In this document: positions 1 to 45,946 of the stretch, piece after piece
Layout: each line of letters starts with the position of its first letter
Position numbering within the stretch: position 1 is the stretch's first letter
NCBI GenBank assembly: GCA_030653545.1
Contig: JAURZE010000004.1
Location: 1 to 45,946, forward strand
Direction of reading: 5' to 3'
From: Nitrospira sp.
Lineage (GTDB): Bacteria > Nitrospirota > Nitrospiria > Nitrospirales > Nitrospiraceae
DNA length: 45,946 bases
Program-made: the position numbers and the translations under genes
The notes under the pieces: model-generated
Databases searched by the model: none
What the model was told of the DNA's origin: nothing
The model's input: only the letters and a program-made list of their open reading frames with translations

Positions 1-2
1 TT

Positions 3-125
3 GACGCCTACATGACCCACCGCAATACCCAGCCCACCCCCTTTGTGTGGACCAAATCCGCGCAGGAAATCTTAGCGAAAGTGAATCGGGCCAAGAGCGC
101 TCTGGATAAGACAAGAACAGCATGA
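3..125 (+). CDS. IS630-family transposase, C-terminal end (partial)
   Basis: The reading frame enters from the left edge and codes for about 40 residues ending at TGA 123-125. The peptide contains THRNTQPTPFVWTKSAQEIL followed by a charged helix. This matches the usual C-terminus of IS630/Tc1-mariner-type DDE transposases, where a PFVWTKSA-like stretch precedes a final K/R/A-rich helix. The catalytic domain lies outside the window. The protein would cut and join the ends of its insertion sequence. No terminal inverted repeat could be defined because only one end is visible. The call rests on the characteristic C-terminal motif and is fairly confident for the family, with no evidence on activity. 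Confidence 0.8.
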   Translation, partial: DAYMTHRNTQPTPFVWTKSAQEILAKVNRAKSALDKTRTA

Positions 126-609
126 ATCACTACACTAGCTGTGACCAGGGGCATTGTCGAAAACGCCAAGATCGTCTCAGCTTGGACGTGGATTGGAATC
201 TCAGGGAGAATAATTATTCTGCTCACGGAATCGCCTTGTTGCGAGGCCTTCGCATTATCCGTGCATTGACTCTCGCCGATGCGGCTCGTAGGGTGAGTGT
301 ATGGCGGTGTGAGTGACGCCGACTGTCCCATCCCTCGCGCATCCCGTCTATTTTTCTTTTCTGCGCGTCTGATTCCCCGGTCTCCACCGCTTCTAGAAAG
401 ACGGTTCCGTTTCTTTCCTTCAATTTGGGTAGGCGTGGGTGCGTCGAATTCCGCGGTTGTTGTGCGGTCGACATCTGTCCGGCGGCAGAGCACCCAGGCG
501 CACGATAGGGAAACGAGACCGGGGCAATCGTCAGCTGCGCTTCAGTGAGCGGGCCCGGCATGAAGCGCCATCAAGGGCCCTACACAATCCGACCGAGGAG
601 GAAGAAATC
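126..609. other. Intergenic region after the insertion sequence
   Basis: No convincing gene is seen between the transposase end and the secreted-protein gene at 610. The open frames here lack ribosome-binding sites and family resemblance. One possible sigma70-type promoter is TTGACT at 266-271 with a 17-base spacer and TAGGGT at 289-294, but it is weak and about 300 bases upstream of the gene. The stretch probably contains the right flank of the insertion sequence. Confidence 0.4.
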
Positions 610-903
610 ATGAGAATCCAGTTATTCGTGAAGCAACTTGTTTTGACGGGATGTCTGGTGATGAGTGCGATAGTGCCGACGGGCGAGGGCCAAGCGGCAG
701 ATCCCCGGACGACGTCATCGGCCGCTCCGCTCGCGACGGGCGAGATGAATGTCATGGCATCGGGCTCAGTGGAGGACACACTGAAATTGTGTTTGGCGAG
801 AATTCCCAAGGATGCGAGTGCCGGACAGCGACTCTTGGCCGAACAGAGCTGTCAGGGGGCAGAGCGGACAAGAAGTACGAGCCAAGGCGCTTCCCAGTAT
901 TGA
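610..903 (+). CDS. Small secreted protein of unknown function
   Basis: A 97-residue product begins at ATG 610, preceded by a strong GAGGAGGAAG ribosome-binding site; the longer upstream frame has no such site. Residues 1-30 form a signal peptide with a charged start (MRIQLFVKQ), a hydrophobic core and an A-rich cleavage region (GQAAD). The mature part has two cysteines, in LKLCLARIP and EQSCQGAER, about 26 residues apart, which could form a disulfide in the periplasm. I recognise no family. A GC-rich hairpin at 935-954 follows the stop codon. Confidence 0.6.
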   Translation: MRIQLFVKQLVLTGCLVMSAIVPTGEGQAADPRTTSSAAPLATGEMNVMASGSVEDTLKLCLARIPKDASAGQRLLAEQSCQGAERTRSTSQGASQY

Positions 904-934
904 GAGCTTGGTAAAAAGAATCGGAAGTCCTTCT

Positions 935-954
935 GCAGCCCCTGAAGGGGCTGC
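935..954 (+). terminator. Hairpin after the 610 gene
   Basis: A perfect 8-bp stem, GCAGCCCC pairing with GGGGCTGC around a TGAA tetraloop, begins 31 bases after the stop of the secreted-protein gene. There is no T-tract behind it, so intrinsic termination is uncertain. It may be a transcript-end stabiliser. Confidence 0.45.
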
Positions 955-1048
955 GGATCGGCTCGGTGACGGTCCGATTTTTGGAGAGCAAGTGGCGGGG
1001 CATGCGGTAAACGCTTTTCTGCCATGCCGTCATCTGATGGGGGGTATT

Positions 1049-1261
1049 ATGAAATGTCCACGTTGTCAGGGCCTGATGATCATTACTTCGATGAACGAGC
1101 CGTTTTGTGCCGACGCGGTGGTGGGGTGGCGCTGCCTGCTCTGCGGTGAGGCAACGGATCCGGGAATCGAAGCCAATAGAGCGGTCCCTCCTCCGTCGGT
1201 TCGAACCCGGGCGCGGGTACCCGGATCGACGGTCGCGAGGGGCGGACGAGCAAGAAGCTGA
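1049..1261 (+). CDS. Small zinc-ribbon protein
   Basis: A 70-residue product starts at ATG 1049. It has MKCPRCQG at the start and WRCLLCGEATDP near residues 27-38, so two CxxC knuckles that can hold one zinc ion. A basic, proline-rich tail follows. Similar two-knuckle small proteins occur elsewhere in the window (14985, 21641, 32944), which suggests a local paralogous group. Partners and function are unknown; nucleic-acid or protein binding is possible. The upstream sequence lacks a strong Shine-Dalgarno but has GGGGG at 1039-1043. Confidence 0.6.
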   Translation: MKCPRCQGLMIITSMNEPFCADAVVGWRCLLCGEATDPGIEANRAVPPPSVRTRARVPGSTVARGGRARS

Positions 1262-1282
1262 GAAGTCCAGAGGGGGCGAACG

Positions 1283-1381
1283 ATGCGAACATGGCGAGAC
1301 ATTGGGCCGGAATTGTCGCTGGGGTTCTACCTGGTCGCGTGGGTGGTAGCGTTGGCCCTCACGTATGTGCAGTCGCGATAA
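1283..1381 (+). CDS. Tiny single-pass membrane protein
   Basis: A 32-codon frame starts at ATG 1283 after AGAGGGGGC and ends with TAA at 1379-1381. The peptide is MRTWRDIGPELSLGFYLVAW plus VVALALTYVQSR, giving one predicted transmembrane helix from about residue 12 to 28 with basic residues at both ends. It lies 21 bases after the zinc-ribbon gene and could be cotranscribed with it. Function is unknown. Confidence is moderate because the frame is short. Confidence 0.5.
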   Translation: MRTWRDIGPELSLGFYLVAWVVALALTYVQSR

Positions 1382-1396
1382 GTCCGAAGTGCCTGG

Positions 1397-2272
1397 CTAC
1401 CGTGAACGCGACCGGTCCGGCGCACGGAAATGCAGCGGGTCTCTGAGACTCTGGAGCTCCCGATAATAGTAGAAGGCAGTGGGTCGTCTCGTTCCGAATC
1501 GCAGGGCGCGCAGAAACGCAATCTCTTCCTCGGTCGCTTCCCCGCTCAGTGACGCATCCTTTAGAAACTCAGTGAGTCCAGGTTCCTCCTCTGTGGATGC
1601 CGCGGGACCCTTCTCGATAAACTCAAACCGCTTCTGGTGGCCGGGAGCGATGCGGCGATTGAGCACGACTTCAATACAGAAGGTCGCGAGGTCGATGTCC
1701 CAGGATTCAATCATGGGATCCAGAAAGGCGATACAGTTGTCGTTCGAGAGATCGAAGATCGTGGTGTCCAGAAACTGCAGGACCGTCACCCGCATCTGAG
1801 GGTACGTCTTCTTGCTGAGGCGCGCCACCTGGCGCATCCAGACCTGATTGTCGAGCTCCTTCCTGGCGACGCCTTTGGCGACGCTGAGGAGCTTTTGCGT
1901 GACAAACCGCTCGAGTTCCCCGAACGGCTGCTTTTCAAAAATCACGCGAATCTCGCCGTTCTTGTCGGTGTTGCATTTGCGAAGGATCAGCTCGCGCACG
2001 TCGCGCAGCAAGGGGGCCGGCTGGTCTCCCAATCGTTTCTTGAGGTGCTCTCGCCTCTGCAAGTCGGCGAGTTTGGCCAGCTGCCCGTCCGGCAATTTCA
2101 ATACTCGACTGATCTTGTCGTACATGTCGGTGCGGTTCGGCGCCGGAGGAAGCTTCTTGTTCGCCATGAGCTGCGAGATGTACGAGTCGGTCACGTTGGC
2201 GGCGTGCGCGAGATCTTTCTGCCCCAGTCTCAGTTCTTTCAATCGATTCTTGATAAAAAGCGCAATGGTCAC
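1397..2272 (-). CDS. XRE-type helix-turn-helix transcriptional regulator
   Basis: A 291-residue protein starts with GTG at 2272, preceded on the minus strand by GGGAG at seven bases. Residues 1-60 form an XRE/Cro helix-turn-helix: LKELRLGQKDLAHAANVTDS followed by YISQLMANKK, where YISQLM is the recognition helix. The remaining 230 residues are mostly helical and charged and match no ligand-binding family I know. The gene is divergent from the 2540 gene. The shared upstream region carries two GAGTTAA repeats and three 11-bp repeats that could be its operators. Autoregulation is inferred, not shown. The C-terminus ends in a basic tail. Confidence 0.75.
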   Translation of the reverse strand: MTIALFIKNRLKELRLGQKDLAHAANVTDSYISQLMANKKLPPAPNRTDMYDKISRVLKLPDGQLAKLADLQRREHLKKRLGDQPAPLLRDVRELILRKCNTDKNGEIRVIFEKQPFGELERFVTQKLLSVAKGVARKELDNQVWMRQVARLSKKTYPQMRVTVLQFLDTTIFDLSNDNCIAFLDPMIESWDIDLATFCIEVVLNRRIAPGHQKRFEFIEKGPAASTEEEPGLTEFLKDASLSGEATEEEIAFLRALRFGTRRPTAFYYYRELQSLRDPLHFRAPDRSRSR

Positions 2273-2296
2273 GGGTCATCTCCCTGGTAGTTTTAC

Positions 2297-2317
2297 GAGT
2301 TAAATAATAAGAGTTAA
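2297..2317 (-). promoter_or_regulatory. GAGTTAA direct repeats at the XRE-gene promoter
   Basis: GAGTTAA occurs at 2297-2303 and again at 2311-2317, 14 bases apart, within an AT-rich stretch just upstream of the regulator's GTG. On the minus strand a TACAGT-like -10 lies immediately upstream. The layout fits an autoregulatory operator, but this is inference. Confidence 0.4.
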
Positions 2318-2384
2318 CTGTATAGACTCTTGTGGAGCTGTGCAATGGAGTAGTTGACTAAAGTTACTTAAAGAGCCTAGAGTG

Positions 2385-2417
2385 TTCAAGCAATCTTCAA
2401 GCAATCTTCAAGCAATG
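2385..2417. repeat. Three tandem 11-bp repeats (TTCAAGCAATC)
   Basis: TTCAAGCAATC is repeated head to tail at 2385-2395 and 2396-2406, with a third copy at 2407-2417 ending in G instead of C. An 11-bp period is about one helical turn, so the copies present the same DNA face. They lie between the divergent regulator and the 2540 gene, a natural place for an operator. Confidence 0.8.
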
Positions 2418-2539
2418 AGGATTCGGTCAGCATCAAAGGCTTGTCCCGGTAACCTCCTGCCAGTGTGGTTCAGTCAGCGAGTCTTGCTTGTTCCGTCGTC
2501 CAACTGGCGGCGGAGTCTTGGATAAGAAGGAGAGGGTCT

Positions 2540-2908
2540 ATGACCACGCACGCGACAGTCTCCATCCACATCGAGACGACGGACGCCTTGTCACGGTTGT
2601 ATCTATTCCTGGCGCAAGCCATGGACCGTGCCCTGGATGAAAAGGCCCGGGGCCGCGCCGATGAGTCTGAGTTGGACGCGAATTTTGCCGGAGCCAGGAG
2701 CATAGCATTGGAGTTGCTCTCGGTGAATCGGGTGGTCAGAGATAAGGTCGAGGCAGAGTGCAATCGTATCCGGTCGTTGATTGAGGCTTGTCTCAAGGGG
2801 GGCGCGTCCCAGATGGCCCTGGTGGAGGCGTTGAAAACGGAGCGGGGGATTGTGAAGCAGAAAACCATGGTGCTGAGCGACCTGCTCGCGGTCTTTCGAG
2901 CAGCCTGA
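2540..2908 (+). CDS. Helical protein of unknown function
   Basis: A 122-residue product starts at ATG 2540, directly after AAGGAGAGGG. The predicted structure is almost all helix, with heptad-like stretches (ALDEKARGRADESELDANF, SVNRVVRDKVEAECNRIRSL) and a final KTMVLSDLLAVFRAA helix. There is no signal peptide, so it is probably cytoplasmic. It is divergent from the XRE regulator and downstream of the 11-bp repeats, so it may be that regulator's target. I recognise no family. Confidence 0.6.
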   Translation: MTTHATVSIHIETTDALSRLYLFLAQAMDRALDEKARGRADESELDANFAGARSIALELLSVNRVVRDKVEAECNRIRSLIEACLKGGASQMALVEALKTERGIVKQKTMVLSDLLAVFRAA

Positions 2909-2987
2909 AAGGATTATCCGGATGACATCACCATCAATGGCCGGTTCGAAAGCACGATGGCGGGCCACACGCGTGACGGGAGAAATT

Positions 2988-3200
2988 ATGAAGAACACAT
3001 CGCAAACGTTTGTCCTGACCATGAATTCCCCATCCCGGAAGGGGATGCGGATCTGGACGGGGAAGAATATCCATGCGCTGCGCCATTGCTCAGTGAAGCA
3101 GATGGGGCAGGCGCTGATCGAATTGCAGCACCACATGAATCAGCTGCAGGCGGCGACGCCGGGGCCCGGTCGGTCGGACTTCCTGAATCGTTCCCGCTAG
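2988..3200 (+). CDS. Small basic protein of unknown function
   Basis: A 70-residue product is best started at ATG 2988, preceded by GGGAG at five bases; from there the third codon position is strongly GC-biased, unlike the frame back to ATG 2922. The peptide is basic, with WTGKNIHALRHCSVKQMGQA followed by a glutamine- and histidine-rich helix. There is no membrane segment and no recognised family. It follows the 2540 gene by 79 bases and may share its transcript. Confidence 0.5.
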   Translation: MKNTSQTFVLTMNSPSRKGMRIWTGKNIHALRHCSVKQMGQALIELQHHMNQLQAATPGPGRSDFLNRSR

Positions 3201-3375
3201 CGGGGGCTGGATCGCGTTTCATCCGCACCGGAAGGTGACGGTGTCGCAGAGTGTGTGTCTCCGGTACTCGGCGGCCTTACGGCGCTGAGCCTGTGATGAA
3301 CCGGCGAGGCAGGCAGAGAGCGTTCGGATAGGGAGCAAGTGAGAGGCAAGGTACCCGATTTCGGGAGGTAGGTAT

Positions 3376-4029
3376 ATGGCAGCCAAGCGAACAGCGCCGT
3401 TTGATTTCCAGAAAGTTCTAGAAACGGTCAGCAACGGGAAGACGATGCTGACCTTTCCAAAGAAGAAGATGATCTTTTCCCAAGGAGATGCGGCAGACGC
3501 CGTCTTCTATATCCAGTCGGGAAAGGTGAAGTTGACCGTCGTCTCACAGCAAGGCAAGGAAGCCGTCATTGCGATTCTTGAGCGAGGGGAATTTTTCGGT
3601 GAATCCTGCCTCGCCGGGCAGAACGTTCGTCCGGCGACAGTGACCACGGTAGAAGATTCCAGTATTGTGCGCATCGACAAAGACGTCATGATCCGTCTGT
3701 TGCATGATGAGCCCACATTTGCTGAGTTCTTTATGTCGGTGCTGCTGGTGCACAATATTCGTATTCAAGAGGACTTAGTCGATCAGCTCTTCAATTCCAG
3801 CGAGAAGCGCCTGGCCCGGGTATTGTTGCTGCTGGCGCATTTCGGGAAAGAGAGCAAGCCGGAGACGGTGATTCCCAAGATCAGTCAGGAAACGCTGGCC
3901 GAGATGATCGGAACGACGCGCTCCCGTGTCAGTTTCTTTATGAATAAGTTCCGCAAGCTGGGCTTTGTCGAATACAACGGCGAACTCCACGTGCATAGCT
4001 CGCTCCTCAGCGTTGTGCTCCACGACTAA
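3376..4029 (+). CDS. Crp/Fnr-family transcriptional regulator (paralogue 1)
   Basis: A 217-residue regulator starts at ATG 3376 after GGGAGGTAGG. Residues 20-120 are a cyclic-nucleotide-type beta-barrel (FSQGDAADAVFYIQSGKVKL, then GEFFGESCLAG), followed by a long dimer helix and a winged helix (ETLAEMIGTTRSRVSFF). The recognition helix reads R-S-R-V-S-F-F where E. coli CRP has R-E-T-V-G-R, so Glu181 and Arg185 are replaced and the target should not be TGTGA. The CRP Arg-Ser cAMP pair is RPA here. FNR-type N-terminal cysteines are absent. It is closely related to the genes at 4252 and 35714 and may bind the dyad sites found throughout this window. No such site precedes this copy. Confidence 0.9.
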   Translation: MAAKRTAPFDFQKVLETVSNGKTMLTFPKKKMIFSQGDAADAVFYIQSGKVKLTVVSQQGKEAVIAILERGEFFGESCLAGQNVRPATVTTVEDSSIVRIDKDVMIRLLHDEPTFAEFFMSVLLVHNIRIQEDLVDQLFNSSEKRLARVLLLLAHFGKESKPETVIPKISQETLAEMIGTTRSRVSFFMNKFRKLGFVEYNGELHVHSSLLSVVLHD

Positions 4030-4164
4030 ATGTCCGTTCGGCCGGGCTCGGGTGGTCATGGATGCGACATCCAGGAAGTTCCACGTCAAGCCGTCTCCTG
4101 CACGCGCGAAACATTGGGGCGAACAAGGTTGTGTCTGTGTGCCGATGGGATCGGAGTCTAGTTC

Positions 4165-4207
4165 TGAGCAATATTGATCAGAATTTGAGTTCTTGGTGGG
4201 AGAAAAT
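4165..4207 (+). promoter_or_regulatory. Class II Crp/Fnr-type promoter of crp paralogue 2
   Basis: The site TGAGCAATATTGATCA is at 4165-4180 and a -10-like GAAAAT at 4202-4207, exactly 37 bases from start to start. Predicted transcription begins near 4214, 38 bases before ATG 4252. It implies that one Crp paralogue activates or autoregulates another. Confidence 0.7.
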
Positions 4208-4251
4208 CAAACGATTGGGCAAATGGGGCGTCAGAAGGGGCACTTATAGCG

Positions 4252-4959
4252 ATGGCCGCAGCGAAAACGGATTCAGCAAAGTCGAAACCATCCAGCGTGG
4301 CGCGAACGGCTCCTATTCAAGTCGCACGGTTTGATCCCAAGACCTTCCTTGCCAAGGTGGGCAACGGAACGACCATGCTGAGGTCCACAAAGAAGCATGT
4401 GCTCTTTTCCCAAGGGGATGCGGCGAATGCGGTATTCTATGTCCAGACAGGCAGAGTCAAGCTCACCGTAGTTTCACCGCAGGGCAAGGAAGCCGTCGTC
4501 GGAATTCTGGAGCCCGGGGCCTTTTTCGGTGAAGGCTGTCTCGCCGGACAGGTGGTGTGCATGGCAACCGCCACCGCACTGGAAGTATCCACGATTGCGC
4601 GTATCGACAGGGTCGCCATGATTCGCGTGCTCAACGACGAGCCCGCTTTTTCCGCCCTGTTCGTGGCGTATCTGTTGTCCCACAGCATTCGCATCCAAGC
4701 GGATCTGGTCGATCACCTCTTTAATTCTGCCGAGAAGCGGCTGGCGCGTATTCTCCTGCTGATGGCCCACTTCGGCAAGGAAGGGCAGCCCGTCCCGGTG
4801 ATTCCCCAGATCAGCCAAGAAATGCTGGCCGACATGATCGGCACCACGCGTTCCAGAGTCAGCTTTTTTCTGAACCGGTTCAAGAAACTGGGCTTCATCA
4901 AGTATAACGGTGGGCTGGAAGTGCATAGCTCGCTACTGAATATCGTGCTTCACGACTGA
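4252..4959 (+). CDS. Crp/Fnr-family transcriptional regulator (paralogue 2)
   Basis: A 235-residue paralogue of the preceding regulator with a 30-residue N-terminal extension rich in Ala, Ser and Lys. The barrel has LFSQGDAANAVFYVQTGRVK and GAFFGEGCLAG; the cAMP Arg-Ser position is CMA, so cAMP binding is unlikely. The winged helix is again TTRSRVSFFLNRFKKLGF and the tail HSSLLNIVLHD is shared with the other copies. An extra cysteine (VVCMA) is unique to this paralogue. It has its own class II dyad promoter at 4165, 222 bases separate it from paralogue 1, and its 3-prime end overlaps the convergent response-regulator gene by 27 bases. Confidence 0.9.
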   Translation: MAAAKTDSAKSKPSSVARTAPIQVARFDPKTFLAKVGNGTTMLRSTKKHVLFSQGDAANAVFYVQTGRVKLTVVSPQGKEAVVGILEPGAFFGEGCLAGQVVCMATATALEVSTIARIDRVAMIRVLNDEPAFSALFVAYLLSHSIRIQADLVDHLFNSAEKRLARILLLMAHFGKEGQPVPVIPQISQEMLADMIGTTRSRVSFFLNRFKKLGFIKYNGGLEVHSSLLNIVLHD

Positions 4960-5700
4960 CCGCGCCGCCGCTGTTCTTGTGGTGGTCCGTCTCGCGGTTC
5001 CTGACTTCTTAGCGTTTCCCTTCGTGGATTTGGGCTCGTCCATAGGCAGGACTCCGCGTTGCAGGGCCGCATGGATGAGGTCCCGGTGGGAGTGCAGCCG
5101 CATCTTCCGCAGCAAGCCGGCACGATGGGATTCGGCGGCGCGGGAACCGATCTTCAGTCGAATGCCGATATCGCGGTTGGTCGCTCCCTCCACGACGAGC
5201 TGCAGGATCTGTCGCTCGCGGGCGGTCAGTGTATCAGGGAGGCTCGGCGAACCTGTCTGAGCCTTTTCCAGCAGGGTGCCTTTTGCCGTATATGAACCAC
5301 GGAACGAATCGGAAAGCCTTGGACTCAGGTAACGCCGACCGGCAACCACTTCGTGTACGGCCTGGAGGAGCTCGTTGCCGCAGGATTCTTTGGCCACATA
5401 AGCCGCAGCACCGTTGTGCAAGGCTTCCAACACATAGGCTTCATCGCCGCACATGGAAAGAATGATGACACGGGTATCCAATTTGAGGCGCAGGACTTTT
5501 CGTGTGGTGTCGAGCCCGTTCAGTCGAGGCATCATCAGGTCGACGATCAACACCTGGGGTTTCTTCCGCTTGACGAGTTCGATTGCCTCGAGCCCGTCAG
5601 CCGCTTCGCCCACAATGACGCATCGGGGATCCGACTCCAGCAGCGCCCGCAGCCCTTGCCTCACGACAACATGGTCATCCGCCAACACAATAGTCGTCAT
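4933..5700 (-). CDS. NarL/FixJ-type response regulator
   Basis: A 255-residue protein is started at ATG 5700, preceded on the minus strand by GGGAGGAG; a longer frame to 5781 lacks this. Residues 1-120 are a receiver domain with the acidic pair ADDH, phosphoacceptor Asp in VLIVDLMMP and the conserved Lys in YVAKES. A LuxR-type helix-turn-helix follows (LTARERQILQLVVEGATNRD). The C-terminus has an unusual 35-residue basic tail rich in Lys, Arg and Thr. The gene is divergent from kaiC and near the histidine kinase at 7682, its likely partner. It may be the output of the Kai-linked pathway. Its stop codon lies inside the convergent crp gene. Confidence 0.87.
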   Translation of the reverse strand: MTTIVLADDHVVVRQGLRALLESDPRCVIVGEAADGLEAIELVKRKKPQVLIVDLMMPRLNGLDTTRKVLRLKLDTRVIILSMCGDEAYVLEALHNGAAAYVAKESCGNELLQAVHEVVAGRRYLSPRLSDSFRGSYTAKGTLLEKAQTGSPSLPDTLTARERQILQLVVEGATNRDIGIRLKIGSRAAESHRAGLLRKMRLHSHRDLIHAALQRGVLPMDEPKSTKGNAKKSGTARRTTTRTAAARSVVKHDIQ

Positions 5701-5737
5701 TGCAACGTCTCCTCCCGTGGCCGCGAAAATGTTGCTC

Positions 5738-5780
5738 ACTGTATCAGGAGCGACTCCTGATGTATGCCCTGTATTGCTCA
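5738..5780 (-). promoter_or_regulatory. Class II Crp/Fnr-type promoter of the response regulator
   Basis: On the minus strand the site TGAGCAATACAGGGCA (5780 to 5765) is followed 37 bases from its start by TACAGT (5743 to 5738), a good -10. Transcription would start near 5731, about 30 bases before ATG 5700. The right half-site is weaker than in other copies and the usual G after the site is a T. Confidence 0.5.
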
Positions 5781-5844
5781 TGCGCCTCCATCGGCGTCTG
5801 CACTGACAAACCGGGGAGCGATCTCATCGAGAGGAGGGGGGACG

Positions 5845-7299
5845 GTGGCCAGACCAACGCGAAGGGTGCTCGAACAAGAGGAGGCCGGATTGCGGAAGAA
5901 CAGGAAACAGATCAGAAAGATCCCGACCGGCATCGTCGGGCTGGACAAAGTGCTGGGCGGAGGCCTGCCTGCCGAACGTATGACACTGGTCGGCGGCGGC
6001 CCCGGGAGCGGGAAAAGCATCATCGGCTTGCAATGGCTGTTGGCGGGCACCGATGCCGGCGAGCCGGGCATTCTCGTGTTGTTCGAAGAGCGTGTCGCGT
6101 CTGTGCGCCAAAACGCCGCCGGCTTGGGATGGGATGTGGCCCGGCTGGAGCAGAAGGGCCTGCTGTGCCTGCTGGATGCCCGGATCAGTCCTGAAGCGGT
6201 GGTCTCCGGCGACTTTTCCATCAAGGGGCTGCTGGCGATCATCGGACAGAAGGCCAAGGCCATGCGAGCCCGGCGCATCGTGATCGATGCGGTGGATGCG
6301 CTGCTGTATCTGTACGACAGCCCCATGCGCGAGCGACACGAATTATATTCGCTCCACGAATGGCTGCTGGACCAAAAACTGACGACGATGATGACGGTCA
6401 AAACAGTCCCGCAGGAGGAATCTCCCCGGTACGCATTTCTGGACTTCATGGCGGATTGCGTCATTCACGTCGATCAGCGGGTCACGCAACAGATCACCAC
6501 GCGCCGCCTGAGAGTGGTCAAGTATCGGGGGGCCGGATATGGCCGTAACGAGTACCCTTTCGTCATCAGTCAGGACGGCATCAACGTCATTCCCATCACC
6601 AGCAACGTGTTGCAGCATCGTCCGCTCGGTCCCAAAGTATCCAGCGGCCTGGCCGGGCTCGATGGCGTGCTCGCCGGCGGCTTCAGGCGCGGGGCCAGCA
6701 CGTTGATCGTGGGGACTGCCGGTAGCGGAAAGACCACGCTGGCCTGCATTTTCGCTCAGGCTGCCGGCCGACGCGGCGAGCGCGTGCTGTATCTCAATTT
6801 CGAGGAGTCGGCAGAATCGATGGTCGGCAACATGCTGAGCCCGGGCCTGGCCCTGGGGCCGCTGATCAAGCGCGGGACGCTGGTTATCCGGTCCTACCTG
6901 CCGGAAGCGATGGGCGTGGAGGAGCATTTGTTTCATGCTCTGAAAGCCCTGGATGAGCTGCAGCCTCAGCACGTCGTGGTGGATGCGATCTCGGCCTGCA
7001 AACGCATGGGCTCGGAGCAGGCGGCCTTTGAGTACCTGATGCGGCTGCTGAACGACTGCCGGGAACGCGGGATCACCTGTTTCTATCTTAATCAGGCAAC
7101 CGGCCTTGATATCGTCGCAGAGATCAGCGGCATCGGTATTTCGTCCATTATCGACACCGTGGTGCTGCTTCGCCATCTTCCGGTCGGCCATGCGATGAAA
7201 CGCCAGTTGCTCGTCATGAAGTCGCGGGGCTCGAAACATTCCGACCTCTTCCACGAATTCCACATTACTGATCGAGGAATTGAGCTGGAGAAGACCTAG
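5845..7299 (+). CDS. kaiC: KaiC-like two-domain ATPase
   Basis: A 484-residue protein starting at GTG 5845, behind AGGAGGGGG; the longer frame from 5764 has no ribosome-binding site. It has two RecA-like KaiC domains. Walker A is GPGSGKS (about 52-58) and GTAGSGKT (about 290-297); FEE catalytic glutamates are near 80-82 and 319-321; Walker B stretches are RIVIDAVDALL and HVVVDAISACK. Where cyanobacterial KaiC has the phosphorylated S431-T432 pair, this protein has Ser-Ser (GISSIIDT, about 433-434), so autophosphorylation remains possible. It lies upstream of kaiB and a histidine kinase; no kaiA is visible. In non-cyanobacteria, KaiBC systems are linked to stress responses and simpler timing. 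The role here is inferred. Confidence 0.9.
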   Translation: MARPTRRVLEQEEAGLRKNRKQIRKIPTGIVGLDKVLGGGLPAERMTLVGGGPGSGKSIIGLQWLLAGTDAGEPGILVLFEERVASVRQNAAGLGWDVARLEQKGLLCLLDARISPEAVVSGDFSIKGLLAIIGQKAKAMRARRIVIDAVDALLYLYDSPMRERHELYSLHEWLLDQKLTTMMTVKTVPQEESPRYAFLDFMADCVIHVDQRVTQQITTRRLRVVKYRGAGYGRNEYPFVISQDGINVIPITSNVLQHRPLGPKVSSGLAGLDGVLAGGFRRGASTLIVGTAGSGKTTLACIFAQAAGRRGERVLYLNFEESAESMVGNMLSPGLALGPLIKRGTLVIRSYLPEAMGVEEHLFHALKALDELQPQHVVVDAISACKRMGSEQAAFEYLMRLLNDCRERGITCFYLNQATGLDIVAEISGIGISSIIDTVVLLRHLPVGHAMKRQLLVMKSRGSKHSDLFHEFHITDRGIELEKT

Positions 7300-7355
7300 C
7301 TCACAAGAGCAGCCCGGTCGGTCTATTCGATGGGGCGCAGGTACACGGGAGTCCG

Positions 7356-7685
7356 ATGATGAAATCTTGCAGTCTCAAGACGCGCCGGACGGCGCCGGCC
7401 GGAGAGAATACCTATGTCTTCCAGCTCTTCGTGGCCGGCAACGAGTCCAATTCGACGCAAGCCAGAGATAACCTGGCCAGACTCTGCAAGGAACACCTCA
7501 CGGGGCGGCACAAGATCACCATCGTAGACGTGCTGAAAGACGCCGCGACCGCGTACACCCATCATGTGCTGGTGACCCCCACCTTGATCCTGATCAAGCC
7601 TCTGCCCAAGGTTCTTCTATTGGGCAACCTCAGCGATACGCGGCATGTGCTTGCCGCGCTCAGACTGATCGGTGGTGAGCAATGA
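7356..7685 (+). CDS. kaiB: KaiB-like thioredoxin-fold protein
   Basis: A 109-residue protein starting at ATG 7356 (or 7359), behind CGGGAG. After about 17 extra residues it has the KaiB core: YVFQLFVAGNESNSTQA, HKITIVDVLKDAATAY, and VTPTLILIKPLPKVLLLGNL, with the cis-proline TPT motif. KaiB binds KaiC and, in cyanobacteria, the related N-terminal domain of the kinase SasA competes for it. Here the gene overlaps the downstream histidine kinase by ATGA, so the pair resembles a SasA split into two polypeptides. It follows kaiC by 56 bases. Confidence 0.87.
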   Translation: MMKSCSLKTRRTAPAGENTYVFQLFVAGNESNSTQARDNLARLCKEHLTGRHKITIVDVLKDAATAYTHHVLVTPTLILIKPLPKVLLLGNLSDTRHVLAALRLIGGEQ

Positions 7686-8494
7686 GGCCCCGGAAACCGC
7701 CGCTCCGCAAACCGCAGATCAAGGGAGCAGCGGCAGAGGAGTTGGTTCACGCGCTGAGGACTCACCAGGTGGACGCCATCGTCGGCGAGCGCCACATCAT
7801 GCTGGTCCGTTTGAAGCAGGCGGAAGAGAACCTCGAGCTGTCGCGGAACCAGCTGCGCGCCCTCACCGCAAGTCTGTTGTCCACACGGGAGCATGAACGG
7901 ACCGTCATTGCCCGGGAGATCCATGATGAGCTGGGCCAGGCGCTGACATGCGTGCAGTTGGGATTGTCCTGGATCGCCGGCAAGGTGACGGCACGGCAAC
8001 AGCCGTTGCGGGACAAGATCAACTCGATGACGGCGCTGGTTATGACCATGATCCGGACGGTCCAACGAATCGCGGATGACTTGCGTCCTGGCCTGTTGGA
8101 TGAGTTGGGGCTGGTGAAAGCCTTAAAGTCAGAGGCACGGAAGTTCACCGGATATACGGGAATACCCTGCAAATTTGAGACGAATATGGGGAACACCAAG
8201 TGTAGCCGTGAAGGGGGTATTACTATCTTTCGTATCGGCCAGGCAGCCCTCACGAATGTGGCCCGGCATGCCAACGCATCCAAGATCGTGATGTCTTTGA
8301 TGGATGAAAAAACTCATCTTGTCTTGACGGTGCATGACAACGGGAAAGGGATCACCAGGGAGCAGATCTCGAGCGCCCAGTCGCTCGGCATTATCGGCAT
8401 ACGAGAGCGCGTCCTGGCGCTCAAGGGCTCTCTGAAGATCAGGGGTTCAAAAACGACGGGGACAACCTTGACGGTACGAATAGTTCATTTCTGA
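7682..8494 (+). CDS. Cytoplasmic histidine kinase (HisKA_3 type)
   Basis: A 270-residue kinase whose ATG at 7682 overlaps the kaiB stop, so translation is coupled. No transmembrane segment is seen. Residues 1-70 are charged and partly coiled coil; the phosphoacceptor is His in REIHDELGQALT; the dimerisation helices follow; the ATPase part has QAALTNVARHANA (N box) and VHDNGKGI (G1). This is the NarL-partner class of kinases, matching the response regulator at 4933. A separate KaiB-like sensor fits the absence of an input domain. The 3-prime end overlaps the convergent gene at 8485 by ten bases. Confidence 0.87.
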   Translation: MRPRKPPLRKPQIKGAAAEELVHALRTHQVDAIVGERHIMLVRLKQAEENLELSRNQLRALTASLLSTREHERTVIAREIHDELGQALTCVQLGLSWIAGKVTARQQPLRDKINSMTALVMTMIRTVQRIADDLRPGLLDELGLVKALKSEARKFTGYTGIPCKFETNMGNTKCSREGGITIFRIGQAALTNVARHANASKIVMSLMDEKTHLVLTVHDNGKGITREQISSAQSLGIIGIRERVLALKGSLKIRGSKTTGTTLTVRIVHF

Positions 8495-8706
8495 GCTTTT
8501 GTTCTTGGTATCTTATCGCCGGACCGCTTCTGGGGGCCCCGGCGTTGAAGCTCTTCAAGTAAGAGGCCTTCTGCCGCACCTCGATTTTCCACGGGTCCCT
8601 GTTCAACTTCTCGAGTCAGCCACATTTCGTAAGCCAGCTCGTCCTCCTTTGGTCTGACCGCAGGAGGAGGGGCCGTTGGTTTTCTCGTAGTCGCTTTCCT
8701 CGCCAT
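8485..8706 (-). CDS. Small basic protein of unknown function
   Basis: A 73-residue product begins at ATG 8706, after GAGG on the minus strand. It has a Lys/Arg/Pro-rich N-terminus (MARKATTRKPTAPPPAVRPK), an acidic-hydrophobic helix (EDELAYEMWLTREVE) and a basic C-terminus. DELAYEMW loosely recalls DUF2934 proteins, one of which lies at 37618, but the match is too short to assign. It is likely cytoplasmic. Its end overlaps the end of the histidine-kinase gene. Confidence 0.6.
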   Translation of the reverse strand: MARKATTRKPTAPPPAVRPKEDELAYEMWLTREVEQGPVENRGAAEGLLLEELQRRGPQKRSGDKIPRTKAQK

Positions 8707-8741
8707 TCCACACCTCGCTTTCTGGTTGAAAGTTACCTGTG

Positions 8742-9329
8742 CTACTGGGTTGTCCCATCGAATGAATGAAGGAGCGACTGTTGTTCGTGTTCAGCCGGAT
8801 AGGTGATGTGTGTGCCGTTCACTTTGGCGAATGGCGTGAGGGTGTGAGGTTTAGGATGTGCCATGCTTGTGATGTGCTCGACCGGAATTCCTCTCACCGC
8901 CAGCGCATCAGCAATCAGCGACCGATGACAACGCCAGGGCACCGCTTCAGCGCACATGATCGTGGTTCGTTCACGACTGGCTACCCCAATCAGCGTTTCT
9001 ATCCCTGCTTGGAATGACGCGGTCTGCATGTAATCGGCGTAGCCGCGGAATGAGGCGTTGCGCCAGCCTCTGTTAGGCGAGTCCCGGAGAGCGTGACGAA
9101 GCCCCCCGAGCTCAGCCAGGTGTGTATAGTCGATGCCGGCTTGTCGAAGTGGTTGCGGAAGTGTCTCGTGATTGAACTGCGGGTTATAACGAGAACGCGG
9201 GACGGTGCGCACATCGATAAGATGTTTCACGCCGTGTGTGTGCAAGAGGTTGAGGAAAGCCTCCAGCGACCGGGTGGAGTGCCCGATAGTGAAGACTGCA
9301 GGCAGTTGTGTTGAGGCGCGCGTGCTCAT
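8742..9329 (-). CDS. DUF488 family protein
   Basis: A 195-residue protein from ATG 9329 (a GTG at 9374 is possible but less likely). It has the DUF488 hallmarks: FTIGHSTRSLEAFLNLL near the start, IDVRTVPRSRYNPQF, LGGLRHA, and the cysteine motif IMCAEAVPWRCHRSLIADAL. Members are widespread and small; their biochemical role is not settled, although the RCH motif suggests metal or nucleic-acid binding. It is the last gene of the minus-strand group that begins with the thiamine-diphosphate enzyme and lies 36 bases upstream of the 8706 gene. Confidence 0.85.
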   Translation of the reverse strand: MSTRASTQLPAVFTIGHSTRSLEAFLNLLHTHGVKHLIDVRTVPRSRYNPQFNHETLPQPLRQAGIDYTHLAELGGLRHALRDSPNRGWRNASFRGYADYMQTASFQAGIETLIGVASRERTTIMCAEAVPWRCHRSLIADALAVRGIPVEHITSMAHPKPHTLTPFAKVNGTHITYPAEHEQQSLLHSFDGTTQ

Positions 9330-9467
9330 CGTAACGGTCCAGCCTCTCTGCGGTTCATTCAATGCGGTCACCACGCTTAAACGTGTTGGCCATGGGGTTC
9401 TCCGTACGGAGCGCTCGCAAGTTCGGTCACCTCCGCCAGCGCTCCTGGACGCTCGGCGAGGGTATCG

Positions 9468-10208
9468 TCAGTACCCGGCGAACTCTTCCGCGCGGATGTC
9501 TTCCTCGTCGACGCCGATTTCACGAAGCATCGTCTGTAACCCTTTCACCATTTTAGGCGGCCCCGCAATGTAGTAGACGGGCAAGGCGGCGTGATTCGCA
9601 TACGTGGCAAGCTTTTCTTTGGTGATCAGGCCGGTCTCACCGGGCCAGGTCCGATGGGATTGCGTCATGTCGGTCATGGTTGCGATTAGCGAGTAGTGCG
9701 GATTATCCCGTTCCAGCGCCAGAAGTTCATCGAGGAATGGCGCATCCTCCGGTCGGCGATTGGAATAGAACAGGATGAGGCGATGCGGGCGTTTCTCCTT
9801 CGTGGCACAGCGCAGCATACTTCGAAAGGGCGTGATGCCAATACCGCCTGCCAGCAGGACCGCCGCTCGCGTGGCATCGTCGTGCAGCGTCAAGGCACCG
9901 GACGGGCCTTCGATCTTGACGGCTGTTCCTATGGGAAGGCGCTGCAACACGCGTTTGAACGCGGTGTCACGCATGCGCGTCGCGACCATGAAGAGGTCAT
10001 CCTGGGGAGCGCTCGCGATCGAAAAAGTTCGTGTGTTTCCTTCACTATCCGTCTCCGGAGGATTCAGCAGAGTCATATCGACATACTGGCCGGCTATGAA
10101 CGTCCACCCCTCCGGCTTCTCAAACCGAAAGGCCATCGTGCCTTCGGCGATGTTTTCCCGTGTGCTCAGTTTGGACAGAAACGTTGTCGCGATAGCTGCC
10201 GTGCTCAT
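9468..10208 (-). CDS. FAD-dependent NAD(P)H oxidoreductase (ferredoxin reductase type)
   Basis: A 246-residue flavoprotein from ATG 10208 behind AAGGGA. Residues 1-100 are an FAD-binding barrel with GQYVDMTL and RTFSIASAP; residues 105-240 are the NAD-binding domain with GGIGITPFRSML and YYIAGPPKMV. No [2Fe-2S] domain is attached, so it should pass electrons to or from a separate partner. It sits 14 bases after the 10223 gene in a minus-strand operon with the thiamine-diphosphate enzyme, hinting at a redox partner role for it. Confidence 0.87.
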   Translation of the reverse strand: MSTAAIATTFLSKLSTRENIAEGTMAFRFEKPEGWTFIAGQYVDMTLLNPPETDSEGNTRTFSIASAPQDDLFMVATRMRDTAFKRVLQRLPIGTAVKIEGPSGALTLHDDATRAAVLLAGGIGITPFRSMLRCATKEKRPHRLILFYSNRRPEDAPFLDELLALERDNPHYSLIATMTDMTQSHRTWPGETGLITKEKLATYANHAALPVYYIAGPPKMVKGLQTMLREIGVDEEDIRAEEFAGY

Positions 10209-10222
10209 AAGTACATCCCTTC

Positions 10223-10522
10223 TTAGTAAATGATGGGTGGTCGCTTCTCCGCGATGACCAGCATCAACCGGCGTCGCTGCAACGGGCGGTCCGGATCTCG
10301 TGTGTAGTGCGAGGAGTCCTCCGATACTTCCACGTGACTAAGCGGAATTGAAATGTGTTGATTCATATGAGACACGGTGGTCTCGATCGAGAGCGTCACG
10401 GAGGCATCGTTGCAGCCGGTGACTTCGGCGTTCAGATCCGTCGCATCGAGGAATTGCACGGTGACCCGCTCTTCCGGGTCAATCCATGGACGGATCAGCT
10501 GCTCTTTTTCGTCGTGTGTCAT
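10223..10522 (-). CDS. Hypothetical protein in the oxidoreductase operon
   Basis: A 99-residue product is started at ATG 10522, which has GGGAG six bases upstream; a longer frame to 10591 exists. The sequence is beta-rich (ERVTVQFLDATDLNAEVTG, VTLSIETTV, HISIPLSHVEV) with a basic C-terminus (RPLQRRRLMLVIAEKRP). The pattern could be a small barrel, but no family is recognised. It lies between the TPP enzyme and the reductase, on the same strand. Confidence 0.6.
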   Translation of the reverse strand: MTHDEKEQLIRPWIDPEERVTVQFLDATDLNAEVTGCNDASVTLSIETTVSHMNQHISIPLSHVEVSEDSSHYTRDPDRPLQRRRLMLVIAEKRPPIIY

Positions 10523-10636
10523 GCTCGTCTCCCACATCTGTTCTGAATGAGTGCCAGGCCTCCACTTCGAAGCCCTTTCTGTGATCTTCATGCGTGACCT
10601 CTTTCTGTTGTCATGACGTGCCTGGTATGAAGCGGT

Positions 10637-12385
10637 TTAAACGATCTCTCGGATTTTGTTCTCGACGATTGTCTTGAGAATGTCCCAGCGGTCTTTCTGT
10701 CCCCGGACTAAGGCTTCCGCAACGTGCATTGCCTGCTGCAGTGTGATTGTGCCGGGCAGAGGCGGCTCCAGAGGATCAATGATCGCCTCGACGACCACCG
10801 GTCCGGGCTGAGCAAAGGCCTGACGGAGCACGTCGCCGACCTGTGCGGGATCCTCCACGGTGTACCCCGTCGCACCGCAAGCCTTCGCATAGAGGGCGAA
10901 ATCGATCGGCTGTAATTGGACCCCGAATTCCGGATTGCCCTCAAAGGCCAGTTGCTCCCATTTGATCATGCCCAAGAGGTCGTTCTTCAGCAGAATGATC
11001 TTCACCGGCAACTGGTATTTGACCATGGTCGCCAATTCTCCCATCAACATCGTAAAGCCTCCGTCGCCGACGATGCAGACCACTTGCCGGCCGGGAAACG
11101 CCACTGCCGCTCCCACACCATAGGGCAGCGCGTTGCCCATGGAGGCGAGCGTACCGGAGGCCGAAAACTGCATATCGCCTTTGATGCGGATGTGTCGGGC
11201 GGCCCAGGTCGTGACCGTGCCTGTATCGCAGCAGATGATGGCATCCGAGGCGAGCACGTCGTTGAGTTGATGGACGACTACCTGCGGCTTCAGCGGCCTG
11301 TCCATGCGGCTCCCTCGTTTGTCCATGAGGGTGTTCCAATCCTTTACCTGCCCCTGGATCTTTTCGAGGAAGGGATGTTTGGTTTTGACCGCAATGCGGG
11401 GGAGAAGCGCCCGTAACACATTCGGGCAGTGCCCGACCAATCCCACCTCAACCGGATAGCGAAGGCCGATACGGACCGGATCGAGGTCGATTTGCACGGC
11501 CTTGGCCTGCCCGGGCTTGGGGTAGAACTCCAGATAGGGGAAGCTCGTGCCGGCGATGAGCAGCGTGTCGCAATCCGCCAGCGCTTCCTGAGAAGGTGCC
11601 GTCCCCAAGAGCCCGATGCCTCCGGTGGTGTACGGGCTATCATCCGGCACCACGGCTTTCCCGAGTAACGGCTTAATAATGGGGGCTCCCACCTTTTCGG
11701 CCAGATGCAGAATCTCGTCCCGCGCGGAGAGACACCCCCGGCCGGCGAGGATGGCGACTTTTGATCCTGCATTGATGATCTCCGCGGCCTGTTCAAGCAG
11801 CGCGCTCCCGGGCAGCGGCAGCGCCTCACTCGCGAGGTGTCCGCTATGCCGCGGGATATTTGCCGGAGAGCCCTGATCATCGGTCCATTCCTGCACGTCT
11901 TTTGGAATCGTAATGTGCGCCACGGTCCGGCGCGCAAGCGCGGTTTTGATGGCCACATCGACGACATTCAAGACATGCGATGGTCCATTGATCCGTTCGT
12001 TGTAGGCCGCCACGTCGACAAGCGCTTTATTGAGATCGACGTCCTGCTGATAGTGCGTGCCGATCAAGTCATGGTAGGTATGGCCGGTAATCGCGAGCAC
12101 GGGCTGGCCATCGCATTTGGCATCGTAGAGACCATTGATCAGATGCAGGCCGCCGGGACCGGAGGTGGCCAGGCAGACGCCCAGGCGATGCGTGAACTTG
12201 GCATAGGCACAGGCCGCGAATGCCGCGGACTCTTCGTGCCGGACTTGTATGAATGTAATACGGTCCTGGCGGGTTCGCAGGGCTTCAAAGAGTCCGTTGA
12301 TGCCATCGCCGGGATAGCCAAAGATCGTGTCGACGCCCCAGGCGATCAGTCGCTCGATGAGCGTATCGGCTACCGTGTTTCCCAT
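10637..12385 (-). CDS. Thiamine-diphosphate enzyme, pyruvate oxidase/acetolactate synthase-like
   Basis: A 582-residue enzyme starting at ATG 12385 (MGNTVADTLIERL), where family similarity begins; an open frame runs 93 codons further but crosses the promoter and has no homology. The N-terminal Pyr domain has GYPGDGIN and catalytic Glu51 (RHEESAAF). The C-terminal PP domain has GDGGFTMLMGEL plus the later ND of the GDG-N motif. The family decarboxylates 2-oxo acids such as pyruvate; length and sequence suit a PoxB-type oxidase better than biosynthetic AHAS, and the FAD reductase downstream may serve it. The exact substrate is not clear. Transcription is predicted from the class II promoter at 12549. 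Confidence 0.85.
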   Translation of the reverse strand: MGNTVADTLIERLIAWGVDTIFGYPGDGINGLFEALRTRQDRITFIQVRHEESAAFAACAYAKFTHRLGVCLATSGPGGLHLINGLYDAKCDGQPVLAITGHTYHDLIGTHYQQDVDLNKALVDVAAYNERINGPSHVLNVVDVAIKTALARRTVAHITIPKDVQEWTDDQGSPANIPRHSGHLASEALPLPGSALLEQAAEIINAGSKVAILAGRGCLSARDEILHLAEKVGAPIIKPLLGKAVVPDDSPYTTGGIGLLGTAPSQEALADCDTLLIAGTSFPYLEFYPKPGQAKAVQIDLDPVRIGLRYPVEVGLVGHCPNVLRALLPRIAVKTKHPFLEKIQGQVKDWNTLMDKRGSRMDRPLKPQVVVHQLNDVLASDAIICCDTGTVTTWAARHIRIKGDMQFSASGTLASMGNALPYGVGAAVAFPGRQVVCIVGDGGFTMLMGELATMVKYQLPVKIILLKNDLLGMIKWEQLAFEGNPEFGVQLQPIDFALYAKACGATGYTVEDPAQVGDVLRQAFAQPGPVVVEAIIDPLEPPLPGTITLQQAMHVAEALVRGQKDRWDILKTIVENKIREIV

Positions 12386-12521
12386 GGCTTCATTCCATTC
12401 TCCCGAGTACGGGCATGTTTTCTTCTTCCGTCCCACGGGAATGATCCAGAGTTTCCCGGTTGGACTGGACTGTGAATAACTGACGACCCAAGAGCCTCCA
12501 GACTGAAATCGGAATCGCGTA

Positions 12522-12564
12522 ACGGTAAGACAATTCAGGAGCCGTATCTGTTCAAAGTTGCTCA
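12522..12564 (-). promoter_or_regulatory. Class II Crp/Fnr-type promoter of the TPP-enzyme operon
   Basis: On the minus strand TGAGCAACTTTGAACA runs from 12564 to 12549, followed at the standard offset by TACCGT (12527 to 12522). Transcription would begin near 12515, giving a leader of about 130 bases. A second site at 12616 points the other way, so the two promoters are divergent. The region 12386-12920 holds no other gene that I can support. Confidence 0.65.
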
Positions 12565-12615
12565 CGTCGGTCTGACCAGCGACTCGCTCTCGATCTTCTT
12601 CTCTGTCTTTGCATC

Positions 12616-12658
12616 TGAGCTGCATTGACCAGACGTCTTCAGCCGATAGGCAGAGTAT
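12616..12658 (+). promoter_or_regulatory. Class II Crp/Fnr-type promoter upstream of the DUF4382 gene
   Basis: TGAGCTGCATTGACCA (12616-12631) is followed at the standard offset by GAGTAT (12653-12658). The next plus-strand gene starts at 12921, so the leader would be about 255 bases. The block is nearly repeated at 14472-14514, including the spacer. Confidence 0.5.
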
Positions 12659-12920
12659 GGCCATTCATTCGCCGGGTCCGGAGATCCTACGGTCCGTTGA
12701 CAGGTCGATAGGACGGACAAGGCTGTTGCGGCCCCATCGTCGGGTAAGAGCTGGTGGATGGGTTTGAAGGCTCCCACTACCGTGTTTTCTGTCGGTGCTG
12801 TTTGAATGGTGGCGAGATTGCAGATGAGGCCATGCCCACGAATCGTTATGTGGCGTCGTTCTCCCAAGAGTCGGCTGATACGTTTCTGGTCGAAAATAGA
12901 TACATGCACAGGGGCAATAT

Positions 12921-14222
12921 ATGAAAACAGTTGGAAGCTTGGGCAGATTATTCTTCGGGTTCATGGGCTTGCTGGCGGTTGGCTTATGCGCCGGCTGTAG
13001 TGGCGGTGGTGGCGATGCCGGTGGTGGCGATGCCGGTGGTGGTGCCGGCAGCGCACAGGCAGGCGCCCTCAGCGTGTCTCTGACCGATGCACCGGCCTGC
13101 GGTTTCGATGAAGTGAATGTCACCGTCAGCAGAGTGAGAGTCCATCAGAGCGACTCGGCGAATGAAAACGCCGCCGGTTGGACCGACATCACTCTCAATC
13201 CCCCGCGTAGAATCAATCTGCTGAATCTGAATGATGCCACGCAGCCCAATTTGGCTCTGGAAAGCCTCGGTGAAACGCCCTTGCAGCCAGGACATTACAC
13301 CCAATTGCGTCTGGTGCTGGTCGAGAATAACGGCAGCAATCCACCTGTCAATTCAGTCGTCTTGTCAGGACCGCCACGAAATGAAATCCCCCTCGATATG
13401 CCCAGCGCAATACGATCGGGGATTAAATTAATCCGCCCGTTCGATGTAGGGGCCGGGCAACATGTCGATCTGTTGCTCGACTTTGATGCTTGCAAATCCA
13501 TTGTCAGGCGCGAAAACGGGACCTACGGGCTCAAGCCGGTGATCAAGGTCATTCCATTTGCGCTGAATGGCATCGAAGGTTTTGTCGACACCGCTCTGCT
13601 TGGCAGCCATGTCGTCGTGTCGGCTCAAGTCAACAGTGCGATCATCCGGGCAACGGTGCCGAATCCCAATACCGGAAGATTCCTGCTCGCCCGTCTGGAT
13701 CCGGCCAACTACGACGTCGTGATTGCCGCGGATGACCGTGCGACTAAAGTCGTCGCAGGAGTGCCGGTGGCAAGCACCACAAGCATCACGACCATCAGCA
13801 CGAACGCAATGCCGGCTCCGCCGATCACGTTGCAGCCCTCCACATCCCAGAGCATGAACGGCACCGTGTCGGTGAGTCGGTCGGATGATGGCGACGCCGT
13901 CATTGTTGCAGCGACGCAATCGTTGACCGGTGGTCCTGTCGTGACCGTGAGATCGCAGGTCGCCACAACACTCACGAGTACGCCGCAGACCGGCGACTAC
14001 GGGTACAACCTGACCCTCCCCATTGCCCGGCCTTGGCTTGGCTCGTTCAGCACGCCTCTCCCGATCCTGTTCACGGAGCAGCTGGTAGCGGTGGCAGGTG
14101 TATATACTGTCCACGGCTCCGCCCTGACCCCTACCATTGTGTATGCAACCCAGACTCCACCGCCATCGCCCGTGACTATTACCGGAGAGCATACAACGCA
14201 AGTCTTCACCTTGACGCCGTAA
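12921..14222 (+). CDS. DUF4382 lipoprotein
   Basis: A 433-residue lipoprotein. The signal ends in a lipobox (VGLCAGC), followed by a glycine-rich linker coded by 15-bp tandem repeats (13005-13046). Residues 50-210 form a DUF4382 domain, shown by GALSVSLTDAPA, VNVTVSRVRVHQS and PGHYTQLRLVL. The second half has beta-sandwich-like repeats, including a carboxypeptidase-regulatory-like stretch around IEGFVDTALLGSHVVVSAQ. It is expected on the outer membrane, facing the periplasm or the cell surface. Its function is unknown. A weak ribosome-binding site (AGGGGC) precedes ATG 12921. Confidence 0.8.
   Translation: MKTVGSLGRLFFGFMGLLAVGLCAGCSGGGGDAGGGDAGGGAGSAQAGALSVSLTDAPACGFDEVNVTVSRVRVHQSDSANENAAGWTDITLNPPRRINLLNLNDATQPNLALESLGETPLQPGHYTQLRLVLVENNGSNPPVNSVVLSGPPRNEIPLDMPSAIRSGIKLIRPFDVGAGQHVDLLLDFDACKSIVRRENGTYGLKPVIKVIPFALNGIEGFVDTALLGSHVVVSAQVNSAIIRATVPNPNTGRFLLARLDPANYDVVIAADDRATKVVAGVPVASTTSITTISTNAMPAPPITLQPSTSQSMNGTVSVSRSDDGDAVIVAATQSLTGGPVVTVRSQVATTLTSTPQTGDYGYNLTLPIARPWLGSFSTPLPILFTEQLVAVAGVYTVHGSALTPTIVYATQTPPPSPVTITGEHTTQVFTLTP
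13005..13046 (+). repeat. 15-bp tandem repeat inside the DUF4382 gene
   Basis: GGTGGTGGCGATGCC is repeated twice and then partly a third time. It codes for a Gly-Gly-Asp-Ala-Gly linker just after the lipidated cysteine. Slippage could change linker length in steps of five residues without shifting the frame. Confidence 0.85.
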
Positions 14223-14471
14223 GTGATCAGTTGCTGAGCGGAAGGCGGCGACCGTCAGCTGAGTCGCGCCACCAAGCACTCGGTTTCTCCATCGCATTGA
14301 TTCGGCCGGTAACAGCTCCGCGATCCCTCTCATGGTGGTCGTGGAGCCGATTCGATTGGCCTGTCTTCGTTCCATCCGTCAATTCGCACATATATCAGCT
14401 TCCCGTTTTTCTCTGAGAACGATTCGGTACGAACGAAAGTCTCAGATGGGCGTTCCATTCGTCTTCCGGCC

Positions 14472-14514
14472 TGAGCTGTATTGACCAGATGGTATCGGCT
14501 GAAAGGTAGAGCAT
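14472..14514 (+). promoter_or_regulatory. Class II Crp/Fnr-type promoter of the 14569 gene
   Basis: TGAGCTGTATTGACCA (14472-14487) and GAGCAT (14509-14514) sit at the standard offset. Predicted start is near 14521, 48 bases before ATG 14569. The rest of 14223-14568 contains no supported gene. Confidence 0.6.
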
Positions 14515-14568
14515 GACTGTGAGGCTCGGTTGACCCGGGGTTCCTAGATCCGAAAAGAAAGGGTTGTG

Positions 14569-14976
14569 ATGAACATACAACCAGAACAGAAACAGGGGCG
14601 TGTTCCATCTGCCTCCACGCCGGCGATGCCGGAGAGCGTGGTTGTACCAATATCCGGCGCGGTGGCAGAGAAGGTAAGCGGGGAGTTGCAACGACGCCTG
14701 CTGGATGCACGTCTTCACTGGTGCCAGAAGAACCGAGTTTACGCCAAGCAGCGGGATGAGAAGGAAGGCTGGTTGGCTGAAGAGGAGGGGCTCCATGATG
14801 CGGTGCTCGGCAGGGAGCGGGTCGAACTCATACGCCTGTGCTATCCCTCACAGGTTGAGCGCTATCGTCTTGGTTTTCATGATGGGCAGGCGCTCCTTCG
14901 CATCCCGCTGGCGGCTATGAGGCAACATCATTCTTATGGAGGAGCGGTCCCACGCTCTTCCTACAACTATAGGTAG
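14569..14976 (+). CDS. Hypothetical charged protein
   Basis: A 135-residue product from ATG 14569 (a GTG directly before it is also possible), behind AGAAAGGG. The N-terminus is Gln/Pro/Ser-rich and likely disordered. The centre is a long charged helix (LQRRLLDARLHWCQKNRVYAK to RVELIRLCYPSQVE), which may be coiled coil. No signal peptide or known domain. It has its own class II promoter and is followed after nine bases by the zinc-ribbon frame at 14985. Confidence 0.6.
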   Translation: MNIQPEQKQGRVPSASTPAMPESVVVPISGAVAEKVSGELQRRLLDARLHWCQKNRVYAKQRDEKEGWLAEEEGLHDAVLGRERVELIRLCYPSQVERYRLGFHDGQALLRIPLAAMRQHHSYGGAVPRSSYNYR

Positions 14977-14984
14977 AAAAGTCG

Positions 14985-15200
14985 ATGACCTGCCCACGTT
15001 GTGCCGGCTCCATCGTCGCGGAGCATTTGAACAATCCCGACGCCGGGTCCTCGATCGGGTTTCCCTGTCGGCGTTGTCTGAATTGCGGCGGAGAGGGGAC
15101 AACGTGTTCGGATGCCTCAGACATCAGAGCCCGCTCGCTATTACATCCGGCCGTGGAGTGGCGGCAGGAACAAGGCCGCGTCGATAAGAAAGGAAGCTTC
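14985..15200 (+). other. Zinc-ribbon reading frame running into the M48 gene without a stop
   Basis: From ATG 14985 the frame codes for MTCPRCAGSIVAEH and CRRCLNCGGEG, a two-knuckle zinc ribbon like the proteins at 1049 and 32944. It has no stop codon of its own and continues in frame into the lipoprotein signal of the M48 peptidase. A lipoprotein signal cannot work 75 residues into a cytoplasmic protein, so either this is a separate gene that lost its stop or a frame overlap used through an internal start. The ribosome-binding site in front of 14985 is poor. Confidence 0.45.
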
Positions 15201-15902
15201 ATGGATATGAATAAGATTCTTTGCTCCGGTGTTCCGGCTTCCGCAGTGCTCTGTCTGACCCTGTTCATCGGGGGGTGCGCGACTGACACTTCAGCCGCAC
15301 CGCCAGATTCGCAACCGGTCGCGCGCGAGAAGACTGATTCAGCCCCTCGTCACTTGGATCCGCAACAAGCCGAACGGCTGAAGGCCGTGATGACTCCACT
15401 CCTTCAAAAGATGGATCACCAGATCGCACTGGATTCGGTTCGCATGGCGATCATGGATGATTCTCATATCAATGCCGCCAATGCGGGCGGCGGGGAGTTC
15501 TATGTGACGACCGGACTCCTTCAGAAGGCCAATGATGAGCAGCTTGCGGGTGTCATCGCACATGAGGTCGCGCATGCCGATCTCGGGCATGTGACGAAAC
15601 TGCAAACCATCGGAGCCGGAACGAACATTGCTGCAGTCTTGCTCGGAGTGCTCGGGATTCCCGGCGCTGAGCTTGTTCCATTGGCAGGGGATTTACTCGT
15701 GGCTCGGCCGTACGGGCGAGACGCGGAATATGCAGTCGACCGCCATGGTGCCGAACTGCTTCAACGGACCGGACGGGATGGTAAGCAAATGATGGCCGCC
15801 ACGCTGACCTGGCTGATGCAGGCAGAAGGTACAGGGGCGGGAGGATTTTTCGCCACGCATCCTGCCACCGAAGACCGGATCAATCGAGTCCGCCAGATGT
15901 AA
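15201..15902 (+). CDS. M48-family metallopeptidase lipoprotein
   Basis: A 233-residue protein from ATG 15201, behind AGAAAGGAAG. The signal peptide ends in the lipobox FIGGCAT, so it should be anchored to a membrane on the periplasmic side. The zinc site is HEVAH (121-125) with a third ligand Glu in DAEYAVDRHGAE. The closing ATHPATEDRINRV is typical of Oma1/LoiP/BepA-like M48C peptidases, which degrade misfolded envelope proteins. It is shorter than BepA and lacks TPR repeats. It is followed at 48 bases by the glycine-zipper lipoprotein. Confidence 0.87.
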   Translation: MDMNKILCSGVPASAVLCLTLFIGGCATDTSAAPPDSQPVAREKTDSAPRHLDPQQAERLKAVMTPLLQKMDHQIALDSVRMAIMDDSHINAANAGGGEFYVTTGLLQKANDEQLAGVIAHEVAHADLGHVTKLQTIGAGTNIAAVLLGVLGIPGAELVPLAGDLLVARPYGRDAEYAVDRHGAELLQRTGRDGKQMMAATLTWLMQAEGTGAGGFFATHPATEDRINRVRQM

Positions 15903-15949
15903 CGGCCAGGCGAATCAGACGGTTCGCCGGCATAACCAAGGAGACCTGT

Positions 15950-16582
15950 ATGAACACGCAAGGACACAACCGGAGCCGACTCACGGCCGGTTCATTGGCG
16001 GCGCTACTGCTGGTATTAACGGCAATTCCAGGCTGTGAGTCTGCCGGGAAGACCGTGACGGATCATAAAGACACGGCTATTGGCGCCGGCGTCGGGGGCG
16101 CCGGCGGTGCCGTTATCGGAGGCCTTGCCGGGGGAACAAAAGGCGCCGTCATCGGCGGATTGTTAGGTGTCCTGGCCGGCGGCGCGGTCGGGAACTATGT
16201 CGAGCGGCAGGATAAGGATCGCGCAGCGGCCGCGGCCGCGACCGGGTATCAGGCTTCGCAGGGGAACGTCGTACGCCTGGAGAATGGTCAGGCGCAGCCC
16301 AGCACGGCGCGGGCCGGCGAGACCGTGAATCTGAGTTCGACGTATACGATTCTTACGCCGAACAACCAACCGATGACGATACAGGAGAGCCGGGAGGTGC
16401 GCCACGATGGGGCGATGGTCGCGAATCCGACAGTAAACACTCAACGAGCCAATGGGACATTTACCAGCACGGTGCCGATTATCCTGCCTTCCGATGCCCA
16501 GAAGGGAATCTATGACGTCACGACCACGGTTGCGATGGGCGACCGGACGGCAAGGTCAATGACGAGTTTCACCGTGCAATGA
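15950..16582 (+). CDS. Glycine-zipper lipoprotein
   Basis: A 210-residue product from ATG 15950, behind AAGGAGACC. The signal ends at AIPGCES, a lipobox. Residues 45-90 are a glycine zipper (GAGVGGAGGAVIGGLAGG, then GGLLGVLAGGAVGNYVE) of the YMGG/Rick_17kDa type, able to insert into or pack against membranes. The C-terminal 110 residues are beta-rich and Thr-rich (GETVNLSSTYTILTPNN, GIYDVTTTVAMGDRTA). It follows the M48 peptidase and is probably cotranscribed; both are envelope proteins. Its function is not known. Confidence 0.8.
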   Translation: MNTQGHNRSRLTAGSLAALLLVLTAIPGCESAGKTVTDHKDTAIGAGVGGAGGAVIGGLAGGTKGAVIGGLLGVLAGGAVGNYVERQDKDRAAAAAATGYQASQGNVVRLENGQAQPSTARAGETVNLSSTYTILTPNNQPMTIQESREVRHDGAMVANPTVNTQRANGTFTSTVPIILPSDAQKGIYDVTTTVAMGDRTARSMTSFTVQ

Positions 16583-16874
16583 GGCCGAGCCGTGAACGGA
16601 AAAACCAGGAGAACGGGAGCGGCAGCTTTGATGCGGCCAGCTTGTCAGATTCCCCCAGTCACGCCCACAAGAAACACGTGGCTCGCTCGGGCCGCCCTCA
16701 TAACCCGTCGCTTGGCCATTTGGGAGGATGCCGCCAGAGAGGTAACAGCCGTAATCGGGAGAAGAAACAGACCGGACCGAGAAGTCGGCCCGTCTTTAGA
16801 TAAGCGGCGGCAGTAGGTGTCGCACATTATCCTCATCAACAATCTTCGAGCATATGGAGTCGAAAGGAGATCTC

Positions 16875-17666
16875 ATGACACAGCCTATTCTCTGGAAAAT
16901 ATTAATGCTCACGGTGTGGCTCATCGGGGCTGTGCCCGTTTCTGATGCTTTTGCGGAAGTAAAAGAGGCTGATCCTCAGCTGCTTTCCGAGAACCGTGTG
17001 CTTCTCGGCACGGTAGAAGAAATCAGAAGCGACCAGGCCAAAATCAATACCGGTGAGGGACAGCCGCGGTATATCCCTATGAACGTGCGGAAGGATAAGG
17101 GATTGCCGGAGCTGAAAGTAGGGGATCTGATCGAAATCACAATCAACGATCAGAATCTGCTGGTCGATGTTCACAAAGCCGGTGAGGCCAGCCACCATCG
17201 TGTGGTTCGCGGGCGGCTCGCCGAACCGATGCCGACCGGACACGACAAGGCAGTGATTCGCACGACGGAGGGAAAAGAAGAGACTCACCTTATCCGGCCG
17301 GTTGCAAAAAGTAAGGTCGCGTCGATTCCCGTGGGGGCGGACGTCGTGTTTCTCATCGACGAGTTGGACAAGATCGTCGACGTGACGATGGGGAGCGTGG
17401 AATCAGTGCAACGGTCGGCGGACCTCGGGCAGCAGAAGTCGCCTCTCAAGGGGAATCTCGAACAGGTCACAGGCAAGATTCTGAAGCCCTTGAAGGGCAA
17501 TGTCATTGTCATTCAGACCGCGGACGGGAAAGAGCACTCTTACAAGGTGCGTTCGCTCGTTCAGCCAAGACTGGCGACGCTGTCCAAGGGCGATGCTGCA
17601 GTGCTTTTGCTGGACGCGGAAAACAAAGTCATAGATGTCGCGTTTCAGCCGGCTGTTACGAAGTAA
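16875..17666 (+). CDS. Secreted OB-like repeat protein
   Basis: A 263-residue product from ATG 16875, directly behind AAAGGAG; the frame's earlier ATG lacks this. After a signal peptide (to about VSDAFAEV) come three similar 60-70-residue beta units: LLGTVEEIRSDQAKINTGEG, VVRGRLAEPMPTGHDKAVIR and VTGKILKPLKGNVIVIQTAD, each ending in a D-hyd-hyd motif (LVDVH, IVDVT, VIDVA). This looks like small OB-like barrels. It is related to the four-unit protein at 30937 and the tail of the 40148 protein. Periplasmic; function unknown. The 292 bases before it show no supported gene. Confidence 0.75.
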   Translation: MTQPILWKILMLTVWLIGAVPVSDAFAEVKEADPQLLSENRVLLGTVEEIRSDQAKINTGEGQPRYIPMNVRKDKGLPELKVGDLIEITINDQNLLVDVHKAGEASHHRVVRGRLAEPMPTGHDKAVIRTTEGKEETHLIRPVAKSKVASIPVGADVVFLIDELDKIVDVTMGSVESVQRSADLGQQKSPLKGNLEQVTGKILKPLKGNVIVIQTADGKEHSYKVRSLVQPRLATLSKGDAAVLLLDAENKVIDVAFQPAVTK

Positions 17667-17673
17667 TCGCAGG

Positions 17674-17701
17674 CCGGCAACCGTCAGGCGTGTTTTGCCG
17701 G
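17674..17701 (+). terminator. Hairpin after the OB-repeat gene
   Basis: CCGGCAA (17674-17680) pairs with TTGCCGG (17695-17701), seven base pairs, eight bases after the stop codon. No T-tract follows, so it is a weak terminator candidate. Confidence 0.4.
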
Positions 17702-17717
17702 GTGAATAGCCAGGATG

Positions 17718-17760
17718 TGAGCAATAGTGAACAGATTGTGGGCTGTCTATTTCGGTAAAT
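17718..17760 (+). promoter_or_regulatory. Class II Crp/Fnr-type promoter of the 17811 lipoprotein
   Basis: TGAGCAATAGTGAACA (17718-17733) is followed at the standard offset by GTAAAT (17755-17760). Transcription should start near 17767, leaving a 44-base leader that contains a small hairpin. Confidence 0.7.
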
Positions 17761-17773
17761 TTGCAAGAACTTG

Positions 17774-17790
17774 CACATGCGTCGCATGTG
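17774..17790 (+). promoter_or_regulatory. Leader hairpin before the 17811 gene
   Basis: CACATGC and GCATGTG pair around GTC within the predicted 44-base leader, about ten bases before the GGAGG ribosome-binding site. It might affect transcript stability or translation. Confidence 0.45.
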
Positions 17791-17810
17791 TCTACCCACA
17801 GGAGGAAACC

Positions 17811-18164
17811 ATGAGATATTCCGCTATGGCGATGTTGGTGTTAGTCATGGGAGTCGGCGCCGGCTGCTCCATCACCGATACCGCGAGTGATATGCGCGGT
17901 ATCAAAGGTATTGATGGCGACAAGCTGACGCACATCAACACGCGCAACTATGCGATTAACCTATTCATGAGCAAACCGATCGTCGGAGACGCCACGCTCA
18001 ACGCCACGGTCCAGAGCTTCGCCGATGAGGCCAAAAAAGCCGGGGCCACGAAGGTCCGGATCGTCCAATCGGACACGTCGGTCATGTGGTATCTCATTCC
18101 GGTTTTAGGGTTCGTTTTCACCCCGGTGTATACAAACGTAGCGGGAGATGCGCTGCTGCCATAG
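17811..18164 (+). CDS. Small lipoprotein of unknown function
   Basis: A 117-residue product from ATG 17811 behind GGAGGAAACC; the longer frame crosses the promoter. The lipobox is VGAGCSIT. The mature part has ITDTASDMRGIKGIDGDKLT, then a helix QSFADEAKKAGATKVRIVQS and a C-terminal hydrophobic stretch WYLIPVLGFVFTPVYTNVAG. The ADEAKKAGATKVRI segment resembles other small bacterial lipoproteins of unknown role. It has a dedicated class II promoter and no close partner downstream. Confidence 0.7.
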   Translation: MRYSAMAMLVLVMGVGAGCSITDTASDMRGIKGIDGDKLTHINTRNYAINLFMSKPIVGDATLNATVQSFADEAKKAGATKVRIVQSDTSVMWYLIPVLGFVFTPVYTNVAGDALLP

Positions 18165-18330
18165 GAGATGCCATCGCACGGGGGTTCCGGTTTCATGAAG
18201 ACCCAATAGGGGCTGGTGATTTGCCAGGACCCTGGTCCACGTGGGGCGCGGCGGGGTGATCGAGTTTAAAAGCGATTTGGTGAACCCGGTGGCTTTGCTG
18301 CAGCGTCCAGCACCAGTGGAGGTCAGCGCG

Positions 18331-19485
18331 ATGAGCCGAGGTCAGTCAAACCAGTGTGTGGTGGAACGGAGCGTTGGATCGCAGTCGACGGCGTCCGCTC
18401 CACTTCTTCCAGTGACCCATGTCCAGTCATTCCATGTGGAATACATGGAGGTGGCGCGGTTACAGACACGTCTAAGCGCTTCGCCATCCGGCTTCCTGGC
18501 GGTCGTCCATCATGGCCGAACTTCAGGGAGTCCCTGCGGCACGGGTGTCCTTCCGGTTGTCTCTCTCGATCTGCCGCAATTGAGCGACCCGCCATTAGCC
18601 GAGGTGTGGACCAGCCCTCTGCCGGTGACCTATCACCAGGCCGAGGGAATCCACTGCGCCATGAATGACGAGGTGCTCTTTGGCGCGCTGCAGGTGGTAG
18701 AGCTCCCGGGAGCGTTGCTGGATACGGTGACCTACCGCGCGTATCGACAGCTGCTTATGCAGGCACGTGCTCTGGGGTATCCACATCTGCTACGGGTGTG
18801 GAACTATTTTCCTTCTATCAATAGCGAGTCCGACGGGCTGGAGCGGTATCAGCGCTTTTGCGCGGGCCGGTACCAGGCGTTGGCCGAGGGGCTTGAGGGA
18901 TTTCCTCGAACCTTGCCTGCCGGGACCGCCGTCGGGACGCTGTCCGGTCCGCTGACCATCTATTTTCTGGCGGCGAAGCAGCCTGGCGCGCATATAGAAA
19001 ATCCTCGGCAGGTGAGCGCGTACGAGTATCCGCCTGTCTATGGTCTCCGCAGTCCGTCGTTCGCACGAGCCACTCTTCAGCCGTCTTTTTCAGGAGCGCA
19101 ACTGCTCATCGCCGGTACGGCGAGTATCGTCGGTCATGCGAGTGAGCATGTCGGCGCGCCTCACCAACAGACCCTGGAAATACTGCACAACCTCAATGTG
19201 TTGCTCGTACGGACTGAACAACTCCTTGGCATTGATCGCGGGCAGTGGTTTGGGCGGGCGCTCTTCAAAGTCTATATTCGGCATCCGGAACATGCGGTGA
19301 CGATTCGGGACATGCTGACGGCGTTGTTGCCGTCCCATGCGCAGGTGCTCTACCTGCAGGGAGAGATGTGCCGAAGCGAGTTATTAGTGGAGATCGAGGC
19401 CGTGTTGACTCAAGAGCAGAGGGCCGGAGTGAGCCATCGGGGGCTTGCCGGCTCAAGTGGGTTCTCCGCAGCCGGTAGGATTTGA
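18331..19485 (+). CDS. Chorismatase-like enzyme (FkbO/Hyg5/XanB2 family)
   Basis: A 384-residue protein started at ATG 18331, behind GGAGG at eight bases. Family signatures are LLRVWNYFPSIN, GLERYQRFCAGRYQALAEG, LPAGTAVGT and SPSFARATL, typical of chorismatases and the related XanB2 hydroxybenzoate synthases, which convert chorismate to dihydroxycyclohexadienoate or 3-/4-hydroxybenzoate. The C-terminal half has a YjgF-like trimer fold (LLIAGTASIVGHASEHVG). It is two bases upstream of a methyltransferase and then a polysaccharide deacetylase gene, so the operon may make a modified aromatic or envelope compound. The precise product cannot be told from sequence alone. Confidence 0.8.
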   Translation: MSRGQSNQCVVERSVGSQSTASAPLLPVTHVQSFHVEYMEVARLQTRLSASPSGFLAVVHHGRTSGSPCGTGVLPVVSLDLPQLSDPPLAEVWTSPLPVTYHQAEGIHCAMNDEVLFGALQVVELPGALLDTVTYRAYRQLLMQARALGYPHLLRVWNYFPSINSESDGLERYQRFCAGRYQALAEGLEGFPRTLPAGTAVGTLSGPLTIYFLAAKQPGAHIENPRQVSAYEYPPVYGLRSPSFARATLQPSFSGAQLLIAGTASIVGHASEHVGAPHQQTLEILHNLNVLLVRTEQLLGIDRGQWFGRALFKVYIRHPEHAVTIRDMLTALLPSHAQVLYLQGEMCRSELLVEIEAVLTQEQRAGVSHRGLAGSSGFSAAGRI

Positions 19486-19487
19486 AT

Positions 19488-20381
19488 ATGAGCCGGATCG
19501 CGTCACCAGCGCGTGAGTCCTGTCGCGAGGAGACGGCAGACGTCGTTCATGCTCCGCCGCCGGCCAAGGCGGCGCAAGTCAGGGCGTGCTCGGACATTGC
19601 CGCTCGCAACCAGGGTTTCTACGACGCACTCTGGTCTGCAAGCTCTGTGACCCTCCCGCAGCGATTTAATACCTGGCCGCTGCTTTCCGCGCTCGCCGCC
19701 TCGGCTCCGGCGCGACTCGAAATCGGCCCAGGCTTGAGGCCAAGACTGCCGATTGCGGGGACATCCTTCGTCGATATCAGCCAGCCGGCTCTCTCCCGGC
19801 TGAAGGCGCACGGCGGTCTCACGATGCTCGGTGACGTGACTGCGCTGCCATTCCCTGACCGCAGCTTCGATTTGCTGTGCGCCTTCGATATCGTCGAGCA
19901 CATTGAAGATGATCAGCAGGCGTTCTGCGAGCTCTCCCGTGTCGCGAAGGACGATGCGATCGTGGTTCTTTCCGTGCCGCTGCATCCCGCGTGCTGGAGC
20001 GCCTTCGACACGCTGGTGGGGCACGTTCGACGCTACGAGCCCGGCGAACTTCTCGCGATCCTCAGAACGCATTCCTTTTCGTTGGAGCAGAGCGCGGTGT
20101 TCGGTATGCAGCCCAGGAGCGGCTGGCTTCTCGACTTTGCGGTCTGGGGTCTGACGCACAAACCGGTGCAGGCGATGCGTTGGTACAACGGGCTGTTTCT
20201 GCCCCTCGGACTGTTCTTGCAGAGGCCTCTCGCCTGGTCGACCGGCCTGACCGACGTGACGAACGTCGACGAGATCCTGCTTGTCTGCCGGCGTGACCGT
20301 CGGCCTGCAGAGCAGAGTCCTGCAGTAGAGCGTATGCAGATGGTCCTGGAAGCGCCGGACATGATTGTGGAACCTCGATGA
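19488..20381 (+). CDS. SAM-dependent class I methyltransferase
   Basis: A 297-residue protein starting at ATG 19488 behind TAGGA; a TTG at 19482 overlapping the previous stop is an alternative. Motif I is RLEIGPGLRPRLP, followed by FVDIS (motif II region), DVTALPFPDRSFDLLCAFDI (motifs post-I/IV) and the tail HVRRYEPGELLAIL, as in Methyltransf_11 and quinone or small-molecule methyltransferases. It directly follows the chorismatase gene, so the substrate may be an aromatic acid or a lipid-linked derivative. The last 40 residues are Pro/Arg-rich. Confidence 0.83.
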   Translation: MSRIASPARESCREETADVVHAPPPAKAAQVRACSDIAARNQGFYDALWSASSVTLPQRFNTWPLLSALAASAPARLEIGPGLRPRLPIAGTSFVDISQPALSRLKAHGGLTMLGDVTALPFPDRSFDLLCAFDIVEHIEDDQQAFCELSRVAKDDAIVVLSVPLHPACWSAFDTLVGHVRRYEPGELLAILRTHSFSLEQSAVFGMQPRSGWLLDFAVWGLTHKPVQAMRWYNGLFLPLGLFLQRPLAWSTGLTDVTNVDEILLVCRRDRRPAEQSPAVERMQMVLEAPDMIVEPR

Positions 20382-20441
20382 TGCAAAAATGGGGGATTCT
20401 CACATCAGCAGCCGGTCGAAGTTGATGAGAGGCAAGCCTTG

Positions 20442-21425
20442 ATGGATACCGTGCAGGCGAAGGCGAACAACGGGGTAGACAGCGCGAAGGGTGAGATCTC
20501 TCAACAGGCAGGGAAGCTGGAGAGGCTCTACAAGTACGGTGCGTTGCCACAAACATCTCATGCACCGCGGACGTCCTTTCTTCGTCTACCGGCCGAACAT
20601 GCATCCATGACCCCGCGATGGCATTTCACCATTGATGTGGATTGGGTTCCGGGGTCGCAGTTCGGATTAGCAGGGTTGCTCGAGTTTTGTACTCGATGGC
20701 GGCTCAAGGCCACCATCTTTGTGGCGGGGCGGTTTGCGGAATCCTACCCGGATCTCATCAAGGACTGTGTGAGGCAAGGCCATGAACTTGGTACGCACGG
20801 GTGGGAACATGGCAGCCTTGAGGTCGATGAAGATTTCAGGTCGGCCACCTATCACCAGCAACGGAGATGGATCAGGCGCGCCACCGACGCGGTGGAACAG
20901 GCGTCAGGGGTTCGCCCGGTCGTGTTCCGCGCACCGAGTTTGTGGATCAGCGAAACCACGTTGTGTGCGCTGGAAGACGAAGGATACCGCTACGATTCAT
21001 CGGTCCCGGCCAGGCGGTTCGATTGCGGTTTCGGCCGGGTACATTATCTGAAGTATTTTCGCGCCCCGCGCGAGCCGTATCGCCCTTCGTCAACTCATCT
21101 GCGGCTGCCGGGGCACAGCTCGATCATCGAGGTGGCTCCCTCGGCACTCCTGTTTCCCTTGAACCTGGCCACGCTGAGGACGTTCGGTTTGCCGGTGCTG
21201 GCCTGGATGGTCCGCCGGATTGTCCGGGAGTCGCCGCGGGTGGTGTTTTATTGTCACCCCCACGAATTCGTGACGTCGCATCAGCAACGCTTCCCGCGCA
21301 ACATGTCCCCCTGGAACATGAAAGGCATGAGGCCGGAGAACTTCCTACTCCTCGACGGATTTGTCGGGTATATGCGGCAGCTCGGCTATTCGTCCGCTCT
21401 GTTTGCAGACTCGTTCGGCACCTGA
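20442..21425 (+). CDS. Polysaccharide deacetylase (NodB type)
   Basis: A 327-residue protein from ATG 20442, behind GAGAGG. The NodB domain begins around residue 60: FTIDVDWVPG supplies the catalytic and metal Asp, ATIFVAGRF and GHELGTHGWEHGSLEV the two metal His, and PVVFRAPSLW the conserved RAP motif. YCHPHEF gives the later His. Such enzymes deacetylate N-acetylglucosamine polymers or lipid-linked sugars. No signal peptide is obvious. It is third in the operon with the chorismatase and methyltransferase and is followed by a good terminator. Confidence 0.83.
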   Translation: MDTVQAKANNGVDSAKGEISQQAGKLERLYKYGALPQTSHAPRTSFLRLPAEHASMTPRWHFTIDVDWVPGSQFGLAGLLEFCTRWRLKATIFVAGRFAESYPDLIKDCVRQGHELGTHGWEHGSLEVDEDFRSATYHQQRRWIRRATDAVEQASGVRPVVFRAPSLWISETTLCALEDEGYRYDSSVPARRFDCGFGRVHYLKYFRAPREPYRPSSTHLRLPGHSSIIEVAPSALLFPLNLATLRTFGLPVLAWMVRRIVRESPRVVFYCHPHEFVTSHQQRFPRNMSPWNMKGMRPENFLLLDGFVGYMRQLGYSSALFADSFGT

Positions 21426-21491
21426 CGGACCACGAGATCTGCGTTCCTCGACGCATCCCTCTTGATCGACATCGTATTCAGTGTGCGCCGG

Positions 21492-21515
21492 CCGGAACAT
21501 GCCTGTCCGGTTTTT
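21492..21515 (+). terminator. Rho-independent terminator of the chorismatase operon
   Basis: CCGGA (21492-21496) pairs with TCCGG (21506-21510), followed directly by five T residues. It lies 67 bases after the deacetylase stop and just before the next promoter. Confidence 0.65.
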
Positions 21516-21529
21516 CCTTGAGTCAATTC

Positions 21530-21572
21530 TGAGCAATTGTGAACAGACTGCCCACAGCCTTCCCGCCATAAT
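21530..21572 (+). promoter_or_regulatory. Class II Crp/Fnr-type promoter of the 21641 gene
   Basis: TGAGCAATTGTGAACA (21530-21545) and CATAAT (21567-21572) at the standard offset. One of the best -10 matches in the set. Start near 21579, 62 bases before the zinc-ribbon gene. Confidence 0.75.
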
Positions 21573-21640
21573 TAACTATCTTTCTGAGGCTTACCCCCGC
21601 CGGCATTGCAGTCATTCTGGGCATAGAAGGAGGCAATATT

Positions 21641-21850
21641 ATGACTTGCCGAGTAGCCCGATCGTTTCACGATCGCAGCCAACAGGATCTGGTCGCTTGT
21701 TGCGAATGTGGCTCGCCGATTCTAAAAGTTCGCTCCGACTCACAATCCTTGGGCCCGCATCTATGCCCAATGTGTGCACAGCCCCTCGTTGCACGCGGAG
21801 CGGTGAATGAACGGGCGTTGACGCCCATACGTGATTGTGTTTCTGCCTGA
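21641..21850 (+). CDS. Small zinc-ribbon protein
   Basis: A 69-residue product from ATG 21641, behind AGAAGGAGG. It has VACCECGSPI and HLCPMCAQPL, two CxxC knuckles 24 residues apart that should bind zinc. The N-terminus is basic. Together with the small zinc ribbons at 1049, 14985 and 32944 it suggests a local group of similar proteins, two of which have class II promoters. The DUF3309 gene follows at 156 bases. Confidence 0.65.
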   Translation: MTCRVARSFHDRSQQDLVACCECGSPILKVRSDSQSLGPHLCPMCAQPLVARGAVNERALTPIRDCVSA

Positions 21851-22006
21851 TCATTCCACGGCACTAAGCGGTATGGGGTCTATATGATCGGATAGGAACA
21901 TCGCTGAGCGAGTCGGATGCAGGGGCTGAGCTGTAGTAGCAGCATCTTCTTTCTCGATGCGGAAGCATATTGTCGTATGCCGATGTCGTAAAACAGGAGA
22001 CATGAA

Positions 22007-22159
22007 ATGAGTACTATTTTGATTGTCGTGCTGGTGCTGATACTTGTCGGAGCGTTGCCCACGTGGCCGCATAGTGCCAATTGGGGATATGGTCCCAGCG
22101 GTGGATTGGGTCTCATCCTGCTGGTTCTCGTGATCCTCGCCTTGACCGGCCGTCTCTGA
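22007..22159 (+). CDS. DUF3309 membrane protein (copy 1)
   Basis: A 50-residue protein from ATG 22007, behind AGGAGACATGAA. It has two hydrophobic segments, MSTILIVVLVLILVGALPTW and GLILLVLVILALTGRL, joined by the diagnostic PTWPHSANWGYGPSGG loop. The family is a very small, widespread membrane protein of unknown function. Two further copies lie at 23754 and 35411, all with the WPHS-NWGY-PSGGLGL core. Possible cotranscription with the 22203 gene 43 bases on. Confidence 0.85.
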   Translation: MSTILIVVLVLILVGALPTWPHSANWGYGPSGGLGLILLVLVILALTGRL

Positions 22160-22202
22160 TTCCAGGCCCTAGTAAGAGCGCGGGCTCATGAAAGGATCGA
22201 CC

Positions 22203-22424
22203 ATGACAACAACAACGACGCTCGGTGTCGCCCTCATTCTGTTCGGCCTCGTGGTATTAGCCTACCAAGGCATTACGTACACGACTCAAAACAAGATCAT
22301 CGACATCGGGCCGCTCCAGGCCACGGTCGACAAGAAAGAGACGATTCCGCTTCCTCCCATTGCCGGAGGATTGGCGCTGGCCGGGGGAGTGGCCCTGCTG
22401 ATCATGGGTGCCAGAAAGGCTTAA
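22203..22424 (+). CDS. Small two-helix membrane protein (DUF3185-like)
   Basis: A 73-residue protein from ATG 22203, spaced six bases from AAGGA. Two hydrophobic segments (LGVALILFGLVVLAYQGITY and IAGGLALAGGVALLIMGARK) flank a soluble loop with IDIGPLQATVDKKETIPLPP. The layout resembles DUF3185/short membrane proteins seen beside DUF3309 genes. Function unknown. A hairpin at 22444-22463 follows. Confidence 0.7.
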   Translation: MTTTTTLGVALILFGLVVLAYQGITYTTQNKIIDIGPLQATVDKKETIPLPPIAGGLALAGGVALLIMGARKA

Positions 22425-22443
22425 TGTCGTTCTTGCATTGTCC

Positions 22444-22463
22444 GGTCAGAGGGGTGTCTGACC
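22444..22463 (+). terminator. Hairpin after the 22203 gene
   Basis: GGTCAGA and TCTGACC form a seven-bp stem with a six-base G-rich loop, 20 bases after the stop codon. There is no T-tract. Confidence 0.4.
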
Positions 22464-22509
22464 CCCACTGCGGCCATGTGACATGACTAAATAAGGAGTG
22501 CAGTTTGAG

Positions 22510-23676
22510 ATGACTCAATTATCGAACGTTGTCAGAAGAAGCTCTGTTGCCCTGTGTGCCTTTTTCAGTGGCGTGCGGAATGTGACAGTCGTGATGGCAT
22601 GTCTGCTGTGTCTGTTCTCCGGACGTGTATCGGATGTGGTGGCGGCAGACGATGCCTATATTGCCGGCTATGCTGCTGCCGTGCTCCACAACGAGTTCAA
22701 AGCACCCAAAGCATCCGTGTTGGTACAGCATGGCGTTGTGACAGTCGAGGCCGAATCGCTCGGGACCGTGGACCGGACCAAGGTCCAAGCCGCCTTGGAA
22801 GCCATTCCCGGTGTGACACGCGTGGAGATCCGCGAGGGGCCAGTGAGTGCTATAGCTCCCACGTCTCCATCCTCGCAGGTCATCAAGCCGGAACTTCCGA
22901 AGACCGAGTCGAAGTTTCTGCCCCACGGCCTGCTCTTCGCTCCGCTGCACGCCGATCCTCGGTGGCCGCATTTATCCGCCGGGTATCGTCATATCTCGGC
23001 CGGCACTGAGCCGAAAACCACCGGGGCTGCAAACTTCGGAGAAACGTTCGCGCTCTATCGGGATGCGGCTCCTTTGGACGGCCAATGGGACATCGCCATC
23101 CAGGCCGGCGTCTTCAGCATGTTCAATATGGACACCGCGTCGAAAGATCTGGTCAATGCGGATTATACGGTCGGTTTGCTCACCAGTTACCGGACCGGAG
23201 CCTTTTCCGGTTTCCTTCGCTTCCATCATCAAAGCTCGCATCTGGGGGATGAATTTATCCTCAACAGCCGGACTCCGGTGAACCGGCTGAATTTGAGCTT
23301 TGAGGAAGTGGATCTGAAGCTGTCCTATGAGCTGGCCTCCTGGCTGCGCGTGTATGGCGGCGGCGGCGTGCTGGTGGGGAAAGATCCGAAAACCCTCGGA
23401 ATCGGCACCAGCCAGTTCGGTGCTGAACTCACCAGTCCCTGGACGTTATTGAGCGGAAAAATTCGTCCGGTCGTGTATGCCGATTTTCAGGCCAATGAGC
23501 GAAGCAATTGGGCGGTCAGTCGCTCCCTGATGGCCGGACTGCAATTTGAAAATGCGCGCATCGGGGACCGTAAACTGCAAGTGCTGGTGGAGTACTTCAA
23601 AGGGCCATCGCCCAACGGCCAATTTTTTACGCAAAGCACTGACTGGCTGGGACTCGGCATCCATCTGTACTACTGA
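22510..23676 (+). CDS. BON-like plus DUF1207 outer-membrane protein
   Basis: A 388-residue protein from ATG 22510, spaced eleven bases from AAGGAG. After a signal peptide (to about VVAADD), residues 45-105 resemble a BON domain (YIAGYAAAVLHNEF, SVLVQHGVVTVEAESLG, ALEAIPGVTRVEI). The rest is DUF1207: FLPHGLLFAPLHADPRWPHL, FGETFALYRDAAP, FHHQSSHLGDEF and a C-terminal aromatic end LGIHLYY, as in outer-membrane beta-barrels. DUF1207 proteins are predicted barrels of unknown function; the added BON part could contact lipid or another envelope protein. The combination is unusual to me. Confidence 0.8.
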   Translation: MTQLSNVVRRSSVALCAFFSGVRNVTVVMACLLCLFSGRVSDVVAADDAYIAGYAAAVLHNEFKAPKASVLVQHGVVTVEAESLGTVDRTKVQAALEAIPGVTRVEIREGPVSAIAPTSPSSQVIKPELPKTESKFLPHGLLFAPLHADPRWPHLSAGYRHISAGTEPKTTGAANFGETFALYRDAAPLDGQWDIAIQAGVFSMFNMDTASKDLVNADYTVGLLTSYRTGAFSGFLRFHHQSSHLGDEFILNSRTPVNRLNLSFEEVDLKLSYELASWLRVYGGGGVLVGKDPKTLGIGTSQFGAELTSPWTLLSGKIRPVVYADFQANERSNWAVSRSLMAGLQFENARIGDRKLQVLVEYFKGPSPNGQFFTQSTDWLGLGIHLYY

Positions 23677-23753
23677 TCCGCCAAACACTGAACGTACGGA
23701 TGAACTCAGGTTGCCGGAAGAACCGGCGGGGAGTCGTGAAAGGCCCCGCGATC

Positions 23754-23927
23754 ATGCTTCGTACCATACTGATTGTCTTCTTGATTCTCCTTCTCTTCGG
23801 CGCCCTGCCGACCTGGCCGCACAGCGCCAACTGGGGCTATGGACCGAGCGGGGGACTTGGTCTCGTTTTCCTCATTGTGCTCGCTCTGGTGTTGACCGGC
23901 CGGCTGGGCGGACGACGACAGTCATAG
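23754..23927 (+). CDS. DUF3309 membrane protein (copy 2)
   Basis: A 57-residue copy starting at ATG 23754 (in-frame ATG at 23700 is possible but lies outside the family boundary). The core MLRTILIVFLILLLFGALPT, WPHSANWGYGPSGGLGLVF and a second hydrophobic segment ending LTGRLGGRRQS match copies 1 and 3, with a basic tail of its own. It lies 77 bases after the BON-DUF1207 gene, perhaps in one transcript. Confidence 0.82.
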   Translation: MLRTILIVFLILLLFGALPTWPHSANWGYGPSGGLGLVFLIVLALVLTGRLGGRRQS

Positions 23928-23938
23928 AAGTTCTCCGC

Positions 23939-23981
23939 TGTGCACTATTGCTCAGCGGGCTTCTTCCCCTTCAGTCACACT
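23939..23981 (+). promoter_or_regulatory. Class II Crp/Fnr-type promoter of the superoxide dismutase
   Basis: TGTGCACTATTGCTCA (23939-23954) and CACACT (23976-23981) at the standard offset. It shares TGTGCACTATTG with the site at 38346. Start near 23988, leader about 78 bases. Confidence 0.6.
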
Positions 23982-24065
23982 CTCTCATAACGTTGCTTCA
24001 AGTTCTGACGTAGGGCTTGGCAATGTCAGCGGTGTACCAGCAGGATCGGAAGAGGAGACACCACG

Positions 24066-24707
24066 ATGAAGAGAGCTGAGACCTATCACGCCATACCATT
24101 CACGCTGCACGGCCTGCAGGGAATTTCTGACCGCACGGTTGATATGCATCTGGCTCTGTACGAAGGCTATGTCAAAGCGACCAATGATTTGAACGAACAT
24201 ATTTGGGCTCTTTTGCAAGATGGCAAGGTGGATCATGAGGAAATGCCGGCCTACTCGGAACTGACCAGGCGATTGGGATTTGAATACAACGGGATGGCGC
24301 TCCATGAGTATTACTTCGGGAATTTGACACCGGGAGGGTCGGATCGTCCCGGCGGCCACTCCGCGTTTGCCCAAGCGGCGGAGAGCAGCCATGGAAGTGT
24401 GGATCTGTGGAAAATGGATTTTAGCAGTGTGGGCAAGTTGCGCGGGGTGGGCTGGGCGGTGTGCTATCTGAACCCGGTGAACGGGCTCCTGTCCAATCGC
24501 TGGATCAGTCTCCACGAACATGGCGCGATGGTGGGATTAGTTCCTATCCTCGTGATGGATGTGTGGGAGCATGCGTATCTGCTCGATTATAAGCCTGTAG
24601 AGCGGGGGGCCTATATCGAGGCGTTTTTCTCCAATATCGATTGGAAGGCGGTAGAGAGCCGGTTGCAACTCGGGGTGCCGGCCCTTGCAGGATCCGGCCA
24701 ACGGTAA
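24066..24707 (+). CDS. Fe/Mn-type superoxide dismutase
   Basis: A 213-residue enzyme from ATG 24066, behind AGAGGAGAC. Motifs are DMHLALYEGYVKATNDL (first His ligand), FEYNGMALHEYYFGNL (second His), GVGWAVCYLNP and the family signature DVWEHAYLLDYKPVERGAYI (Asp and His ligands). It dismutates superoxide to peroxide and oxygen. No signal peptide, so cytoplasmic. Fe versus Mn preference cannot be settled by eye. It has its own class II promoter and is followed by a ferritin-like gene, so both may belong to an oxidative-stress response. Confidence 0.9.
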   Translation: MKRAETYHAIPFTLHGLQGISDRTVDMHLALYEGYVKATNDLNEHIWALLQDGKVDHEEMPAYSELTRRLGFEYNGMALHEYYFGNLTPGGSDRPGGHSAFAQAAESSHGSVDLWKMDFSSVGKLRGVGWAVCYLNPVNGLLSNRWISLHEHGAMVGLVPILVMDVWEHAYLLDYKPVERGAYIEAFFSNIDWKAVESRLQLGVPALAGSGQR

Positions 24708-24810
24708 GGTGAAATAGGAAAGACAATGGGATCGTGCTTTGTTTATGGGGCAATCTCTATGACCTGGCACCATCAACTCGATTTAATGACCGAAGGCGGA
24801 GGAACGACCT

Positions 24811-25341
24811 ATGAAGACGAATCAAGGCATGACGGATGTTGGAACACTTCGGGCGCGGGCCCGTAAGGATATTCAGGACGGCGCGATGACCGCCGGGTAT
24901 CCGGCGACGCCGGATGCCGTTATTCACGCGTTGAACGAAGCGCTTGCGACGGAAATCGTTTGCGTGCTGCGGTATCGGCGGCACTACTTCATGGCTTCCG
25001 GACTCAGCTCTGAGAGCGTAAAGGCGGAGTTTCTTCAGCATGCCATCGAAGAGCAAGGCCATGCTGACCAGCTTGCCCAACGTATTGTGCAGCTGGGAGG
25101 AGAACCGAATCTTTCGCCGGAAGGATTGCTGAGCCGCAGTCACTCCGAATACGTGGAAGGGGAGTCCATCACGGATATGATTAAGGAAGATTTGATTGCC
25201 GAGCGCATCGCCATCGACAGCTATCGGGAGATGATTCTCCATCTCGTCCAGGAGGATCCCACGACCAAGCGAATGCTGGAAGGGATCCTGGCCGTCGAAG
25301 AGGAGCATGCGGAAGACCTGGCCAGTCTATTGAAAAAGTGA
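24811..25341 (+). CDS. Ferritin-like (bacterioferritin/Dps-type) di-iron protein, copy 1
   Basis: A 176-residue protein from ATG 24811, behind GGAGGAAC. A four-helix ferritin-like bundle is shown by ALATEIVCVLRYRRHYFMAS, HAIEEQGHADQLAQRI, EDLIAERIAIDSYREM and AVEEEHAEDLASLL; these supply Glu and ExxH iron ligands. The family stores iron or consumes peroxide. It follows the superoxide dismutase by 103 bases and is paralogous to the protein at 44155, with conserved TLRARAR near the start. Confidence 0.87.
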   Translation: MKTNQGMTDVGTLRARARKDIQDGAMTAGYPATPDAVIHALNEALATEIVCVLRYRRHYFMASGLSSESVKAEFLQHAIEEQGHADQLAQRIVQLGGEPNLSPEGLLSRSHSEYVEGESITDMIKEDLIAERIAIDSYREMILHLVQEDPTTKRMLEGILAVEEEHAEDLASLLKK

Positions 25342-25382
25342 CCCGTCACGATTGTGTGCCGCAACTAAAGGATGGCACCGTC

Positions 25383-25775
25383 ATGGGTGGGTATCAACTC
25401 AAGGAGCGATGGGGGCAGTTGGCGAGTGACCTGCGACAGCAGTGGGTCAAGTTTCGGGAGGCACATTTAGTCCAGGACGAAAAATATGACGGGAACGCCG
25501 TCGGTCAATTCCCACGGCCCTATGGCGATACATGGGGAAATTCTGAAACGGGCCAACGAATGGGAGCAGTGGTTTCACCCGAGGCCCATGGAGAAGTGGA
25601 TGCAATCACGGAACTCTCCATGCAAGACCGTGACACTGTGAGCCTCCCCATATCTGAGAAAGAGCTCGCCCTGACCACTCGAATGGACACGACAATCGAT
25701 ACGGCTTTGCTGTCAGGTGGAGTGCTGCCCGGAGGGGCCGGGGACCGCCGATCACGCGGTTCCAGTATGGGGTGA
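25383..25775 (+). CDS. Hypothetical hydrophilic protein
   Basis: A 130-residue product from ATG 25383, about ten bases from AAAGGA; a longer GTG frame overlaps the ferritin-like stop. The N-terminus YQLKERWGQLASDLRQQWVK recalls CsbD-type helices (compare QLKGKWKQFKGELKQQYGK in the csbD genes) but the rest is Gly- and Asp-rich and probably disordered. It ends in a hairpin (25776-25794). No known domain. Confidence 0.5.
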   Translation: MGGYQLKERWGQLASDLRQQWVKFREAHLVQDEKYDGNAVGQFPRPYGDTWGNSETGQRMGAVVSPEAHGEVDAITELSMQDRDTVSLPISEKELALTTRMDTTIDTALLSGGVLPGGAGDRRSRGSSMG

Positions 25776-26000
25776 GCCGGCCGTCAGAGCCGGCACCAAC
25801 ATGCCTCGCCGAGGCCGTGTACTGTCAGCTCGCCCATCGTATTGCGCGATGATCACGAAGTCACACTCTCGAATTTCTCTCTCCTCCTTCGGCCCAGTCC
25901 TCATCTGCGAATAGACGAATCCGGTCAGTTCCGGATCCCCGGTGTGCCCAGAAGAGTGCTCCGGGCGTATCGCAAAATAATCCCGTGCTAAATGAGAAGC
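25776..26000. other. Intergenic region with a GC hairpin
   Basis: A six-bp hairpin, GCCGGC (25776-25781) and GCCGGC (25789-25794) around a seven-base loop, lies at the gene end. Beyond it no reliable gene is seen; a minus-strand frame over 25752-26024 is discussed as rejected. Confidence 0.4.
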
Positions 26001-26043
26001 TGAGCAATTGTGACCAGCAGGCATCTGCCGGGACGCGTAGTCT
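26001..26043 (+). promoter_or_regulatory. Class II Crp/Fnr-type promoter of the 26084-27853 cluster
   Basis: TGAGCAATTGTGACCA (26001-26016) equals the consensus; TAGTCT (26038-26043) is at the standard offset. Start near 26050, 34 bases before ATG 26084. Confidence 0.75.
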
Positions 26044-26083
26044 AAGAATCGAGAGAGACTGTAGCTATGAAGGAGATACTGCC

Positions 26084-26248
26084 ATGAAAATCACACCATG
26101 CATTGGAAAGCCAAGGACCCATCGGCGGGTATTTGCCGCATCACGCGCCGTTACGTTTATCGCAGCTCGTAAGTTTATGAAGCTGGCGGCCTCAAGCCTG
26201 GGTGGAGCGCAATCCGCTCCGTTCGCAGCACAGGGTCTGCCGCAATGA
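26084..26248 (+). CDS. Small basic protein of unknown function
   Basis: A 54-residue product starting at ATG 26084 behind AAGGAG. It is Arg/Lys/Ala-rich (KPRTHRRVFAASRAVTFIAA) with a short hydrophobic stretch. No family is recognised. Its stop overlaps the start of the 26245 gene (ATGA), so it may serve to couple translation of the downstream membrane protein; it is first in a class II promoter transcript. Confidence 0.55.
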   Translation: MKITPCIGKPRTHRRVFAASRAVTFIAARKFMKLAASSLGGAQSAPFAAQGLPQ

Positions 26249-26649
26249 TCGTCGAGATTGCACTCTGTGTCATCGCGGCCGCCCTTTCGGTGATGGCCAT
26301 CGCTCTGGCCGCTCTGTCGATGCAGATCAAGAATGCGCTGGTCGTCTCGGAAACTGTGTTGGCGAATCTGAATCGGGAGCTGCCGTCGATGCTCGCTGAG
26401 ATGCGGGCGGCGGTTGAGCGGGTGAACGTGCTGGTCGACCAGACAAGGGGCGGAGTCGCGCACGCGGTGGTGTTGCTGCATATGGCGGGAACGCTGGGTG
26501 ACACGCTGCAACTGGTTCAGCGCACGGTGCAAGGGAAAGGCCGGTCGGTGTTGGCCCGTCTGGCCGGTGTAGTCAGTGGAGTGAGGGCCGCGACAAACGT
26601 GTTGAAACAACGCATGCATCATGAAGGAGGGGCATCCAATGGCACATGA
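26245..26649 (+). CDS. DUF948-like single-pass membrane protein
   Basis: A 134-residue protein starting at ATG 26245, overlapping the previous stop. Residues 1-28 are a transmembrane helix (MIVEIALCVIAAALSVMAIA), then a long cytoplasmic amphipathic helix (LANLNRELPSMLAEMRAAVE to VNVLVDQT) and a second, Val/Gly-rich helix. The pattern fits DUF948/YtxG-type proteins, often next to YtxH genes, as here. Possible role in general-stress membrane organisation; this is family-level inference. Confidence 0.65.
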   Translation: MIVEIALCVIAAALSVMAIALAALSMQIKNALVVSETVLANLNRELPSMLAEMRAAVERVNVLVDQTRGGVAHAVVLLHMAGTLGDTLQLVQRTVQGKGRSVLARLAGVVSGVRAATNVLKQRMHHEGGASNGT

Positions 26650-26959
26650 CAAAGAGTTCTCGGCGGGCACAATGGCGCTGCTGTTTTTGAGTGGAGCGGC
26701 CATTGGCGCCGGTGTCGCGCTGCTGCTGGCGCCGCAATCGGGTCGTCAGGCACAGGATCAGTTACGGGGATACGCGCGGCGGGCTCAGGACGGTTTGCAT
26801 GAATTCGTCGAGCAGGCATCTGAGGCGATTGCTCAGACAGTAGAAGAAGGCCAGGAGTTGCTTAAAGCGAAATCATCGGTGGTGGCTGAAGCGATCGGAA
26901 CCGCCGGTGATCGACTGAGGGAAGAGCGAGAGCGCATGGCCGGACCCAAAAAGATCTAA
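26639..26959 (+). CDS. YtxH-domain protein
   Basis: A 106-residue protein from ATG 26639, behind GGAGGGG. It begins with a membrane-associated hydrophobic segment, MALLFLSGAAIGAGVALLLA, followed by PQSGRQAQDQL, the YtxH signature. A charged helical tail follows. YtxH proteins are small general-stress proteins of unknown mechanism. It overlaps the end of the DUF948-like gene by 11 bases, so the two are cotranslated. Confidence 0.8.
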   Translation: MAHDKEFSAGTMALLFLSGAAIGAGVALLLAPQSGRQAQDQLRGYARRAQDGLHEFVEQASEAIAQTVEEGQELLKAKSSVVAEAIGTAGDRLREERERMAGPKKI

Positions 26960-27019
26960 GTCTTGTCGGTAGGAACGAGCGTTGCGAGCAGTGTGCCGCA
27001 TGGCAGTAGACGACGTGCC

Positions 27020-27038
27020 CCGGCAAATCATTTGCCGG
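27020..27038 (+). other. Hairpin between the YtxH and DUF1328 genes
   Basis: CCGGCAAA (27020-27027) pairs with TTTGCCGG (27031-27038) around three bases. It lies before a new ribosome-binding site and could attenuate or stabilise the polycistronic transcript. Confidence 0.45.
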
Positions 27039-27068
27039 AACGCGCTTAAGTCAAGAAGGAGGATTCTC

Positions 27069-27236
27069 ATGTTGTACTACGCGCTGGTATTTCTCTTGGT
27101 GGGTCTCGTGGCTGGTGTGCTGGGTGTCACGGGAGTCGCAGCGATCGCGACGCAGATCTCCTGGATCTTATTTGTCATCGGGATCGTGCTGCTCCTCGTT
27201 CATGTGGTCAAGGGGCAAACCCCACGCGTGACCTAG
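27069..27236 (+). CDS. DUF1328 small membrane protein
   Basis: A 55-residue protein from ATG 27069, behind AAGAAGGAGG. Two transmembrane helices, MLYYALVFLLVGLVAGVLG and AIATQISWILFVIGIVLLLV, with the conserved FLLVGLVAGVLGVTGVA core of DUF1328 (YtjA-like) proteins. Function is unknown. It is part of the stress-type membrane cluster started by the promoter at 26001. Confidence 0.85.
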   Translation: MLYYALVFLLVGLVAGVLGVTGVAAIATQISWILFVIGIVLLLVHVVKGQTPRVT

Positions 27237-27291
27237 CGCAAGAGCAGGTTCCGCGTCGGACGGCAATGGTTTCATACCGTGGGAGGGCAGC

Positions 27292-27756
27292 ATGGCACGC
27301 ATGATTGACGTGACGGGTGTGTGTGGGATGGTAGTCGTTCTTGCGAGCGCCTTATCGGTGTCGGGCTGTAATACGAGCAAAGCGACGGTCGATACGTTTG
27401 CCAAATTCACCTCGAGTACCAGTCCGGGGGAGTATTTCAATGCCGATGGCCTGGTCACTGACAGCCAAAAGGCGCAGTTGTTTGCGGCCGTCGCGTTTGA
27501 AAATATCGAGCAGAATATTGCGCGCGGAGACGGTGAGTATCTCACCTCTCTCGTCGCCCTCATGAAAATACCGGCAGGCGAGCAGGCGGCATTTCGGGCC
27601 CGCGCGCAGAGTCAGTATCCCACCTTATTCGCATCCGATGGCCGCACCGCAGAGCGCCTGTTGTCGGCGCTGAGTGGGAAGGAGAATTCGACCCACTCGT
27701 CAGGGGGAACCGGCAGCATGGAGCCTGTTGTGACGACCGCCGTCGTGTCGAGGTAA
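27292..27756 (+). CDS. Lipoprotein of unknown function (DUF3015-like)
   Basis: A 154-residue product from ATG 27292 behind GGGAGGG. The signal ends at a lipobox (LSVSGCNTS). The mature part has TFAKFTSSTSPG, then helices with FAAVAFENIEQNIARGDGEY and LVALMKIPAGEQAAFRAR. The ENIEQNIARGDGEYL-type stretch resembles a family sometimes labelled DUF3015; that name is tentative. It is followed by a tiny membrane-protein gene. Confidence 0.6.
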   Translation: MARMIDVTGVCGMVVVLASALSVSGCNTSKATVDTFAKFTSSTSPGEYFNADGLVTDSQKAQLFAAVAFENIEQNIARGDGEYLTSLVALMKIPAGEQAAFRARAQSQYPTLFASDGRTAERLLSALSGKENSTHSSGGTGSMEPVVTTAVVSR

Positions 27757-27760
27757 GCGT

Positions 27761-27853
27761 ATGGGTGTCTTGGGTAAAAGTCTCGTGCTGTGGGTGCTTG
27801 GAGTGCCGGCCGGCATTCTTGTGGTGCTGTGGCTCGTAGGCGTGCTCCGGTAA
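27761..27853 (+). CDS. Tiny single-pass membrane protein (copy 1)
   Basis: A 30-residue frame from ATG 27761 (five bases after the previous stop codon): MGVLGKSLVLWVLGVPAGIL plus VVLWLVGVLR. It is one hydrophobic helix with LWVLGVP at its core. A clear relative, with LWLLGVP, lies at 44745. Tiny LLGVP proteins of this kind occur next to stress-type membrane genes; their function is unknown. Two matching copies make it unlikely to be chance. Confidence 0.7.
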   Translation: MGVLGKSLVLWVLGVPAGILVVLWLVGVLR

Positions 27854-27923
27854 GGAGCGTGACGGCCACGGCGCATCGGGTCCGGTAGTCGATGTTCTTA
27901 ACTGTGTTCTGGAGGAGGATACC

Positions 27924-28310
27924 ATGTTGGTTCTTAGATTGTTCATTGTGGGTGGAGTGATGGCGGTCGGCGCATTCACGGTCCAGGCTGCGGACTTGGA
28001 AATGAAAGTGATCGATAAGAATTGCACGATCGAAATATTCGATGACACGAAATACGATGCCGACGATCCGCACTTGCTCATTCAGGGGCCGAAGGAGTTC
28101 GCCTCGTTGAAAGATGTGAGCGGCCGGAACTGGAACAACGACATTCAGAGCGTCATCGTCGGCTCGAATGCCACGGTCCATGCGTTTAAGGACAAGGACT
28201 TCCGTGGGACGGAGATCGCTTTTGCGCCGGGCCAACGTGTGCCGGATCTGTCCAAGCTTGACATGTCCAACGACATCGAGTCGATGAAGGTGACCTGCGG
28301 GACGAACTGA
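27924..28310 (+). CDS. Secreted beta/gamma-crystallin-like protein
   Basis: A 128-residue product from ATG 27924, behind GGAGGAGG. After a signal peptide (to about VQAADLE) it has one Greek-key-like domain: TIEIFDDTKYDADDPHLLIQ and ATVHAFKDKDFRGTEIAFAPG, ending in DIESMKVTCG. DFRG-T/S is the usual position of the calcium-binding D/N-rich motif in crystallins, though the N/D-x-S/T-S signature is not fully clear. Two cysteines may form a disulfide. Extracytoplasmic; function unknown. Confidence 0.7.
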   Translation: MLVLRLFIVGGVMAVGAFTVQAADLEMKVIDKNCTIEIFDDTKYDADDPHLLIQGPKEFASLKDVSGRNWNNDIQSVIVGSNATVHAFKDKDFRGTEIAFAPGQRVPDLSKLDMSNDIESMKVTCGTN

Positions 28311-28377
28311 CGAAGGCTATCGTCCTGAGCGAATGAGATGGTTCTAAGTCGACAGCGAATCGGGATATCTCATGCCA

Positions 28378-28407
28378 GTCCGGCCAGTCCTCACGGACTG
28401 GCCGGAC
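28378..28407. terminator. Perfect 13-bp stem-loop
   Basis: GTCCGGCCAGTCC (28378-28390) pairs fully with GGACTGGCCGGAC (28395-28407) around a TCAC loop. It lies 67 bases after the crystallin-like gene. No T-tract on either side. It is the longest perfect hairpin I saw. Confidence 0.6.
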
Positions 28408-28563
28408 CGGGCCGTGCCTGCGTGGTAACCGTCGCCGGTAGATCCCGTAGAGGAGTTCAGATTCGGCCAGGTATTGATAAAGGGCGGGATGAATTCATGC
28501 GCATGGGCAATCGTCTCACAGTGGCACATACGAAGACGAGTACTCTGCCCCAGGAGGTTTATT

Positions 28564-29298
28564 ATGCGCACACATGTAGCCGTATCGATCATAGTTCTCG
28601 GGCTGGCAACTTTCACAGTTGGGTGCGCCTCACTGGAGTCCCCCGGCGGTAGCAGGATGGCCGATCAGTCGAACCATCAACGGTTGAAAAGCTCCTCGCC
28701 TGTTATCGCCGTCGTGGATGGCGTCACCCTCGTCGAGCCATCCGGCTACTCCCCCACGGAAGTGGTGAAGCATACAATCAACGATGTACTCTGGATCCTC
28801 GGAAATGAGGCGCTGAAGCAACCGGGCCGCTCTGAGGATCGCCGCCAGGAAATTGAACAGGTCATTAGACGTCGCGTCAGCTATGCGCACATGGCCCAGC
28901 AGGCTTTGGGCGTCCCGTGGGTGAAGCTCAGTGACCTGGAGCGGCAGGAGTTTGTGGGCCTGTTCGTGGCGTTGCTGCGGGATAGGGTTGCCAACCAGAT
29001 CGACCAGTATTACGACGAGCAGGTCTTCTATCTGGTTGAGCGGCGTGATGGCAACTTTGCCGAGCTCAGGACCAACTTGATTGGTCCCAAAGTTGATACC
29101 TTATTGGACTTCCGGTTAGAGAACCACTCCGGTGAATGGCTCGTGTACGATGTGGAGGTCGATCATGCGAGCATCGTCAGCAACTATCGTTCGCAGTTTA
29201 CCTGCATTGTCCGTGATCTGTCCTACGCCGGCCTCGTGGAGAAGATGAAGCAGAGCGGGGGCCTCGTGAAATCGTTTGAAACGATCGCCTCGCGATAG
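28564..29298 (+). CDS. MlaC/Ttg2D-family lipid-binding protein (lipoprotein form)
   Basis: A 244-residue protein from ATG 28564, behind CAGGAGG. The signal ends in a lipobox (FTVGCAS), unlike the usual soluble periplasmic MlaC. The MlaC domain is seen from LWILGNEALKQPG to VYDVEVDHASIVSNYRSQF, with REWVVYDV-like end and helix-rich front. MlaC carries phospholipid between the inner and outer membranes. No other mla genes are in the window, so it may act as an orphan or with a distant transporter. Confidence 0.8.
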   Translation: MRTHVAVSIIVLGLATFTVGCASLESPGGSRMADQSNHQRLKSSSPVIAVVDGVTLVEPSGYSPTEVVKHTINDVLWILGNEALKQPGRSEDRRQEIEQVIRRRVSYAHMAQQALGVPWVKLSDLERQEFVGLFVALLRDRVANQIDQYYDEQVFYLVERRDGNFAELRTNLIGPKVDTLLDFRLENHSGEWLVYDVEVDHASIVSNYRSQFTCIVRDLSYAGLVEKMKQSGGLVKSFETIASR

Positions 29299-29460
29299 AG
29301 CGGTCGTCCAGGTCTGCTCGCCGGACGGGGGTGGCTGTGTGTCTCGCAGGGGTGAGACGGTGGAAAGCCGGTGTGTCCCTGTGGCACCCTCGGGAACACA
29401 GGTGGGGGAGTTGGCCATCCTGCCGTATTCTGTTCATTTGGGAAGCGTTGAGTCGAACCT

Positions 29461-30747
29461 ATGCAGTGGTATGCGGCGGTCGTCGGTCTCCTCGTGTCTT
29501 GCTCCCTGGGGTGCAGCGCTCCGCCTGTCCCTCGTAGTTCTTCCTCTGAGCTGTCACGCGACGCGATCATTGTGGTCACCGGCTACTACGGGACCAAACT
29601 CGCGCGTGTCGACAATGGAGACCTTCTCTGGGTCACCGCATCCCAAGCCCTCGGCGGCTCACAATCTCTGATTCTTCCGTTGGCCGATCTGGGGTTCGAC
29701 GGAGTCGCCGTTCGACCGAGCGGGATTCTGGATGCAGTCAGCGTGATCCCCTGGCTCTATTCGGTCGAGCTATATAAGCCGCTTCTTGACCGGTTGCATG
29801 AGTTACGGGAGGGGCACGTCTCGATCAGCCCATTGAACTACGACTGGCGTCTGGATCTCATGGATGCCGTTCGCATGTTGAGCATCGAAGTCCGGCGTCT
29901 GAGATCCTCGGGGTATCGGCACATCGCGATCGTTGCCCATAGTATGGGTGGGTTAATCGTCAGTTATTATCTTCGCTACGGCGCGCAAGACCTGGACGCG
30001 GCCGTGGAAACCTGGGAAGGCGCCGAGCAAGTCGACCAGGTGGTGATGGCTGGTGTCCCCTTTCAAGGATCCATGTGGTCCTTTCGCAATATGCAATACG
30101 GCAAGCGGATTGGGCTCAACCGTTCACTGTTGGACCAACAGGCGATGGCGTCCTTTCCCGCTTCCTATTTTACGTTGCCGGTGTTGGAAGAGGATGTGCT
30201 CCTGACTGCTGCCAAGCAGCCAATCAGAGGACTAATTCATTCGACGATGCACTGGCGCGAACAGGGGTGGGGATTGCTGAAGGATACGCAGTCGGCGCCC
30301 ACCCTCATGGTCGCAAAGCGCGCGGCCTATACCGCCTACTGGCTGAATCGAACGCAACGGTTCTTCGATCTCCTCCATGCTCCTTCCGCCGTGCCGAACG
30401 ATCGACCGATTCCGGTGCTCTATCTCTATGCCGAAGGGCTGCCGACGCTTGCCGGCGGAATCTGGATACCGGAGGAGGCCGGACGGCGGCAGAATAATGT
30501 GGTGTTTGACGAGGAGCAATTCCACACGCGCCTTCCCGATCTCGCCCCAGAACTCGTCCAGGGTGATGGAGATGGGACGGTCACCGTCCGATCTGCTTTA
30601 CTGCCGTCGGCCTACGAGAAGGCCTTACATGTCACCACCCGGCGCTTGCGGGTGGAACATATGGAATTGGTGACTGGCCGGGAGGGCCGCTGCCAGATCG
30701 CCGGCTTTCTGCAGACGCAACCCCAAGCCGCTTGTAGCCGCAAGTAG
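29461..30747 (+). CDS. Lipoprotein lipase/acyltransferase (LCAT/PDAT-like)
   Basis: A 428-residue alpha/beta hydrolase with a lipobox (CSLGCSA). The oxyanion/nucleophile motif is AHSMGG with Ser161; the Asp/His part follows GDGDGTVTVRSALL and HMELVTGREG. The order matches LCAT/PDAT-type acyltransferases and lipases, which transfer or release acyl chains from phospholipids. With the MlaC gene just upstream (162 bases) it could act on envelope phospholipids. Substrate is inferred, not shown. ATG 29461 is the first Met; its ribosome-binding site is weak. Confidence 0.75.
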   Translation: MQWYAAVVGLLVSCSLGCSAPPVPRSSSSELSRDAIIVVTGYYGTKLARVDNGDLLWVTASQALGGSQSLILPLADLGFDGVAVRPSGILDAVSVIPWLYSVELYKPLLDRLHELREGHVSISPLNYDWRLDLMDAVRMLSIEVRRLRSSGYRHIAIVAHSMGGLIVSYYLRYGAQDLDAAVETWEGAEQVDQVVMAGVPFQGSMWSFRNMQYGKRIGLNRSLLDQQAMASFPASYFTLPVLEEDVLLTAAKQPIRGLIHSTMHWREQGWGLLKDTQSAPTLMVAKRAAYTAYWLNRTQRFFDLLHAPSAVPNDRPIPVLYLYAEGLPTLAGGIWIPEEAGRRQNNVVFDEEQFHTRLPDLAPELVQGDGDGTVTVRSALLPSAYEKALHVTTRRLRVEHMELVTGREGRCQIAGFLQTQPQAACSRK

Positions 30748-30857
30748 CGGTCCGCCGAAGGGCTCCTACTCTTCATCCGCGAAGGATCTTGTTCCGTCGA
30801 GCGTTCTTCTGCTTGTTCCAACGCTGCGAGTCTCTGCGCTACGCCAGATCCCTTAAG

Positions 30858-30900
30858 TGAACAATTGTGAACAGATCCTTCCTCAGCAGGAGAATAGTCT
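30858..30900 (+). promoter_or_regulatory. Class II Crp/Fnr-type promoter of the 30937 gene
   Basis: TGAACAATTGTGAACA (30858-30873) and TAGTCT (30895-30900) at the standard offset. Start near 30907, leader about 30 bases. Confidence 0.75.
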
Positions 30901-30936
30901 GCCCCGCAGCTGTTATTTACATCAAGGAGAAGAATG

Positions 30937-31854
30937 ATGCGTACAAAAATGGTGCTCGGTTCGCTGGCATTGAGTCTCGTGGTTCTGACCTCCGGCGGGT
31001 ATGCGGCCGACGTGGCCCCACCTCCAAACGTCACACATCTAAAGGTCAGCGGGGTTGTCTCCAAAGTGCAATCGGGGTTGACCACCATTAAGACGTCCTG
31101 GGGGTCGATGACCATCGCCTCGAATGTCGCGCCCAAGCACCTTGTGGTCGGAGAAGAAGTGGACATGCAGATCAGCGGAAACAACGCTGTCATCGATGTC
31201 CATCGAAAGGGAGACCCTGCTCATGCCCATCGGTATGGGTCGGGCAATCTGGCCTATACCTCATCGGATCGCAAAGAAATCAAACTCTGGACCCCGGAGG
31301 GGGAAAAGACGTTTGACGTGCAAGCCGGACGATCGAAGATGTCGTCACTTGAAGAAGGGGCGCCTGTGACGGTCGAACTAAACGAGGCCGGGAAGATGAT
31401 CGATATCCATCGTTTCGCCATGGAGATGAATTTCGACGAGCGCCCACGCGCCATGCCGGGAAATGTCATTCAAGTAAATGGCACGGTGACGAAGATCCAG
31501 TCAGGCCTCATCTATATCAAGACGCCTGCCGGGCAATCCACCATCAGCGCGAATACCGCTCCTGCCGACGCGGCGGTGGGTGACGAGGTCTCGCTCTGGA
31601 TCAATGACGAGAATATGGTGATCGACCATCACGGAAAAGAGAAACATAAGCAAGGTCTGCACCGGCTGATTTACGGAAAGCTGATTTATACCGGGACCAC
31701 CAAGAATCAGATCAAGCTGTCCACTCCGGAAGGCGAGAGGCTGTTCCCGCTGGAGCGGATGGAGGTCAAGACGAAACCGATCCCCGAAGGTTCCAACATC
31801 GTGGTGGAGTTGAACGAAGAGGGGACGGTGATCGACTTGCGGAAGGTGCAATGA
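30937..31854 (+). CDS. Secreted four-unit OB-like repeat protein
   Basis: A 305-residue product; ATG 30937 is seven bases from AAGGAG (ATG 30934 is only four). After a signal peptide there are four similar beta units. Units 1 and 3 are near duplicates: VSGVVSKVQSGLTTIKTSWG and VNGTVTKIQSGLIYIKTPAG; units 2 and 4 match too (LAYTSSDRKEIKLWTPEGEK, LIYTGTTKNQIKLSTPEGER). So a two-unit block was duplicated. Each ends in a VIDVH/MIDIH-like motif with His/Asp. Relatives are at 16875 and 40148. Periplasmic; function unknown. Confidence 0.75.
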   Translation: MRTKMVLGSLALSLVVLTSGGYAADVAPPPNVTHLKVSGVVSKVQSGLTTIKTSWGSMTIASNVAPKHLVVGEEVDMQISGNNAVIDVHRKGDPAHAHRYGSGNLAYTSSDRKEIKLWTPEGEKTFDVQAGRSKMSSLEEGAPVTVELNEAGKMIDIHRFAMEMNFDERPRAMPGNVIQVNGTVTKIQSGLIYIKTPAGQSTISANTAPADAAVGDEVSLWINDENMVIDHHGKEKHKQGLHRLIYGKLIYTGTTKNQIKLSTPEGERLFPLERMEVKTKPIPEGSNIVVELNEEGTVIDLRKVQ

Positions 31855-31885
31855 TCACATAAAAGTATTGGGTGGAGCGGTGATG

Positions 31886-31919
31886 CCGGAGTCATCATGG
31901 ACTGTCGTGATGGCTCCGG
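31886..31919 (+). terminator. Long hairpin after the OB-repeat gene
   Basis: CCGGAG (31886-31891) pairs with CTCCGG (31914-31919) and CATCA (31893-31897) with TGATG (31908-31912), with single mismatches between. It lies 32 bases after the stop. No strong T-tract. Confidence 0.5.
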
Positions 31920-31975
31920 TGCCAGGCTAGCTAAACAAAATAGTATGTGGGTAATTGGGACAAGGAGGGCAGCTA

Positions 31976-32212
31976 ATGGATAAGCCAATCATTGCAGCGA
32001 AAGAGCCGGCCGTGGTCACGCTGGAGCCGGGCACCTACCACTGGTGTCAATGCGGTCGCTCAAAGACGCAACCGTTTTGTGACGGATCCCATGCAGGCAC
32101 TCAGTTCAGTCCGGTCGAGTTTGTGATGACGGAGAAGAAACAAGTCGCTTTGTGCCAGTGCAAGCAGACGCAGACGGCACCGTACTGCGACGGTACGCAT
32201 AAGACGCTCTGA
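31976..32212 (+). CDS. CDGSH iron-sulfur domain protein (two motifs)
   Basis: A 78-residue protein from ATG 31976, behind AAGGAGGGC. It has two CDGSH-type clusters: CQCGRSKTQPFCDGSH and CQCKQTQTAPYCDGTH, each of the C-x-C-x8-CDG(S/T)H form that binds a [2Fe-2S] cluster through three Cys and one His. Two-motif bacterial members act in redox or electron transfer, role otherwise open. It is the only gene between the OB protein and the degraded region 32213-32943. No class II site is seen upstream. Confidence 0.88.
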   Translation: MDKPIIAAKEPAVVTLEPGTYHWCQCGRSKTQPFCDGSHAGTQFSPVEFVMTEKKQVALCQCKQTQTAPYCDGTHKTL

Positions 32213-32256
32213 GTCTTGCACGGTAATTGAAAGCGCGTGTTACCTGTATGCCGCAA

Positions 32257-32408
32257 GCATCTGAGTCTGTCTCTATGCGAATGGAGAAGTTCCGGAACCG
32301 GGACCCGGCGAATATAACGGTCAGTTGTATGCGGATGGCCTGGATCGCGGGATGCGCACACACAACTCACTTCTCAATCTCGTCCTTCACGACGCCGTTC
32401 GTGCTTAA
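32257..32408 (+). pseudogene. Remnant of a fourth crp-family gene (C-terminal end)
   Basis: The sequence aligns with the last part of the crp genes at 3376, 4252 and 35714. Bases 32257-32310 code for SESVSMRMEKFRNRDP, matching RSRVSFFMNKFRKLG. After a one-base deletion the frame continues as EYNGQL and then, past a ten-residue insertion, HNSLLNLVLHD, the same tail as HSSLLSVVLHD, ending at TAA 32406-32408. The barrel domain and most of the winged helix are missing. It is a decayed copy, so no function is expected. Evidence is by eye alignment only. Confidence 0.6.
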
Positions 32409-32633
32409 GAAATAGCGCGCCCCGGCATCGGCCGGTTTGACCAGTCGATGCTCTTGTTGGGTATGCGTGGCGCTCTGATCCTCATAATCCTCTCGCGATA
32501 TTCACAACGCACACCGTCCCGTTTGAATACACAGCTCAAAGAGCCACCCGAGCCTTTTGTTAGCGGGCGTTCAGTATGACCACAGTGGGAGAGCCCGCTC
32601 TCGTCGGGCAGCTCCGCTAGGGAGATGCCTAGG

Positions 32634-32676
32634 TGAGCAAATATGATCAGACCGGCATTCGTCATTTCTACATACT
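32634..32676 (+). promoter_or_regulatory. Class II Crp/Fnr-type promoter upstream of the 32944 gene
   Basis: TGAGCAAATATGATCA (32634-32649) and CATACT (32671-32676) at the standard offset. Start near 32683; the zinc-ribbon gene begins at 32944, or at GTG 32800 if the longer frame is used. The rest of 32213-32943 holds only the crp remnant and a tRNA-like fragment. Confidence 0.65.
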
Positions 32677-32711
32677 GGGGCTGAGACTTGTGGTGTGCTC
32701 GATGCGAAGAG

Positions 32712-32756
32712 AGGACTGACTTATTGTCCTTTGCGGGTGCTGGATTCGAACTAGCG
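32712..32756 (-). other. Possible tRNA 3-prime fragment with hairpin
   Basis: On the minus strand GCTAGTTCGAATCCAGC forms a T-arm (one mismatched pair) followed by ACCCGCA, as at a tRNA 3-prime end, then a hairpin (AGGAC/GTCCT, 32712-32730) of terminator type. The matching 5-prime acceptor strand and the rest of the cloverleaf are absent. It may be a relic left by an integrated element. Confidence 0.35.
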
Positions 32757-32943
32757 AGCTTGTGTTCATGATCATGACGGTTACGGAGGACCAGATCTCG
32801 TGAGTTACCACAACCATACATTTGAAGCTCTAGAAGGGCAGTGGACGTCTGTTTCCGCGCGCACGATGCAATTGAGGCGCGTCAAGCAGACGACAATTGC
32901 GAGGCCACTCATCTGCGCGGCGAAGAACGCCAAAGGAGGACAT

Positions 32944-33171
32944 ATGCTTTGCCAACGTTGTAGAGGATTGCTCGTGCGAGTGACCTTCGACGATCTGAGC
33001 GAGGAAATAGGCCGGATGAGTCCGGCCACCCGATGCGTAAATTGTGGATGCATTGAGGACGAGATTGTCCTTGCCAATCGTCTTCGTCCGCCGTTGCCAA
33101 ACCGGTCGGAGCCTCGGGGGCTGTTGAAGAAAAGCGGACTCATGCTCACGAAGGCATATGCCCGCGCCTAA
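32944..33171 (+). CDS. Small zinc-ribbon protein
   Basis: A 75-residue product from ATG 32944, directly behind AAAGGAGG; the in-frame GTG at 32800 is a weaker alternative. It has MLCQRCRGLLV and TRCVNCGCIED, two CxxC knuckles 24 residues apart, and a basic C-terminus. It resembles the proteins at 1049, 14985 and 21641, and its class II promoter is shared in type with 21641. Function unknown. Confidence 0.65.
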   Translation: MLCQRCRGLLVRVTFDDLSEEIGRMSPATRCVNCGCIEDEIVLANRLRPPLPNRSEPRGLLKKSGLMLTKAYARA

Positions 33172-33317
33172 TGAGTCGGGCACGTGCGCGCTCAGTTAGA
33201 GAGAGCCTGAAGGGCATCGGTCTGCTCTCGCGGTTGTCCAATCTGATCCTGCAAAGCCACGCGGGTGTCGATGCTTATGAACACTCATTGTTCTACGTCT
33301 AGGTAAGGAGGTCTCTA

Positions 33318-33905
33318 ATGATGCATAACGGAGTCGTGCTCGGAGATGTCTGTGAGTCAAGCGCGGCGCGCATACCGGCCGTCGGCAGGGGGACACGTCC
33401 CGGCATTCTGATTTATTCACATAGTCGTAAATTGCTCCACATGAATCGTCGAGCCATGGAGCTGACCGGTCATCTCGATCAGACGGATGCCGAACCCACT
33501 AAGAAGCTGCGCTCGGCATCGATACATGAACTCAGGCAGAACATTCAGGAGACGCTCGATCATCGGAGACTGACCAACATCTCAGAACTCTTCGAGCTAC
33601 GGCGTTTGCTATTTGAGGCCGGACGCACAATCCGGGTCCGCGGGTTCGGGTTGGCGGGCCGGTATTCCGATGAGGACTCGCGCATTGTGATGGTATTGGA
33701 GGAGATCGAACATTCGAAGGAGCAGGGGGGCCAGGCTCCGGTTGCCGTACCATCTGCTTCGACCTCTGGCGTCACAGCTGGGGATTTTGCGCAACAGCGG
33801 CCCTTAAGTGGTGCGACCGTGGCGCAGGAAGATAGCCAGTCCAGACGGGTCCCGTCCCTGGACCGGATGCAACAAGTCAGAATGTCTGAAAGGAGTGTCC
33901 AATGA
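33318..33905 (+). CDS. PAS-like domain protein coupled to a response regulator
   Basis: A 195-residue protein from ATG 33318, behind AAGGAGG. Residues 30-60 (GILIYSHSRKLLHMNRRAME) resemble the start of a PAS fold, where a small molecule or redox state may be sensed; HRRLTNISELFELRRLLFEA is helical and TIRVRGFGLAGRYSDEDSRI is beta. The C-terminal 60 residues are Gln/Ser-rich and likely disordered. It overlaps the receiver gene by ATGA, so the two proteins probably work together. No kinase domain is present, so the PAS call is tentative. Confidence 0.55.
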   Translation: MMHNGVVLGDVCESSAARIPAVGRGTRPGILIYSHSRKLLHMNRRAMELTGHLDQTDAEPTKKLRSASIHELRQNIQETLDHRRLTNISELFELRRLLFEAGRTIRVRGFGLAGRYSDEDSRIVMVLEEIEHSKEQGGQAPVAVPSASTSGVTAGDFAQQRPLSGATVAQEDSQSRRVPSLDRMQQVRMSERSVQ

Positions 33906-34288
33906 CCAGGAAACACATACTCGTGGTCGACGACGATGCCGCCCTTCGAAGCATGCTGACGATGCGGCTGGAGTACAACGGACATACCGTAGAGGCCGCT
34001 GAAACCGGTCTCGACGCGCTGAACAGATTGGCCTACGCGGACGCCGTGCATGCGGACTATGACATGGTATTGCTCGATTACATGATGCCGGGGATCACCG
34101 GCTTGACGGTCTTGCACCATATGCAACTGCGCTATCCGGGGGTTCCCGTGGTCATGATGACCGGTCATGCGGGCGGGCAGGTAGCAGACCAGGCGCTCGC
34201 GGCGGGCGCGCGGGTCTGTCTGACTAAACCCTTCGACTCGGTGGAGTTGGAGCAGGCGCTGCGCTGTTGCGACGGAATCGCCGCCTAA
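33902..34288 (+). CDS. Stand-alone receiver-domain response regulator
   Basis: A 128-residue protein from ATG 33902, coupled to the PAS-like gene. It is a single CheY-type receiver: VVDDDAALRS (acidic pair), VLLDYMMPGITG (phosphoacceptor Asp), MMTGHAG and CLTKPFDS (conserved Lys). No output domain, so it must act by protein contact. Its kinase is not evident nearby; the closest is at 7682. Likely function is signal relay to another protein. Confidence 0.88.
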   Translation: MTRKHILVVDDDAALRSMLTMRLEYNGHTVEAAETGLDALNRLAYADAVHADYDMVLLDYMMPGITGLTVLHHMQLRYPGVPVVMMTGHAGGQVADQALAAGARVCLTKPFDSVELEQALRCCDGIAA

Positions 34289-34498
34289 CAGCGACCGGTA
34301 AGAGCCATGGAGACTTCCTTCACGCAGAGAGGGGACGTCTCTCAGTGGTGATGGCCCGCGCTAGCACGCAACTGCAAGAGTCGTCGCTTTGTTCGCGCGG
34401 ATATCGCTCCAGCAGGCGATCTGTGATCGGGCGGTTAGTATCCTGCAGGTGTTGAGGTTGGTTGTTCGTAAAAGTGGTTTGCATCAGGAGGGAGCGAT

Positions 34499-34906
34499 AT
34501 GAATACGCACATCCATGTCAGCGGGCTGTCGTTCTTTTGTACCGACGCTGAGCTGCGCGAGGTGTTTATTCCGTTTGGAACGGTGGTCCTGGCGCAGGTA
34601 CTCCGGGATGATAACGGCCACTCTCTCGGTGTCGGGATCGTGCATATGGCCAGTGCTGAAGATGTCGACCGGGTTTTCGATGCGCATCAGCGTTTTGAAG
34701 TCGCCGGTTCGCGGGTGAATCTTTGGGAGCCGGCAGACGGGCCGGAGTCTTCAGCTGAGCGGATTGGGACCTATGGCCTGCGAGCGACTGGGACGGCCCC
34801 GATGGGCCAGGGCGTCGCGCATGGCAAGCTTCATAAAGCGGTGCAATTCCTGGCTGAGTATTTGAAGAAACACAGGCGGCATCCTGCGCTCCATCACGTG
34901 GTGTAG
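34499..34906 (+). CDS. RRM-type RNA-binding protein
   Basis: A 135-residue protein from ATG 34499, behind AGGAGGGAGCG. Residues 1-80 are an RNA recognition motif: IHVSGLSFFCTDAELREVFI (RNP2 region) and SLGVGIVHMASAEDVDRVF (RNP1 region, lacking the usual aromatic pair in part). A Gly/basic tail follows (KLHKAVQFLAEYLKKHRR). Bacterial RRM proteins bind RNA and often respond to stress or cold. The exact RNA target is unknown. Confidence 0.78.
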   Translation: MNTHIHVSGLSFFCTDAELREVFIPFGTVVLAQVLRDDNGHSLGVGIVHMASAEDVDRVFDAHQRFEVAGSRVNLWEPADGPESSAERIGTYGLRATGTAPMGQGVAHGKLHKAVQFLAEYLKKHRRHPALHHVV

Positions 34907-35410
34907 TGCGCGCACCGGGAGAGCGTTCATCTGCGTCGGACCTGCACCCCCGGGTAGTCGCAGTGATGATGGATGAGCCGTGCGCTGCGGTCTCACATTC
35001 TTCCGATCTTGTCGATTCATGGCGGTGCAATTCCTACTGTGATATCTGCTGATGATCCCCTGCCGATGGGCGAGTGAGCGGTTCGCTTAGCAATCCCAAG
35101 TTGGCGCGGTATTCCCCATTCTGTATGCCTCGCTGTGAGTCGTTTCACCCCAAGGCACCGCGCTCTGGCTCATCGCAAATTCGTAACTGTGCGAATGTAG
35201 GCAACCCCCCACATGGCATGCTCTTGGCAATGACTATATGTTGAGTAGGCCATAGTCAGCGCATCGATCATCTGCTCGTCCCCATCAGTAATTAACTATC
35301 AGCCGGAGTGAATGGAAAACGAAGTCGTATGAGTCTGGAGGTGCGGAAGGCAGAGTGGATGTTTAGCAATGGTAGCCGCGGGGCGAACCCGCAAACAAAG
35401 GAGACATAGA
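34907..35410. other. Intergenic region with a possible sigma54 promoter
   Basis: No supported gene. At 35214-35229 TGGCATGCTCTTGGCA matches the sigma54 pattern TGGCACG-N4-TTGCW at 14 of 16 specified or free positions, with GG and GC ten bases apart. It would lead to the DUF3309 gene at 35411 after about 170 bases. A five-bp ATTCG/CGAAT inverted repeat lies just upstream (about 35180-35196). No sigma54 activator gene is seen in the window. Confidence 0.35.
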
Positions 35411-35563
35411 ATGAGTACGATTCTGATCGTTGTGCTGGTGTTACTGCTTGTGGGTGCATTGCCAACCTGGCCGCACAGTAGTAACTGGGGATATTACCCC
35501 AGTGGTGGGTTAGGTCTCGTTCTGCTGATTTTGCTTATCCTGGCCCTGACCGGCCGGCTTTGA
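35411..35563 (+). CDS. DUF3309 membrane protein (copy 3)
   Basis: A 50-residue protein from ATG 35411 behind AAGGAGACATAG, almost identical to copy 1: MSTILIVVLVLLLVGALPTW, the loop PHSSNWGYYPSGGLGL and a final TGRL. Two transmembrane segments. Three copies in 14 kb point to local amplification. The open frame back to 35369 is not supported by family boundaries. Unlike most small genes here it has no class II site, but a possible sigma54 promoter lies upstream. Confidence 0.85.
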   Translation: MSTILIVVLVLLLVGALPTWPHSSNWGYYPSGGLGLVLLILLILALTGRL

Positions 35564-35713
35564 TTGGGGGCGTATCGGGCATGTGACATGTGTGATGGAC
35601 GGTGGCCTCCCGATGGTTCTTGCTCGTGGCCAGGGGGGCTGGAGTTTACAGGGACGGTCGTTTTCAGATGAGCCGGTATGGAGCAGTGCACTTCTAGCAA
35701 TCAAGGAGTCGTG

Positions 35714-36469
35714 ATGCCTACAGCGGAACTCATTCAGCGGACAAAACAGAGTCGAGCGGTCAAGAGTGGGCGCACCCCGCAAGCGATGGCGACGGTCTCA
35801 CGTTGTGAGCCTCCGTCGCCTTGTGCGCCCGTAAGCCTGGCTCATAACGGTCAGCGGACATTGGATCAAGGCCAGGGGCGAACTCTGGTGACGTATCCCA
35901 GGAAACACACGATCTTCTCACAAGGGGAGCGGGCTCACGCTGTCTACTACATCCGGGAGGGCAAGGTGAAGCTGACGGTGGTCTCGCCGCAGGGGAAAGA
36001 AGCTGTCGTTGCGATTCTGGATCGTGGTGCCTTTGTGGGGGAGTCCTGTCTTGCGGGCCAGCAGGTGCAGTTGGCGACCGCCACCACCCTGGAGGACTCC
36101 AGTCTCGTGCGCATCGACAAAGACGCAATGATTCATCTTCTTCGCGAGGAGTCCGCATTCGCTGAATTCTTTATGGCGTACCTGCTGACGCATGCGATGC
36201 GTGTGCAAGAGGATCTGGTGGACCACCTCTTCAATAACAGCGAGAAGCGGCTTGCGCGGGTGCTGCTGCTATTGGCTCGATTTGGAACAGAGGGCAAGCC
36301 GGAGCCGGTGATCGCGAAGATTAACCAGGAAACACTCGCCGAAATGGTCGGTACGACGCGCTCCCGTGTCAGTTTCTTTATGAATAAGTTCCGCAAGCTT
36401 GGCTACATTGAGTACAGCAGCGACTTGCACGTGCACAGTTCACTCCTCAACGTCCTTCTTCACGACTAG
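35714..36469 (+). CDS. Crp/Fnr-family transcriptional regulator (paralogue 3)
   Basis: A 251-residue paralogue of the 3376 and 4252 regulators, started at ATG 35714, five bases from AAGGAG; an earlier ATG at 35678 would precede the ribosome-binding site. An N-terminal extension of about 50 residues is Ser/Pro-rich. The barrel has IFSQGERAHAVYYIREGKVK and GAFVGESCLAG with QLA at the cAMP-contact position. The winged helix is TTRSRVSFFMNKFRKLGYIE, identical over the recognition residues to paralogue 1, so both may read the same dyad. The tail is HSSLLNVLLHD. Confidence 0.9.
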   Translation: MPTAELIQRTKQSRAVKSGRTPQAMATVSRCEPPSPCAPVSLAHNGQRTLDQGQGRTLVTYPRKHTIFSQGERAHAVYYIREGKVKLTVVSPQGKEAVVAILDRGAFVGESCLAGQQVQLATATTLEDSSLVRIDKDAMIHLLREESAFAEFFMAYLLTHAMRVQEDLVDHLFNNSEKRLARVLLLLARFGTEGKPEPVIAKINQETLAEMVGTTRSRVSFFMNKFRKLGYIEYSSDLHVHSSLLNVLLHD

Positions 36470-36553
36470 GGCCGCATTCTTTTGTGCTGCCGATGGCCCC
36501 GGTTCCACCGGCCACTGGTGGCAGTTCTCCCTGCCGCTTCAATTCGTTCCCAT

Positions 36554-36596
36554 TGAGCAATTTTGACCAGATCTCCGCCGGGGTTATTGCCAGAAT
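36554..36596 (+). promoter_or_regulatory. Class II Crp/Fnr-type promoter of csbD copy 1
   Basis: TGAGCAATTTTGACCA (36554-36569) and CAGAAT (36591-36596) at the standard offset. Start near 36603, leader about 60 bases. Confidence 0.7.
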
Positions 36597-36662
36597 TTGT
36601 CCGCACGCGAAGAGGGAGTACAGGCCAGAGTGTCACACAACTTCACGCAGGAGGGAGACATC

Positions 36663-36887
36663 ATGAACGCAGATCAACTCAAGGGGAAATGGAAACAGTT
36701 CAAGGGTGAATTGAAACAGCAATATGGCAAATTTACCGATGACGATCTGACGCAGATCGAAGGCGATTACGAGAAGTTCGTCGGAAAAGTTCAGGAACGG
36801 TATGGGGATAAGAAAGACGAGCTGATGAAGTGGGCTGACCAGTGGCATCAGAAGTCGACGCCGGATGATATCAAGACCAGGATGTAG
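36663..36887 (+). CDS. CsbD-family stress protein, copy 1
   Basis: A 74-residue protein from ATG 36663, behind GGAGGGAG. It has the CsbD pattern: MNADQLKGKWKQFKGELKQQ, YGKFTDDDLTQIEGDYEKF and VGKVQERYGDKKDELMKW. CsbD-like proteins are general-stress proteins of unknown mechanism. A near-identical copy is at 39852. Both copies have class II promoters and both are followed by a gene with the same type of signal peptide, so the two-gene block was duplicated. Confidence 0.88.
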   Translation: MNADQLKGKWKQFKGELKQQYGKFTDDDLTQIEGDYEKFVGKVQERYGDKKDELMKWADQWHQKSTPDDIKTRM

Positions 36888-36957
36888 CGGGGAGCCCATA
36901 GCAGGCAGTAAGAATTGGCAGGTTGATCACTTTCACGTTTCGGGCAAGGAGATGCTG

Positions 36958-37515
36958 ATGAAAACAGTTTATGTACTGACATTCTGCACGGCGTTGGTTC
37001 TCGGCGGCGCATTCATTGCCGGGGCAGCGATGGCGGAGGATACGGTTGCCGAGAAGACTCCGATCAACGATACGTGGCTGACGGCGAAAACCAAGATTGC
37101 CCTCGCGGCCGATGGCCGGGTCAAAGGGCGGCAGATTGATGTCAAGACCAAGCAGGGCGTTGTGATGCTCCGCGGGAAGGTGGATTCCACTGAAGCCAAA
37201 CAGGCGGCGGCGGACATCACGAAGCTCCTCGATGGCGTGAAGACGGTGAAGAACGATCTTGAGGTGGTGGCCCCGTCGAAGCGCGAGGTCGTGGGGGAAA
37301 AGGATGAGGCCATAACGGCACAGGTCAAAAAGAAGCTCGCCAAGGACGCCCACTTGAAGAAGTCCGATATCGCCGTTCAAACCCATGGGGGGGTCGTCTC
37401 GTTGACCGGCGAGGTCAAGGATATCACGACGAGTGCCCGTGCCTCCTGGACGGCGTGGTTCGTCCCGGGCGTGAAGTCCGTGAAGAATGATCTCACGGTG
37501 AAAGAGAAGGCTTAG
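36958..37515 (+). CDS. Secreted protein with two BON domains
   Basis: A 185-residue product from ATG 36958, six bases from AAGGAG (ATG 36952 abuts it). The signal peptide MKTVYVLTFCTALVLGGAF is closely similar to that of the gene at 40148. Two BON domains follow: TKIALAADGRVKGRQIDVKT to VKTVKNDLEVV and QVKKKLAKDAHLKKSDIAVQ to VKSVKNDLTV. BON proteins attach to phospholipid or envelope structures and resist osmotic stress. Periplasmic. Downstream of csbD copy 1 by 70 bases and likely cotranscribed. Confidence 0.83.
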   Translation: MKTVYVLTFCTALVLGGAFIAGAAMAEDTVAEKTPINDTWLTAKTKIALAADGRVKGRQIDVKTKQGVVMLRGKVDSTEAKQAAADITKLLDGVKTVKNDLEVVAPSKREVVGEKDEAITAQVKKKLAKDAHLKKSDIAVQTHGGVVSLTGEVKDITTSARASWTAWFVPGVKSVKNDLTVKEKA

Positions 37516-37617
37516 GGTTTCATTCGCACAACACAGGTGCTCTCCGTCCGCCGAGCACGGCCATGATGGCATCGGTGGACGAGAGAGAAGCGGGTGTACA
37601 TAAGGAGGAGAGAGACG

Positions 37618-37857
37618 ATGGAAACGAATCTCAGTCGGGTTGCCGTGCGACGCACATCGGGGCTGTCTCAGGTCAGTCCGACCGGTGAGAAGGCTGGTCA
37701 GATGGCGCAGGCGTTCAACAGAGCCGTGATCGATCACACCCATATTGAACAACTCGCCTATGAACTCTATGTGCAGCGTGGCAGGCAGGACGGTTATGAC
37801 TTGGAGGACTGGCTGAAGGCGGAACATGAGCTGGCTAGATCTGTCAGCCGCAAGTGA
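37618..37857 (+). CDS. DUF2934 protein
   Basis: A 79-residue protein from ATG 37618, behind AAGGAGGAG. The DUF2934 segment is IEQLAYELYVQRGRQDGYDL followed by EDWLKAEHEL, a short helical hairpin found in many small bacterial proteins. The N-terminus (VRRTSGLSQVSPTGEKAG) is unstructured. Cytoplasmic; function unknown. It follows the BON gene at 102 bases and may share its transcript. Confidence 0.85.
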   Translation: METNLSRVAVRRTSGLSQVSPTGEKAGQMAQAFNRAVIDHTHIEQLAYELYVQRGRQDGYDLEDWLKAEHELARSVSRK

Positions 37858-37912
37858 TGCGGGTCATGACAGCCTGGACGACAGTCCTGCATGCATATTA
37901 TGAGGGGCTGAA

Positions 37913-38212
37913 ATGAACGTACGCATGGTCGTCACACTGTTCCTGCTTCTGTGCCTTGGCAGTGCTCCTCTCTCTGCTCAGCATCTCTGCGAGGACTGTC
38001 TGGATGATGCGAAGCACCTTTTGAAGCAGTGCCTTGAGGGTGCCATCAGTGAAGAGGACAAGAAGTCTTGTTCGGAACGGCAACAGGCACGATCCAAGGG
38101 TTGCGAGAGTAGCCAGTGCATGACGGAACGAGCCGCGCGCAAGATGGATAAGCCTGTTCAGCAGAAGCCCCAGGCTGAGGCGCAGGTGAAGGAAGAGCCA
38201 CGAGGGCGGTGA
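37913..38212 (+). CDS. Small secreted cysteine-rich protein
   Basis: A 99-residue product from ATG 37913, behind GAGGGG. A signal peptide (MNVRMVVTLFLLLCLGSAPL, cleavage near SAQHL) is followed by LCEDCLDDAKHLLKQCLEGA and CSERQQARSKGCESSQC, six cysteines in a helical, Lys/Gln-rich protein. A disulfide-braced helical hairpin or metal site is possible. Function unknown. It follows DUF2934 by 55 bases. Confidence 0.62.
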   Translation: MNVRMVVTLFLLLCLGSAPLSAQHLCEDCLDDAKHLLKQCLEGAISEEDKKSCSERQQARSKGCESSQCMTERAARKMDKPVQQKPQAEAQVKEEPRGR

Positions 38213-38279
38213 GGGAGTTGTATGCGCGCTCTTCTGCCATGAGGGAGACTCGTCTCCGGATTCCAGTCGCAGAATGCCT

Positions 38280-38300
38280 GGCTGCAGAGAACCTGCAGCC
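38280..38300 (+). terminator. Hairpin after the cysteine-rich gene
   Basis: GGCTGCAG (38280-38287) pairs with CTGCAGCC (38293-38300) around five bases, 67 bases after the stop. No T-tract. Confidence 0.4.
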
Positions 38301-38345
38301 CTGGTGGTATTCGTACGAGTCATGGTCTTTGAAATCTCCACGCAT

Positions 38346-38388
38346 TGTGCACTATTGACCAGCCTTAGGCTCGTGCCGGTGCTAGCCT
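38346..38388 (+). promoter_or_regulatory. Class II Crp/Fnr-type promoter of the 38459 gene
   Basis: TGTGCACTATTGACCA (38346-38361) and TAGCCT (38383-38388) at the standard offset. Start near 38395, leader about 64 bases. Confidence 0.65.
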
Positions 38389-38458
38389 AGCCCCAATAAG
38401 TAACTCAATCCATTGCATAGGGATCAACATCCCGCTTTCACCTCAAAGGAGAGTTGTT

Positions 38459-38815
38459 ATGAACAAGGTACGTATTCTCAGCGCGGTTGCCTGTGTGAGT
38501 CTGTTTCTGGCGACGGGAGCGATAGCGGAAGTCCAGGGTATTCAGCCTGGAACCTCTGACAATCCGAAAGACAATGTGCCCAAGGAAATTCAACGCGAGG
38601 GAGGCAACTTCGGTCCAGGCGGCAGTGGTCCTGGAAGACGGAGCGATGATTTAGTGGGCATGAAAAAGCAGATGCCGGAGTCTGTCACCGAGAAGAAACT
38701 TGATCAGAATGTCGAAAAGACCCAAGGGGGCGGTGCGGCTGTCGCTGCGGAGAAGCTTGGAGCTCCAGGGAGCTCTGCTGAAGACGCCAAGGCCGCTGCG
38801 AAGAAGAGCAAGTAA
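38459..38815 (+). CDS. Small secreted Gly/Lys-rich protein
   Basis: A 118-residue product from ATG 38459, behind AAAGGAGAG. After a signal peptide (to about GAIAEVQ) it is low-complexity and hydrophilic: FGPGGSGPGRRSDDLVGMKK, VTEKKLDQNVEKTQGGGAAV and an Ala/Lys C-terminus. It is probably disordered in the periplasm. No family recognised. It is a single-gene unit with a class II promoter and the strong hairpin at 38876 downstream. Confidence 0.62.
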   Translation: MNKVRILSAVACVSLFLATGAIAEVQGIQPGTSDNPKDNVPKEIQREGGNFGPGGSGPGRRSDDLVGMKKQMPESVTEKKLDQNVEKTQGGGAAVAAEKLGAPGSSAEDAKAAAKKSK

Positions 38816-38875
38816 TATTACTCTGTTCAGCACGGTCGAGGTGCTCGCCTGTTCTGTGACGAGTGAAGCCCAGTC

Positions 38876-38905
38876 GTGCCCACCGCGGATGTCCGTGGTG
38901 GGCAC
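38876..38905 (+). terminator. Rho-independent terminator after the 38459 gene
   Basis: GTGCCCACC (38876-38884) pairs with GGTGGGCAC (38897-38905); CGG/CCG plus a G-T pair extend the stem to 13 positions around ATGT. A pyrimidine-rich tail (TCTCTCCTCCCTTTC) follows. Confidence 0.65.
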
Positions 38906-39039
38906 TCTCTCCTCCCTTTCGAATGTTCATTGACTAGTAGTTGACAGCGCCTTCTACAGTCCTCGTTGTCCTCGGCTATTCGGGGTCATGATGAGTCGGC
39001 GGGCAGCGTGACGAATGTGCTTTACCAATGAGGTGTGTG

Positions 39040-39630
39040 ATGAATGTGACGCAATCATGGTGCGGTGTACTGATTATCGTAGGCAGTCTGCTTTCTGTGA
39101 CAGGATGTTCCGGCTACCACACGGGCAAATTGGATAAGAAGCTGCAGGCTAAGGCCGTGATCGCCGGGCCCGGTATTACCGGAGAGGCCTATATTCACGA
39201 AGAATATGAGGGACGTGTCAGGATTACGTTGAGGCTGGAGGGAACTCCGGAGAGCAAGCTGACCCCGGGTCGTCATGCGATCCACATTCACGAAACCGGC
39301 AATTGCGCCTCGTTCGCAGCGGCCCAGAGCCACTATGACGGTAATGTCGATTCCAGCCTCAATCCTGATGCCAATGTAAGCCCTGGCCTCGGAAACCATC
39401 CGTACCATCTTGGGGATCTGCCGAATCTGTTGGTAACCGAGGGGCGCAAGGGCTCGCTGTATACCATTACGAACCGTGTGACCATCTCCGACGGGCTGAC
39501 GACGCTGTTTGATAAAGACGGCAGCGCGTTCATCATCCACGAATCAGAGGATAAATATTTGCCTGATCCGCCGACCAAGGGTGCTCCTGGTGGAGCCAGG
39601 ATTGCTTGCGGTGTCATCGTCAAGGAGTAG
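39040..39630 (+). CDS. Cu/Zn superoxide dismutase-like lipoprotein
   Basis: A 196-residue protein from ATG 39040, near GAGGTG; an earlier ATG at 39028 precedes it. The lipobox is LSVTGCSG. SOD_Cu signatures: GRHAIHIHETGNC (two copper His), QSHYDGN, NHPYHLGDLPN (zinc His and Asp), SAFIIHESEDKY (copper His) and APGGARIACGVI (closing Cys). It should detoxify superoxide in the envelope, in contrast to the cytoplasmic Fe/Mn enzyme at 24066. No class II site is seen in front of it; the promoter is unclear. Confidence 0.87.
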   Translation: MNVTQSWCGVLIIVGSLLSVTGCSGYHTGKLDKKLQAKAVIAGPGITGEAYIHEEYEGRVRITLRLEGTPESKLTPGRHAIHIHETGNCASFAAAQSHYDGNVDSSLNPDANVSPGLGNHPYHLGDLPNLLVTEGRKGSLYTITNRVTISDGLTTLFDKDGSAFIIHESEDKYLPDPPTKGAPGGARIACGVIVKE

Positions 39631-39724
39631 GCGCAAGGAGAAATGACGGCTGATGTCGTGCGGGCGCGCAGACATCATGATGGAGCAGGATTGATTGGCC
39701 TTTGATCGAGCGAATGCGAGCATC

Positions 39725-39767
39725 TGATCAATTGTGATCAGATCGTAGTCAGTTCTCTTGCCATACT
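39725..39767 (+). promoter_or_regulatory. Class II Crp/Fnr-type promoter of csbD copy 2
   Basis: TGATCAATTGTGATCA (39725-39740) is the most symmetrical site in the set, with TGATCA at each end. CATACT (39762-39767) lies at the standard offset. Start near 39774, leader about 78 bases. Confidence 0.78.
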
Positions 39768-39851
39768 TACATCTAGGAAACGTATGGGGGCGAGAGGGTT
39801 GGGAAGAGACAGCATAGGACTCACACAATCTTGTACAAGGAGGAGTGACGC

Positions 39852-40070
39852 ATGAATGCGGAGCAACTCAAAGGGAAATGGATGCAGTTTAAGGGGGAAT
39901 TGAAGCAGCAGTATGGCAAGTTTACCGATGATGACTTGACGCAGATTGAGGGCAATTACGATAAGTTCGTCGGTAAAGTGCAGGAACGGTACGGCGATAA
40001 GAAGGATGAGCTTATGAAGTGGGCGGAGCAATGGCATCAGAAAGCCATTCAGAAAATCGCCGGGAAATAG
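39852..40070 (+). CDS. CsbD-family stress protein, copy 2
   Basis: A 72-residue protein from ATG 39852, behind ACAAGGAGGAG. MNAEQLKGKWMQFKGELKQQ and FTDDDLTQIEGNYDKFVGKV differ from copy 1 at only a few positions; only the last ten residues differ strongly. Its second gene (40148) has a related signal peptide but a different mature part than in copy 1's module. A class II promoter precedes it. Stress-related by family; mechanism unknown. Confidence 0.88.
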   Translation: MNAEQLKGKWMQFKGELKQQYGKFTDDDLTQIEGNYDKFVGKVQERYGDKKDELMKWAEQWHQKAIQKIAGK

Positions 40071-40147
40071 GCCTGGTATCTGGTATATGGGTACGCTCTG
40101 ACAGCCAGCGAAAACGATACTTTCACGTTATAGTTAAGGAGAACATC

Positions 40148-40843
40148 ATGACCACACGTTACGTACTGTCACTTTGTACTGCTCTCGTTGTCGGCGGGGC
40201 GTTTGTTTCTGTATCGGCGCATGCGCTTGGGGATGCCGATCAGAGTGCTCCAACTACGGTGAAGAGCGATCAGAGTATCCGGTTGATTCGGGAGAACGCA
40301 TTTTTCGATCGCCACATCGATAAGGCGGTAAAACATGCCGCGGTGGCGGAAGCCGCCGGGAGCCAGAAGAAGGGACCTGAATTGATTCGTCATACCCAAT
40401 TGTCGTTGGATCAGGCCCGGGAAGCCCAGCGCGCAGGGAACGTGCCGGGTCTGAATGAAGGAATCGTGGCGTTGAGAGAGACTTTGAACTTGCCACAAGG
40501 CACTTCGTTGGAGGACGCGACGGCTTCGGTGCGGGATGCCCGGATCAAATTGGCGCAGGCCGGCGGGATTCGGACTGTCGATAACCGGATGGCGGGTTCG
40601 TTGCCAGCTGGTATGAATGCACAATACGGCAGGGGAACGAGAACGGTAAAGGGCGAGTTGATCGGGGACGAAGTATCTTCAAGAAAAGAGGGTGGCAACC
40701 ACTACTTCTTGAGAGATCAAGCCGGGATGGATCTGCCGATTACATTGACGGAGGCCATGGGCCGGCATATGCGCGCGGGGGACAAGGTTGAGGCGCAGAT
40801 TGACGCCGATGGTCTCGTCCTGGCCATTGCCAAGGAGCAGTAG
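40148..40843 (+). CDS. SmbP-like helical protein with C-terminal OB-like domain
   Basis: A 231-residue product from ATG 40148, behind AAGGAG. The signal peptide resembles that of the BON gene at 36958. Residues 40-135 are helical and SmbP-like (HIDKAVKHAAVAEAAGSQKK, LIRHTQLSLDQAREAQRAGN), though poorer in His than the small metal-binding protein of Nitrosomonas. Residues 160-231 form an OB-like unit (VKGELIGDEVSSRKEGGNHY to DKVEAQIDADGLVLAI), related to the units at 16875 and 30937. Possibly metal storage in the periplasm; inferred. Confidence 0.62.
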   Translation: MTTRYVLSLCTALVVGGAFVSVSAHALGDADQSAPTTVKSDQSIRLIRENAFFDRHIDKAVKHAAVAEAAGSQKKGPELIRHTQLSLDQAREAQRAGNVPGLNEGIVALRETLNLPQGTSLEDATASVRDARIKLAQAGGIRTVDNRMAGSLPAGMNAQYGRGTRTVKGELIGDEVSSRKEGGNHYFLRDQAGMDLPITLTEAMGRHMRAGDKVEAQIDADGLVLAIAKEQ

Positions 40844-40865
40844 CCGAATTCGTGAGCGCAGAGCG

Positions 40866-40903
40866 ATGGGGGTGAGCGAGGCGATGGTCTGGCTCACCCC
40901 CAT
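40866..40903 (+). terminator. Terminator-like hairpin after the SmbP-like gene
   Basis: ATGGGGGTGAGC (40866-40877) pairs perfectly with GCTCACCCCCAT (40892-40903), 12 bp, 14-base loop, 22 bases after the stop. The tail is T-poor (TGCGTTG). Confidence 0.55.
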
Positions 40904-40968
40904 TGCGTTGTCGAGAGTGTGGGTGACCGGTTTGTGAACCATTCTGTTTTCTTGGGAACGGGCTGAAT

Positions 40969-42252
40969 ATGAAGCGGAGATGGCAACTCATTGCGGTGTG
41001 GGCGGTTCTAATGATCGGCCTCTGTCCTTTTACCACGTTTGCGGAAAATGAAAAGACCGGTGAAGCGGGCAAGGCCTATCGGACCACGCTGTTTGGAGAA
41101 GAGATCTACGTTCCTCCACGCGACCGCCACAGTGTGACGGCGGCGAACTTTGGCCTTCAGTGGACTCCCAACGGACCGAGTCAGTTGGAAGCGCTCCCGT
41201 TCGGCGCCTTGTACGTGTGGAGAAATTGGGATGCGGACAACACTAGGCTTCGGGGGACCTTTTCGGGAGTGGTTAATGATGTGGACTACACCATCGGCTT
41301 GCGCTCGCTTCCCAACTGGTCGCTGGTCTTTACCCTCGATAATTTCATCGCTCCCCTGGGTCGCTCGGAGTATGTCGAGGGACAGCGCATCAAAGCCTCG
41401 GAGTTAGAGTGGAACTATATCTTCGCCGGTTTCGGCGTCGGCTATCGATTTCCTTCAGTTCCCTTCGCGCAAGACAGTGCCATCAATGTGACGCTGACCT
41501 ATGAGCCGGGGTTTCGCTGGTTTCGGGGCACTAAGAACACTGCTGTCGGATACGGGGTTCCTAAGGATACGTATGAAGGCCGGGTTCACGGTCACATCCG
41601 GTGGGATGCGTTGATCCGTAATCTCATGGAGCTCCCGCATCGAGGATTTGCGGTGGGCGGAGATGTCATCTATGGACACCGAGCCCGGTGGGATGCCTGG
41701 GGCGGGGCGCCATTTGCCACGCCGGATTTCAAGAAAGAGCGAACCTATCTCTCAACCACCGCCTATGCCTTGATTGCGAGCGGCCTTCCTGCGATCGACA
41801 GCGACAAACATCGGCTGATTACCAGCCTATACGGCGGGATTGGAGCCCACCTTGACCGGTTCAGTGCATTTCGTTTGCCGGGGCGCCCGACCGGGTTTGA
41901 ATGGGAAGCGCTTTCTCTTCCCACATTGCCGGGCGTTGCGTTCAATGAACTATTTCCTCAGCGCTATGCCATTGCGAGCGTGACGTATCGGTATGAGGCG
42001 CTGTTCTTTCTGTACCCCTATGTCACGGCTACCTATGGGCTCGTGGACCGTCCCCGGTTTACCCCGCAGGGCATTCGCAATACCACCGACTCGATGCCGG
42101 CTCTCGGGGGAGGGCTGGTGTCCGGAGCGCCGTGGAAATCTCAGGTCGAACTCAACTATAGCTACAACTTCGGCATGTATCGCGATGCGGGGGGGGCTCC
42201 CCCAAGCAAAGGCGGCCATGGAGCCTTTCTCTTGTGGTCGAAGGAGTTGTGA
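40969..42252 (+). CDS. Outer-membrane beta-barrel protein of unknown function
   Basis: A 427-residue protein from ATG 40969, with a signal peptide cleaved near TTFAENE. The mature sequence has amphipathic beta strands (TAANFGLQWTPN, YTIGLRSLPNWSLVFTLDNF, FAGFGVGYRFPS) and ends in LLWSKEL, without the usual C-terminal Phe. It resembles DUF-type surface barrels but no specific family. Expected in the outer membrane. It is flanked by hairpins at 40866 and about 42422. Confidence 0.65.
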   Translation: MKRRWQLIAVWAVLMIGLCPFTTFAENEKTGEAGKAYRTTLFGEEIYVPPRDRHSVTAANFGLQWTPNGPSQLEALPFGALYVWRNWDADNTRLRGTFSGVVNDVDYTIGLRSLPNWSLVFTLDNFIAPLGRSEYVEGQRIKASELEWNYIFAGFGVGYRFPSVPFAQDSAINVTLTYEPGFRWFRGTKNTAVGYGVPKDTYEGRVHGHIRWDALIRNLMELPHRGFAVGGDVIYGHRARWDAWGGAPFATPDFKKERTYLSTTAYALIASGLPAIDSDKHRLITSLYGGIGAHLDRFSAFRLPGRPTGFEWEALSLPTLPGVAFNELFPQRYAIASVTYRYEALFFLYPYVTATYGLVDRPRFTPQGIRNTTDSMPALGGGLVSGAPWKSQVELNYSYNFGMYRDAGGAPPSKGGHGAFLLWSKEL

Positions 42253-42460
42253 ACTGACTGGCAAGGACTCAGTGAGCAGTTTGTGAAGCCATTCCTGTCG
42301 AGATTTCAGGCGGGCATACACCGCTTGTGGCCGACCCCGGCAATCCTTCATCTCTCCGGCCTTAGATGAAGTATCTGTCCGGTAGCCTGCCGTGTATTCG
42401 AAGTGAAGCGCGAGCGGTCGTGGGGGCACTGTCCCCCCTACTATTCTAAATCTTCATGCG

Positions 42461-42503
42461 TGAGCAATTGTGATCAGACCGCTGCCGGGCTTCTCTCCAT
42501 ACT
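42461..42503 (+). promoter_or_regulatory. Class II Crp/Fnr-type promoter of the cytochrome gene
   Basis: TGAGCAATTGTGATCA (42461-42476) and CATACT (42498-42503) at the standard offset. Start near 42510. A GGGGG/CCCCC hairpin (about 42422-42438) precedes it. Confidence 0.75.
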
Positions 42504-42526
42504 TCTGACGCACGGAGGGCGATCCA

Positions 42527-42574
42527 ATGCAGGCTAGACTCAAGCGACGCTTCATTCACAGCGTCATCACCTGA
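42527..42574 (+). CDS. Possible 15-codon leader peptide
   Basis: ATG 42527, behind GGAGGGCG, opens a 15-codon frame (MQARLKRRFIHSVIT) ending at TGA 42572-42574, between the class II start and the cytochrome ATG 42592. The strong ribosome-binding site in a short leader suggests translation or an attenuation role, but it may be chance. Confidence 0.35.
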   Translation: MQARLKRRFIHSVIT

Positions 42575-42591
42575 ATAAAAAAGAGAACATC

Positions 42592-44004
42592 ATGAAGACA
42601 CACAAATGGATCATGTCCGGTCTGGTTCTGCTTGTCGGCTCCCTGCTGGTCGTGGGCGCCGGGAGCGCTTCTGGCCAAGCCACGGAAAAGCCGCCGAAGG
42701 GAACCAGCTATGCACCCGTTGATCTGAAGGAGGACTTTGCGGCCGTCATGGCTCGGATGAAAGCCGCCAAACCTGCGGTCGTGAAGCGGCAGATGGATTT
42801 GCTTCACCAGCGGTACGACCTCGCGAACCGTCCTGCTAAAGATGTCACGATGTCCGGTGGTAAGCCTATTCAAGAAGGCATCCGAGTCACACTTCCGCAA
42901 GGGATGACCTGGGACAAGCTTCAGGTCATGAGCCCTGAAGAAGTACGCGAGAAGAATGCGTTTCCGGCCGGATTTTTTCCGCTTCCTCATCCCAACCACC
43001 CTGAAGGAGGGATGCTGTTTCCCCAGTTCCACATTGAAGAAATTCAGAAGCAGGAGGGCCGCGATCTCACTCGATTTGACCTGGAATTCGATCTGCCTGC
43101 TCATTTTGTCCCTGAGTTTCCGGCACCCATCTATCTGACGACCAGACCCGATCTCGGCGATGTGACCCAGGGAAAATTGGTGACGATCGACAACTACTAT
43201 GAACTCTTCAACGGGATGCTGAACCCGAAACAGCTGGAGGGGGTGCGGTTGTTAGTCACGCCGTTCCCGCAGCAGCAATTCAACCAGACGGAAGATCGTC
43301 GGACAGTGCGTCCGAGCCGGGGGGTGGCCTGCTTCGACTGTCACGCCAACGGTCACACGAATGCCAGTACGCATCTAGCCGGAGATGTGCGCCCGCAGGA
43401 GTTCCGTCACAGGATTGATACTCCGACGTTGCGCGGCGTGCACATCCAACGACTGTTCGGCTCCCAGCGGGCGCTGAAGACGGTGGAGGATTTTACGGAG
43501 TTTGAGCAGCGCGCGGCCTATTTCGACGGCGATCCGGTGATCGCGACAAAAAAAGGGGTCAACATTCTCGAGCGGGGCAGCCAAGTGCATTTCATGGCGG
43601 AGTTCCAGGAACTCCTGGACTTCCCTCCGGCGCCTAAGCTGGGCATAGACGGCAAGTTGAACCCCCACAAGGCCACGGAGTCCGAGAAGCGCGGGCAGGG
43701 TCTGTTCTTCGGCAAAGCGTCCTGCGCCGGTTGCCATCAGGCGCCCTATTACACGGACAACTCCATGCACAACCTGAAGGTGGAGCGCTTTTATAAGCCT
43801 CGGATGATCAATGGGCGCATGGCGAGCGCCGATGGCCCCATCAAGACGTTTCCCCTGCGCGGCATCAAGGATTCGCCTCCGTACTTGCACGATGGACGGC
43901 TGCTGACACTCGAGGATACCGTGGAGTTCTTCAATATTGTGTTGGGAACTTCATTGACCGCTGAAGAGAAGCAGGACCTGGTGGCCTTCCTGCGCGTCCT
44001 TTAA
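42592..44004 (+). CDS. Di-haem cytochrome c (MauG/CCP-related)
   Basis: A 470-residue protein from ATG 42592, behind AAAGAGA. A signal peptide (to about SASGQATE) leads into the periplasm. Two haem sites are seen: CFDCH near residue 247 and CAGCH near 378; the second is followed by YYTDNSMHNLKVERFYKP and PPYLHDGRLLTLEDTVEFFN, the typical end of the MauG/bacterial cytochrome-c-peroxidase family. It may reduce peroxide or oxidise a partner. The N-terminal 240 residues are longer than in standard peroxidases and of unknown role. It has its own class II promoter. Confidence 0.85.
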   Translation: MKTHKWIMSGLVLLVGSLLVVGAGSASGQATEKPPKGTSYAPVDLKEDFAAVMARMKAAKPAVVKRQMDLLHQRYDLANRPAKDVTMSGGKPIQEGIRVTLPQGMTWDKLQVMSPEEVREKNAFPAGFFPLPHPNHPEGGMLFPQFHIEEIQKQEGRDLTRFDLEFDLPAHFVPEFPAPIYLTTRPDLGDVTQGKLVTIDNYYELFNGMLNPKQLEGVRLLVTPFPQQQFNQTEDRRTVRPSRGVACFDCHANGHTNASTHLAGDVRPQEFRHRIDTPTLRGVHIQRLFGSQRALKTVEDFTEFEQRAAYFDGDPVIATKKGVNILERGSQVHFMAEFQELLDFPPAPKLGIDGKLNPHKATESEKRGQGLFFGKASCAGCHQAPYYTDNSMHNLKVERFYKPRMINGRMASADGPIKTFPLRGIKDSPPYLHDGRLLTLEDTVEFFNIVLGTSLTAEEKQDLVAFLRVL

Positions 44005-44154
44005 CGCGGGAAGGAAGAGCCAGCGATAGAGTCAGCCGGCGGAGGGGGAACAATACCGTGATGGCTGCTGAGTTCGCCAGCAATCACCGGCACGGGGGCG
44101 CCCTATCAAAACGGGAGCGTCCTACTCTCACGTGTCTCACGAAAGGAAGGCGTC

Positions 44155-44721
44155 GTGCAAACAACCAATGGTCCAACTGATATGAAGACGTTACGGGCGC
44201 GGGCACGACAAGGGAGTGAAGATAGAGTAATGGCCATATGCGACAAAGCGAAAGCCGAGCGCGTGATTAAGCTGCTGAATGAAGCCCTCGCGACAGAAAT
44301 CATCTGCGTTCTTCGGAATAAGCGGCATTACTTCATGGCTACACGAACCAGTTCCCCCGGCGTGAAGCGAGAGTTTCTTCAGCATGTCATTGACGAGCAG
44401 GCGCATGTGGACCAATTGGCTGAACGCATTGTCCATCTCGGGGGCGAGCCGGATCTGTCCTCCGAAGAGTTGCTGATCCGGAGCCACTCGGAATATGTCG
44501 AAGGTAACTCGTCGGCGGAGATGATCACGGAAGATCTGATTGCTGAGCGGATCGCGATCGCCAGCTATCGGACAATGATCGCCTCTGTCGGCTCCGATGA
44601 CCCCACGACTCGTACGGTGTTGGAGCAGATCCTTGCGCAAGAAGAAGAACATGTCGAGGCTCTATCCAGTCTCTTGGAGGCCGTAGGTTCTCGATCTACA
44701 TCTCAACGCCCGGGTCGCTGA
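44155..44721 (+). CDS. Ferritin-like di-iron protein, copy 2
   Basis: A 188-residue protein starting at GTG 44155, behind GAAAGGAAGG. It is paralogous to 24811: ALATEIICVLRNKRHYFMAT, HVIDEQAHVDQLAERI, DLIAERIAIASYRTMI and AQEEEHVEALSSLL hold the iron ligands. It has a basic C-terminal tail of its own. It lies 150 bases after the cytochrome gene and is followed by a tiny membrane-protein gene. Confidence 0.85.
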   Translation: MQTTNGPTDMKTLRARARQGSEDRVMAICDKAKAERVIKLLNEALATEIICVLRNKRHYFMATRTSSPGVKREFLQHVIDEQAHVDQLAERIVHLGGEPDLSSEELLIRSHSEYVEGNSSAEMITEDLIAERIAIASYRTMIASVGSDDPTTRTVLEQILAQEEEHVEALSSLLEAVGSRSTSQRPGR

Positions 44722-44744
44722 ACGGGCGGGAAAGAAGGTGCACC

Positions 44745-44828
44745 ATGGGAAAGGCATTTATTCTCTGGCTACTGGGAGTCCCATTCACCCTGCTCGTCGT
44801 GCTCTGGATCTTCGGTGTTTTTCGATAA
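44745..44828 (+). CDS. Tiny single-pass membrane protein (copy 2)
   Basis: A 27-residue frame from ATG 44745, behind AGAAGG: MGKAFILWLLGVPFTLLVVL plus WIFGVFR, one hydrophobic helix with LWLLGVP at the core. It is a relative of the frame at 27761 (LWVLGVP). Two similar tiny products make it likely that both are real. Function unknown. Confidence 0.7.
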   Translation: MGKAFILWLLGVPFTLLVVLWIFGVFR

Positions 44829-45018
44829 GCCGATTGATGGATGGTTTACGCAGGGCAGCGAGAGCTCGATCGCGACGTCGCGCTCGTGCGATTGCCGGAC
44901 TCGCCTTTTATGCGAGGGGTAGGGCGTCGGCCCGGCGCGATCGTTCCCGGGATGCTTTGCCATGTTGAGGGGGCGGACGCACAACTCGATACGAGTCCAT
45001 TTACAGGGAGGGATGACC

Positions 45019-45390
45019 ATGACTACTGCCGTCGCAATCCAGGACCCAGCCAAGGCGAAAGCCCATTTCGAAGCCAAGATGGCGTTCACCACCGGGCCTG
45101 TCGAACTCGAACGGATGATGAAGAAGCACGAGGTGACGATCGTGGACGTTAGGGCTGCTGAAGACTATGCCGAGGGGCATATTCCCGGAGCGATCAATCT
45201 TCCGAAGGATCAGTGGCAGACGTTGAAAGGCCTGCGTAAGGACAAGACGAATGTCCTGTATTGCTACTCGCTGGTTTGTCATCTCGCCGCGACGGCGGCG
45301 GTAGAGTTTGCCGGGAGCGGCTATCCGGTCATGGAGTTGGACGGTGGCTGGCGTTGGTGGAAGGACGATGACTTTCCTGTCGAACGATGA
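45019..45390 (+). CDS. Rhodanese-domain protein
   Basis: A 123-residue protein started at ATG 45019, with CAGGGAGGG just upstream. The rhodanese domain is seen as VTIVDVRAAEDYAEGHIPGA followed by the active-site loop YCYSLVCHLA, the first cysteine being the usual sulfurtransferase residue, and WRWWKDDDFPVER at the end. No signal peptide. Single-domain rhodaneses move sulfane sulfur in stress and cofactor pathways. Confidence 0.85.
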   Translation: MTTAVAIQDPAKAKAHFEAKMAFTTGPVELERMMKKHEVTIVDVRAAEDYAEGHIPGAINLPKDQWQTLKGLRKDKTNVLYCYSLVCHLAATAAVEFAGSGYPVMELDGGWRWWKDDDFPVER

Positions 45391-45432
45391 CCGGGGACAG
45401 GTTCCGATTGGTGGACCGCTGTGTTCTCACCT

Positions 45433-45464
45433 GGTTGAAAGAGCTCGTGATCCTGCTTTCAACC
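45433..45464 (+). terminator. Hairpin after the rhodanese gene
   Basis: GGTTGAAAG (45433-45441) pairs with CTTTCAACC (45456-45464), nine bp around a 14-base loop, about 40 bases after the stop codon. No T-tract. Confidence 0.45.
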
Positions 45465-45497
45465 GGGCATGTTCGTGCCGGATGAATTGGTTTCAAC

Positions 45498-45541
45498 TGA
45501 GCAATTGTGACCAGACGCCGGTCTGTCCAAACGTTTAGCCT
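45498..45541 (+). promoter_or_regulatory. Class II Crp/Fnr-type promoter of the PRC-barrel gene
   Basis: TGAGCAATTGTGACCA (45498-45513) equals the consensus. At the standard offset the hexamer is TTAGCC; TAGCCT lies one base further. Start near 45547, leader about 52 bases. Confidence 0.65.
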
Positions 45542-45598
45542 GGCATTCTACTCATAGTGTTCCTCAATCAGTGCCTTGCGCACAAAGGAGACCGAATT

Positions 45599-45946
45599 AT
45601 GAAAAAGATAGCTATCGTATTCATCGGGATGGGATTGGTGAGCCTCCCATTCGGCATGCCTGCTCATGCCGAAACGAAGCCGGACAGTCCTACGGCTGTG
45701 AGCGAGAGCGGGTCGCCGAAGCCTCGGGAAGCGACGAAGGCCGGCGAGACGGATATGACCAACACCAAAGGCGAGGCCGGGGGTATTCCCAGCAAGTATA
45801 CGATCATGCCGGTGGCCAGAGGGAAGAAGGTGGAAGTCAATAGTGAGATGATCGGCGACACGGTTAAGAATCCCAAAGGTGAGGAGCTGGGGAAGTTGGA
45901 ACAACTCATCATGGATTCGGAGACCAAGCGTATTGAGTACGCGATG
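45599..45946 (+). CDS. Secreted PRC-barrel protein (partial, runs off the window)
   Basis: From ATG 45599, behind AAGGAGACC, at least 116 residues are coded and no stop is reached. A signal peptide (MKKIAIVFIGMGLVSLPFGM, cleavage near AHAET) is followed by a Ser/Thr/Glu-rich linker. Residues 75-116 begin a PRC-barrel-like domain (VNSEMIGDTVKNPKGEELGK, LEQLIMDSETKRIEYAM). PRC barrels are small envelope or photosynthesis-linked beta domains. The rest lies outside the window. Confidence 0.78.
   Translation, partial: MKKIAIVFIGMGLVSLPFGMPAHAETKPDSPTAVSESGSPKPREATKAGETDMTNTKGEAGGIPSKYTIMPVARGKKVEVNSEMIGDTVKNPKGEELGKLEQLIMDSETKRIEYAM

Follow-up and report, generated by a model that had tools for sequence, protein, structure and literature searches.

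The window analysed here, the whole 45,946-nt stretch of a Nitrospira sp. contig (JAURZE010000004.1), contains three genes of one Crp/Fnr subfamily, crp1 (3376..4029, + strand), crp2 (4252..4959, +; 66% identical to crp1), and crp3 (35678..36469, +), and two more subfamily genes are located elsewhere in the genome. All three encoded proteins matched PF00027 and PF13545 (cNMP_binding and HTH_Crp_2) above the gathering score, which places them in the Crp/Fnr superfamily. Their scores against the NCBIfam CRP equivalog (65.1, 38.1, and 56.9 bits; cut-off of 266) and the NCBIfam Fnr model (36.8–41.3 bits; cut-off of 228) do not assign them to cAMP-CRP or FNR, and the N-terminal Fe-S cluster motif CxxC-x5-C is absent from the aligned N-termini (alignments A1 and A3). 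The longest reading of crp3 includes three scattered N-terminal cysteines.

Sixteen palindromic sites of the form TGnnC-N6-GnnCA, listed in a first-pass annotation of the window, were all recovered with every coordinate and strand correct; coordinates below include the -10-like hexamer. A site 136 bp past the crp1 stop codon (TGAGCAATATTGATCA, GAAAAT; 4165..4207, +) precedes crp2 with a leader of ~38 nt, while crp1 has no upstream site. Another, 85 bp past the crp3 stop (CAGAAT; 36554..36596, +), precedes a CsbD gene (36663, leader ~60 nt) followed by a BON protein gene (36865). A second CsbD gene (39852, leader ~78 nt), assigned by 82% identity to the first and followed by a small metal-binding (SMBP) protein gene (40019), lies behind the site at 39725..39767 (CATACT, +), and a Fe/Mn superoxide dismutase gene (24066, leader ~78 nt) lies behind the site at 23939..23981 (CACACT, +). 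The site at 38346..38388 (TAGCCT, +) is followed by a 118-aa protein gene (38459, leader ~64 nt) and then a Cu/Zn superoxide dismutase gene (39028), and the site at 26001..26043 (TAGTCT, +) by a small ORF (26084), a gene at 26245, and a YtxH-like gene (26621). Two sites precede small CxxC protein genes: the site at 21530..21572 (CATAAT, +) is followed by a 69-aa protein (21641), which resembles the first target genes of several relatives, and a gene that is DUF3309-like by resemblance (22007), and the site at 32634..32676 (CATACT, +) by a gene at 32800 (leader ~117 nt). On the minus strand, 5765(-) (TGAGCAATACAGGGCA, TACAGT; 5738..5780) precedes a LuxR-type response regulator gene (start about 5700, end 4933), and 12549(-) (TACCGT; 12522..12564) precedes a gene for a TPP-dependent pyruvate-oxidase-like enzyme (ending at 10637, leader ~130 nt). 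The remaining plus-strand sites are located upstream of a DUF4382 protein gene, the next long gene and an uncertain target (TGAGCTGCATTGACCA, GAGTAT; 12616..12658; gene at 12921, leader ~256 nt); a gene at 14566/14569 without a Pfam match, followed by an M48 peptidase gene (GAGCAT; 14472..14514); a small lipoprotein-like gene (GTAAAT; 17718..17760; gene at 17811, leader ~44 nt); a 306-aa protein gene without a Pfam match (TAGTCT; 30858..30900; gene at 30934, leader ~27–30 nt); a 470-aa protein gene (CATACT; 42461..42503; gene at 42592); and a gene for a probably secreted protein that runs to the contig end (TAGCCT; 45498..45541; gene at 45599). Leaders measured 27–82 nt for 13 of the 16 sites; those of 12616, 12549(-), and 32634 are long or uncertain. 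The targets proposed earlier thus proved to be genes downstream of sites for the Fe/Mn superoxide dismutase, both csbD genes, and the response regulator; the proposed cytochrome (42592) has only weak MauG/di-heme peroxidase matches, far below cut-off.

The bare palindrome pattern is less specific, with 29 matches on the plus strand of the window, the sixteen sites among them; the fuller motif TGAGCAATnnTGAnCAGA sets these sites apart from the other matches. Scanning with a matrix of core plus -10 element, trained on 78 sites exclusively from other genomes, gave 16 matches at a threshold of at least 12 bits, representing 15 of the 16 sites since 23939 matched in both orientations, as compared to 0 in the reversed window and a mean of 0.0 in five first-order Markov sequences. 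At least 5 bits were reached by 21 matches (each of the 16 sites, with four matching in reverse as well, and 23150(-)), with 0 matches in the reversed window and 1.0 in the Markov controls. The weakest site is 5765(-), with a total of 8.2 bits and a core of 5.2 bits, and 23150(-) is a doubtful additional match. Markov controls were added because reversed-sequence controls are probably too low, due to CTAG-like words in the reversed half-sites. A second family of pattern matches (TGTTCACTATTGACCAG...), which on translation by eye reads as the beginning of a coding region, MFTIDQSLFDENA, was excluded from site counts. Spread of a promoter-carrying repeat was considered and rejected, as the 19-nt spacers of the sixteen sites share a mean of 5.3 of 19 positions (highest, 12) and do not resemble recent copies.

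At 15 of the 16 sites, a -10-like hexamer starts 37 bases after the site start; T occupies position 6 in each of these 15, and A occupies position 2 in 14, the exception being the hexamer at 17718 (GTAAAT). At 45498, TAGCCT is one base further (+38). This recount agrees with the first-pass annotation. The strict form NANNNT occurs at an offset of exactly 37 at 14/16 window sites (P ~1e-17, with a chance of 0.0435 per position) and at no more than 5/16 for any other offset from 18 to 59. Among 79 sites from other Nitrospirales genomes, picked without regard to a -10 element, 68 had NANNNT at exactly +37 (P ~1e-80, a value that ignores shared promoter ancestry). Counted from the -10 element, the dyad centre is at -41.5 in these 14 window and 68 relatives' sites, and the class II spacing proposed for the window therefore recurs in Nitrospirales and, more loosely, in other phyla. 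Acidobacteriota showed a -10 element at +37 in 30/116 orientations and at +38 in 29/116, a split suggesting that many sites in this phylum may serve repression or class I activation.

The -10 consensus (~YATAMT) is σ70-like, and the upstream element has near two-fold symmetry over 16 bp with an asymmetric consensus. The earlier statement that no -35 box is conserved is partly right, as C at position 19 is present in only 7/16 window sites; however, G at position 17 (15/16) and A at position 18 (13/16) form a partial -35 element, GA and often GAC, starting at -33 (xxGACx, 17 bp before the -10 element), and this flank is promoter-linked in relatives. When both orientations of each palindrome were compared, which makes rows non-independent, the GA flank was found in 48/61 orientations with a -10 element at +37 versus 9/91 without in relatives, and in 21/48 versus 25/140 in other phyla. 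Paralogue heterodimers were considered as the source of the asymmetry and rejected, as sites of four genomes with a single detected crp (G017, G024, G013, and G011) are equally asymmetric, a comparison weakened by the choice of their sites with the asymmetric pattern. The palindrome comparison, which is free of this bias, instead links GA to a -10 element at +37.

Strict sites were found in 14/17 genomes with the Crp subfamily and in 2/42 without (Fisher P = 5e-9, using a subset, TGAKCAATNNTGANCAGA, hand-picked from the site list). In a phylum-wide sample, which has some genomes in common with these 59, the full promoter was present in 8/12 genomes with the subfamily versus 0/136 without (P = 1e-10). 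The three Crp-positive genomes in which the strict pattern failed (G023, G051, and G035) all have variant sites near crp, the two with strict sites and no detected Crp are 92% (G001) and 89% (G032) complete, and G020 (67% complete) has a site close to the consensus, followed by CATAAT at +37. In the phylum sample, four of the 12 genomes with a Crp are missing the strict promoter; the Crp of G117 contains an internal stop, and that of G092 is split. Nitrospirales relatives presented 79 sites versus 0–2 in third-order Markov controls (bare palindromes, 77 versus 8–17), and regions around 57 non-Nitrospira homologues presented 83 versus 0–2 (bare palindromes, 94 versus 6–11); the homologues were the best 80 of 579, selected by conserved peptide stretches and not at random. 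This branch of Crp proteins is also present in Acidobacteriota and Bradyrhizobium, and the palindrome was found around subfamily genes in Acidobacteriota, Alphaproteobacteria, and others. Across 16 whole genomes with homologues, TGNNCAATNNTGNNCAG matched once in four and 2 to 27 times in the others (controls, 0–2), so a large regulon is not universal.

Sites are usually located downstream of crp in Nitrospirales, with a same-strand site 71–176 bp past the stop codon in 17/23 crp genes (L055 excluded); crp2 alone has one upstream, and the C28 crp of the genome from which the window comes has no adjoining site. The earlier proposal that crp itself is a target thus applies to crp2 only, and crp autoregulation does not hold generally across Nitrospirales. 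In 22/80 cross-phylum loci, a palindrome lies in the first 200 bp past crp, with at most 5 in each later 200-bp bin shown; three metagenome-assembled genomes with doubtful titles (L134, L139, and L142) were counted with Nitrospira here and as their own group in the -10 offset and base-contact counts.

In E. coli CRP, class II promoters have the site centred at -41.5, and an arginine binds the cyclic-nucleotide phosphate. The window Crps share with it the cNMP_binding and HTH_Crp_2 domains, the dyad geometry, the σ70-like -10 element, and the Arg180 position; however, the Nitrospira half-site is TGNNCA rather than TGTGA, and the consensus is asymmetric with the promoter-linked GA(C) flank. The phosphate-binding arginine is not retained in every paralogue, and cAMP is therefore not assumed as the ligand. 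FNR also activates from -41.5 and has the half-site TTGAT and an N-terminal CxxC-x5-C; FNR, DNR, and NnrR belong to one superfamily with the window Crps, but TTGAT is absent. Most subfamily members have the recognition helix GTTRSRVSFF. Aligned to MtbCRP, 83 homologues (rows with stops, L145 and L155, left out) had Arg at position 180 in all 83, S (77), A (5), or E (1) at position 181, and F in 78 at position 185; thus, the cAMP-CRP base contacts Arg180, Glu181, and Arg185 (roles from PMC12531629, Table 1) are not present as a set, with positions 181 and 185 mostly S and F. This changed helix is in line with a half-site in which TG is retained and TGTGA is not. Among solved structures, MtbCRP (Rv3676) and Corynebacterium GlxR score best by sequence and are among the top Foldseek matches, but have a helix SRETV..., 22–24% identity, and different base-contact positions. 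The AlphaFold2 model (pLDDT 78.9, pTM 0.67) matched MtbCRP with E 1.6e-14, a TM-score of only ~0.47, and an rmsd of 16, so that the model's arrangement of domains is not matched. A candidate redox cysteine beside the ligand pocket was rejected: all 17 sequences of alignment A1 have it, but several homologues have S or G instead.

Targets in relatives were assigned by taking, within 400 nt, the first start that follows a ribosome-binding-like word (leaders had a median of 118 nt), which gave 61 targets from the 68 of 79 sites that passed the -10 filter. A Pfam scan of 61 predicted targets (54 from relatives and 7 window proteins, after dropping one duplicate and, by hand, six doubtful ones) identified ferritin, rubrerythrin, catalase, CsbD, YflT, YtxH, and BON proteins.

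We consider a Crp-type stress regulon with class II (-41.5) promoters, grouped on this 46-kb contig, to be the probable explanation (probability of roughly 0.86), as the first-pass annotation had proposed; the replicated spacing, co-occurrence with Crp, sites near crp, and stress-type targets argue for it. The sixteen sites would be putative operators of one Crp/Fnr subfamily, at which a Crp dimer would bind TGAGCAATnnTGAnCA centred at -41.5, adjoining the partial -35 element, and recruit RNA polymerase by class II activation, with transcription starting ~12 bases past the start of the -10 element. We infer from the sequence comparisons that this subfamily binds the sites, that binding activates, and that the operator is common to the paralogues. 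The output would be a stress programme. In the window it would include the Fe/Mn superoxide dismutase and both CsbD proteins, probably together with the YtxH and BON genes that follow; in relatives it would extend to ferritin-like, YflT, and catalase genes.

The same subfamily might instead act as a repressor (or anti-repressor) occluding the -35 region, which adjoins the proximal half-site; the distance to a -10 element differs at many sites of other phyla, where a palindrome was found within 200 bp upstream of crp in 5/57 loci. We regard this as unlikely, since repressor sites tolerate more varied positions, yet the -10 spacing is base-exact in 14/16 and 68/79 sites beside a poor -35 element (GA, less often GAC). 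It is considerably less probable still that another dimeric regulator of the island binds the sites, for example the LuxR-type response regulator (4933–5781), whose gene is preceded by one weak site, 5765(-): other-phylum loci chosen for Crp alone show the motif, mostly just downstream of crp, and a dyad at -41.5 is the Crp/Fnr class II geometry. The fixed -10 distance and GA(C) at the -35 position could also suggest an extended recognition sequence of an alternative σ factor, but near two-fold symmetry over 16 bp, a presence that follows a Crp protein, and a σ70-like -10 element make this reading highly improbable.

Crp/Fnr homologues or paralogues in Nitrospira are noted in passages of PMC8510549 and PMC5596200, with targets predicted using matrices of other organisms (NnrR) or by analogy; these passages describe no Nitrospira-derived operator, and the role of the Nitrospira Fnr-type regulator had not been determined in 2017 according to the passage of PMC5596200. 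No paper among the matches listed describes the motif or the helix; judging from its title, Matsui et al. 2013 surveys the target motifs of the CRP/FNR superfamily and may contain a prior description. Base-contact residues are described as highly conserved across the family (PMC12531629, Section 7), a statement from which this subfamily departs; it would thus offer an example from nature in which DNA recognition and the site have changed together. More tentatively, these data may point to a Crp/Fnr branch that spans phyla and has a distinct operator code (TGNNC-N6-GNNCA, read by an R-S-R...F helix) and self-contained stress islands, in which paralogues with diverging sensors share one operator, so that different signals would reach one promoter set, and in which crp followed by an operator would be a conserved unit, occasionally transferred from one phylum to another. 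Nitrospira play a major part in nitrification and are difficult to culture and to manipulate, and genetics is possible in Bradyrhizobium; the sites described here provide a sharp, testable predicted operator for a Crp/Fnr branch that Nitrospira shares with Acidobacteriota and Bradyrhizobium.

All 16 palindromes (TGnnC-N6-GnnCA) listed for the window by the first-pass annotation were found by pattern search where it had placed them, along with 13 further matches to its bare consensus. A matrix trained on 78 sites, all from other genomes, and scoring the core plus the -10 separated the 16 sites from these 13 matches; at a threshold of at least 12 bits, the scan of the window gave 16 matches representing 15 of the 16 sites (23939 was counted twice), with no match in the reversed window and a mean of 0 over five first-order Markov sequences. 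The site at 5765(-) scored 8.2 bits, and a threshold of at least 5 bits added a single match beyond the sites, at 23150(-).

The proposed fixed spacing of 37 bases between site start and -10-like hexamer, which places the dyad at -41.5, held for 14 of the 16 sites, which present NANNNT at +37 (P = 1e-17); the deviating sites, 17718 and 45498, present GTAAAT at +37 and TAGCCT at +38, respectively. Among 79 sites of relatives, picked by the 18-bp core alone, 68 presented NANNNT at +37 and every other offset from 18 to 59 gave at most 14 (P = 1e-80 for the +37 spacing, a value that overstates independence, as some of these promoters are orthologous). The -10 consensus is approximately YATAMT. Thirteen of the 16 units have a start codon, preceded by a ribosome-binding-like sequence, 27–82 nt from the predicted +1; longer leaders are predicted for 32634 (117 nt), 12549 (130 nt), and 12616 (at least 141 nt).

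A partial -35 also seems to belong to this promoter. When palindromes were selected without regard to their flank and counted per orientation, GA at positions 17–18 was present in 48/61 orientations with NANNNT at +37 vs. 9/91 without it among Nitrospira relatives (GAC, 40/61 vs. 3/91), and in 21/48 vs. 25/140 in other phyla (GAC, 12/48 vs. 17/140). These bases occupy -33 to -31, the position of GAC in TTGACA given a 17-bp spacer. The earlier statement that no -35 box is conserved therefore needs amending, since GA(C) at -33 to -31 is tied to the -10, but it stands insofar as the -35 is only partial; this element would account, at least in part, for the asymmetry of the consensus.

The window contig (C4; 45,946 bp) represents 1.2% of the 3.94-Mb genome, which is assembled in 39 contigs. 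Genome-wide, the full pattern matches 16 times; this contig carries 12 of those matches, or 11 of the 15 distinct sites. Of the 16 sites in the window, this strict pattern itself recovers no more than 11. A related pattern matches 11 times in Nitrospira sp. CG24D (controls, 2), nine of them on one contig, C8, which by its agreeing coordinates is the 79.7-kb contig of the related locus L129. A looser palindrome occurs at 73 places in the genome vs. 25 in the control. The regulon is thus clustered in an island and has a few likely members elsewhere. A second small cluster of the regulon may lie elsewhere in the assembly, where three palindromes fall within 2.6 kb of a different contig (G000:C22:500058-502612).

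The genome encodes five close Crp/Fnr paralogues, three of them inside the window; the other four are 60–79% identical to crp2 (4252-4959), whose closest named relative is from Nitrospira sp. CG24D (91% identity, on which basis a Nitrospira is assumed as the source of the window), and two distant Crp/Fnr proteins are 26–28% identical to crp2. Among 59 genomes, with subfamily presence called at E at most 1e-30, strict sites were found in 14/17 genomes with the Crp subfamily and 2/42 without it; among 148 genomes drawn from across the phylum, a sample that overlaps this one in part, a complete strict promoter was found in 8/12 and 0/136, respectively. In the sample of 59, the three Crp-bearing genomes that lack strict sites (G023, G051, and G035) carry variants of the site close to crp; in G035 this is TGTGCAGTTTTGCACAGA, approximately 75 bp past the gene and followed by TAGGCT at +38. 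Contrary cases are G001 and G032, which have sites and no detected Crp, and the incomplete genome G020, whose near-consensus site with CATAAT at +37 also counts against co-occurrence.

The five paralogues share 51–77% pairwise identity in the sensor domain, 67–80% in the DNA-binding domain, and 71–100% in the recognition stretch, and we infer one operator common to all of them. In a tree of 83 homologues, whose root is weak, as are many of its deep forks, five groups required 10 label changes (minimum, 4; shuffled mean, 42), which suggests that the family mostly follows phyla, with a few exchanges. The window paralogues are separate from each other within the Nitrospirota part, with crp3 (35678-36469) on a long, unsure branch; the window duplications thus look old, judging from the tree.

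The recognition helix reads GTTRSRVSFF in 66/83 homologues. Aligned through MtbCRP (SRETV...) and numbered as in E. coli CRP, residue 180 is Arg in 83/83, residue 181 is Ser in 77 and Glu in one, and residue 185 is Phe in 78. In the column of the phosphate-binding arginine (17-sequence alignment A1 and MtbCRP alignment), crp1 (3376-4029) has R, crp2 and the copy on contig C17 have C, crp3 has Q, and the copy on contig C28 has Y. None of the matching NCBIfam Crp/Fnr models came near its cut-off. Passages of PMC12531629 describe Arg180, Glu181, and Arg185 as making specific base contacts and as highly conserved across the family. Compared with the CRP site, the palindrome keeps TG at its outer edge but lacks the TGTGA core, a half-site change that may follow from the change in the helix.

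The subfamily also occurs in Acidobacteriota, Alphaproteobacteria, Rokubacteria, one Planctomycetota bin, and others (the best 80 of 579 confirmed candidates were retained), with palindromes at 27/34 Acidobacteriota loci (58 sites), 12/17 Alphaproteobacteria loci (25), and 5/6 others (11). Near the 57 homologues from outside Nitrospira, the asymmetric core (at most two mismatches) occurred 83 times and the bare palindrome 94 times, vs. 0–2 and 6–11, respectively, in third-order Markov controls. The pattern TGNNCAATNNTGNNCAG had 1 to 27 matches in 16 whole genomes with homologues (controls, 0–2), with a single match in four of them. The -10 was at +37 in 30 and at +38 in 29 of 116 Acidobacteriota orientations (13 and 7 of 50 in Alphaproteobacteria); promoter geometry is therefore looser in these groups, where some sites may have other roles.

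A palindrome lies within 200 bp downstream of crp at 22/80 loci (8/23 Nitrospira and doubtful, 14/57 others); later downstream bins, among those listed, hold at most five each, and the upstream bins 6 and 11. In Nitrospirales, a same-strand site follows the crp stop by 71–176 bp in 17/23 genes; the sole gene among them preceded by a site at 200 bp or less is crp2 of the window, so that the proposal that crp itself is a target holds for crp2 only. At one related locus, L055 (G019:C5), an open frame begins like a ferritin and continues into the C-terminal half of a Crp; an assembly error is likely, since the downstream site is present in a second copy that is interrupted by N. A repeated sequence matching the search pattern, TGTTCACTATTGACCAGTCTTTGTTTGACGAAAATGCGATCAT, present in several copies in G017, G007, G019, G034, and G013, was rejected as an operator because its translation by eye looks like the conserved beginning of a protein, MFTIDQSLFDENAI, which may belong to a multi-copy gene family in Nitrospira.

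The tandem crp genes of the window adjoin a LuxR-type response regulator, KaiC, KaiB, and a HisKA_3 histidine kinase (4933-8494). The genes at 18241-20381, for a chorismatase FkbO/Hyg5-like protein and then a methyltransferase, are unexpected in a stress island. The 21641-21850 product (approximately 60–70 aa, starting MTC(R/Q), with CxxC motifs) is kept at five related loci (L091, L092, L093, L099, and L104), and this protein is the first gene after the operator in several genomes. The ferritin-like gene at 44155 showed no site of its own in the matrix scan.

Among the papers listed from the open literature, none was seen to describe this operator or helix; Matsui et al. (2013) may list the motif. 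The passages of PMC8510549 and PMC5596200 that treat Nitrospira Crp/Fnr proteins contain no Nitrospira-derived motif. Overall, the class II-type promoter set proposed initially is borne out as real and well delimited, its predicted operators being linked to a branch of the Crp/Fnr family whose half-site is altered. Window genes downstream of sites include crp2 and, as anticipated, the response regulator (LuxR-type), an Fe/Mn SOD, and two CsbD proteins, as well as a pyruvate-oxidase-like TPP enzyme and several small secreted or CxxC proteins. Pfam matches among 61 target proteins (seven from the window, 54 from other genomes; 25 of 30 families listed) include ferritin (6), CsbD (6), DUF3309 (5), YflT (5), rubrerythrin (5, possibly the same proteins as the ferritin matches), YtxH (3), BON (2), and catalase, DJ-1/PfpI, and rhodanese (one each). 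The predicted targets thus present a stress profile in which oxidative defence is prominent.
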